Below, in pieces: positions 1 to 37,789 of a DNA stretch of 37,789 bases. This DNA is from Bacteroidaceae bacterium. GTDB taxonomy: Bacteria; Bacteroidota; Bacteroidia; Bacteroidales; Bacteroidaceae. A model generated the notes under the pieces. That model was not told the DNA's origin. It did not search any database and was given only the letters and a program-made list of their open reading frames with translations. Every line of letters begins with the position of its first letter. Position 1 is the stretch's first letter. The stretch covers positions 1-37,789 of the forward strand of contig JAFXDG010000003.1 of the NCBI GenBank assembly GCA_017521285.1, given 5' to 3'. The position numbers and the translations under genes are program-made.

Positions 1-1
1 C

Positions 2-103
2 GATATGACAAAAAATAAGCCCCGTAATTTCTCTGCGGTAGAAATACGTGGCAAAATTATCATCAAAAATGCATATCACCAAATAGCGACTGCGAAGTGT
101 TAA
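2..103 (+). CDS. Possible 3' end of an upstream gene (open frame to a stop)
   Basis: A frame is open from the window edge to a TAA at 101-103, and would encode about 33 residues including an internal ATG at 5. I recognise no family. The stretch is short and AT-rich, so it may be chance or the tail of a gene outside the window. Confidence 0.15.
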   Translation, partial: DMTKNKPRNFSAVEIRGKIIIKNAYHQIATAKC

Positions 104-175
104 AATTTGAGCAACACTGATTATCAGGAGTTTAGTTCGTGTTATTTGTTTTTGTTTGTGGTTGTTTGTATGTAT

Positions 176-508
176 CTAATTACAACCGCAGAACGCAGAA
201 ACTCCAATGCTTGTGACGGAATTGGGAATGGTGATATTCGTAAGACCTGTGCAACCATAAAACGCGGACCAGTCAATAACTGTTACAGAATAGGTTATAT
301 TGTTATATTCTACAGAACTTGGAATAGTAATATTCCCACTATAGACAGCAGAGGAATTATCACTACCCTTGTACGTTACACTTACCGTCAAATTTGTTTC
401 TGACGTAATGTTGTAATAAATTCCGTCCACTTCAAAATCGTGGGCACTCACTGTTGTGCTGCACAACAGTACCACTATCGTTAACAGCTTGGTTTTAAAT
501 GTTTTCAT
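176..508 (-). pseudogene. Truncated BspA-like leucine-rich-repeat surface protein
   Basis: The 110-residue product starts with a signal peptide (MKTFKTKLLTIVVLLCSTTVSA) and has a beta-rich leader. It then carries one and a half LRR_5/BspA-type repeats, recognisable by SAFYGCTGLTNITIPNSV followed by TSIGVSAFCGC, and stops abruptly inside the second repeat. Intact BspA-like proteins normally carry many such repeats, so this is probably the 5' remnant of a longer surface or adhesin gene, although a short secreted protein is possible. It begins 5 bp after the stop of the DUF2971 gene on the same strand. Both are AT-rich compared with the genes from 2708 onward, suggesting a horizontally acquired or decaying patch. 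Confidence 0.6.
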
Positions 509-513
509 GTAGT

Positions 514-1323
514 TTAAATATTTAAATTGATAAATTGTCCAGTCTTTGTCTTCCTTATATTCATCTCCTTCATAATATTTGAAGACAATAAAATAAGTTG
601 CAAATGTGATTTTACTTTTTCAAAATACACATCATCACGCACATTTATAATAAATCCTTTTAGAGAATCTACAGGTAAATGGAATTCTTTGTATAAAATG
701 AAATCCTTGTTTCGAATACATTTTGTGTATATGTTATGTGGAACCTCGCATTTACGCATGTTTTCACCATCACCTACACCTAAATTATAATCAAATGCGT
801 AAAGCCTGTATTCATTCTCATTAGCAAATTCAGGTCGTTTTATTAAAGGGAGGATTTCCCTTGCTTCCATAACAGGTTTATCTGTTAATTGAGTGTTGTT
901 ATATAGTTCAGTAAACACTTTGTGTTTTTCCTTCTTACCTTTCGGGTATTTACATTCTCCCCAAAAGAGTTCGTCTTGACTTGCAATGCTGTTTTTCTCA
1001 TACTTTGCTTCAACCATATTCTTAATGACCTCGGCATCAAGTTCTATTGCGATTTCTGCATTGTACATTCTCCACATATTAAAATCATCTTCAATTCTCG
1101 AGAATGAGACAACGTATGGATATGTTTCAATATCCTCAAGTTCATTCTCATCCGCGCCCGTTTCTTTTAAGAATTCTTTGAATTCAGGCAAAATGTCTTC
1201 TTCTGCGTAAGCGCAATCTGTCGGGTCATTCAAAGAGTCGTAACGCGTGCCCCAAAAACAAATGTCTTTGTCTCGTAAAATACCTCTGACAGCATCTAAA
1301 CTGGTGTAATGATATACATTCAT
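514..1323 (-). CDS. DUF2971 family protein
   Basis: The product is 269 residues. The N-terminus (VYHYTSLDAVRGIL, then FWGTRYDSLNDPTD) is the typical start of DUF2971 proteins, in which a conserved tyrosine/histidine segment is followed by a substrate-like N-D-P/xE motif. A later stretch, VVSFSRIEDDFNMWRMY, matches the family's SFS...MW.xYG-like block. There is no signal peptide and no membrane segment, so it is probably cytosolic. The biochemical role of the family is not established; members are often found in accessory and defence-type regions. The start at 1323 is supported by an unusually strong Shine-Dalgarno sequence (AAGGAGG) about 9 bases upstream, a rarity in Bacteroidetes. The gene is AT-rich compared with neighbours from 2708 onward. 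Confidence 0.7.
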   Translation of the reverse strand: MNVYHYTSLDAVRGILRDKDICFWGTRYDSLNDPTDCAYAEEDILPEFKEFLKETGADENELEDIETYPYVVSFSRIEDDFNMWRMYNAEIAIELDAEVIKNMVEAKYEKNSIASQDELFWGECKYPKGKKEKHKVFTELYNNTQLTDKPVMEAREILPLIKRPEFANENEYRLYAFDYNLGVGDGENMRKCEVPHNIYTKCIRNKDFILYKEFHLPVDSLKGFIINVRDDVYFEKVKSHLQLILLSSNIMKEMNIRKTKTGQFINLNI

Positions 1324-1812
1324 TGTATATTCCTCCTTCTCCCGCCTCTTCTATCTCCCTTCGATTCAGCCTTCTAAATTTTGATTATTTCGATACTACA
1401 TATATAAAAAAGACGTGGAGACTGTGCCTGTTGCTCGTCCCACACTATAGAGGCTTCTCGCATTGCCCATCAAATCGGAACGAACAACGAAGAAGCCCCA
1501 CGCCGATACATATATATACCCAACCCATCTTTCCCATATATAAATACAGGAAAAGACAGGTACAGGGATATGTACATACCCATGAGGCATCTACCGTTGC
1601 TTTGTTTCTGATTCGATGTAGAATTTTGCGAGAATTCCTATAGTGTCAAAACCAAAGCGTCAAGTAAACGCCCTTTTCAATATGTGTCCCCACCCTGCTC
1701 CCTCCCGACGGAGGGCATTCGGCGTGAAGATGGGGCAAAGGTACAAAATAAAATGAAGAGTGAAGAACGAAGAGTGAAGAATTTAATGGAATATGTTGGA
1801 AAACATGTTTTT

Positions 1813-1852
1813 CGTTTATGCGTTGATACGTTTATTCGTTGAGAGGTTGATA
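1813..1852. repeat. 8-bp tandem repeat, five units
   Basis: Consecutive octamers CGTTTATG, CGTTGATA, CGTTTATT, CGTTGAGA and GGTTGATA run without gaps. They share the core GTTKA. Confidence 0.75.
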
Positions 1853-1922
1853 TAAGGCAGTTTCGCAACGATGGCTGTTGGCTATTACAGTTGGTTGTTT
1901 GCGTTAGATATACTTAGTTGGC

Positions 1923-1958
1923 CAAACAAGATTGCTTCTCGGGGCAAACAAGATTGCT
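1923..1958. repeat. 22-bp-spaced direct repeat pair
   Basis: The 14-mer CAAACAAGATTGCT occurs at 1923 and again exactly 22 bp later at 1945. The spacer between is TCTCGGGG. Confidence 0.7.
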
Positions 1959-1982
1959 ATAAGTGCTGGAGAAGATAGCTCC

Positions 1983-2053
1983 TGTTGATGCGTTTATTCG
2001 TTGATGCGTTGAAACGTTCGACGTTGAGGCAAATATTCGTTGATTCGTTGAGT
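1983..2053. repeat. 8-bp tandem repeat, about nine units
   Basis: Octamers of the form CGTTGATG continue in register (with one 7-mer), for example CGTTTATT, CGTTGATG, CGTTGAAA, CGTTGAGG, CGTTGATT and CGTTGAGT. They are the same family as the array at 1813-1852. Confidence 0.7.
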
Positions 2054-2088
2054 GCGAGGTCAAAGGTCTAAGGACTAAGGTCGAAGCT

Positions 2089-2174
2089 ATCTGCTATCGC
2101 CATTAGCCATCGCTATCAGTCATCGCCATCAGCCATAGCCATCAGCCATAGCCGGCAGCCATAGCCGGCAGCTG
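2089..2174. repeat. 13-bp tandem repeat, about 6.5 units
   Basis: Units begin at 2089, 2102, 2115, 2128, 2141, 2154 and 2167 (last one partial). The best-conserved form is ATCAGCCATAGCC. Earlier units are more diverged (ATCTGCTATCGCC, ATTAGCCATCGCT), a gradient typical of an expanding minisatellite. Confidence 0.8.
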
Positions 2175-2250
2175 TATTTGTCGTTTTCCTTTACACCCTT
2201 TGGTAATAATTCTCACTTTTCTATTCTCCCTCTATTACTTCAGAGGGTGA

Positions 2251-2525
2251 TGCTTTGCAAGGGGTACTTTTTTGCATATATATGCAAACAGACAAGAGGT
2301 AAAAACTGAAAACGGGAAGGGCGTGTGCACACATGCTACCGACCGTGTGCACACGGTCGGTGAAGTTTCTTCAGACACTCTGTTATAAGTTGTACTTACG
2401 GTCAACAGAGGGTGTGCACACGGACAGATGAAGATGTGACCGGAAACAGTTGAAATGTATAAACATACAATCTGACTGTATAAATATGCAAAACTGACCG
2501 CACGAGAATCGCGTATATGCACACG
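2251..2525. repeat. Array of heterogeneous palindromes at about 22-bp spacing
   Basis: Palindromes of differing sequence recur with centres near 2255 (TGCTTTGCA), 2279.5 (TTTGCATATATATGCAAA), 2327.5 (GTGTGCACAC), 2349.5 (perfect 24-bp palindrome at 2338-2361 around GTGTGCACAC), 2371.5 (AGTTTCT-TC-AGACACT), 2392 (TAAGT-TGT-ACTTA), 2416.5 (GTGTGCACAC), 2462.5 (TGTAT-AAAC-ATACA) and 2483.5 (TGTAT-AAAT-ATGCA). Gaps near 2304, 2438 and 2505 hold only weak symmetry. Successive distances are mostly 21-25 bp or twice that. Confidence 0.6.
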
Positions 2526-2707
2526 GATTTTCTTTCGCTCAAATAATGGACAAAAATTCAATCGCACCGTAAGTCACTGATACTTAACTCATAGACAAGC
2601 CCACCTGAGCCTTGGGTTAAGATGAGCTTAGTCATGGGATGATGTCCGCAAAAAAGGGTGCCTTTTCTATTTCTTTACATGGCGAACCACAAAATATTTA
2701 CAACCAT

Positions 2708-4540
2708 TTAATATTTCACCTTGTGTTCAAACGTAGCGATGTTGCCCACACCATCGGTGACGATGATGCGAAGGTTGTGGATTGAACCATCCTTTTTCAA
2801 GGGGGAATCGGAGAGACGAACGATAAGTTGGCGGTTCTTGCTGGTGTACTCCATCAGTGTCCATCGGCCATCAAGGGTGGCCCGATAATGTGAAAGCCCC
2901 GTTTGTGAGTCGGCCACATTCAAGCGAATGACTCCGGTCTTGCTCCAATGGGCAGGCGAAAGAGGGGTCAGCGTGGGAGATATAGTGTCGATAGCAACGA
3001 AAAAGTCACCACCCAATTCGCGCACATTTGCCTTCATCCATCCCTTCTCGTAACGGCCACCCACCGAACCTGTCCATCCGCCCCGTCGTTGGGCGATGTA
3101 GAGTTTGGAAGCGTATGCGGGAGGCAAAGTTGGCCATGGACGGACAAAAGACTCTTCTTCATTGGCATCTACCCGATTCCAACTCTCCTCCGGCCACACC
3201 TTGATGGACAACGGACAATAGGAATGGAGGGGAAGCGGATCGCCGGCAAAGTGATATACGGCTGAGTAAGCATCAGCATCGGGCGAAGCCGTCACGTTGA
3301 TTTCCGTATCTTCGTAAAGCATTCCTTGGGGAATAGCCAACGTCATACCGGGGCGACAGGTCACTACATTATCCACATTATACTTAAGGTAAGAACAGCC
3401 CTGGGTTAAGGTAGGCTTAACCATGGCCTGTTGTCCCTTCAGGTCAAAGGTGTATCTTGAGGTGTTTCCGTGAAGGTCGGCAAGGATGTACTCAAAGTGG
3501 TAAATACGCTCTTCGTCGATGGTGACAATGCCCCTGCCCGCCCCTTGAGCGTGCACCATACGCAAGGGATTCCCGGGTGCGACGAACGATTTCATATACC
3601 ATCGGCGACGTGTCTGATATTCAGCATAATCTGTCCACGAGTTTATCATACGGTTCTCGTCGAACAGGAAGCGGTCAGCACAAGAACTGAACACCTCCAC
3701 ACCATCCACCAACAGGCGCACACTATATACGCCATAGGTATTGTGTGTGCCATCCATATAGTCATTGGCGGAAAGCCCCACGCCCACATCCCCCCAAGCG
3801 GTGATGGATTGGGTAATGCGGTTGCCTTTGCCAAAGTAATAGACACCATCCTTTGCCGCACCACCAACAATTCCCTTCCCTTTCATAGGATAGAGTTTGA
3901 TACGGTGGGCACGTGGCGGACGTGTGTCCTTCAGTTTGTCCTTATAGAAAGTGAGCGGATTGACGGGCTCGTTTGTTTCCGTCAAACGCACCTCCATGTG
4001 CAAATGAGGGCCAAAGGAATAACCCGAATTGCCTGCCCAAGCCACCAATTGCCCCCGCTTAACAGGAAAACAGTCAGGGGTCAGCACTGTATCAAGGGCA
4101 AAAGTCTCGTACTTATATTGATGTTCGCGCACAAGGGAAGCCACTTCGGGAAGGAAACGTTGCAAATGTCCGTGTACGGTGGTATAACCATTATCGTGCG
4201 CAATATAGAGGGCATTACCATATCCGCCCGGTGCCACACTGATGCGCGAGATATACCCATCTGCAGGACAATACAAAGGTTTCCCTTCCACACCTTGTGT
4301 CTTGAAGTCAAGCCCTCCATGAAAATGGTTACTCCGAAGTTCCGCAAAATTTCCACTCAGAAACAAAGGGAAGTCGAAGGGGACACGGAAAAGCCCCTCT
4401 TGCCCAAACATATAAAAGGGAAGAAGGAAAAGGAGAAGAAGCCCCACCCTAACCCTCCCCAAAGGAGAGGGAACAGGAAATGTTTGCTTCTTCTGAACTT
4501 TCCCCCTTTGGGGGGATTGAGGGGAGCTTACTCCTAACAT
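2708..4540 (-). CDS. M23 (LytM-type) metallopeptidase, cell-wall hydrolase-like
   Basis: The 610-residue product is a secreted protein with a LytM/M23 domain at about residues 65-190. The zinc and catalytic residues are visible: H74 and D78 in HGGLD, H125 in HGHL, and H179 and H181 in GPHLHMEV. This family cuts peptidoglycan cross-links or, if inactive, activates amidases; the full ligand set suggests activity. The remaining 400 residues are beta-rich and unassigned. The ATG overlaps the nadC stop codon by 7 bp, implying translational coupling. Between the start and the hydrophobic signal segment (GLLLLFLLPFYMFGQ) lie about 29 proline/glycine-rich residues encoded by an interspersed palindromic element (4442-4524), so the signal peptide has an abnormal n-region. 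A later internal start is not available before the hydrophobic core. Confidence 0.85.
   Translation of the reverse strand: MLGVSSPQSPQRGKVQKKQTFPVPSPLGRVRVGLLLLFLLPFYMFGQEGLFRVPFDFPLFLSGNFAELRSNHFHGGLDFKTQGVEGKPLYCPADGYISRISVAPGGYGNALYIAHDNGYTTVHGHLQRFLPEVASLVREHQYKYETFALDTVLTPDCFPVKRGQLVAWAGNSGYSFGPHLHMEVRLTETNEPVNPLTFYKDKLKDTRPPRAHRIKLYPMKGKGIVGGAAKDGVYYFGKGNRITQSITAWGDVGVGLSANDYMDGTHNTYGVYSVRLLVDGVEVFSSCADRFLFDENRMINSWTDYAEYQTRRRWYMKSFVAPGNPLRMVHAQGAGRGIVTIDEERIYHFEYILADLHGNTSRYTFDLKGQQAMVKPTLTQGCSYLKYNVDNVVTCRPGMTLAIPQGMLYEDTEINVTASPDADAYSAVYHFAGDPLPLHSYCPLSIKVWPEESWNRVDANEEESFVRPWPTLPPAYASKLYIAQRRGGWTGSVGGRYEKGWMKANVRELGGDFFVAIDTISPTLTPLSPAHWSKTGVIRLNVADSQTGLSHYRATLDGRWTLMEYTSKNRQLIVRLSDSPLKKDGSIHNLRIIVTDGVGNIATFEHKVKY
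4442..4524. repeat. Interspersed palindromic element inside the M23 gene start
   Basis: Imperfect inverted arms (CCCTCCCCAAAGGAGAGGG region at 4442-4471, and CCCCCTTTGGGGGG region at 4502-4524) flank about 30 bp. It is translated in frame as residues about 5-33 of the M23 protein (PQSPQRG and PSPLGRVRVG). From memory, similar peptides occur at the start of many predicted Bacteroidetes proteins, which fits a dispersed repeat rather than a protein domain. Confidence 0.65.
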
Positions 4541-5382
4541 GCCTTAAAGCTCATATCCAATCCCTTGACTGAGTGTGTGAGTGCACCTACGGAGATGAAG
4601 TCAACACCACACTCGGCATAATCGCGCAAGGTGTCGAAAGTGATACCACCAGAAGACTCTGTCTCGAAACGTCCACCAATGATTTCCACGGCCTTGCGTG
4701 TATTCTCGGGAGTAAAGTTGTCCAACATGATGCGGTCAACACCTCCGATGGCCAACACTTGGTTGAGCTCGTCGAAGTTGCGCACCTCGATTTCAATCTT
4801 CAAATCCTTGTTGTGAGCCTTGCAATACTCCTTGGCACGCTGGATAGCCTTGTCGATGCCTCCGGCAAAATCCACATGGTTGTCCTTCAAAAGAATCATG
4901 TCGAAAAGGCCGATGCGGTGATTCACTCCGCCACCAATCTTCACGGCAGCCTTCTCCAACATACGGAGGCCCGGAGTTGTCTTGCGGGTGTCGAGCACGC
5001 GGGTGCGTGTACCTTCGAGCTGCTTCACATAGCGGCGTGTCATGGTGGCAATACCACTCATGCGTTGCATCACGTTCAGCATCAGACGCTCGGTTTGCAG
5101 AAGTGATTGAATCTTACCCTCAACCACCATAGCCACATCGCCGGGCTTCACCTCGGTGCCGTCCTCAATCATGACTTCCACTTTCATCGTAGGGTCAAAA
5201 CGGTGGAAAATCTCTTTAGCCACTTCCACACCGGCCAACACACCGGCTTCCTTTATCAACAGACGCGATTTGCCCATTGCATCGGCGGGGATGCAACAAA
5301 GGGTTGTGTGGTCACCATCGCCTATATCTTCAGCAAAAGCGAGGTCAATCAACGAGTCAATCAATTCATCTACGGTTTTCAT
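4534..5382 (-). CDS. nadC: Nicotinate-nucleotide pyrophosphorylase (carboxylating), quinolinate phosphoribosyltransferase
   Basis: The enzyme converts quinolinate and PRPP to nicotinate mononucleotide, CO2 and PPi in de novo NAD synthesis (cytoplasm). The 282-residue length is normal. Family landmarks are all present: AEDIGDGDHTT near residue 18, DTRKTTPG at 131-138, the KIGGGVNHRIGLFDMILLKDNH active-site block at 148-169, the E-x-E at 197-199, LDNF at 220-223 and SSGGI at 243-247. The next gene, an M23 peptidase, overlaps its last 7 bases, so the two are probably one transcript although functionally unrelated. nadA and nadB are not in the window. A leader of about 160 bp separates it from the divergent DUF4136 gene and contains three 8-bp AAGTTTAT-like units at 5408-5431. 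Confidence 0.97.
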   Translation of the reverse strand: MKTVDELIDSLIDLAFAEDIGDGDHTTLCCIPADAMGKSRLLIKEAGVLAGVEVAKEIFHRFDPTMKVEVMIEDGTEVKPGDVAMVVEGKIQSLLQTERLMLNVMQRMSGIATMTRRYVKQLEGTRTRVLDTRKTTPGLRMLEKAAVKIGGGVNHRIGLFDMILLKDNHVDFAGGIDKAIQRAKEYCKAHNKDLKIEIEVRNFDELNQVLAIGGVDRIMLDNFTPENTRKAVEIIGGRFETESSGGITFDTLRDYAECGVDFISVGALTHSVKGLDMSFKAC

Positions 5383-5433
5383 ATTCTTTCTGTTTTTGAG
5401 TTTTTAAAAGTTATCAAGTTTATAAGTTTGGCG

Positions 5434-5441
5434 CGAAAGTA
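5434..5441 (-). promoter_or_regulatory. Possible -7 element for nadC
   Basis: Reading the minus strand, TACTTTCG is one base off the Bacteroidetes -7 consensus TAnnTTTG and lies about 50 bp before the nadC start. No clear -33 TTTG was found. Confidence 0.3.
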
Positions 5442-5489
5442 CGATTATTTTCTCGGATGAGGAAATTTTTGCAGAACATTCTCCGTTGC

Positions 5490-5521
5490 TTTGTGTTTAT
5501 GTCATTGAAAAAATCATTTTG
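5490..5521 (+). promoter_or_regulatory. Possible -33/-7 promoter for the DUF4136 operon
   Basis: TTTG at 5490-5493 is followed after 20 bp by TCATTTTG at 5514-5521, one base off TAnnTTTG. The start codon follows 24 bp later. Confidence 0.45.
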
Positions 5522-5545
5522 TATAACCCCTAAAAAACGGAAAAG

Positions 5546-6166
5546 ATGAAAAGAATGATTCCTATCCTGTTCGCGGCCATCGCACTGACGGCTTGCGAAA
5601 AAGAGCCCGACACGGACAAGCTGGACAACCACTACCTGGTGTACACCGACTATGACAAGAACACCGATTTCGGCGCTCTGAAGACCTACTATGTGCCCGA
5701 CAGCATCCTCTACATCAACACGGGCGACAAGAAGGAGTATTGGCGCGGAGATGCGGCTGAAGCCGTGCGCATGGAGTTCATCGAAAACATGAACGAACAC
5801 TACACCCGCGTAGATAACATGGAAGATGCCGACATCGGCCTCCAACTGAGCTATGTGGCCAGCACCTACACCTTTACCAACTATGGTAACGACCCGTGGT
5901 GGTATGGTTATCCCTACTATTGGACACCCGGATACTGGGGCGGATATTGGGGCGGATGGTACTATCCCTACCCTATTGTCTATAGCTACACCACCGGCTC
6001 CATCATTGCCGAAATGGTAAACCTGAGTGTGCCCGAAGAGAAGAAGTTACCTGTCATCTGGAGTGCCTACATCAGTGGTATATTGAACTCACAAGGAAAG
6101 CTGAACCTGGAGAAGACGGAAGCAGCCATCGACCAGGCTTTCAGACAAACGAGTGTATTAAAATAA
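5546..6166 (+). CDS. DUF4136 domain lipoprotein
   Basis: The 206-residue product has a lipoprotein signal peptide with lipobox LTAC (cleavage before Cys17). The mature part follows the DUF4136 pattern: a short N-terminal strand (YLVYTDYDKNTDFGALKTYYVPD), a middle section where residues become aromatic (PWWYGYPYYWTPGYWGGYWGGW at about 112-133), and the end block IWSAYISGILN with a final helix. DUF4136 proteins are common, poorly characterised envelope lipoproteins. The next gene starts 21 bp later and encodes an outer-membrane barrel, so the two are probably co-transcribed and act together at the outer membrane. Confidence 0.88.
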   Translation: MKRMIPILFAAIALTACEKEPDTDKLDNHYLVYTDYDKNTDFGALKTYYVPDSILYINTGDKKEYWRGDAAEAVRMEFIENMNEHYTRVDNMEDADIGLQLSYVASTYTFTNYGNDPWWYGYPYYWTPGYWGGYWGGWYYPYPIVYSYTTGSIIAEMVNLSVPEEKKLPVIWSAYISGILNSQGKLNLEKTEAAIDQAFRQTSVLK

Positions 6167-6187
6167 AGAATAATAAATTAATGTAAT

Positions 6188-6811
6188 ATGAAAACTATCC
6201 AATATTTTGCTAAAAGAGCAGCTGCCGTATTGGCTATAGCCGCCCTTGCTTGCCTGCCCATGAAGGCACAAGTGTCACAAGATGCCTACTACAACATCGA
6301 TTGGCAATTCAACATACCCTTGGGAAACAATTTCTCCAACCATGCGAGCGGATGGGGTATGAACTTCGAAATGGGTTACTACATTACTCCCGAGTTGGCC
6401 TTGGGTGCCTTCCTGAGCTACCACACTAACAACGAATACTTCGACCGCACCACATTACACATGGGTACTACGGCACTGAATACCGACCAGCAACACTCGC
6501 TCTTCCAATTGCCCTTCGGAGTGTTGGCACACTACCGCTTCAATTACGACAAGTTGCAACCCTACGTGGCCATGAAGCTCGGTGCGGCGTATGCACAGAT
6601 GACATCGGATTACTACATTTTCGAGAGTGACAAGGATACATGGGGATTCTTCGCTTCGCCTGAAGTGGGAGTGCATTTCTATCCGTGGGAGGGAAGCATG
6701 GGCTTCCACGCTGCCCTCTACTACAGCATCTCCACCAACAAGGGAAGCCTGATGACCTACGAAATGAATTGCATCAACTCACTCGGCTTCCGACTCGGAG
6801 TCGCCTTCTGA
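6188..6811 (+). CDS. Outer-membrane beta-barrel protein
   Basis: The 207-residue product has a signal peptide ending near PMKA|QVSQ. It continues as alternating amphipathic strands typical of an 8-stranded OmpA/OmpW-like barrel (for example NMEMGYYITPELALGAFLSY and LFQLPFGVLAHYRFNYDKL) and ends in a terminal aromatic (LGFRLGVAF), the usual BAM-recognition signature. Substrate or partner is unknown. It follows the DUF4136 lipoprotein gene closely and is followed by a strong intrinsic terminator at 6880-6920, so this is a two-gene operon. Confidence 0.85.
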   Translation: MKTIQYFAKRAAAVLAIAALACLPMKAQVSQDAYYNIDWQFNIPLGNNFSNHASGWGMNFEMGYYITPELALGAFLSYHTNNEYFDRTTLHMGTTALNTDQQHSLFQLPFGVLAHYRFNYDKLQPYVAMKLGAAYAQMTSDYYIFESDKDTWGFFASPEVGVHFYPWEGSMGFHAALYYSISTNKGSLMTYEMNCINSLGFRLGVAF

Positions 6812-6879
6812 AAAGAGGAAAAATTGAACAGAGAAAGCGTGCACTTTTTTCCCATCACGTGACGCACACTATATCTGCC

Positions 6880-6923
6880 AAGAGCCGCCCGACGGTCTTT
6901 GTATCACCGGGGCGGCTCTTTTT
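6880..6923 (+). terminator. Rho-independent terminator after the barrel gene
   Basis: An 11-bp perfect stem (AAGAGCCGCCC / GGGCGGCTCTT) encloses a 19-base loop and is followed by a T-rich run. It sits 69 bp after the stop at 6811. Confidence 0.85.
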
Positions 6924-6937
6924 ATAACACCTATTTT

Positions 6938-7149
6938 CTACACGTAAGTTTGAGGAAACTCACACGAGAGTTTCAAGGAAACCACACGAGAGTTTTTCCC
7001 AACTCACATGTGAGATTTTTTGAGCTCACGTGTAGGCGCGAGGGAACTTACGTGTAGGCTCGGAAAAACTTACACGTAAGTTACCCTCGAACTTACGTGT
7101 AAGTTCAAAAAAACTCACGTGTGAGTTTCCAAGAACTTACACGTGAGTT
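6938..7149. repeat. Ten 16-bp palindromes at strict 22-bp spacing
   Basis: The consensus is AACTYAC-RY-GTRAGTT. Centres fall at 6942.5, 6964.5, 6986.5, 7008.5, 7030.5, 7052.5, 7074.5, 7097.5, 7119.5 and 7141.5, so eight of nine intervals are exactly 22 bp and one is 23. Copies at 7067-7082 (AACTTACACGTAAGTT), 7090-7105 (AACTTACGTGTAAGTT) and 7112-7127 (AACTCACGTGTGAGTT) have perfect 7-bp arms. Others (e.g. 6957, AACTCACACGAGAGTT) carry one or two mismatches. The 6-bp spacers between are not conserved. The array fills the space between two convergent genes (6811 and 7216). Confidence 0.9.
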
Positions 7150-7215
7150 TTTTGAAGATCTCTCCCAACGCTCCTATAAGAACAATCAACCAACTGATTA
7201 ACAAGGATTTTCCCA

Positions 7216-8409
7216 TCACAATATCACAAAGCCAGCATCTGCCAATCCCTTATGGATAAGGCAGATGTGTTCAGCATTGCGGGTTTCGAGCACCACACGC
7301 AAGGTGCATCCGTTCACCTGAGCACTGGCATTGGTGCGCTCGTGACTGACACTGATGATGTTTCCTCCCAACTGGGCAATGATGCCACACACGGCCGAAA
7401 GCTGGCCAGGTTGGTCGTAGAGGTCAACGGTAAGGGTCTCCATACGGCCCGACTTGCTGAGTCCTCGGGTAATGACGCGACTGAGGATGGTCACATCTAT
7501 GTTTCCTCCCGACACCAAGCAAATCACCTTCTTTCCCTTGACTGGCACTTTGTTGAACATGGCAGCAGCTACGGCCACGGCTCCTGCACCCTCGGCCACC
7601 AGTTTCTGTTGCTCGATAAGGGCCAGGATGGCAGCGGCAATCTCATCGTCCGTCACGGTGACAATGCCATCCACATAGCGTTGGCAGAAGTCGAAGGTGT
7701 TTACTCCAGGCTCCTTCACGGCAATGCCATCGGCTATGGTCGATACTGATTCGAGACGCTCAATCTGCTTCCTCCTCAACGATTCGGCCATGCTGGGTGC
7801 CCCTTCGGCTTGCACGCCATACACTTGCACCGAGGGCTTCAATTGCTTGATGGCACACGCCACACCCGAAATGAGGCCTCCACCTCCCACGGGTACGATA
7901 ACCACATCCACATCGCCCATCTCATCCAACATCTCAAGGCCGATGGTGCCCTGACCGGCAATCACATGCAAGTCATCAAAAGGATGGACAAAAGTATAGC
8001 CTTTCTCATCGCGCAACTGGAGGGCATGCTGGTAAGCATCATCATAGACCCCCGGCACCAGACACACCTCGGCACCATAGCGCTTCGTTGCCTCCACCTT
8101 CGAAATAGGAGCACCGGCGGGCAGACAGATGAGCGAGGATATGCCGCTCTTGGTTGCCGCCAAAGCCACTCCCTGTGCATGATTGCCTGCCGAGCAGGCG
8201 ATCACACCATGACTTTTCTCCTCGTCGGAGAGTTGGGAAATCTTGTAGTAAGCACCGCGTAACTTGAACGAACCGGTGTATTGCAGATTCTCGGGCTTCA
8301 GGAATATTTCACTTTCGGGATTTATCAAGGGAGCCGCTATCAAATGAGGATGGCGGATGGCATCGCGCAAAACATGCGCTGCCTTATAGATTTCACTGAG
8401 TTCAAGCAT
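7216..8409 (-). CDS. ilvA: Threonine ammonia-lyase (threonine dehydratase), medium form with ACT-like domain
   Basis: This PLP enzyme deaminates L-threonine to 2-oxobutanoate, the first committed step toward isoleucine. The product is 397 residues from the chosen start. PLP lysine K49 lies in GSFKLRG, the asparagine motif in ACSAGNHAQG (71-80), and the phosphate-binding glycine loop in VPVGGGGLISG (172-182). A C-terminal ACT-like regulatory domain spans about 325-397 (LTVDLYDQPGQLSAV onward). The start at 8409 is preferred over the longer frame beginning at 8508. It has a good Shine-Dalgarno (AAGGAGAAG), the protein family begins there, and a -7 promoter motif at 8463-8470 lies downstream of the longer start. 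It stands alone; no other branched-chain genes are adjacent. Confidence 0.93.
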   Translation of the reverse strand: MLELSEIYKAAHVLRDAIRHPHLIAAPLINPESEIFLKPENLQYTGSFKLRGAYYKISQLSDEEKSHGVIACSAGNHAQGVALAATKSGISSLICLPAGAPISKVEATKRYGAEVCLVPGVYDDAYQHALQLRDEKGYTFVHPFDDLHVIAGQGTIGLEMLDEMGDVDVVIVPVGGGGLISGVACAIKQLKPSVQVYGVQAEGAPSMAESLRRKQIERLESVSTIADGIAVKEPGVNTFDFCQRYVDGIVTVTDDEIAAAILALIEQQKLVAEGAGAVAVAAAMFNKVPVKGKKVICLVSGGNIDVTILSRVITRGLSKSGRMETLTVDLYDQPGQLSAVCGIIAQLGGNIISVSHERTNASAQVNGCTLRVVLETRNAEHICLIHKGLADAGFVIL

Positions 8410-8462
8410 CTTTCTTCTCCTTTCTATATACAAACGTGTTTTCAATAACACAAATGTGTCCG

Positions 8463-8470
8463 CAAAGCTA
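8463..8470 (-). promoter_or_regulatory. -7 promoter element for ilvA
   Basis: The minus strand reads TAGCTTTG, a perfect TAnnTTTG, 54 bp before the chosen start. A matching -33 TTTG is not evident. Confidence 0.5.
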
Positions 8471-8739
8471 CGAATATTTTCTTGAACAATACACCAATAC
8501 TTCCACATATTTTTTTCCCTACCTGAAAAAAACTTTTCCCAAACGTGCCGGAAAAAACTCAGGGGTAAAGCAGATAAAAGAAGTCCTCAAAGCTCTTGAT
8601 GAAAGATGTGGGATAAAGAACGGGGCTTCCAATGTCAGAAACAGGAAGTAGGCTGTCCGAAAAGTCGTATTTAGCACTCTATTTTGCACAAAGCAGAAAC
8701 AAATGTGCAGAAATAGGAGTATATTTCTCTTTTTATTTG

Positions 8740-8747
8740 TAATTTTG
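8740..8747 (+). promoter_or_regulatory. Likely -7 element for the acyltransferase-MMPL operon
   Basis: TAATTTTG matches TAnnTTTG. The upstream -33 position lacks TTTG. Confidence 0.4.
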
Positions 8748-8815
8748 CAACTTCCTTTGCCTTCGGAGGCATCTTCGGGGGCAGGCAGATTATAACAAAG
8801 AGGAGAAAAGACTAT

Positions 8816-10177
8816 ATGGAAAGGAATAACAACGTGCAGAAGCCGGGCATCATCTACCGCCTGTTCAGAAGATACTTGCGATTCATGCACGACCATGTAT
8901 ATTACAAGAAGACTTATCACGTAAACACCCAAGCCATCCCCGAAGACGGCACACCCCTGCTCATTGTAAGCAACCATCAGAATTGCTTGAACGATCCCTT
9001 GGGTGTGGTAGTCAGTTTTCGTGACCGCAAGCCGAACTTCATCACCCGCGCCGACGTGTTTGCCCTGCATCCGTTAGCCAACAAGTTTCTACGTTCCATA
9101 GGGCTGTTGCCTGCTTTCCGCCTTCAATACGATGGCGCCGAGAATCTGGACAAAAATCAGGACACCTTCAAGATTACCGAACAAGCCCTCTTAGACGGCA
9201 CCACCATCATGATGTTTCCCGAAGCGGGACATCAGGACAAACACTGGTTGGGCACCTTCTCCTTCGGCTATACCAAGATGGCCTTTGAAGCCGCAGAAGC
9301 AGGAGGCTTTGAAAAGGATATCTTCATTCTTCCATCGTGTAACCACTACTCCCACTATTTCGGCATTCAGAATGAATACATGGTAAAATATGGCGAAAAG
9401 ATTTCGCTGAAACCCTTCTATGAACTCTACAAGACGAAGCCACGCACGGCACAACGCCAAGTGAATGCTTTGGTGCGCAAGCAGATTGAAGACCTGATGT
9501 TGGACATCCGCGATGTGGAAAACTACGATGCCGTTGACTTCATCCGCCTCAATTGGGGGGCCGAGGTGGCCGGACAAATGGGATTGGACACCAATGCATT
9601 GCCTGACCGTCTGTTGGCAGAAAAAGAGATTGTAGCTGCTATACAAACCGCACAAATAGAAACACCCGAAGAGGTGGATGCCCTCTATGCCGACGCACGC
9701 GAATTGAAGTACCTGCTGGAGAAAGCTGGCTTTACCCTGAAAGAACTTGACCTGACAACAACCCCTATCGTCAGTTCGTTCAAACTGATGGGATTGTTGG
9801 CCCTGCTCCCTTTGTGGATCATATCCTTATGGCCTTCCCTCCCCGCCTATGCTATTCCTATGACGTTCTTCAAGAAGAAGTTCAAAGACCCTATGTTTGA
9901 AGGCACAATGCTCTTCGTATTCAACGCCTTGCTGCTACTGCCCCTGTTTGCCCTCATTACGTTCATCGTCATGTGGGTAAACGTCAATTGGTGGTCGGGC
10001 CTTGTGTACATAGCACTCTTCCCCGCCCTCATGCTCTTCGCATGGAAGTATATCGCATGGGTAAAGGCCACCATCCGCGACCTTCGTCACCAGATGGCCC
10101 CCTCGAATACCATCAGCAAAATGCGTGCCTTGAAGCAGCGCATCGGCAACAAGCTGAATATACTATTAAAGAAATAA
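8816..10177 (+). CDS. Membrane-bound lysophospholipid/glycerol-phosphate acyltransferase-like protein (PlsC family)
   Basis: The 453-residue product has a PlsC-type acyltransferase domain in its N-terminal half. The catalytic block is VSNHQNCLND (H54, D60), with five residues between His and Asp instead of the usual four. The substrate/phosphate block is FPEAGHQDKH near 136. About four transmembrane segments follow in the last 140 residues (LMGLLALLPLWIISLWPSL; FNALLLLPLFALITFIVMWV; GLVYIALFPALMLFAW). Family enzymes move acyl chains from ACP or CoA to a lipid hydroxyl at the inner membrane. As first gene of an operon with ketosynthase, ACP and MMPL exporter, it probably attaches the polyketide-like acyl chain to a lipid head group before export. 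It is 32 bp upstream of the ketosynthase. The precise acceptor is unknown. Confidence 0.85.
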   Translation: MERNNNVQKPGIIYRLFRRYLRFMHDHVYYKKTYHVNTQAIPEDGTPLLIVSNHQNCLNDPLGVVVSFRDRKPNFITRADVFALHPLANKFLRSIGLLPAFRLQYDGAENLDKNQDTFKITEQALLDGTTIMMFPEAGHQDKHWLGTFSFGYTKMAFEAAEAGGFEKDIFILPSCNHYSHYFGIQNEYMVKYGEKISLKPFYELYKTKPRTAQRQVNALVRKQIEDLMLDIRDVENYDAVDFIRLNWGAEVAGQMGLDTNALPDRLLAEKEIVAAIQTAQIETPEEVDALYADARELKYLLEKAGFTLKELDLTTTPIVSSFKLMGLLALLPLWIISLWPSLPAYAIPMTFFKKKFKDPMFEGTMLFVFNALLLLPLFALITFIVMWVNVNWWSGLVYIALFPALMLFAWKYIAWVKATIRDLRHQMAPSNTISKMRALKQRIGNKLNILLKK

Positions 10178-10209
10178 TCATTGAAAACCATACAAGAAAG
10201 TAGAAAGAA

Positions 10210-11430
10210 ATGCAAAACAGAGTTGTAATCACCGGTATGGGTATCTACTCATGCCTTGGAAAGACCCTGGATGAGGTGCGCGACTCGCTTTATCATGGCA
10301 AATCGGGCATCATCTTCGACCCCATCCGAAAAGAGATGGGCTTCCGCTCGGCACTGACTGCCCACCTTGAAGACCCCGATTTGAAAAAGGTGCTCAGCCG
10401 CTCTCAGCGCGTCTATATGCCCCAACAAGCCCAGTATGCCTATTGCGCTACTGCCGATGCCTTGCGCAATGCGGGTATCGACCAAGATTATTTGAACACC
10501 CACGACGTGGGTCTGCTCTATGGCAACGACAGCTCCACCGTGCCCAATGTGAAGGCCGTGGATACTATGCGCGAGAAGAAAGATACCACGCTCGTAGGCT
10601 CAGGAGCCATCTTCCAGTCAATGAACTCTACGGTAACGATGAACCTCGGATGCATCTTCAAACTGAAGGGCATCAACCTCACCGTCAGTGGTGCATGTGC
10701 CAGTGGTTCACACGCCATCGGCTTGGGAGCCCTGCTCATCCAAAACGGGCTTCAGGAGATGGTTGTATGCGGAGGTGCCCAGGAGGTGAACCCTTGGTCA
10801 ATCGGTTCCTTTGACGGAATCTCGGCCTTCTCTGTCCGCGAGGATGAACCGACCAGAGCAAGCCGTCCCTTCGACCGCGACCGCGATGGCCTCGTGCCGG
10901 GAGGAGGAGCCGCTACGGTCATCATCGAGAGCTACGAATCGGCCATCCGCCGTGGTGCCCCCATCTTGGCCGAGATTCTTGGCTACGGATTCTCTTCCAA
11001 TGGCGACCACATCTCATCGCCCAACGTGGAAGGCCCCACCAAGTCGCTCCTTATGGCCATTCGCCGTGCGGGCATCGATGTGAACGAAATAGGTTACATC
11101 AATGCTCACGCCACTTCCACCCACGTAGGTGACACCAACGAGGCAAAGGCCATCTACAACGTCATCGGCGACCGCCGGATTGAAGTGACCAGCACCAAGA
11201 GCCAGACAGGCCACGAGATGTGGATGGCCGGTGCCAGCGAGGTCATATACTCCATGCTGATGATGAAAAACGGCTTCATTGCCCCCAATATAAACTTCGA
11301 GAACCCCGACGAGGACTCGGCCAAGCTGCTCATCCCTAGCCAACGCGTGGAGAAGCACTTTGACACCTTCCTCTCCAACTCCTTCGGGTTCGGAGGTACG
11401 AATTCAACATTGATTGTAAGAAACTTATAA
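10210..11430 (+). CDS. Beta-ketoacyl-ACP synthase (KAS II-like)
   Basis: This 406-residue condensing enzyme extends an ACP-bound acyl chain with malonyl units. The Cys-His-His triad is complete: C163 in SGACASGSHA, H300 in NAHATSTHVGD and H335 in KSQTGHEMWMAG. The C-terminal SFGFGGTNSTLI is the standard FabF signature. It is therefore probably an active ketosynthase rather than a chain-length factor. It is not an obvious housekeeping fabF, because it lies between a lipid acyltransferase and a dedicated ACP followed by two hotdog proteins, a thioesterase and an MMPL exporter. That arrangement resembles aryl-polyene and flexirubin-type loci. Confidence 0.93.
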   Translation: MQNRVVITGMGIYSCLGKTLDEVRDSLYHGKSGIIFDPIRKEMGFRSALTAHLEDPDLKKVLSRSQRVYMPQQAQYAYCATADALRNAGIDQDYLNTHDVGLLYGNDSSTVPNVKAVDTMREKKDTTLVGSGAIFQSMNSTVTMNLGCIFKLKGINLTVSGACASGSHAIGLGALLIQNGLQEMVVCGGAQEVNPWSIGSFDGISAFSVREDEPTRASRPFDRDRDGLVPGGGAATVIIESYESAIRRGAPILAEILGYGFSSNGDHISSPNVEGPTKSLLMAIRRAGIDVNEIGYINAHATSTHVGDTNEAKAIYNVIGDRRIEVTSTKSQTGHEMWMAGASEVIYSMLMMKNGFIAPNINFENPDEDSAKLLIPSQRVEKHFDTFLSNSFGFGGTNSTLIVRNL

Positions 11431-11462
11431 TAACTAACCAATAAACAAAAACAAACGTAACA

Positions 11463-11705
11463 ATGGAAATGAACGAACTGATTGAGAAGATCAACGAAGT
11501 ATTGGCAGAAGAGTTTGAAATTGAGGTGGAGGACATCACCCCCGAGGCAAACATCAAGGATACTCTCCAACTGGACAGCCTCAGCCTGGTAGATATGGTG
11601 GCTCTGATTGAATCGGAGTTCGGTGTGAAGATTCAAAGCAGCGAACTGATCAACATCCAGACATTCGCTGCCCTCTACGACTTCGTAAGCAAGAACCAGA
11701 AGTAA
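11463..11705 (+). CDS. Dedicated acyl carrier protein
   Basis: An 80-residue acidic protein with a predicted four-helix ACP fold. The phosphopantetheine attachment serine is S39 in the motif LQLDSLSLVDMV, the normal D-S-L context. It follows the ketosynthase by 32 bp and most likely carries the chain made by this operon rather than serving general fatty-acid synthesis. The attaching phosphopantetheinyl transferase is not in the window. Confidence 0.93.
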   Translation: MEMNELIEKINEVLAEEFEIEVEDITPEANIKDTLQLDSLSLVDMVALIESEFGVKIQSSELINIQTFAALYDFVSKNQK

Positions 11706-11712
11706 GTATTTG

Positions 11713-11783
11713 CAGTTGGGAAAATGCAAGTTGGCGAGGTTGGCAAGGTCATCCGAAACTTTGCCTCGCCAACTTGCCAACTG
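11713..11783. repeat. Long hairpin between ACP and dehydratase genes
   Basis: A perfect 14-bp inverted repeat (GCAAGTTGGCGAGG at 11726-11739, CCTCGCCAACTTGC at 11764-11777) is flanked by a second pair (CAGTTGG at 11713-11719, CCAACTG at 11777-11783). Both arms contain 8-bp-spaced GTTGGC/GCCAAC units. There is no following T-run, so it is not a typical terminator. It may modulate read-through or mRNA stability inside the operon. Confidence 0.7.
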
Positions 11784-11809
11784 TGCCAACCTTGTCAATT
11801 CAAACAAGA

Positions 11810-12238
11810 ATGAACCAACCCATCCTTACGGGCGAAGGCCTCTACAAGCTCATTCCCCAACGTCCGCCCATCGTCATGGTGGACACCTTCTACGAGGCTG
11901 ATGCCACAAGCGCCACTACCGGCCTCACCATCCTCACCGACAACATTTTCTGCCTTGACGGCCACCTGCAGGAGCCGGGCCTGATAGAGCACGTAGCCCA
12001 GTCGGCCGCGGCCTTTGCCGGCTATGCCCCCTACACCCATGGCGAAGCTCCCAAGTTGGGCTTCATCGGCGAGGTAAAGAAGTTCAAGATAAGCCGCCTC
12101 CCCCAAGTGGGTGAAGAGTTGTGCACCACCCTGAAAGTGTTGGGCGAAGCGGCAGGAGTAACCCTGATTGCCTCCGAGACACGGGTGGGCGACGAATGTG
12201 TGGCAACCGGCCAGATGAAGATATTTATTAAGGAATGA
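11810..12238 (+). CDS. Hotdog-fold 3-hydroxyacyl-ACP dehydratase (FabZ/ApeP-like)
   Basis: The 142-residue hotdog protein starts with the FabZ-like block LIPQRPPIVMVD (14-25). Its core is DGHLQEPGLIEHVAQSAAA, in which H52 and E60 line up with the FabZ catalytic His and Glu after a shortened loop. It would remove water from a 3-hydroxyacyl-ACP to build conjugated double bonds. The start at 11810 was chosen over an upstream in-frame ATG at 11774 because that lies inside the hairpin and adds residues unlike the family. Its stop overlaps the thioesterase start (ATGA), a sign of coupled translation. Confidence 0.8.
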   Translation: MNQPILTGEGLYKLIPQRPPIVMVDTFYEADATSATTGLTILTDNIFCLDGHLQEPGLIEHVAQSAAAFAGYAPYTHGEAPKLGFIGEVKKFKISRLPQVGEELCTTLKVLGEAAGVTLIASETRVGDECVATGQMKIFIKE

Positions 12239-12678
12239 AGAAGCAACAAGAAGCCCCCACAGCCCCTCTGTCCGCCACCGTGCGGGTGCAAGTACGGTTC
12301 TCGGAGGTGGACTCCATCAAGATGGTATGGCACGGCCACTACGTCAAGTACATGGAGGATGCCCGCGAAGCCTTTGGGCGCACATACGGATTGGAGTACA
12401 TGACCATCTACAGGAACAACTACATGGCTCCCGTATTCGACGTGAAGATGCGCTACCACCAGACGGCCACCGTCGATGATGTCCTGCTTGTCACCATCAC
12501 CTACCGTCCCTCGCGCGGAGCCAAGCTGGTGTTCGACTACGAGATACGCAAGGAGTCGGACAACTCATTGGTACTGACGGCCGAAACCACCCAATTGTTC
12601 ACCAACCTGCGGGGAGAACTGGAGGCATCGTGTCCCGAGTTTCTCACCGAATGGAAAAAGAAGCACCAACTATGCTGA
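12235..12678 (+). CDS. Acyl-CoA/ACP thioesterase, 4HBT (YbgC-like)
   Basis: The 147-residue single hotdog protein has the 4-hydroxybenzoyl-CoA thioesterase pattern: VRFSEVDSIKMVWHGHYVKYMEDAREA, with D26 and H35 near the expected catalytic positions. It would hydrolyse a thioester, either releasing the finished chain or clearing stalled intermediates from the ACP. It overlaps its upstream neighbour by 4 bp and its downstream neighbour by 7 bp, so production of all three hotdog proteins is tightly coupled. Confidence 0.85.
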   Translation: MKKQQEAPTAPLSATVRVQVRFSEVDSIKMVWHGHYVKYMEDAREAFGRTYGLEYMTIYRNNYMAPVFDVKMRYHQTATVDDVLLVTITYRPSRGAKLVFDYEIRKESDNSLVLTAETTQLFTNLRGELEASCPEFLTEWKKKHQLC

Positions 12679-13031
12679 TCAACGAATACTACACCATCGA
12701 AGGCACCGCCACCCACGAAGGTGCCCACATCTTCCACATCCGCCTCAACCCCGAGTGCAAGGTCTATCAAGGACACTTCCCCGGACAACCCGTCTCACCC
12801 GGAGTATGCAACATACAGATGCTGAAGGAACTGGCCGAACAGACGGTCGGACACCGCCTCTTCATGAGCCAGCTCAGCCTGTGCCGACTGACGACCCTCG
12901 TCACTCCACAAGAGTATCCTACGATGACGGCCACCCTCATCATCGACGAGAAGGATGGCGCCTATAAGCTGCGTGCCTCGCTTGGCAACGGCGAAGCCAC
13001 CTACCTGGAGATGAAGGCCGAACTTGCCTGA
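12672..13031 (+). CDS. Second FabZ/FabA-type hotdog protein (ApeI-like), catalytic Glu replaced
   Basis: The 119-residue product has the FabZ active-site block YQGHFPGQPVSPGVCNIQ. H35 is kept, but the acidic residue expected 14 positions later is Gln (Q49). It may therefore be inactive alone and pair with the other dehydratase, as known for some paired hotdog enzymes, or act differently. Start choice: ATG at 12672 overlaps the thioesterase stop. An in-frame ATG at 12651 would add seven residues and cannot be excluded. Followed 53 bp later by the MMPL gene. Confidence 0.8.
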   Translation: MLINEYYTIEGTATHEGAHIFHIRLNPECKVYQGHFPGQPVSPGVCNIQMLKELAEQTVGHRLFMSQLSLCRLTTLVTPQEYPTMTATLIIDEKDGAYKLRASLGNGEATYLEMKAELA

Positions 13032-13084
13032 GCCTCCCGCCTCGCCCCTCCCCATGTCCAACCCATCATCAACTACACGAATTC

Positions 13085-15565
13085 ATGGAAAGAATCTTCA
13101 TCCCCCTATACCGCTTCCTCAGCCGGAGGAGGTGGCTGATGTACACGCAGCTCATACTCAGTAGCGTGTTGTTTGTATATTTCGGTCTCAAGGTCGAGTA
13201 CGAAGAGAACATTGCCAAACTGCTCCCCCAAACGGAGAAGGCCACCGAGAGCGGACTTGCCTTCGGCAACCTGCGGGTGAAGGACAAGATATTCATCCTG
13301 CTTCATGCCCGGGAAGAAGGAAACCCGGAGGAGATTGACAACCAGACATTGGCCGCCTGCACCGACGAACTGGTGGAGGCACTGATGACACGCGACACGG
13401 CCACACACTACATAGCCCACATCTTGAGCCGCATCGACGATGACCTGCTGGTAAACGGCCTCGACTATGCCCTGATGAACGTGCCGGTCTTTGTTGACGA
13501 AGGATGCTATGCCCGCTTCGACAGCCTGCTGACGCCCGAGGCCATAGACCGGCAGATGGCCGAAAACTACACCCTCGTGATGGAGGATGAAGAAGGAAAC
13601 ACCTCCACCATGGTAGGTCAAGACCCTGCAGCCCTGCGGCTGGCACTGCTCCCCGAGGGGAAAGCCTTGGCCGGTGGCATAGGCGGCTATACGATGATTG
13701 ACGGACAACTGTTTTCCCCCGACTCGACGGTGGCGCTGGCCTTCCTGTCACCCAACTTCAATGCCTTCAACTCCAAGGCAGGAACTTACCTGATAGAGAT
13801 GCTGGAGGAGGAGATTGCCTCCTTCGAAAAGCGTCATCCCGAGGTTGAAGTCCTCTTCCACGGCTCGCCCGTACAGAGTGTGTTCAACTCGCGGCAAATC
13901 AAGGCCGACCTGGTGCTGACCGTGGGCCTTTCGCTGCTGGTCATCTGTGTGGCCATCGGCCTTTGCTTCCGCAACAAGAGCACCCTGTGGATGCTGCTCG
14001 GCCCTGTGGCATACGGTGCTTTCTTCGGCCTTGCCTGCATCTGGTGGCTCAAGGGCGGCATGTCGCTGATGGCCATGGGCATCGGTGCCATCGTACTCGG
14101 TGTTGCGCTGAGCTATTGTCTGCATGTGCTCACCCACTACAAATACGTGAGCGACCCCGAACAGGTGCTTCGCGACCAATCGACCCCCGTCTGCCTGGGA
14201 TGCATCACCACCATCGGAGCCTTCCTCGGCCTCCTCTTTACCCAGAGCGACCTGCTGAAGGATTTCGGCCTGTTTGCCTCACTGGCAATGGTGGGCACCA
14301 CGGTGTTTGCCCTCGTCTTCCTCCCCCACTTCTTCCGTCCCGAATCAAATCGCCGCAACGAACGTGCCTTCCGCCTGCTCGACCGCATCAACTCCTACCC
14401 CATCGACCGCCACCGTCCGCTCCGTTGGGCCATCGTGGCAGTGTGTGTGGTCACCGTCTTCACCTCCTCGTGGGTAACCTTCGACAGCAACTTGCGTAAC
14501 ATAGGCTACAACGAGCCGAAGGTCATCCACTCCAACGAACTGTATGCCGGGAAGGTGAACCATGGGCAGGCCTCGATGTACTATGCCGCCACGGCACCCA
14601 CCCTGGATTCGGCCCTTATATATAATAAGGTAGTGACGGCCACCCTCGACTCACTCCAGCAGGCAGGCGTGGTCAAGCAGTTCTCCCGCTCGTCGGCCCT
14701 CTTCATCCCCACCACCGAACAGGAGGAGCGCATAGCCCGATGGGCCGGTTACTGGACACCCCAGCGAGTTGACGAAGTGCGCACCCACCTGACAGCCTCG
14801 GCCCGCCGACACGGACTGAACCCCGACATGTTCGAGCCTTTCTACATCATGGTGGAGAGTGAGTACGAACCCACCTCGCTCTACGAAGCCGGGGTGTTGC
14901 CCGAAAGTCTGCTGAGCAACTTCATCGAGGAGAGCGACGACCGCTTCCTGGTATTCACCTCGGTGCAGATGCCCGACTCGGTGAAGACACTGGTCAATCA
15001 GGCCGTAGCCGCCTGTCCGCGGGCAGTGGTCATCGACCCCTTCTTCTACACCAGCGACATGGTGCGCCTGCTGAACGACGACTTCAATACCATCCTGAGC
15101 ATCTCGTCGGTATTCGTCTTCCTGGTGCTGCTCGTCTCGCTGCGCAGCCTGAGCCAAGCCGTGCTGGCCTTCATCCCGATGAGTCTCAGCTGGTATGTGG
15201 TACGCGGTGTGATGGGGCTGGCGGGACTGGAGTTCAACCTCATCAACATCATCATTGCCACCTTCATATTCGGCATCGGAGTGGATTACAGCATCTTCGT
15301 CATGACGGGTCTCCTGGCCCAGGCACGCAAGCAGGGGGACAGCCTGCTGACCTACCACAAAACGGCCATCTTCTTCTCAGCCCTGGTGCTGATAGTGGTC
15401 CTCGGGTCGCTGCTCTTTGCCACGCACCCGGCCATCCACTCCATTGGCCTGAGCACCCTCATCGGCATGAGTGCCACCATCCTTATCACCTACAGCCTAC
15501 AGCCCGCCCTCTTCCGGTGGCTGATGCGCTTCCGCTTCTTCCGCAAGCGGGTGGAAAAGGAATGA
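13085..15565 (+). CDS. MMPL/RND-superfamily lipid exporter
   Basis: An 826-residue inner-membrane transporter with the duplicated RND layout: one N-terminal membrane helix, a large periplasmic loop, then five or so helices, and the same again. The first helix cluster starts near residue 275 (VLTVGLSLLVICVAIGLCF) and the second near 665 (ILSISSVFVFLVLLVSL). The helix-4-like stretch GVDYSIFVMTGLL is typical of MMPL proteins. Such exporters move lipids or hydrophobic polyketides outward using the proton gradient. As last gene of the operon it probably exports the product assembled by the preceding six genes. A hairpin terminator follows at 15612-15667. Confidence 0.92.
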   Translation: MERIFIPLYRFLSRRRWLMYTQLILSSVLFVYFGLKVEYEENIAKLLPQTEKATESGLAFGNLRVKDKIFILLHAREEGNPEEIDNQTLAACTDELVEALMTRDTATHYIAHILSRIDDDLLVNGLDYALMNVPVFVDEGCYARFDSLLTPEAIDRQMAENYTLVMEDEEGNTSTMVGQDPAALRLALLPEGKALAGGIGGYTMIDGQLFSPDSTVALAFLSPNFNAFNSKAGTYLIEMLEEEIASFEKRHPEVEVLFHGSPVQSVFNSRQIKADLVLTVGLSLLVICVAIGLCFRNKSTLWMLLGPVAYGAFFGLACIWWLKGGMSLMAMGIGAIVLGVALSYCLHVLTHYKYVSDPEQVLRDQSTPVCLGCITTIGAFLGLLFTQSDLLKDFGLFASLAMVGTTVFALVFLPHFFRPESNRRNERAFRLLDRINSYPIDRHRPLRWAIVAVCVVTVFTSSWVTFDSNLRNIGYNEPKVIHSNELYAGKVNHGQASMYYAATAPTLDSALIYNKVVTATLDSLQQAGVVKQFSRSSALFIPTTEQEERIARWAGYWTPQRVDEVRTHLTASARRHGLNPDMFEPFYIMVESEYEPTSLYEAGVLPESLLSNFIEESDDRFLVFTSVQMPDSVKTLVNQAVAACPRAVVIDPFFYTSDMVRLLNDDFNTILSISSVFVFLVLLVSLRSLSQAVLAFIPMSLSWYVVRGVMGLAGLEFNLINIIIATFIFGIGVDYSIFVMTGLLAQARKQGDSLLTYHKTAIFFSALVLIVVLGSLLFATHPAIHSIGLSTLIGMSATILITYSLQPALFRWLMRFRFFRKRVEKE

Positions 15566-15611
15566 AAGGAGAGACACAAGAAAGCAACCTTTGTAAATAT
15601 TTCAGACAACA

Positions 15612-15667
15612 AAAAGCATCTTCCCCGACAGGCAAGCAAACCTTGCAGGCAAGGGGAAGATGCTTTT
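15612..15667 (+). terminator. Hairpin terminator after the MMPL gene
   Basis: A perfect 15-bp stem, AAAAGCATCTTCCCC at 15612-15626 and its complement at 15653-15667, encloses a 26-base loop with its own small stem (GCAAG/CTTGC). It ends in TTTT and lies 46 bp after the stop. Confidence 0.75.
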
Positions 15668-15793
15668 GGCATTTACATGCAACACTCCCTCTAACCTTGA
15701 ACCAAAAGGAGTTTCCACCCACACCAATAGAGAAACACAAACCAAAACATTATCAACCAGTTACACTCGCCAATATGCAAAAAACAGGACAAT

Positions 15794-15931
15794 CTTGAGA
15801 AGAGGCAACGCACCATCTTGATGTTGCCCATCGGGAGAACTTGATGTCGTCCATCGGGAGAACTTGATGTCGTCGGGGATGAGAACTTGATGTCGTCAAA
15901 GGGGAGAACTTGATGTCACAGCAAGGAGGAA
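15794..15931. repeat. Six direct repeats of exactly 23 bp
   Basis: Units start at 15794, 15817, 15840, 15863, 15886 and 15909. The conserved part is CTTGATGTCGTC at the front and GAGAA at the end. The middle 6 bp vary between units (CATCGG, GGGGAT, AAAGGG). The first and last units are more diverged. They are not palindromic. Confidence 0.9.
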
Positions 15932-16021
15932 TCTGAAGCCAGCCAGCCCCACTTGCGTACAGATTATATCATAAGAAAAAGTTACTATATATTCTTCCTG
16001 TCCGACGGCTCGAACAGAAAC

Positions 16022-16066
16022 AAAAAGGCCCTCTCCGTCAGCACACGCTGATGGAGAGGGCTTTCT
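16022..16066. terminator. Bidirectional terminator, mainly for the subtilase operon
   Basis: A 15-bp stem (GCCCTCTCCGTCAGC at 16028-16042, GCTGATGGAGAGGGC at 16047-16061, one wobble pair) has a 4-base loop. On the minus strand it is followed by CTTTTTGTTT, 38 bp after the subtilase stop. On the plus strand it is followed by TTTCT. Confidence 0.88.
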
Positions 16067-16099
16067 CTTCAAGGAGGGGGATTCAGAGGATGAATGATG

Positions 16100-18244
16100 T
16101 CAGTTCATCACCTTCAGCACCTGGTTGCCCACACGGAGCAGATAGAGACCTGCGGGCAAAGCAGCCAAGGAAAGGGTAAAGGTCTGTCCGGCCTCGGAAA
16201 CCACCAACGGATGGTGCATCACACGGATTCCTGCAGCATTATAGAGGTCCACACCGACCTGCCCCATAGGACGGGCAAAACAGAGCATCAGGCCTCCGGC
16301 TGTCCTACGCGCAACCACCTGATTGCCGCCCTCAGCCTCCAGTCCCTCTATCGCCGCCAGCGAGTTGAGCACCTCTTTCAATCCGGCATAGGCATCAATC
16401 TTGCCATATCCGCAAGTGGCGGGATTGGTGTGTGCATCGTTCACAGCCGTCTGCTGGAGCAGGGAGCGGATGGCTTCATTGTCCAACGCAGGGTTGGCCT
16501 GCAACCAAGTGGCCACCACACCACTGACAAAGGGGGCAGCCATCGAAGTGCCCTGCATGTAGGAATAGAAGTAGGTATTGTCGTTCCATGTCAGAATGGA
16601 AGCCGTGGGATACGACGAACGGTAGGCATCATAGGAGTTCACAGCCGAAGCGATGAAGGTTCCCGGAGCAATCACGTCGGGCTTCATGCGCCCGTCGATG
16701 GTCGGTCCCACACTGCTGAAGGTGGCCAGCGTGCCCATCTTCTCGTCGGTCTGTTTGGGTTGCGAGCTGCCCGCCTCGGTGTAGGTGTTGCTGCTGACAT
16801 AGGCTCCTACGGAGATAATCTTACGTCCTGTTCCGCCAATCTCGCACAAGGTATGCTGCTTGTCTCCGGCTGTCCATCCCTCGGGCACCTCGGTCTCGAA
16901 GGTGGTGTATGCGGCATCGGCCCAGGCATGTACAGTGCCCGCAGTACGCGGAGTGACAATGAAGCCAACCGTCATGCCCATGCCCCGACTCTCAACCCCA
17001 AGGGTCAAGAAGGCATGAGGTTTGCCATTAATGGGATTCACCTCGGTGGTTATAAGCACCTTGCCCTTGATTCGCCCCGAGAGGGTGAACTCCTGTGTTG
17101 AACCCGAGGCAGCGTCTGCCGTGACGGGCATCACCTCCGAAGCAGCCGACTGCGAACCGTCGGAACTGCGGGTGACCACCACTTGCACATCGAACTCCAT
17201 GCCCTTGTCACCCCAGATGTCCACCTCGCCTCCAATCTGGCTCAGGCTGGGGGTAATCTTGTAGTTCACCATCGCCTTCAGCGGAGCATCGCCCGAGCCG
17301 GTGAAGGTCTTGCTCACGTGGACAGCATCATTGCCATAGTTGCCCATCGAGCCGACCAGCACGCGGCCGCTTCCTTGCAGTTGGTCGGCCACTTGGTCGA
17401 AGGGCGAGGTACCATCGTGAGGCCCCTGATGCCATCCCAGGCTCATGTTCACCACACAAGGCTTACCTACGGAGTCGGCATACTTGTAGATGTAGGCAAT
17501 GGCATCAGATATGTTGGCACTGTTGGCCGTTATGGCTCCCTTGCTCACTAATACAATGTCGGCCTCGGGCGCCACACCGAAGTAGGGATTGCCATCCACC
17601 CGATGTGATCCTGCCGCAATGGCGGCCACATGGGAACCATGGGATTGGGTGGTCAGGTCGGCCTTGGCGGCCAGAATCTCTTCCTGAGTAGTCAGTTCGA
17701 TGCCATACCCGAAGTCGGCGGGCACTGTACCCGTCGTGCCGGCCTGCTCCCACACGCGCTTGATGCGCAGCGAACCTGTCGCGTCGTCGAAGAAGGCAGG
17801 ATGGGTGTAGTCAAAGCCACCATCGATGATGCCCACCACCACACCTTTGCCCGTGTAGGGCATGGCCAGTCCCTCGCCCGCAAGCACCTTGTCAACACCG
17901 GAAACGGCACGGGCCTTGTCCATCATGGGACGGACGGGAGTACCCAATTGGATGTACTTCACAAAAGGCAACTGCTCCAACGCGGGAATGGCACTCAGAG
18001 GCAAACGCACCGTCAGGATGCCATCAAGACAAAGGGTGACCTTCACCCCAAGATCCTCCAAGGCTGCCACATCGGGCTCTCCCCCGACATGGAGGTATGC
18101 ACTGAGCACCTCGTCCGAAACAGCCGAACGGGTGGCTGCTTGCCGGCCCATCATGTAGTGGGCCGTAAAAGGCGAAACCTTGCCCTGCCCCCACGCCATG
18201 GTGAGGGAGAGCAAGGCCACTGATACAATGATAAGTCTCTTCAT
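16100..18244 (-). CDS. Secreted S8 (subtilisin-like) serine peptidase with T9SS sorting tail
   Basis: The 714-residue protein has a signal peptide ending near MAWG|Q. A subtilase domain spans about 130-610. The full triad is visible: D141 in GIIDGGFDYTHPAF, H202 in QSHGSHVAAIAAG and S567 in QGTSMAAPFVSG; oxyanion Asn is probably N302 in SMGNYGN. A beta-rich insert of about 180 residues lies between the His and Ser parts. The last 75 residues form a Por/T9SS type A sorting domain ending LPAGLYLLRVGNQVLKVMN, so the enzyme is probably exported across the outer membrane and anchored or released. It begins 14 bp after the preceding Omp28-like gene and is the last member of a five-gene run, followed by a strong terminator. 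Confidence 0.93.
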   Translation of the reverse strand: MKRLIIVSVALLSLTMAWGQGKVSPFTAHYMMGRQAATRSAVSDEVLSAYLHVGGEPDVAALEDLGVKVTLCLDGILTVRLPLSAIPALEQLPFVKYIQLGTPVRPMMDKARAVSGVDKVLAGEGLAMPYTGKGVVVGIIDGGFDYTHPAFFDDATGSLRIKRVWEQAGTTGTVPADFGYGIELTTQEEILAAKADLTTQSHGSHVAAIAAGSHRVDGNPYFGVAPEADIVLVSKGAITANSANISDAIAYIYKYADSVGKPCVVNMSLGWHQGPHDGTSPFDQVADQLQGSGRVLVGSMGNYGNDAVHVSKTFTGSGDAPLKAMVNYKITPSLSQIGGEVDIWGDKGMEFDVQVVVTRSSDGSQSAASEVMPVTADAASGSTQEFTLSGRIKGKVLITTEVNPINGKPHAFLTLGVESRGMGMTVGFIVTPRTAGTVHAWADAAYTTFETEVPEGWTAGDKQHTLCEIGGTGRKIISVGAYVSSNTYTEAGSSQPKQTDEKMGTLATFSSVGPTIDGRMKPDVIAPGTFIASAVNSYDAYRSSYPTASILTWNDNTYFYSYMQGTSMAAPFVSGVVATWLQANPALDNEAIRSLLQQTAVNDAHTNPATCGYGKIDAYAGLKEVLNSLAAIEGLEAEGGNQVVARRTAGGLMLCFARPMGQVGVDLYNAAGIRVMHHPLVVSEAGQTFTLSLAALPAGLYLLRVGNQVLKVMN

Positions 18245-18258
18245 AGGAAAGGAACTGT

Positions 18259-20139
18259 TTATTTGACAATCAACTTCTGCACGTCAGTGCCACCGCCGGG
18301 CAACAGGGTGCGCACCACATAAAGGCCGGGAGGAAGCAGGAAAGTCTGTTCGCCATTCTTCAGGCTGGCAGCCAAGGCACCCGATGCGGTATAGATGTCG
18401 GCCCGCAGGAAATCGCCCACAATGTGCATCTGACTGCCGTCAAAGGTGAAGAACGGCGCACGTCCTGCCACCGTCTCCTCAACCCCCTGTGCCAGATTGT
18501 CTGTCATAAGGGAAATCTTAGCCGCGTTATAAACGTTGCAAGCCGTGGGACTCGTACTGCTGAAGTCGCTCACAAAGGCTACAATCTGCATGTCGGACAA
18601 GACTGTCTCAATCTCTGTTCCCGTATAGTCTCCGAAGTTTGTCGTAACAACGGTGGGAATCTCATACTCCACCGAGTAGCGCACAGTCTTGCCCGGTGTC
18701 AGCTGAATCTGCTGTCCCCAAGTATTGCCAATCATGGTTCCGCGGAAGACGTGGTTATGTACGTAGTTAGTACCGCCATTGGCCTGCATACCTACCAGAC
18801 CATCCTGCAACAACCACACGTTCAGCGTATGAATCGAATCAGAAGGAACCACAAAGGTCTCCACATCCACCAATAAGGTTCCCTTGCGGGTAGCAGCATC
18901 AATCTGGTTGTAGAGCTTCAGGCCCACGTAGGGCTGCACTTGACGGAAAGCCTGGGCCGCCGTGCGGACAGCAGCCCCGTCGGTGCTGGCAAACACGGGC
19001 GAAGTAGTGCTGATGGAAGGCACCGCCGTGCGGTTGAACATGGCCGCTGGAGCGTAAGTGCCGGCATTGCCGTAAAGCCACGTGTAAGTATAGCTGTCAG
19101 CAAGTGTGAACTGGTCGGGATAATAACCCGCATGATGACACACTTCGATGAACTCGTTCTCAATACCCTTAATGGCACTGGCCAGATTGGCGTGCCCTGC
19201 CGGACAGTTTCCACATGCCTGACCAGTGAAGACCTCAATGAGTATCTTTTTCTCTATATCTGACGGATAGAAGAAGACACTGCTGACAGCACTGTTGTCC
19301 GTCTCCTCAGCATCGGCCGCACCATTGACGTTACTCACACTCACCTTCATATCAAGGGTGCCGGTCTCATTGGTAGTATAGGCGGGCAACGTGAAATCAT
19401 AGGACTTTCCACTGGCCAAGGCCACTCCGGTCACCGAAGTCACAACAGGCTCGGCCGTACCCACACTGCAAGTCAGGTCAAACGAAGTAATGGGCTGGTT
19501 ACCGAAGTTGAAGACCTGTCCCTTGAACACTTGCGGCTCGCCCGCCACCTGATAACCTTCCGCCAGGATGGGGCGCACACTCAAGTCGGTAAAGTCGGCC
19601 ACGCCATCCAACTTCATCTGGATATTAGGCACACCGTACCCCTCTGCTGAGACATCAATCCACATCCCATTCTCGTAAGCCCACGAAATACCGGCCTCTG
19701 TATTGTTACTCTGGTCAAAGGACAGCGGCTTGTATGAAGTTCCAACCTCTACAGTATGCCCGAAGAAGAAAGGCTCACCGTCAAGCACATAGGCACTCTC
19801 CAAAGAATATTCAGTCATACGCTCACGAGAAGATGTAGGTTTGAAGGCCTGCTCATACAGCGGCGTTCCACCTAACTCACGGGTGATAAAAAGAGTTCCG
19901 CGTTCAACTTGCGTAGTGCTGACGTAGGTAAGGAAACTCTTCACTGTGGCCCCTTTCAGCAAAGCTGCCTTTTCAGCATCCACATACACGGCCATACCCT
20001 GCTTCTCAGTGTTACCGAAGCGCACAATATCATTTCGGTTCAAGGTCCCATTGGTGTAACCAACGGTAGTCTGTGCTACAGCCGTTCCTCCCATCATCAG
20101 AATTGCAGCCAGCAGCATCATGTTCGTCCATTTTGTCAT
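18259..20139 (-). CDS. Omp28-like surface protein with CxxC motif and T9SS sorting tail
   Basis: The 626-residue product has a signal peptide (cut near AVA|Q). Two N-terminal beta domains of the choice-of-anchor/CARDB type are followed by an Omp28-related thioredoxin-like domain starting near residue 300. That domain is marked by LIEVFTGQACGNCPAGHANL, with C309 and C312 forming a CxxC pair. The C-terminus (LPPGLYVVRTLLPGGGTDVQKLIVK) is a T9SS type A sorting domain. Omp28 proteins are surface or outer-membrane proteins of Porphyromonas and relatives; their function is unsettled and the CxxC suggests redox or disulfide chemistry. Another Omp28-like gene lies two genes upstream (23355-25208). 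A hairpin with T-run separates it from the gene upstream. Confidence 0.85.
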   Translation of the reverse strand: MTKWTNMMLLAAILMMGGTAVAQTTVGYTNGTLNRNDIVRFGNTEKQGMAVYVDAEKAALLKGATVKSFLTYVSTTQVERGTLFITRELGGTPLYEQAFKPTSSRERMTEYSLESAYVLDGEPFFFGHTVEVGTSYKPLSFDQSNNTEAGISWAYENGMWIDVSAEGYGVPNIQMKLDGVADFTDLSVRPILAEGYQVAGEPQVFKGQVFNFGNQPITSFDLTCSVGTAEPVVTSVTGVALASGKSYDFTLPAYTTNETGTLDMKVSVSNVNGAADAEETDNSAVSSVFFYPSDIEKKILIEVFTGQACGNCPAGHANLASAIKGIENEFIEVCHHAGYYPDQFTLADSYTYTWLYGNAGTYAPAAMFNRTAVPSISTTSPVFASTDGAAVRTAAQAFRQVQPYVGLKLYNQIDAATRKGTLLVDVETFVVPSDSIHTLNVWLLQDGLVGMQANGGTNYVHNHVFRGTMIGNTWGQQIQLTPGKTVRYSVEYEIPTVVTTNFGDYTGTEIETVLSDMQIVAFVSDFSSTSPTACNVYNAAKISLMTDNLAQGVEETVAGRAPFFTFDGSQMHIVGDFLRADIYTASGALAASLKNGEQTFLLPPGLYVVRTLLPGGGTDVQKLIVK

Positions 20140-20164
20140 ATCAATTAGTTTTAGATGAGTTCAA

Positions 20165-20216
20165 TGAAAAAGCCTCTCGTACACGAACCGCGATACCGGC
20201 ACTTGCACAAGAGGCT
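20165..20216 (-). terminator. Hairpin terminator or attenuator inside the T9SS cargo operon
   Basis: On the minus strand AGCCTCT (20216-20210) pairs with AGAGGCT (20177-20171) around a 32-base loop with a smaller stem, followed by TTTTC. It lies 13 bp after the stop at 20230 and 32 bp before the next gene, leaving no room for a full promoter downstream. Partial read-through, lowering expression of the last two genes, is the likely effect. Confidence 0.6.
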
Positions 20217-20229
20217 GTTTGTATAAGGT

Positions 20230-23200
20230 TTATCTGATTACCAACTTACGGCTCAGTGAGGTTCCATCAACTACCGCCTTCAGCACATACACTCCCGGTT
20301 GCAGATGAGCCACAGAAAGTACAGCACCTTCAGCGTGGGCTACCAACGAGCCATTGGCACTATGCAACGCGACATCCGTCACCTGACCGCCAATCACAGT
20401 AATGGCTGTAGCCGTAACATCAAGGGTGACAAGTGAAGTCTCAACGTCATCAATGCCAGCAGCCATATTGATGAACTGCATCGTACCTTGCACCGGATTC
20501 TCCAATCCTTCATAAGATACATCGACACGCAACTGATGGGTTCCTGTACCCACTTCATGAGTGAAAGTAGTCTCGGTTATAGGTGCGTCAGTCACCTTCT
20601 TGCGATCAACATACACGTCGTACCCCTTTACAGGCAGAGGTTTGGCATCGGCCGAGCGGATAACCAAACCAATCATCCAGTTACCCATGCGGTTAGCATT
20701 TTCCATTTTTGAAATAGAAGTGAAAGTCTCGCCATTGTCATCGGAGAAAAGGTCAGACTCTCCCTCAAAAGGAGTCAGGTTATCCATGCCGATAGGAGCT
20801 TCTCCCGGAGTTACATCATAGCAATCAAGTACAAGCAAATATTCCGAAGCAGCATTCACCGTAATAGGATTATCCAATTCTATCGTATTCCACACTCCCT
20901 TCGTATAGTCAACACCACGCTCCAATTCTTTCCAGACAACATCTTTACCATTTTCACGCAAAGCTATGGCAAATTCGGCATCTGATGTGGGGAAGAAACG
21001 AACATGGGTAATCTGATAACCGTCGTAAAGTCTGAAATTGTCCTTGTCGTATGAAGCTGCATACAAGGCACTGTAACCGCTTTTCTCTGAAGGAGCCAGA
21101 CCACCTGCATTCGTATCACTGGAATAACCGATGTTGGTTTCATCGTCATCAAAAGGATTTTCCCATGATGCAGAAATTGTCTCACCGTCAACATAATTGA
21201 TAGATACATTGGATATTTTCTTGTATGCAGCCAAATTTTCAGCCACAGCCAAAGAGGTATTCACGGATTCTGTCACAGTACCGTCTGAATAAACTGCTGC
21301 AACACTGAACGTATGTTCACCATCTGCCACATCATACTGGCGGAATCTCAACAAATCGGTAGTGCCAACTTCTTTGTCATCAACAAACACTTTATATGAA
21401 GCGACATTATTGTTATCTAACTGAGAAGCTTCACCAAAACAAATTCCAACAGGGAATGTAACCGGATATTCATACGCACCGTTCGGTCTTGACATACCAT
21501 CTTCATAAAGTGACATGAATGCAGGTTCTCCTTGACGACGAAGCAAATCTGTATAACCGGGGCGACAAGTATTGAAAATAGCACCCAATGTTGCGTAACC
21601 ACCATAACCTGTCACATCAACAAAAATACCGACATAAATATCTTCCCCTGCAGGAACAGTCACAGGCTCACTTAGCTGTACCGTATTCTCTACACCATAA
21701 ACCAACTTGGAGTCGTCCAATTTACGAGAAGCAAAAAGAACAGTATCTTTTGCAGTATAAAAATTAACCGCCCAACCATTCTGTTTGCTCATAGGATAAA
21801 AAGAAACATCCGTAATCTGTTTACCATACACAGCCAAATCGGATGCTTCGAAACGAACTGCTTGCTCGAAATTATAATCGCCACTACCAAAAGCAATGAT
21901 GTTGTCATCAGCCGAACCATACTTCAACGCTGGACGATTGGCAAGAGGAGCATTCCAGAAAAGACGCACATCACGGACACCAGTCTGCACTGCATTCAAG
22001 CTACGAGGAGCACGAACAACAAAATCAGCAACTTCAACAGCAGCCACTTCTGTCTTTTCCGATTCTGAATCGGAATATACAGCAGTGAGTGCATATTCAT
22101 AATTACCGTTAGTCATCGAACGGTCGTAATAACAGTACTCTGTAGCTGCAAGTTCTGCAATCTTTTCGCCGTTGCGCCATACATTGTATGCCTTTACTCC
22201 TTCAACATTAGCGAGTGGTGCCTTCCATGTCAAACGACAAACATCTGTACCCTCCAAGTGGGTTGCTTTCAACGACGTAGGAGACGGATTGGTCAAGTTG
22301 GCATCCAAACGAATAATCAGCGGACGAGGAATATTATTGGAATCGTAGGCATTCACTGCAAATGTGCGCTCATCTTCTGAAATTCCATCACACTGTAAAA
22401 GAGTCCAACCCGTAAGGTCAACTCCCAAGTCTTCGATATATTTCTGCAAATCAATTACTTTACCATCCTTCACATAAGCAGCATGCATATAATCTTCCAT
22501 GCTGGCCGTATATTTACCTACAGCATTTCCTGCATTGGTAACACGATAAAATTCATGTCCAAAAACATTGGAGAAGTCAATGTAAGTTGTTTCTTTCGTT
22601 TCTATGTCATAGATAATTTTGTCCCCAAGAACTTTTTTCCCATTAGGAGAAAAAGAATACGCAACACTAAAAGGGCCAATATTTGTATAATCCAACAACA
22701 CAGAATCCGGAGTCCACAATGTCGGAGTACGATTAGGTTTCAACGGATGATAAGAATATCCACATGCCATGGTTCCATCATTGTTCACATCATAACCTCC
22801 ACCCGTTACATTATACTCCTCTCCCCACAGTTTGATTTCTCCGTCAAGCGTCCAAGTTGCAGCTTTATATACAGTTTTACCAGCCACTTTGAACTGAGCA
22901 ACACCAGCCACATACTTACCATTGTCACTGATACCATTAGGCATACCACAATTCGGGAGATAATGCCATTTGCCATTTTTGAAATAACCGCCCACTTCCA
23001 TTGAGGCACCATTCTCGGTAGCTTCATCAGTAGTGAAAAGTCCAACCACTGTACCATCGTTGGCAATATCCAACACAGGAGCTGAATGACCGATAGGTGC
23101 TACTTGAGTAATCTCATTATTTACGATATCCCAAATAAATCCACGGCCTTCCCCATCGTTCACATTACCACATGCCCACCGACCGTTGGCAGACATACTC

Positions 23201-23316
23201 ACCACTTGATACTCGACCAATACATCGGGACCGACGAGTATCTGCACATTGTTGTTCTGTGCTACAGCCCCCCAACCAAGGAGAGAAGCACAAAAAAGCA
23301 AATTCAGTTTTTTCAT
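20230..23316 (-). CDS. Secreted HAF-repeat propeller/fibronectin-III protein with T9SS sorting tail
   Basis: The 1028-residue protein has a signal peptide (MKKLNLLFCASLLGWGAVAQ). Residues about 25-340 contain propeller-like blades of the HAF type, seen as repeated SANGRWACGNV, SDNGKYVAGVA, NNDGTMACGY and SPNGKKVLGD. The rest is built from Fn3-like modules (TWKAPLANVEGVKAYNVWRNG near 370; FWNAPLANRPALKYG near 455) alternating with jelly-roll-like segments (ITDVSFYP and ITHVRFFP). The C-terminus (LQPGVYVLKAVVDGTSLSRKLVIR) is a T9SS sorting domain. No enzymatic motif is visible. It is likely an adhesive or carbohydrate-contacting surface protein. It starts 38 bp after the previous gene of the run. 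Confidence 0.8.
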   Translation of the reverse strand: MKKLNLLFCASLLGWGAVAQNNNVQILVGPDVLVEYQVVSMSANGRWACGNVNDGEGRGFIWDIVNNEITQVAPIGHSAPVLDIANDGTVVGLFTTDEATENGASMEVGGYFKNGKWHYLPNCGMPNGISDNGKYVAGVAQFKVAGKTVYKAATWTLDGEIKLWGEEYNVTGGGYDVNNDGTMACGYSYHPLKPNRTPTLWTPDSVLLDYTNIGPFSVAYSFSPNGKKVLGDKIIYDIETKETTYIDFSNVFGHEFYRVTNAGNAVGKYTASMEDYMHAAYVKDGKVIDLQKYIEDLGVDLTGWTLLQCDGISEDERTFAVNAYDSNNIPRPLIIRLDANLTNPSPTSLKATHLEGTDVCRLTWKAPLANVEGVKAYNVWRNGEKIAELAATEYCYYDRSMTNGNYEYALTAVYSDSESEKTEVAAVEVADFVVRAPRSLNAVQTGVRDVRLFWNAPLANRPALKYGSADDNIIAFGSGDYNFEQAVRFEASDLAVYGKQITDVSFYPMSKQNGWAVNFYTAKDTVLFASRKLDDSKLVYGVENTVQLSEPVTVPAGEDIYVGIFVDVTGYGGYATLGAIFNTCRPGYTDLLRRQGEPAFMSLYEDGMSRPNGAYEYPVTFPVGICFGEASQLDNNNVASYKVFVDDKEVGTTDLLRFRQYDVADGEHTFSVAAVYSDGTVTESVNTSLAVAENLAAYKKISNVSINYVDGETISASWENPFDDDETNIGYSSDTNAGGLAPSEKSGYSALYAASYDKDNFRLYDGYQITHVRFFPTSDAEFAIALRENGKDVVWKELERGVDYTKGVWNTIELDNPITVNAASEYLLVLDCYDVTPGEAPIGMDNLTPFEGESDLFSDDNGETFTSISKMENANRMGNWMIGLVIRSADAKPLPVKGYDVYVDRKKVTDAPITETTFTHEVGTGTHQLRVDVSYEGLENPVQGTMQFINMAAGIDDVETSLVTLDVTATAITVIGGQVTDVALHSANGSLVAHAEGAVLSVAHLQPGVYVLKAVVDGTSLSRKLVIR

Positions 23317-23354
23317 CTTTCTTTATTCTTTTATGTTTTATTGTTTCCTACAAG

Positions 23355-25208
23355 TTAAAGTACCACTTTCTTTGTCCAGACACAATCGCCTTGACTGATA
23401 CGCAATACATAAATTCCACCTTGGGCAATCGCTGACAAGTTGAAGCGTCCACTACCCTCACCCGACCATGTAGCCATGTGTCGGCCATCAACTGCTACCA
23501 CTTCAACAGTAAAGGGAGCAGATGCCGGACAAATCACTTGTACCTCTTTTCCTTTATCCAAAACCAATTGTACTCCATCTGCCGGACGAGACATCTCACT
23601 CGGATGAATACCCGTCTGGTCATCAGGCACTTTCACCTCCACGACATTCAGCACTTCATCCGTGTAATAGTTCATCACAATGGCTACGATTGCCAGATTG
23701 TTTTTATCATAAACAGACGAAGGAATACCCATTTTAGCATCAACAGTGTACTCTACGCCGGCTTCAATAGCAGCAGGAAGACTATTCTTGATTCCCACAA
23801 AAGCTTTGTTATCGTTACGCACCACATTGGTGTACCACATCAAATCAGGAGCAACAGGAGAAGACATGTAATAGAACTCACCTTGCCTAATATTGACAAC
23901 TCCATTGATTTGGCGCATGGCATCGGTCTGCACCTCTTTTTCAATCAACACATACCCCACGCGGTATTTGTCTGTTGCATTATCAGTGTCTTGAGCAAAA
24001 GTTACCTTCGCAGAAGTCTGAACCGAATCACCACCTTCGTATGTCACATCCAGGTCAATCTTGGCCACTGTCGGTGTTGTGAACAATTTCTTCAACTTGG
24101 CCATATTCTGCGCCGACGATCCTCCACCGATGGAATTGCTACGGTTACGATTGAGATAGACGGTTGGGAAAGAATTAGTTTTCATTCCAGTCACATAAGG
24201 CATATATTCAAAGATGTCACCGTAATGAGCATGAGCCTCCACGCATACAATCTGATGTCCGTAACGCTCTTCCATCTGTTGGATGAAAGAAATCACTTCA
24301 GGACAATTCACACACCAGGCTCCCGTAGCTTTTTCCAAAAGGAGGGTGCGAGGGTAATAAGAACAGATGATGCTGTCTTCCACAATCGTGTGCTCACCAT
24401 TCATCACCTTGTAATGAGTAGCCTTGCCCACTTGAACAGGCACCTCGAACTCAAACGGATATCCGTCTCCCTGTTTCCAGGAATCTTGCCAAGCCGGATG
24501 CTCCAACACGTCAGTACCGTTAATCACACAAGTGAAGTTATGACCTCCTTGTTCCATTCCACTGTTGAGGACATAGCCCTGCACTTTGGCAGTTCCCACA
24601 TTGCCGACAAAACGCGGAGTTTCATCCTTCACGATGAAATCGGCTTTCGTGGGTTGTCCCACAAACATATCATCGATAGCCAACAGGAACTTGTTCTGAC
24701 TGTCATGTACAAAAGCGATATACACTTTCTGTCCCGCATATTTTTCCAACGAGACATAATGCTTCGTCCAAAGGTATTCCTCTTCCTCCACAGAATAAAG
24801 TTCTTCAAAATCGTAATACTCTTTCCCTGTAGTAGAAATCATCACCTTATACCCGTCACGAAGATGGTAATGAATGGCACGGGCCGTCCACTTCAGACAA
24901 ACATTTTCAGAAGGAAGTGTCAGTCGGGGTGTCACCATCCAATTATCCGTCGGCATATCATACAAACGATGTGATGTACTGACAGCCGCCACTCCGTCTT
25001 CACTGTCCACCACAGAAATGCTCCACTCCATGCTGGTATTGATTTTCTTGAAATCAACACTATTGACCGGCATTTCATCATAGCAAACGAGTGTAAAGTC
25101 TTCGGGGATGCCATCGTAGAAATCAGTTTCCAGACAAACCTCCTGCCCCACTGTAGGGAGCACACACCATGCCATCAAGGCTGATGAAAACAATTGTTTG
25201 ATATTCAT
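23355..25208 (-). CDS. Second Omp28-like protein with jelly-roll domain, CxxC motif and T9SS sorting tail
   Basis: The 617-residue protein has a signal peptide (cut near PTVG|Q). A choice-of-anchor J/MAM-like jelly-roll domain spans about 25-190 (WMVTPRLTLP, then VYIAFVHDSQNKFLLAIDDMFVG). An Omp28-related thioredoxin-like domain follows, with C299 and C302 in LLLEKATGAWCVNCPEV; WCxxC is the thioredoxin-type context. The C-terminus GGIYVLRISQGDCVWTKKVVL is a T9SS sorting tail, here with an unusual cysteine in its last strand. It lies 14 bp after the 1552-residue protein gene. It may be a surface redox or disulfide-exchange protein; function is inferred only. Confidence 0.83.
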   Translation of the reverse strand: MNIKQLFSSALMAWCVLPTVGQEVCLETDFYDGIPEDFTLVCYDEMPVNSVDFKKINTSMEWSISVVDSEDGVAAVSTSHRLYDMPTDNWMVTPRLTLPSENVCLKWTARAIHYHLRDGYKVMISTTGKEYYDFEELYSVEEEEYLWTKHYVSLEKYAGQKVYIAFVHDSQNKFLLAIDDMFVGQPTKADFIVKDETPRFVGNVGTAKVQGYVLNSGMEQGGHNFTCVINGTDVLEHPAWQDSWKQGDGYPFEFEVPVQVGKATHYKVMNGEHTIVEDSIICSYYPRTLLLEKATGAWCVNCPEVISFIQQMEERYGHQIVCVEAHAHYGDIFEYMPYVTGMKTNSFPTVYLNRNRSNSIGGGSSAQNMAKLKKLFTTPTVAKIDLDVTYEGGDSVQTSAKVTFAQDTDNATDKYRVGYVLIEKEVQTDAMRQINGVVNIRQGEFYYMSSPVAPDLMWYTNVVRNDNKAFVGIKNSLPAAIEAGVEYTVDAKMGIPSSVYDKNNLAIVAIVMNYYTDEVLNVVEVKVPDDQTGIHPSEMSRPADGVQLVLDKGKEVQVICPASAPFTVEVVAVDGRHMATWSGEGSGRFNLSAIAQGGIYVLRISQGDCVWTKKVVL

Positions 25209-25222
25209 TCTCTGTTTCTTAT

Positions 25223-28200
25223 TTATTTCAATGCTATTTTTCCTGTCAGCACACCATCGGCTGTATTTACACGCACCACATATACACCTTCCGGCAAAGA
25301 AGAGAGGTCGATGCGGCTTACTCCGTTGTAGGCTCCCACTTCCACACCATCTGTTGTGTAGAGTCCAAGGTTCTTATACTCACCGTTCACCATCAATGTT
25401 CTGTTTACCAGCATCAGGAGATTGGCCACAGTAACATTTCCGACACCCTGCGACTCCTCTTTCTGCAAAACAACGGCAATAGCCTCGCTCTTTACCTTAC
25501 CTATATTATATACAGTCTCTACCATGAATGTCTTGTTGGGATTCACATCATTGGCTGCTGTATAAGTATAAGTTGTCTCTTCAAAAGGATAAAGTCCATT
25601 GACGGGAGACGGGTTCTTTGTCATCTCCTTGACATCAACAAACATATTGTATCCCTTGATGGGCAAATCAGTGACAGGAGCTTCCCAATCGAGCACCAGC
25701 TCATAGTCTTGCACATCATTGTAGTGGTTGCTTACGACATTGATTTCTCCGACAGCAGGCAATTCAGTATAAATCACCCGTTCTACCACATTGGACACAT
25801 TCACGCCCATTGCACCGTGGGTATCCTCAGCCTGGATGAAGTAAGTCCAATTGCCATTGGGCACTTCGGCATCTTCATACGTCAGTGTACTACGACTGAC
25901 CTTGGCCTTACCAATCTTCACACCATTACGGAAGACATTCCAAACCGTAGAGGCGGTAGTTCCGGCAGGGGCTTGCGCTGAAAGAAGAACGGTGTTCACC
26001 TTTCCTTCCACATCCGTCACAGTAAGGTTAGAAGCGGCAATTCCTTCAAACGGAACATTCATTACCACTTGCGGATTTCCGGACTTGGCCCAAATACCTA
26101 CCGAATATCTCCATGTAACAGACATTGTTCCCAATTCTGTCTCAGTATATTCCGTGCGGCTGTCACCGATGTAGGCATTCTTGCTGGCATTCCATTTGTT
26201 CTTTTCATACTTCACCAGGTCTCCGTCTTCGTAAGTCCAGATTTCTTCGTAATCCGGAGTACCCTTCTCTGCATTGATGACATTGCCTTCGTCATCCTTC
26301 ACGATGGTCGAGTTGTCATACTTGTAGGCGCGGCAGAGGGTTCTGTTACCCTTTTCGTCGTACGCGTATTCATAGATACGGTCGTTGGTTGTCAGACCAT
26401 AGGGACTATTGGCAAAGGCATACTGCGGGCAATTGGCCAATCCTTCGACAAAGTCTCTGTAATATTTGTGATAGATAATGACATCGTGGCTATTGGCATA
26501 GGTTTCCTTCACCAGGTTGTCGCCATCGTATTCATAATGATACACACGGTTGGTAGTGGTATCTTCCTTCATGCGTCCGTCGTCATAATAACTGAACGAA
26601 CCGGTCTCTTCAAACTCATTCCAAGCCTTGTTGTAACCGCTGAAGATTCCATACTGGCGCTCACGCGTATGAACCAGCTGTCCCTTCTCATTGTAGTCAT
26701 AAGCCACATAGTTCATCGGAATCCAATCACCGGCACCGTAAATCTTGTCGGGGTCATCAGGGTCATCCCCCACCAACTTTCCATAGCGCACCATAGCCAC
26801 CACCTTGTTGTCGGCATCGTAGTAATAGACATCCGACTTGGAAGGCTGTGCATCGCTCATATTCCCCATGGCATCACCCAGTGTGATATGGGCTTTCACC
26901 TGTTTGGGAAGCGCTTGCTTCATCAAGGTCACTTTCAGCGGATTGCTTTTTACTTTACCTATGTTATATACTGCTTCCACAATGATGTTCTTCTCGGGAT
27001 TCACATCATTGGCCCACGTAAAGGTATAAGTTGTATCGGTAAAGCAGTGCAATCCATTGACGGGTGAAGGATTCTTGGTGATATCCTTCACATCCACATA
27101 CACATTATATCCAAGAAGAGTCAAATCCGTCTTGGGAGACTTCCATTTGAGAACCAATTCATAATCCTGCACGTCGTTGAACTCGTTCTTCATCACTTTG
27201 ATGTTGGTTACGGCAGGAAGCTCTGTATGAATTGTCTTCTCCACCACATTGGATACATTCACACCCACAGGCCCATGCGCATCCTCTGCCTGAATGAAGT
27301 AATCCCAATTGCCGTTAGGCACATTGGTATCCTCGTATGTAAGGGATGAACGACCGGATGATTTCGCCTGACCAATCTTCACACCATTACGGAAGACATT
27401 CCACACTGTCGAAGCCAAAGCTCCCGCAGGTTTGGTGGCAGTCAGCAACACGGTGTTCACCTTACCTTCCACCTCTTCAATACTCAAATCTTTAGCCGCC
27501 ACTCCGTCAAAGGGCACCTCCCATGTTATTTGCGGTGTTCCTCCCTTGGCCCAGATGCCTACAGAGTATTTCCACGTCACAGCCTTGGTACCCATAGGAG
27601 TCTGCGTATATTCGATACGGCTGCTTGCCTCGTAGGCATTATTCTTGGTCTTCCACACATTCTTTTCATATTTTATCAGAATACCGTGGTCGTACGTCCA
27701 AATCTCTTCATAGTCAGGTGTACCCTTATCGGCACCAATCACGTTACCCTCGTCATCCTTCACTATATTCGAACTGTCATACTTGTAGGCACGGCAAGAA
27801 ACCATATTGCCCTGATTGTCGTAAACGTATTCATAGATACGGTCATTGGTTGTCAATCCAGCAGGGCTGTTGGCGAAAGCATACTGGGGGCAGTTCACCA
27901 GTCCTTCCACAAAGTTGCTGAAATATTTGTGGTAGATGATTACATTACGGCTGTTGGCGTATGTCTCCTTTACCAGATTGTCACGTTCATATTCATAGTG
28001 GTACACACGGTTGGTGGTAGTGTCCTCCTTGATGCGGCCATCTTCATAATAGCTGAACGAGCCAGTCTCTTCAAATTCGTTCCAAGCCTTGTTGTATCCG
28101 CTGAAGACACCATACTGACGCTCGCGGGTTTTCACCAATTGTCCCTGACCGTTATAATCGTAGGCCGTATAAGTCATCGGAATCCAATCGCCCTCACCAT

Positions 28201-29881
28201 AAAGTTGGTCGGGGTCATCAGGATCGGTAGCCAACAGTTTGCCATACATCATCTTGCGGACCAGTCTGTTGTCCGTGTCATAGTAATAAGTCTCGGCCTT
28301 TGTTGCAACATCGTCTGCAGCCTGTCCCATGGCATCCCCCATTGTCATCACCACCTTTTTGATCAATGGTTTCTCCTCCGTCTGCAACATCAAGGGAATG
28401 GCCTGACTGCGTACCTTGCCGATACTATAGACTGTTTCAACGTAAATATCGTGAAGCATATCAGTCTCAGCAGCCATCCAAATCATCGTATCCAATGCTA
28501 ATTCGACAGGAATCAGCTCCATACCGTTTTCCGGTGCAGGATTGGTCTCGTACGACTGTATGTCGGCATACACATTATATCCAAGAATGGGCAGGGTCGT
28601 ATTAGGAGTCGCCCACGTGAATATCACTTCGTAGTCGCCCGTGTCATTCAGAGAGTTTTTCAACATTTTCACTCCTTCCACTCCCACGAGTTCTGTATTC
28701 AAGGTAGTTTCCACCACATTGCTGACATTTCCGTCAGCCTGTTGGAAGAAATAGTCCCACATGCCATTAGGCACTTCATTATCCTGATAAATCAGTTTGC
28801 CGTCGGTCAAAATGGCTCCGCCTATCAGCATACCGTTCCGATACACGTTCCATCCATCAGCAGAGGCACCGGCAGGAGCATCAGCAGACAAAGCCACGGT
28901 GTTGAGGGCTCCCTCCACTATTTGCGCAACCACCCCTGTAGCCGCTGTAGCATTATCCACAACACCACTGACATGCTTCTTCACGCCTCCAAAGGTACTC
29001 CACTGTCCGTTGTAGTATCTGAAAGTGGCAACACTTGTAGTATCCCCATTAACCGTATAGGTAACTTTTGAATCAGGCTCCACCTCGTTCTTGCTGCTGT
29101 TCCAGAATCCGATCTGTTCTTCTGCCAAGACACCGTCGGCGTATGTCCAAACGGTCTGCTTGTAGAGCATTCCTTTGTCGCCCTTCACCACAGCACCCGT
29201 TTCGTCCGTCTCGGCATTGGTTACCTTGTACTCGTTGAAGAGAGTCTTGTTGCCCACTTCATCGTATGCGTATTCATGCACACGATTGTTCTTCCACTTG
29301 TCGCTGAACAGGGCACTCAGGGGCTGATTGTTTTTTCCTTCAGCAAAGGCCGTATATCTGATGGTGCTTCCCCAAGCGCCATCCTTGGTATAGTGAGCCG
29401 TCTCTTCCACCAAATTCTCTCCTTCCCACTTGTATGTGGTGATGTAGGTGGCATCAGTCTTCTTTACCAGTTTGCCATTCGTGTCATACTCGTACACCTC
29501 GGCATCCGCATAGTCAGTCCAAGCTCTATCAAAGGCACTGTAAAGCCCATACTTACGGGTCCGTATTTTCTGCAAGCGTCCCTCAGCATCATACTCATAG
29601 TTTGAATACAATTTAGGAATCTCCTGCCCGGGCACTTCCACTTCGGGAGTTCCTTCCGAGTCAGCCAGCATAATGTCCGCTTCTACGACACGGGCCAAAC
29701 GGTTGTCGGCATCGTAGAACGAACGGACTACTCCCGTAGGGAGCTGGCTATACCCGCCATCAAGCATGGCACCGTATGAATATACTGCTTTCGTTTTTAC
29801 ACCAATGCTTTCAGCAGAAGCATTGATTCCCATAGACAAAGAGAGCATCAGGACAAGACCTCTCAGAGTAAATTTTCTCAT
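25223..29881 (-). CDS. Large secreted protein with three 485-residue repeats (YD-like plus Fn3) and T9SS tail
   Basis: The 1552-residue protein has a signal peptide (cut near NASA|E). It consists of three tandem repeats of about 485 residues (about 25-509, 510-994, 995-1475). Each repeat has a first half rich in YD/RHS-like strands (YEYDAEGRLQKIRTRKYG; YDYNEKGQLVHTRERQYG) and a second half of two Fn3-like modules (WNVFRNGVKIG and PVTDLPIKGYNMFVDVK). Repeats 2 and 3 are very similar, repeat 1 is more diverged. Unlike RHS toxins, no toxin tip or RHS core signature is present. The last 75 residues are a T9SS sorting domain (LPEGVYVVRVNTADGVLTGKIALK). As first gene of the five-gene run it follows a good promoter at 30012-30043. 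It may have an adhesin or structural role. Confidence 0.85.
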   Translation of the reverse strand: MRKFTLRGLVLMLSLSMGINASAESIGVKTKAVYSYGAMLDGGYSQLPTGVVRSFYDADNRLARVVEADIMLADSEGTPEVEVPGQEIPKLYSNYEYDAEGRLQKIRTRKYGLYSAFDRAWTDYADAEVYEYDTNGKLVKKTDATYITTYKWEGENLVEETAHYTKDGAWGSTIRYTAFAEGKNNQPLSALFSDKWKNNRVHEYAYDEVGNKTLFNEYKVTNAETDETGAVVKGDKGMLYKQTVWTYADGVLAEEQIGFWNSSKNEVEPDSKVTYTVNGDTTSVATFRYYNGQWSTFGGVKKHVSGVVDNATAATGVVAQIVEGALNTVALSADAPAGASADGWNVYRNGMLIGGAILTDGKLIYQDNEVPNGMWDYFFQQADGNVSNVVETTLNTELVGVEGVKMLKNSLNDTGDYEVIFTWATPNTTLPILGYNVYADIQSYETNPAPENGMELIPVELALDTMIWMAAETDMLHDIYVETVYSIGKVRSQAIPLMLQTEEKPLIKKVVMTMGDAMGQAADDVATKAETYYYDTDNRLVRKMMYGKLLATDPDDPDQLYGEGDWIPMTYTAYDYNGQGQLVKTRERQYGVFSGYNKAWNEFEETGSFSYYEDGRIKEDTTTNRVYHYEYERDNLVKETYANSRNVIIYHKYFSNFVEGLVNCPQYAFANSPAGLTTNDRIYEYVYDNQGNMVSCRAYKYDSSNIVKDDEGNVIGADKGTPDYEEIWTYDHGILIKYEKNVWKTKNNAYEASSRIEYTQTPMGTKAVTWKYSVGIWAKGGTPQITWEVPFDGVAAKDLSIEEVEGKVNTVLLTATKPAGALASTVWNVFRNGVKIGQAKSSGRSSLTYEDTNVPNGNWDYFIQAEDAHGPVGVNVSNVVEKTIHTELPAVTNIKVMKNEFNDVQDYELVLKWKSPKTDLTLLGYNVYVDVKDITKNPSPVNGLHCFTDTTYTFTWANDVNPEKNIIVEAVYNIGKVKSNPLKVTLMKQALPKQVKAHITLGDAMGNMSDAQPSKSDVYYYDADNKVVAMVRYGKLVGDDPDDPDKIYGAGDWIPMNYVAYDYNEKGQLVHTRERQYGIFSGYNKAWNEFEETGSFSYYDDGRMKEDTTTNRVYHYEYDGDNLVKETYANSHDVIIYHKYYRDFVEGLANCPQYAFANSPYGLTTNDRIYEYAYDEKGNRTLCRAYKYDNSTIVKDDEGNVINAEKGTPDYEEIWTYEDGDLVKYEKNKWNASKNAYIGDSRTEYTETELGTMSVTWRYSVGIWAKSGNPQVVMNVPFEGIAASNLTVTDVEGKVNTVLLSAQAPAGTTASTVWNVFRNGVKIGKAKVSRSTLTYEDAEVPNGNWTYFIQAEDTHGAMGVNVSNVVERVIYTELPAVGEINVVSNHYNDVQDYELVLDWEAPVTDLPIKGYNMFVDVKEMTKNPSPVNGLYPFEETTYTYTAANDVNPNKTFMVETVYNIGKVKSEAIAVVLQKEESQGVGNVTVANLLMLVNRTLMVNGEYKNLGLYTTDGVEVGAYNGVSRIDLSSLPEGVYVVRVNTADGVLTGKIALK

Positions 29882-30011
29882 AGAATAAATTTGTATTTGA
29901 ATATTAATTTTTCTCCCTCAGGCACATACACACAAAAACGAGAGTAACACGTGCACCCACGCATTAGACCTCATCGTTCATTGCCATAGTGATTTTTACA
30001 TAATTATGCTG

Positions 30012-30043
30012 CAAAAATACAAATATTATACAAGAGTATCAAA
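30012..30043 (-). promoter_or_regulatory. -33/-7 promoter of the T9SS cargo operon
   Basis: On the minus strand, TTTG (30043-30040) is followed after 20 bp by TATTTTTG (30019-30012), a perfect TAnnTTTG. The start codon at 29881 follows after a leader of about 125 bases. Confidence 0.7.
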
Positions 30044-30254
30044 GAAATGGTTATATAATGTACGCAATGACAGTTTTTTTTCATTTTATTCAGTTATTTT
30101 TTGCATAATAATACCATTTTTATAACATTTGAAAGGCGGTTAAAAACCACTTACCCTACCGGTTAGAGGAACCGGTCAGAAACATGACTGAAAGAGACTC
30201 ATAAAAGATGGAATATCAGGCAAAAAAAGAGCAAACAACCTTCATACTTCTTCA

Positions 30255-30332
30255 TTTCACGTCGTGGAACACTCATTTCACGCTTTGGAATATTCATTTC
30301 ACGACGTGAAATGGTCGTTTCGCGACGTGAAA
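30255..30332. repeat. Four 15-bp palindromes at exact 21-bp spacing
   Basis: Copies start at 30255 (TTTCACGTCGTGGAA), 30276 (TTTCACGCTTTGGAA), 30297 (TTTCACGACGTGAAA, perfect arms) and 30318 (TTTCGCGACGTGAAA). The 6-bp spacers are CACTCA, TATTCA and TGGTCG. The array lies downstream of the minus-strand glycosyltransferase gene. Confidence 0.88.
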
Positions 30333-30418
30333 CGAAGAAATGAAACAGTTATTCCGTTTTCTTCATCGGGCATCGGAGAAAAAGGGTAAAGGAAACAAAT
30401 AGTTATCGGGCGCAATGA

Positions 30419-31432
30419 TTACGCCTCGGGAAGTTCTTTGCCGGAGAGACGATAGAAGAAGCGACGAAGAGCGGTATAGACACGAGTCTGGAAAAGGAAA
30501 AGACGAGGAAACGACGAGAGCGGCCAATACCCGAACTTGCGGACGGCTGAATCCGGAAGCCGCCATGCTTCGATGGTGGAGTGGAAATGCAGCAGTTTCT
30601 GACAGATTTCGCACTGCTGCCCGGACGTAAAGGCACGACGGTTCGTCCAATAAAAGACACACAAACCGACCAGATTCAGCCACCGGTGCTGTTCGTACTG
30701 GCTTATGATTTCATCGGCAACGCCCAAACACACCAAAGTCTGTTTCATGGTGTAGTTGGCATCCAAGTAAAGGAAACGCAACGGACTGATCGTGTGGGTC
30801 ATCGACGCGGCGTGCTGACGATAGAAATAGACACCTTCGCAACGGGCCACGCTGCGGGAATCGAGGTAATGAAGACGGGTGGTGTTGTCATCGCTGTAGA
30901 GACGCGAACCGGTGTCGTAGGGATGGCGGAGATGAATTTCGCGGCGCACCATGTAGAGGCCATGAATACTCCAGTCGAGGCTCAGGCGGAAAGCCTCTTC
31001 GCCTGTCCAATGGCGTGCCTCGGTACGGTAAGCATATCCCCATTCACTTCCCGTAGAATCGTCGTGATAACACAAGTCGAAAAGGACACAGTCACATGCA
31101 TTCCCCTCCTCCCGTGCCATCCGACAAGCGGATTCGATGGCATCGGGCGAAAACCAGTCATCACTGTCGAGCATCGTGATATATTCCCCTTCGGCCACCT
31201 GCAGTCCACGATTACGGGCTTCGGCCTGACCACGATTCTCTGATTGTCTCAGCAATACGATACGCTCATCCTTGGCTGCATACTCCTCCAACAGCTGCCA
31301 CGAGTCATCCGTCGATGCGTCATCCACACAGATAATCTGTATGTCCCGATGTGTCTGATTCACCAGCGAATCCAAGCACTTACGCAAATACGGTCCGGCA
31401 TTATACACCGCCACAAGTACTGAAACTTTCAT
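30419..31432 (-). CDS. Family 2 glycosyltransferase
   Basis: The 337-residue cytosolic enzyme has a GT-A fold. The N-terminal nucleotide-sugar block is KVSVLVAVYNAGPYLRKCLDSL, followed by IICVDDASTDDSW and NRGQAEARNRGLQVAEGEYITMLDSDDW, in which DSDD (91-94) is the metal-binding DxD. The C-terminal 130 residues are variable and set acceptor choice. It starts 12 bp after the flippase gene, so both are one transcript. It likely adds one sugar to a surface polysaccharide repeat unit; the sugar cannot be told from sequence. Confidence 0.92.
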   Translation of the reverse strand: MKVSVLVAVYNAGPYLRKCLDSLVNQTHRDIQIICVDDASTDDSWQLLEEYAAKDERIVLLRQSENRGQAEARNRGLQVAEGEYITMLDSDDWFSPDAIESACRMAREEGNACDCVLFDLCYHDDSTGSEWGYAYRTEARHWTGEEAFRLSLDWSIHGLYMVRREIHLRHPYDTGSRLYSDDNTTRLHYLDSRSVARCEGVYFYRQHAASMTHTISPLRFLYLDANYTMKQTLVCLGVADEIISQYEQHRWLNLVGLCVFYWTNRRAFTSGQQCEICQKLLHFHSTIEAWRLPDSAVRKFGYWPLSSFPRLFLFQTRVYTALRRFFYRLSGKELPEA

Positions 31433-31444
31433 ATCGTCAAAGCC

Positions 31445-32950
31445 TTATCTTCCTATACGTCGCCGTACTTTGTTCCACAACTCCTGCAATATGGTGGTTT
31501 CCCTCAACAGGATACGGACTGACACCACTGTGGAGAAAAATATACAGAGGCCGCCAAACATCCAATAGGCCGCCCCTTCCAATTGGGTGGTGACAAGAAA
31601 CGCAACCACACCGAACGGGAGCTGGAGAGCCAGCATCTTCACGGCTTTTCCCATTAAGACAAATCCGTACAACCGGCGTGCCGTCAGCCACACCAACACC
31701 AAATCAAAGGTCGCAGCTACAGACAGGGCGATACCTGCCCCACGCAACCCTGCCACCGTATATCCATAGACAATCAGGCAGACAGCAGCCACATCATACA
31801 CCGCTTCGGTAAACAGATAGACACGCGAGCGCCCTTTTGCCAACGAGAAATAGGAAATCGGCAAAGCCACCGAACGCATATACATTCCGAAAATGGCACA
31901 TTGGGCCATACCGATGACGGGCATGAACTCTTCGTTGTAAAACAATGGCAACAAAATGGGCAAAGCTACCCACAAGGCCACCAACATGGGAGCCACAAGC
32001 AGTACCGAAACCTCTATCTGACGGTTGATGACATCGTTGGCCCTCACCACATCGTTGTTCACGGCTGACAGGCGGGGGAAAAAGTCAGTCTCCATAGCCG
32101 TAAACACCATAGAGGCATAGGTTACGGTTATCAGATAACCGGCATTGTACATACCCACATCGGCCTCGGAGCCTGTCCGCATCATATAGACACGTATCAG
32201 GAACTCTACTCCCGACCCCAAGATGCCGGCCAAAATGAAAGCCGTTCCAAAAGTGACCATCCGCCGCCCCTCCGCATAGGAATACTTCTTATCCTGAGAA
32301 AGAGAGAAGGGATAACAACGGAACGAGAAGAAGATGGTGGTCAGCATCGTGCACAAGGCCACAAGTACCAAGGAACCGACAATGGCACTTTCGCCCCACA
32401 CATAGAACAATGGTACAGAAATGACCAGCGCACACAGGGAGTTGAGCAACGACTGCATGGCCACACGCCGTAGCCGGCGTGCTCCTTTCAAGATGGCCAT
32501 TTCGCCGCCCGTGAAGGCCATCAGCCCTACCATGGGAGAGAGCCATACAAACGAGAGCCACTCATCGGGATTTTCAAAATAGGAATAACTGAGAAAGACA
32601 GAGAACAGGCAACAAATCAACATGCCCAGGACTCCCGTGGCAATGCTCCACGAACGTACGACCTGGATGAAACGCAACAAAGCCTGCTCGTCGTTCTGTT
32701 CACTGAGTTCAGCCACACGGCGCACCGCACTGAACGAAATACCGAAATTCGTAGAATTGCTCAACAGGGTGGCCGCAGCATTGTACGACGAGATAAGACC
32801 CACGCCTGCAGGTCCCAGGATTTCGGCCACCAGTTTGTTGCGCACGATTGCGGTCAATAGGCTAATGCCCTGTACACCACCAAAAAGGCCCGTGTACTTT
32901 ATGATATGGTCATACGCCGTATTCCGTTTCTTTTCCCCTTTATTATGCAT
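31445..32950 (-). CDS. Polysaccharide/O-antigen flippase (Wzx-like, MOP superfamily)
   Basis: The 501-residue polytopic inner-membrane protein has about 12-14 helices and the typical Wzx opening (HIIKYTGLFGGVQGISLLTAIVRNKLVAEILGPAGVGLISSYNAAATLLSNSTNFG). It would flip undecaprenyl-linked oligosaccharide to the periplasmic face for polymerisation or transfer. It is divergent from the plus-strand glycosyltransferase genes across a 92-bp region containing two facing -7 motifs. It is followed by a family 2 glycosyltransferase gene. Confidence 0.9.
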   Translation of the reverse strand: MHNKGEKKRNTAYDHIIKYTGLFGGVQGISLLTAIVRNKLVAEILGPAGVGLISSYNAAATLLSNSTNFGISFSAVRRVAELSEQNDEQALLRFIQVVRSWSIATGVLGMLICCLFSVFLSYSYFENPDEWLSFVWLSPMVGLMAFTGGEMAILKGARRLRRVAMQSLLNSLCALVISVPLFYVWGESAIVGSLVLVALCTMLTTIFFSFRCYPFSLSQDKKYSYAEGRRMVTFGTAFILAGILGSGVEFLIRVYMMRTGSEADVGMYNAGYLITVTYASMVFTAMETDFFPRLSAVNNDVVRANDVINRQIEVSVLLVAPMLVALWVALPILLPLFYNEEFMPVIGMAQCAIFGMYMRSVALPISYFSLAKGRSRVYLFTEAVYDVAAVCLIVYGYTVAGLRGAGIALSVAATFDLVLVWLTARRLYGFVLMGKAVKMLALQLPFGVVAFLVTTQLEGAAYWMFGGLCIFFSTVVSVRILLRETTILQELWNKVRRRIGR

Positions 32951-32970
32951 CTCTGTCGAACAATATCGGG

Positions 32971-33009
32971 CAAAGATAGTGCTTTATTCACGAATTTCCA
33001 CTATCTTTG
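32971..33009. promoter_or_regulatory. Face-to-face -7 elements of the divergent polysaccharide genes
   Basis: CAAAGATA at 32971-32978 is TATCTTTG on the minus strand (toward the flippase). TATCTTTG at 33002-33009 faces the plus strand (toward the GT2 gene). Both are the same perfect TAnnTTTG octamer. Neither has a clear -33 TTTG. Confidence 0.55.
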
Positions 33010-33042
33010 TGAAGTTTTTACAATTTGACATTTCGTTTTTGG

Positions 33043-34065
33043 ATGAAACTGAGCATAATTGTCCCCGTATATAACGTGGAGAAGTACCTGCACGAATGCC
33101 TCGAAAGCATTCTTGGCCAAAAGTTCACAGACTATGAGCTGATATTGGTTGACGACGGTTCGACTGACCGCTGCGGAACCATCTGTGACGACTACGCCAG
33201 GAAGGATGTCAGGATTCGGGTCATCCATCGCGAAAACGGAGGACTGAGTGCCGCACGCAACACGGGACTGGACACAGCCCAAGGGGAATACATCGCCTTT
33301 GTTGATGCCGATGACCATATAGGGAAAGGGTTCCTCGCGCGTGCCATGCAGCTGGCCGATGCCGACGAAACTCCTGCCGACATCATTGAAATGCCCGTAG
33401 AAGTGTATTACAACTCCCCCACCCGACATTACCTCTATGGGGACAGTCTGGATAACGACCTGACGTGCCACTTCCCCCAATCGTGGACCACATGGATTGA
33501 AACGGAAGGCATCACACACACCTATGCCTGGAACAAACTGTACCGGAGCAAGCTGTTCAGGAAACTGCGTTTCCCCGAAGGACGGACCTTCGAAGACCTT
33601 CACACCATTCCCAAACTGATGAAGAAGGCAAGGACTGTCACCTTCTGCGGACCGACAACAGCGGAAGAGCGCTATTACTACCGATTCCGCGAAAGCTCCA
33701 TCACCACCGCTGCCGGCCGACGCACACTGAACGATGCACTGAGGCACCACTGCCCGCTCATGTCAGAACTGACCTATACGACCTACTCCGTTTCACCACG
33801 GAGCATCGGACGCTACTTCATCCAAGTGACCAACCTCTTCATTGACCTGCTGAGAAAGCTCGACAAGGCTGACATGCAGGACGAGGAGCAGGCAGCCCTC
33901 ATCAAGAAGGTACACAAGCACCTCAAGAGGCTGAACCCCGGAAAAAAGCATGTCATGCAAGCCGCCGACGGGACAAGAGAAAAGGTGAAGAACCTCACCC
34001 TGGCACTCTTCGGCGTCAGATGGCACTGTTTCCTCTACAGCAGACGATGGTACCCAATCCGCTAA
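33043..34065 (+). CDS. Family 2 glycosyltransferase
   Basis: The 340-residue GT-A enzyme has KLSIIVPVYNVEKYLHECLESIL at the start, VDDGSTDRCG, then NGGLSAARNTGLDTAQGEYIAFVDADDH with DADD as the metal site (about 92-95). The ATG at 33043 is chosen. A TTG 18 bases upstream would put residues before the conserved first strand and lies close to the promoter. It is the first gene of a plus-strand trio for surface-polysaccharide assembly, and 13 bp separate it from the next glycosyltransferase gene. Confidence 0.93.
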   Translation: MKLSIIVPVYNVEKYLHECLESILGQKFTDYELILVDDGSTDRCGTICDDYARKDVRIRVIHRENGGLSAARNTGLDTAQGEYIAFVDADDHIGKGFLARAMQLADADETPADIIEMPVEVYYNSPTRHYLYGDSLDNDLTCHFPQSWTTWIETEGITHTYAWNKLYRSKLFRKLRFPEGRTFEDLHTIPKLMKKARTVTFCGPTTAEERYYYRFRESSITTAAGRRTLNDALRHHCPLMSELTYTTYSVSPRSIGRYFIQVTNLFIDLLRKLDKADMQDEEQAALIKKVHKHLKRLNPGKKHVMQAADGTREKVKNLTLALFGVRWHCFLYSRRWYPIR

Positions 34066-34078
34066 CCCCCAACTGACT

Positions 34079-35062
34079 ATGTTACTATCTGTCATTATAC
34101 CTTATTATAATATAGAAGACAAGCTCCTCATCCGATGCGTGAACAGTGTGCTGAATGCAGGCATGAACGAAGAGGACTACGAAATCATCCTCGTGGATGA
34201 CGGCTCGGAACGTCCGCCCGTACAGACCGAGGAGTACTTCATCGACAACCGGCAAATCCGTTGGAGTCCCATGCTCCACCGAGGACTGGGAGCCGCACGC
34301 AACCACGGGAGCAAGCAGGCACGAGGCGAATACATCCTCTACCTCGATGCCGACGATTACCTCTATGCCGGAACATTCCTCCCTGTATGGGAAGAGACCG
34401 TCAGAAGCCGCTGCGACATCATGCGCTTCGGCTACCACTTCTGCACGTCGATAGAGGAAGAACACCCCAAACAACCTGCCACGCCAACATTCTCACAGCC
34501 CGTGGACGGCAACACCTACATGCAGACCCATCACCTGCCGGGTATGGCCTGCGTCTATCTGTTCCGCAAAACGCTACGTACCGATGTCGGACTGAATTTC
34601 TCGGAAAAGGGCTTTATCGAGGACGAAGCTTTCACGACCATCCTGCACTACAGGGCACGGAGCGTTGTTGAAAGCAACACCTTCGTATATGCCTACTACA
34701 AACGGGCCGGCTCCATCACACAAAACCGCTCCTTTGACAGGCAGTCCCAATTGAGTTACGGACTTTTCAGAGCCATCAACGATGTATATGACTTCCGTCG
34801 TGTGCTGTATGCCGACCAACTCCCCACCCAAGGCATAGACCGCAAACTGAACGCACTCACAGTCGATCTCATCAGGCGCATCCTTACCAACGACTATTGG
34901 GAGTTGGAATGGATAAAGTATGAACGCCTCCTACAACCGCTGCACCTGCTTCCGCTGAAAGGGTGCGACTACACGTTCAAATACCGTATGTTCAGCCGTC
35001 TGTCCAACCATTCATGGGGCCGTTCCCTCCTGCGGACACTGTTGACCCTCGGCATCCATTAA
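34079..35062 (+). CDS. Family 2 glycosyltransferase
   Basis: The 327-residue enzyme opens with LLSVIIPYYNIEDKLLIRCVNSVL, has VDDGSERPP, and then RGLGAARNHGSKQARGEYILYLDADDYL with DADD as the catalytic metal motif (about 94-97). It differs from its neighbour in the C-terminal half, so it probably transfers a different sugar or uses another acceptor. It sits between two glycosyltransferase genes with gaps of 13 and 24 bp. Confidence 0.93.
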   Translation: MLLSVIIPYYNIEDKLLIRCVNSVLNAGMNEEDYEIILVDDGSERPPVQTEEYFIDNRQIRWSPMLHRGLGAARNHGSKQARGEYILYLDADDYLYAGTFLPVWEETVRSRCDIMRFGYHFCTSIEEEHPKQPATPTFSQPVDGNTYMQTHHLPGMACVYLFRKTLRTDVGLNFSEKGFIEDEAFTTILHYRARSVVESNTFVYAYYKRAGSITQNRSFDRQSQLSYGLFRAINDVYDFRRVLYADQLPTQGIDRKLNALTVDLIRRILTNDYWELEWIKYERLLQPLHLLPLKGCDYTFKYRMFSRLSNHSWGRSLLRTLLTLGIH

Positions 35063-35086
35063 ACCCACCACTCTCCCACCGGCACT

Positions 35087-36196
35087 ATGAAGATATTATT
35101 TATCGGAGAATACAGCAACGTCCACTGGACCTTGGCCGAAGGACTACGCGCCCTTGGGCATCAAGTCTGCGTGGTCTCAAACGGCGACTTCTGGAAGAAC
35201 TATCCACGCGACATATCCCTGGTGCGCCCCACACAAGGCAAATGGGACGGCATCCGTTATCTGTTCAAAGTCATAGCCACCCTGCCCCGTCTGCGCGGGT
35301 ATGACATCGTACAGCTCATCAATCCCTGTTTTCTGGAGCTGAAGGCCGAGCGGCTGTATGCCGTGTACCGATACCTCCGCCGCCACAACGGCAAAGTGTT
35401 TCTGGGCGGATACGGCATGGACTACTATTGGGTACACACATGTACGACAACACAGACGTTCCGCTATTCGGACTTCAACTTCGGGACAACCCTTCGCGAC
35501 AGCGAAGCCATACGCCACGAGATTGCCGACTGGATTCACGGAGAGAAGAGCCGCCTCAACCGCTACATTGCAGCAGATTGCGACGGAATCCCTACCGGCC
35601 TTTACGAATACTACGCCTGCTATCACCCCCATTTCCCGGAAAAGACAGCATTCATCCCCTTCCCTATCAATATCAGCAGCCTCAGTCCGCGTGAACCACG
35701 CCAGGCAGGAAGCCCCGTCAGATTCTTCATCGGCATCCAGCGTACCCGCAGCGAATACAAGGGGACTGACATCATGCTACGCGCACTCGAACGGCTCCAC
35801 CAAGCATACCCTGACAGATGCGAGATTGTCAAGGCTGAATCGGTGCCCTACGAAGAATACCAGCACCTGATGAACACCTCCGATGCCATCCTCGACCAGC
35901 TCTATTCCTATACCCCCGCCATGAACGCCCTCGTAGCAATGGGCAAAGGACTGATACTCGTCGGTGGAGGTGAACCGGAAAATTATCAGATAATCCAAGA
36001 GGAGGAATTGCGCCCCATCATCAACGTCCTGCCCAACGAAGAAGATGTCTATCACCAATTGGAACAACTCGTTCTCCACCCCGAACGCCTTGAACGCTTG
36101 TCTGCCGAAAGCCGCCTCTACGTAGCCCGCCATCACGACCACGTGAAGGTAGCCCGGCAATATCTCCAATTTTGGCTTACTTCGAAGAAAAAATAA
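35087..36196 (+). CDS. Glycosyltransferase, GT-B fold (family 4/1-like)
   Basis: The 369-residue product begins MKILFIGEYSNVHWTLAEGL and has the GT-B Rossmann layout. The first half holds the acceptor domain (GHQVCVVSNGDFW; YDIVQLINPC). The second half holds the sugar-nucleotide domain, with FFIGIQRTRSEYKGTDIMLRAL (about 209-230), the SVPYEEYQHLMNTSDAILDQLYSYTPAMNALVAMGKG block and the late GGEPENY region in place of the usual E-x7-E motif. It closes the plus-strand trio; no terminator was found before the tRNA promoter 65 bp later. Confidence 0.85.
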   Translation: MKILFIGEYSNVHWTLAEGLRALGHQVCVVSNGDFWKNYPRDISLVRPTQGKWDGIRYLFKVIATLPRLRGYDIVQLINPCFLELKAERLYAVYRYLRRHNGKVFLGGYGMDYYWVHTCTTTQTFRYSDFNFGTTLRDSEAIRHEIADWIHGEKSRLNRYIAADCDGIPTGLYEYYACYHPHFPEKTAFIPFPINISSLSPREPRQAGSPVRFFIGIQRTRSEYKGTDIMLRALERLHQAYPDRCEIVKAESVPYEEYQHLMNTSDAILDQLYSYTPAMNALVAMGKGLILVGGGEPENYQIIQEEELRPIINVLPNEEDVYHQLEQLVLHPERLERLSAESRLYVARHHDHVKVARQYLQFWLTSKKK

Positions 36197-36260
36197 TCGT
36201 CTGACTATCAAGGATGTTTAAAATATCTTCCAAATAAATTTGAAAAAAGTTCCGCAAAAG

Positions 36261-36291
36261 TTTGCCACTTCAAAAAAAAGCAGTACCTTTG
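36261..36291 (+). promoter_or_regulatory. Promoter of the tRNA-Asp pair
   Basis: TTTG at 36261-36264, a 19-bp spacer, then TACCTTTG at 36284-36291 match the -33/-7 consensus exactly, 64 bp before the first tRNA. Confidence 0.8.
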
Positions 36292-36355
36292 CACCCGCAA
36301 TCGAGAGAGATAGCAATCACACAAAGATGTGATTCAACAAAAATAAGAAACAATT

Positions 36356-36429
36356 GGTGCGTTAGTTCAGTTGGTTAGAATACATGCCTGTCACGCATGG
36401 GGTCACGGGTTCGAGTCCCGTACGCACCG
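36356..36429 (+). tRNA. tRNA-Asp (GTC), copy 1
   Basis: The 74-nt cloverleaf has acceptor stem GGTGCGT/ACGCACC with discriminator G. The anticodon loop is CTGTCAC (anticodon GTC), and the T arm contains GGTTCGAGTCC. CCA is not encoded. Confidence 0.97.
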
Positions 36430-36447
36430 CCTCTTTCATCACAAAGA

Positions 36448-36521
36448 GGTGCGTTAGTTCAGTTGGTTAGAATACATGCCTGTCACGCATGGGGTCACGG
36501 GTTCGAGTCCCGTACGCACCG
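36448..36521 (+). tRNA. tRNA-Asp (GTC), copy 2
   Basis: Identical to the copy at 36356-36429, 18 bp downstream, and presumably processed from the same transcript. Confidence 0.97.
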
Positions 36522-36522
36522 C

Positions 36523-36554
36523 AAAAAGGAATCCTACTTAGGGTTCCTTTTTTG
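36523..36554 (+). terminator. Terminator after the tRNA pair
   Basis: AAGGAATCC pairs with GGGTTCCTT (one wobble) around a 6-base loop, followed by a run of T. It starts immediately after the second tRNA. Confidence 0.8.
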
Positions 36555-36718
36555 TTTTACATCTGTCCAATAAAAAACAAAAGTCCGGAAAGGGAATCTT
36601 ATCAAGATACCAATTGAACAGACCGCATATAATCATTCCTAACGGATGTTGTTTGCTAATAGATTCAACAATATAAAGGCTCCTACAACCACAGCCAGCA
36701 GTGAACCCACTACATGTT

Positions 36719-37222
36719 TTACGACTTCATATATTCCACAATAAATGAATATGCGAACAAACCTAAAATCGTAGTCAAAAAACCTCCAATGCAAAAAGCC
36801 ACAGCCATCCATTTACACTTTCTTTGCCATCGGGCATCTTTCTTCTCAAACTTTTTGTAATAATTCAAATAAACGTCATTTGACAACACGGCTTTATAGG
36901 CAGGGATATATCCCACCAAAATTGGCAACCCCATCAAAAGTAATGTAACTATTTTATTGTCAATATCAAAGAATACATCCTTTACCCCCAATAAGATAAA
37001 AGAAAAGAACAAAAAATATCCAGAATAGCAATAACCAAAAAAATGATTAACAAGCCCCATGTGGAAGGATTTCATAAAACTTTCAGTTTCATTTATTTTT
37101 GCTTGAACAACCCGTTCCTTTTTCTTCGGAGTTATTTTCAAAAGGATACTGTTGAGTTTTGAATCCACTGCTAATTGGAAATGGAAAAGACCATAATGAA
37201 TTTTATTCAAAAAACAAATCAT
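36719..37222 (-). CDS. Small membrane protein of unknown function
   Basis: The 167-residue product has three predicted helices (YFLFFSFILLGV region near 75-90, TLLLMGLPILVGYIPAY near 97-113, WMAVAFCIGGFLTTILGLFAYSFIV near 137-162) and a basic stretch between the last two (YYKKFEKKDARWQRKCKW). I recognise no family. It is AT-rich relative to the polysaccharide genes. A decayed copy of its C-terminal half lies immediately upstream (37236-37415), aligned over the same basic stretch and last helix. This indicates a tandem duplication with loss of one copy. Confidence 0.6.
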   Translation of the reverse strand: MICFLNKIHYGLFHFQLAVDSKLNSILLKITPKKKERVVQAKINETESFMKSFHMGLVNHFFGYCYSGYFLFFSFILLGVKDVFFDIDNKIVTLLLMGLPILVGYIPAYKAVLSNDVYLNYYKKFEKKDARWQRKCKWMAVAFCIGGFLTTILGLFAYSFIVEYMKS

Positions 37223-37235
37223 ACTAAATTTATTT

Positions 37236-37415
37236 TTACATACAATACGTGATTAACAAAAGAACAATTCCAAATATTTCCACTAAAATGCTTCCTCCAA
37301 TAAATGCAACGGTAGTCCATCTTAATTTACTATGCCAATTACCATCCTTTTTTTATATATTTTGAAATATTTCATATAGCAATCAGTTTGTATTACGCTT
37401 GCAATATACGCATAA
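37236..37415 (-). pseudogene. Decayed paralogue of the adjacent small membrane protein
   Basis: On the minus strand one frame reads YAYIASVIQTDCYMKYFKIYKK, then after a one-base slip in a run of seven A it continues KDGNWHSKLRWTTVAFIGGSILVEIFGIVLLLITYCM and stops. This aligns with PAYKAVLSNDVYLNYYKKFEKK and KDARWQRKCKWMAVAFCIGG... of the intact gene at 36719-37222. The 5' part also resembles that gene's first 30 bases (ATTTGTTTT, GAATAAAA, CATTATG), suggesting an internal deletion. Confidence 0.6.
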
Positions 37416-37526
37416 TGTTTTATTCTGCAAAACAAATCAAAAGAAATGTATGCAGAACAAAGTAAAATGCCTGAAAAGAGAGAAAAAACATCAAAAACAG
37501 TACTCCTATTCCAAAGACAAAACGGT

Positions 37527-37624
37527 CCTTTTTCACGCAGCTGGCTGCAATGACTGAGACAGCAGGCTGCATCGGCTCACACAGCCTGCTGCGATGGCCA
37601 ATGCAGCCTGCTGCGTGAAAAAGG
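37527..37624. repeat. Four GC-rich repeats at exact 22-bp spacing, bounded by 15-bp inverted repeats
   Basis: Copies at 37538 (CAGCTGGCTGC), 37560 (CAGCAGGCTGC), 37582 (CAGCCTGCTGC) and 37604 (CAGCCTGCTGC) are imperfect palindromes; the first two are close to the reverse complement of the last two. The ends CCTTTTTCACGCAGC (37527-37541) and GCTGCGTGAAAAAGG (37610-37624) are exact inverted repeats. Confidence 0.88.
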
Positions 37625-37789
37625 GGATTCTGCCACATGTCTTATAACCTACAAACACAGATACCTCCTCAGAGAGATTCAGCAACACTTCAACATCGTC
37701 CGCCAATTGAATCAGATGACAAGGATGCCACCTCATTAATATAAACTCTTTCGCGCGCGCAGGAAAGATATTTTTTTGAGATTTACAAA

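Follow-up and report, generated by a model that had tools for sequence, protein, structure and literature searches.

Dispersed intergenic repeat arrays in a Bacteroidaceae genome keep their site spacing while their palindromes change

Introduction

Why would intergenic repeats of different sequence be built to nearly the same spacing? The question is raised by the window studied here (the whole analyzed stretch of 37,789 bp from a Bacteroidaceae bacterium), in which short, mostly palindromic sites recur about every two turns of the helix. In bacteria, dispersed intergenic repeats are commonly interpreted as debris of transposons or as hairpins of RNA. A preliminary description of the window took its arrays to be unrelated to each other and suggested that selection, or a copying mechanism, acts on their geometry. 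Following this up, we find that the arrays of this gut bacterium are non-coding, intergenic, dispersed repeats, characterized by fixed spacing, near-fixed segment lengths, depletion of indels, and different cores at two orthologous loci.

Arrays in the window

The features are collected in Table 1. A fixed period of 21–23 bp had been ascribed to five arrays, and at four of them it stands. The TTTCACGWCGTGAAA-like sites of element B start at 30255, 30276, 30297, and 30318 (every step 21 bp), the GCAGCNNGCTGC-like sites of array F at 37537, 37559, 37581, and 37603 (every step 22 bp), and the AACTYACRYGTRAGTT-like sites of array C at 6957, 6979, 7001, 7045, 7067, 7090, 7112, and 7134. The exception is the array at 2251–2525, where GTGTGCACAC starts at 2323, 2345, and 2412 (steps 22 and 67), with a degenerate one at 2515; it is embedded in a longer element (element A) that also has other palindromes. 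The direct-repeat pair at 1923–1958 does use 22 bp, with AACAAGATTGCT units at 1925 and 1947 and a degenerate unit at 1969. The arrays proved to be less unrelated than had been thought, as A, B, and C belong to multi-copy families.

Table 1. Repeat features of the window (positions count from its first letter)
Feature	Positions	Strand	Remarks
Direct repeat H	1925–1980	+	Two good units of AACAAGATTGCT and a degenerate third, spaced 22 bp
Element A copy	2177–2705	+	Borders from stacked profile
Element A, core 1	2291–2452	+	Palindromes of GTGTGCACAC type; shell anchors 162 bp apart
Array C	6938–7149		AACTYACRYGTRAGTT palindromes every 22 bp; one 23 step, one unit skipped
Array G	15815–15920	+	Five non-palindromic direct repeats of 23 bp, with core AACTTGATGTCGTC
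Element B copy	30238–30345		Four sites resembling TTTCACGWCGTGAAA, 21 bp apart, between partly inverted flanks
Array F	37527–37624		Four sites resembling GCAGCNNGCTGC, 22 bp apart

The spacers of the palindromic arrays, described earlier as unconserved, are indeed less conserved than the arms: adjacent units agree at 80% of 80 arm bases vs 23% of 30 spacer bases in array C, and at 82% of 45 vs 44% of 18 in element B. The latter is found in at least 14 places of its own genome (40 of 47 candidates scored). At the 13 loci that were read, its sites are 21 bp apart 35 times and 42 bp apart twice; four units pass at 11 of these loci, and two have a third unit that has diverged further but stays in register. 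The whole array is an inverted repeat with 44-nt arms that are 77% complementary. Array F as a whole is likewise an inverted repeat (43-nt arms); neither it nor array G has a second place in the 347-kb own-genome sample at E 1e-4.

Some of these arrays fit neutral minisatellites, in which slippage or unequal crossing-over copied a unit whose length of about 22 bp is a coincidence. Array G (15794–15931) and repeat H (1923–1958) are simple direct repeats that require nothing beyond ordinary duplication; one further copy of H adjoins another element A copy (L046). Arrays with units of 7, 8, 13, and 14 bp fit as well, and so does the change in unit number at the array C locus, where the orthologous position holds about two units in G014 and five in G002, none was found in G011, and G012 has a different repeat of 27 bp. 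Relatives of array C also occur within the own genome (G000), at C104 and C77. As an overall explanation, however, slippage has to contend with the constant unit number of element B, with arms that are better conserved than spacers, with several unrelated families lying near one period, and with an unconserved segment of fixed length and the depletion of indels (see below). We regard it as very unlikely.

Spacing compared with chance

Pairs of similar palindromes (arms of 7 with no more than 1 mismatch, identity of 70% or higher, distances not above 70) were collected from 347 kb of the own genome, of which 54 kb is intergenic, and from 600 kb of G008, a genome of the same genus. All 21 intergenic pairs of the own genome are 21–24 bp or multiples thereof apart (21 bp four times; 22, 23, and 24 bp three times each; 42, 48, and 63 bp twice each; 45 and 66 bp once each), with no pair in coding DNA and 0.2 on average in shuffles. 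In G008, 114 of 134 intergenic pairs are exactly 22, 44, or 66 bp apart (61, 36, and 17 pairs), followed by 21 bp (seven), 14 bp (six), and seven other distances once each; coding DNA gave 0 pairs and shuffles 0.6 on average. The 14-bp and some of the 21-bp pairs resemble TTGACAA-type heptamer arrays. For AAAC-N6-GTTT sites in the same 600 kb, the neighbors within 60 bp are spaced 22 bp in 39 of 39 cases.

No palindrome pair was found in G016 (40 kb), in G032/G039 (36 kb), or in G023, G026, G030, G031, G029, G007, G006, and G024 (20 kb each), and the G001/G003/G010 sample gave one coding pair, at 42 bp. G034, G009, G003, G019, and G022 have other distances only, save one of 42 (G019) and one of 46 (G034).

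Tandem Repeats Finder places the intergenic periods of G000 in peaks at 21 (12 repeats) and 22 (15) and those of G008 in a peak at 22 (25), against at most 1.3 per period in shuffles. The refuting outcome named in the preliminary description has thus not come about, but 22 is not the sole preferred period, as a second intergenic repeat population has periods of 7, 8, and 14. Palindromes of unlike sequence follow the lattice weakly. In G008, 29 of 180 such pairs lie at 22k±1 vs 6.3 of 56 in shuffles, and the tallest peak is that at 33 bp; in G000, 9 of 47 lie on it vs 3.7 of 29.5, and five sister genomes have no excess (3 of 28 vs 2.8 of 22).

Constant lengths and exchangeable cores

Element A, roughly 500 bp in size, is present in at least 40 places of its own genome (40 of 69 candidates scored); 6 of these lie where a contig ends. 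It consists of a conserved shell, a core array, a right-hand segment of nearly fixed length, and a right end with two TTKACA motifs; we think that these two motifs cause the bimodal total length (about 497 and 520 bp) obtained with a regex, a figure that we leave aside. Core 1 measures 162 bp in 25 of the 29 measured G000 copies and 161 or 163 bp in the remaining four; G002 has variants of 184 and 185 bp (+22 and +23), and an 11-bp deletion was seen in two element A copies. The less conserved right segment is 142 bp long in 19 of 30 copies, 140–143 bp in seven more, and 130 bp in one, three copies being unmeasured.

G008 has an element of its own, of which 28 copies are 561–564 bp long. One segment of it has a median pairwise identity of 0.33 vs a shell mean of 0.81, and this variable segment is 96 bp long in 22 of 28 copies, 95 in three, 97 in two, and 141 in one. 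The youngest pairs (shell identity at least 0.9, n = 11) have 0.68 of the variable segment in common, so that part of the length constancy is due to recent copying. Both elements have conserved flanks around a 21–23-bp array and occupy tens of intergenic places each. A nearly unconserved segment of almost base-exact length, together with ordered shells and arrays, points to selection on DNA geometry.

In sister species, the element A shell surrounds unrelated cores whose sites are again 21–23 bp apart, with steps of mostly 23 bp in core 2, 21, 22, or 43 in core 3, 22 or 44 in core 4, and 21–23 in core 5. At two orthologous loci, the shell is shared and the cores are different. This supports replacement of the array palindromes as a block, the core being swapped within a conserved shell, and with it the earlier idea that the palindromes diversify by concerted change. 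Since the same shell holds different arrays at two orthologous loci, and since five unrelated cores have nearly equal pitch, the recognition sequence appears to turn over with the architecture kept. The proposal that spacing is kept while sequence changes holds in the own genome and in relatives.

Double-stranded DNA, RNA, or protein

Indel events per substitution amount to 0.039 in element A, 0.083 in the G008 element, and 0.219 in orthologous intergenic DNA of similar divergence, i.e., indels are 5.6 and 2.6 times rarer in the two elements, with the control being between species and the elements being compared within one genome. The evidence favors the view that double-stranded DNA is selected for its length and spacing, in line with one of the readings offered in the preliminary description.

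Palindromic sites, and the whole inverted repeats of arrays B and F, would also suit RNA or cruciform hairpins with a role in transcript stability or termination or as SbcCD targets. The half-changed pairs of the G008 element (22 G.T, 12 A.C) lean the same way in numbers too few to decide. Those of element A (132 G.T, 157 A.C), on the other hand, have no G.U bias, and element B arm pairs show 32 one-sided changes vs 1 compensated, of 273, with the inherited imperfect unit left out (72 vs 2 with it included). The G008 element has no covariation stripe, and Rfam at the gathering threshold found only two tRNAs in the whole window. Moreover, hairpins should tolerate indels in loops and spacers. 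From the missing G.U bias in A and the almost never compensated changes in B, we infer that the sites act in double-stranded DNA rather than in RNA; hairpins strike us as quite improbable.

Gene orientation around the elements is mixed, which speaks against hairpins as well as against a terminator or promoter role by position; the termination-associated structure considered earlier finds no support. With ORF and hexamer calls (not those of a published gene finder), the strands of the neighbors are −− 7, −+ 6, +− 3, and ++ 3 for element A (11 of 30 without both neighbors called) and −− 6, −+ 6, ++ 6, and +− 4 for the G008 element (6 of 28 incomplete). Protein coding was rejected, as most copies of both elements have stops in all six frames and cores are exchanged; the longest stretch with almost no stops spans 60 codons, on the minus strand of the core. 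A 110-aa minus-strand ORF at 2235–2567 was not taken as a gene because of stops in other copies and the core exchange. In elements A and B and in that of G008, coding, RNA hairpins, and slippage are all disfavored.

Relation to described elements

REPIN/REP sequences are short palindromic intergenic repeats in many copies, as are the arrays described here. They are hairpin pairs tied to a RAYT transposase, and we know of no lattice of several dyads among them. Plasmid iterons and other multi-site nucleoprotein arrays place a site about every two helical turns, with the proteins on one face; iterons, however, are direct repeats at a single replication locus, whereas we see tens of chromosomal copies, mostly of palindromes. 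A CRISPR array is implausible given units of 12–17 bp, short spacers, and dispersed copies.

The closest described elements appear to be BrickBuilt and PINSR, and in the available part of their descriptions no 21–23-bp site geometry is reported. The earlier statement that no described element has this property was too strong, as both are similar in form (PMC4596501, PMC4755523). BrickBuilt, a dispersed, intergenic MITE of Porphyromonas gingivalis, consists of a leader, 23-nt tandem repeats, and a tail, much like element A and the G008 element with their arrays of 21–23-bp period; its 1 to 22.8 units are imperfect, with non-conserved sites mostly in one half (PMC4596501). Its unit number thus varies, and the available text reports neither fixed length nor exchange of arrays within a conserved shell (PMC4596501). 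PINSR of P. intermedia is a lineage-specific, non-coding, 188-bp element with 177 and 184 intergenic copies in two strains, about three-quarters of the positions being common to both (PMC4755523). Like element A, it has many intergenic copies without terminal inverted repeats; it is set apart by description rather than by sequence, namely by its 188 bp and by the lack of a palindrome lattice in the accessible account (PMC4755523). Our literature search found no description of 21–23-bp palindrome lattices or core exchange in Bacteroidales.

Such comparisons raise the case of MITE-like non-autonomous transposons, whose palindromes would be sites for a transposase or accessory protein needed for mobility, so that the array type would follow the transposase of the species. 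Dispersed copies in mixed orientation fit this, as do an element present in one species and absent in another at an orthologous locus, several element B copies with matching inverted flanks (e.g., L269 and L272), and the IS5-like terminal inverted repeats reported for BrickBuilt (PMC4596501). The BrickBuilt terminal repeat GAGACCTTTGCA or near has five matches in the window, all with 2 mismatches, vs 3.1 expected, none within arrays or element A. Terminal inverted repeats of element A are not above chance (15.5 matches vs 15.2 shuffled, 22 of 30 copies). A ±4 bp search without shuffled control showed a 4-bp target duplication at 5 of these 22 copies and none at the other 17. When 30 G000 loci were compared with sister loci for an empty site, both flanks were found at one only, with the element present there. 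A MITE would not be expected to keep its internal length so strictly over hundreds of bases, nor does transposition account for cores that differ within one shell at an unchanged locus; we hold this origin to be unlikely. Viral contigs (IMG/VR) gave 0 matches to two core patterns and one to the shell pattern; the contig concerned, L385, carries element A together with an array like core 4 and is probably host DNA.

A possible docking system

The elements may instead be platforms of double-stranded DNA where dimeric proteins dock, a reading to which we give an even chance. The working part would be the series of sites, in many cases four dyads, that recur once every two helical turns. Each would be bound, as double-stranded DNA, by a dimer of a putative DNA-binding protein, and the dimers would align along one face; array and shell could then assemble one nucleoprotein complex tolerating little change in length. 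Via their shared shells, copies might exchange sequence by gene conversion, letting a new recognition sequence spread while the geometry stays. Chromosome organization, recombination, and self-maintenance are candidate roles. Counting against such platforms are the weak fit of unlike palindromes to the lattice, the use of 21, 22, 23, or 24 bp by different families, the 43–44 steps in cores 3 and 4, the drift of pitch in element A outside the core, and the less extreme indel ratio of the G008 element compared with element A.

More tentatively, Bacteroidaceae might possess a chromosomal docking system whose geometry is conserved and whose recognition sequence can be exchanged like a cassette and spreads over many loci of a species, with rapid co-evolution of protein and site. 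Should a protein underlie this, its sites have been mapped already, at tens of places per genome.

Arrays of the Window and Their Dispersal

The window corresponds to contig C55 in a draft genome (G000) of 3.38 Mb. By its threonine ammonia-lyase it comes closest (94%) to MAGs of Bacteroidaceae from sheep rectum and the colon of roe deer; the comparison with Phocaeicola vulgatus ATCC 8482 gives 77%. Every intergenic array of the preliminary description is present, with palindromic sites in elements A and B and arrays C and F and direct repeats in array G and repeat H. The idea that the arrays are separate one-offs fails for A, B, and C, which are parts of elements dispersed over several places.

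Positions of the repeats and genes discussed, in the window or in other stretches of its genome (L handles)
Feature	Stretch	Position
Short-unit array	Window	1754-2172
Repeat H	Window	1925-1980
Element A	Window	2177-2705
Core 1 of element A	Window	2291-2452
Peptidoglycan-hydrolase-like gene	Window	2708-4540
Array C	Window	6938-7149
Threonine ammonia-lyase gene	Window	7216-8508
Array G	Window	15815-15920
Element B	Window	30238-30345
Adjacent tRNA genes	Window	36356-36429; 36448-36521
Array F	Window	37527-37624
CGCGGATTA-type repeats	L044	7632/7693
CGCGGATTA-type repeats	L045	19392
CGCGGATTA-type repeats	L051	5763
CGCGGATTA-type repeats	L054	14814
CGCGGATTA-type repeats	L056	15937
CGCGGATTA-type repeats	L057	10074/10153
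CGCGGATTA-type repeats	L058	7864/7910; 14820

Element A occupies at least 40 places in G000, the window copy included (40 of 69 candidates scored), and element B at least 14 (40 of 47 scored); array C recurs on contigs C104 and C77. Six of the element A places are at contig ends (C127, C124, C68, C85, C105, and C7), so some may be halves of a single copy; such ends are probably assembly breaks caused by the repeat, which may conceal more copies. Element copies lie between gene calls, overlapping them only twice (by 9 or 17 bases), in mixed orientation relative to the genes. Two tRNA genes of equal score stand upstream of array F.

Other repeats share the intergenic space. A second array population, with units of 7, 8, 13, 14, and 16 bp (AAGGTCA, CGTTGATA, and GCCATAGCC types), is found in the window and many G000 stretches (e.g., L043, L044, L053, L054, and L058), and the GCCATAGCC type directly adjoins several element A copies. 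Short triple 9-bp repeats of the CGCGGATTA type, sometimes as inverted pairs, occur at eight places, five of them between convergent genes, and are perhaps another dispersed intergenic repeat.

Spacing of the Palindromic Sites

The claim of a preferred spacing near 22 bp above chance is borne out. We scanned intergenic DNA for pairs of similar palindromes separated by at most 70 bp, with coding DNA and shuffled sequence as controls. All 21 pairs in the G000 sample lie 21-24 bp apart or at multiples thereof, and in the same-genus genome G008 (three contigs, 30 places scanned) 114 of 134 pairs are separated by 22, 44, or 66 bp. The coding samples of both genomes held no such pair, and shuffles gave means of 0.2 (G000) and 0.6 (G008). 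With stricter arms of 8 in a 200-kb G008 sample, 33 of 34 pairs fall at 22/44/66 and one at 21, against none in 20 shuffles. In TRF period histograms, the maximum lies at 21-22 for G000 and at 22 for G008; periods of 7, 8, and 14 make up a second population. Five sister genomes pooled yield two pairs at 22 and two at 44 bp and none at another distance; 22/44-bp pairs also occur in P. vulgatus (one), G001 (three), and G010 (one), and G015, of another genus in the family, has three at 23/46 bp. Most samples of further genomes, all small, contained no pairs. Palindromes of differing sequence show a weak fit to the lattice, and this makes a strict lattice less certain beyond the cores.

Element B illustrates the register: across 13 distinct loci, sites are 21 bp apart 35 times and 42 bp twice. 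At 11 of these loci all four units pass; at the other two, L275 and L276, the third unit has diverged further yet stays in register. The imperfect unit TTTCACGCTTTGGAA takes position 2 at nine loci and, reverse-complemented, position 3 in L271, L274, L275, and L276, where the array seems to be flipped against the chosen flank orientation, the flanks themselves being partly inverted repeats.

Different Cores in a Conserved Shell

Element A consists of conserved flanks (the shell) around a core array. When five sister genomes (plus two duplicates) were searched, many copies matched in the flanks only; P. vulgatus and Heminiphilus faecis gave no match in that search. Reading 20 flank-matching sister copies, and measuring spacing on 13, we found within this shell core 2 (CTCTCGAGAG / AGCGGCT; sites 23 bp apart, two 28-bp steps to an outer site), core 3 (CTCTTAAGCG; steps of 21, 22, and 43), and core 4 (GCGGATGTTTAGGAGC, direct; steps of 22 and 44). 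Core 5 (GTGTGAACAC type; steps of 21 to 23) is known from one copy whose left shell was unmatched by BLAST. Core 3-type palindromes also stand without the shell in G000 (L045 and L048), and element A with a core-4-like array occurs on a contig of a viral collection (L385, IMGVR_UViG_3300022601_000549), likely as host DNA beside a provirus.

Cores differ even at corresponding loci. Beside the peptidoglycan-hydrolase-like gene, the element carries core 1 in G000 and core 2 in G014; downstream of that gene's counterpart, G012, G002, G011, G005, G006, and G004 (611 bp only) show no element. At a second locus, with 88% identical flank, core 1 (G000, L240) faces core 2 (G012, L311). We infer that cores are swapped by conversion between copies through the common shell. 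Among 15 distinct G014 copies, nine have core 2 (179 bp), two core 1, and four a core of 229-231 bp, so homogenization within the species is incomplete. In one G000 copy (L258), the dyad unit GAGTTTCTTCAGACACTC alone is inverted in place, suggesting that units flip or that their orientation is neutral.

Length is held. The core measures 162 bp in 25 of 29 G000 copies (161 or 163 in four), and core 1 of two G002 copies has 184 and 185 bp, i.e., 22 and 23 more. Among 30 copies, the less conserved segment toward the right end (0.26-0.49 bits in a gapless stack, 0.83-0.95 in a gapped alignment) spans 142 bp in 19, 141 in four, 143 in two, 140 in one, and 130 in one, with three unmeasured; two copies share an 11-bp deletion. 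Indel events per substitution amount to 0.039 in element A (120 random pairs among 27 copies), against 0.219 in orthologous intergenic DNA, for which the window was compared with sister stretches; coding DNA gives values between 0 and 0.023.

A Distinct Element in G008

G008 has its own element of about 563 bp at about 40 places or more (40 of 107 candidates scored), 561-564 bp long in 28 copies (L220 and L222 excluded), with 0.083 indel events per substitution. One internal segment has nearly reached saturation: over 378 pairs its median pairwise identity is 0.33, with a shell mean of 0.81, and the 11 youngest pairs reach 0.68. Measured from anchor to anchor, this segment is 96 bp long in 22 copies, 95 in three, 97 in two, and 141 in one.

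Written in rows of 22 bp, G008 arrays show AAAC-N6-GTTT, TAAGTATYATACTTA, TGGGACT-N3-AGTCCCA, or TACGGACGCGTCCGTA sites; in L144, L168, and L169, a single row combines AAAC..GTTT with AAGTAT..ATACTT sites. Neighboring AAAC-N6-GTTT sites are 22 bp apart in 39 of 39 cases, with identities of 41% in the 6-bp spacers and 69% in the central 6 bp. A two-site pattern occurs 76 + 74 times in G008 versus 0 + 0 with a reversed control.

Known Relatives and Possible Mechanism

The preliminary description knew of no described element of this kind, yet comparable forms exist. BrickBuilt of P. gingivalis comprises a leader, a 23-nt array, and a tail (PMC4596501), and PINSR of P. intermedia is an intergenic non-coding repeat that has no inverted ends (PMC4755523). 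The ends of BrickBuilt are missing from the window elements. We class these as a variant of this kind of element rather than as members.

Protein coding is excluded by stops in element A and the G008 element. RNA hairpins, which should show more G.U than A.C half-changes plus compensated arm changes, are disfavored: element A has no such bias (G.T 132 versus A.C 157), and element B arm pairs show 32 one-side changes versus one compensated, of 273 (72 versus two, of 364, with the inherited imperfect unit); half-changes in the G008 element (G.T 22 versus A.C 12) are too few to count either way. Replication of units by slippage is likewise disfavored, as it would not yield a constant unit number together with spacers of low conservation and an unconserved segment whose length is fixed. 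A transposon-like origin is the main rival; it is compatible with a row of bound proteins, but element A has no terminal inverted repeats above chance. Of 22 element A copies, 17 show no target duplication and five show one of 4 bp.

What remains is a constraint on the length and phase of double-stranded DNA, and this favors a row of putative protein dimers, which would sit on the duplex one per two helical turns and may be incorporated into a putative element-wide complex.
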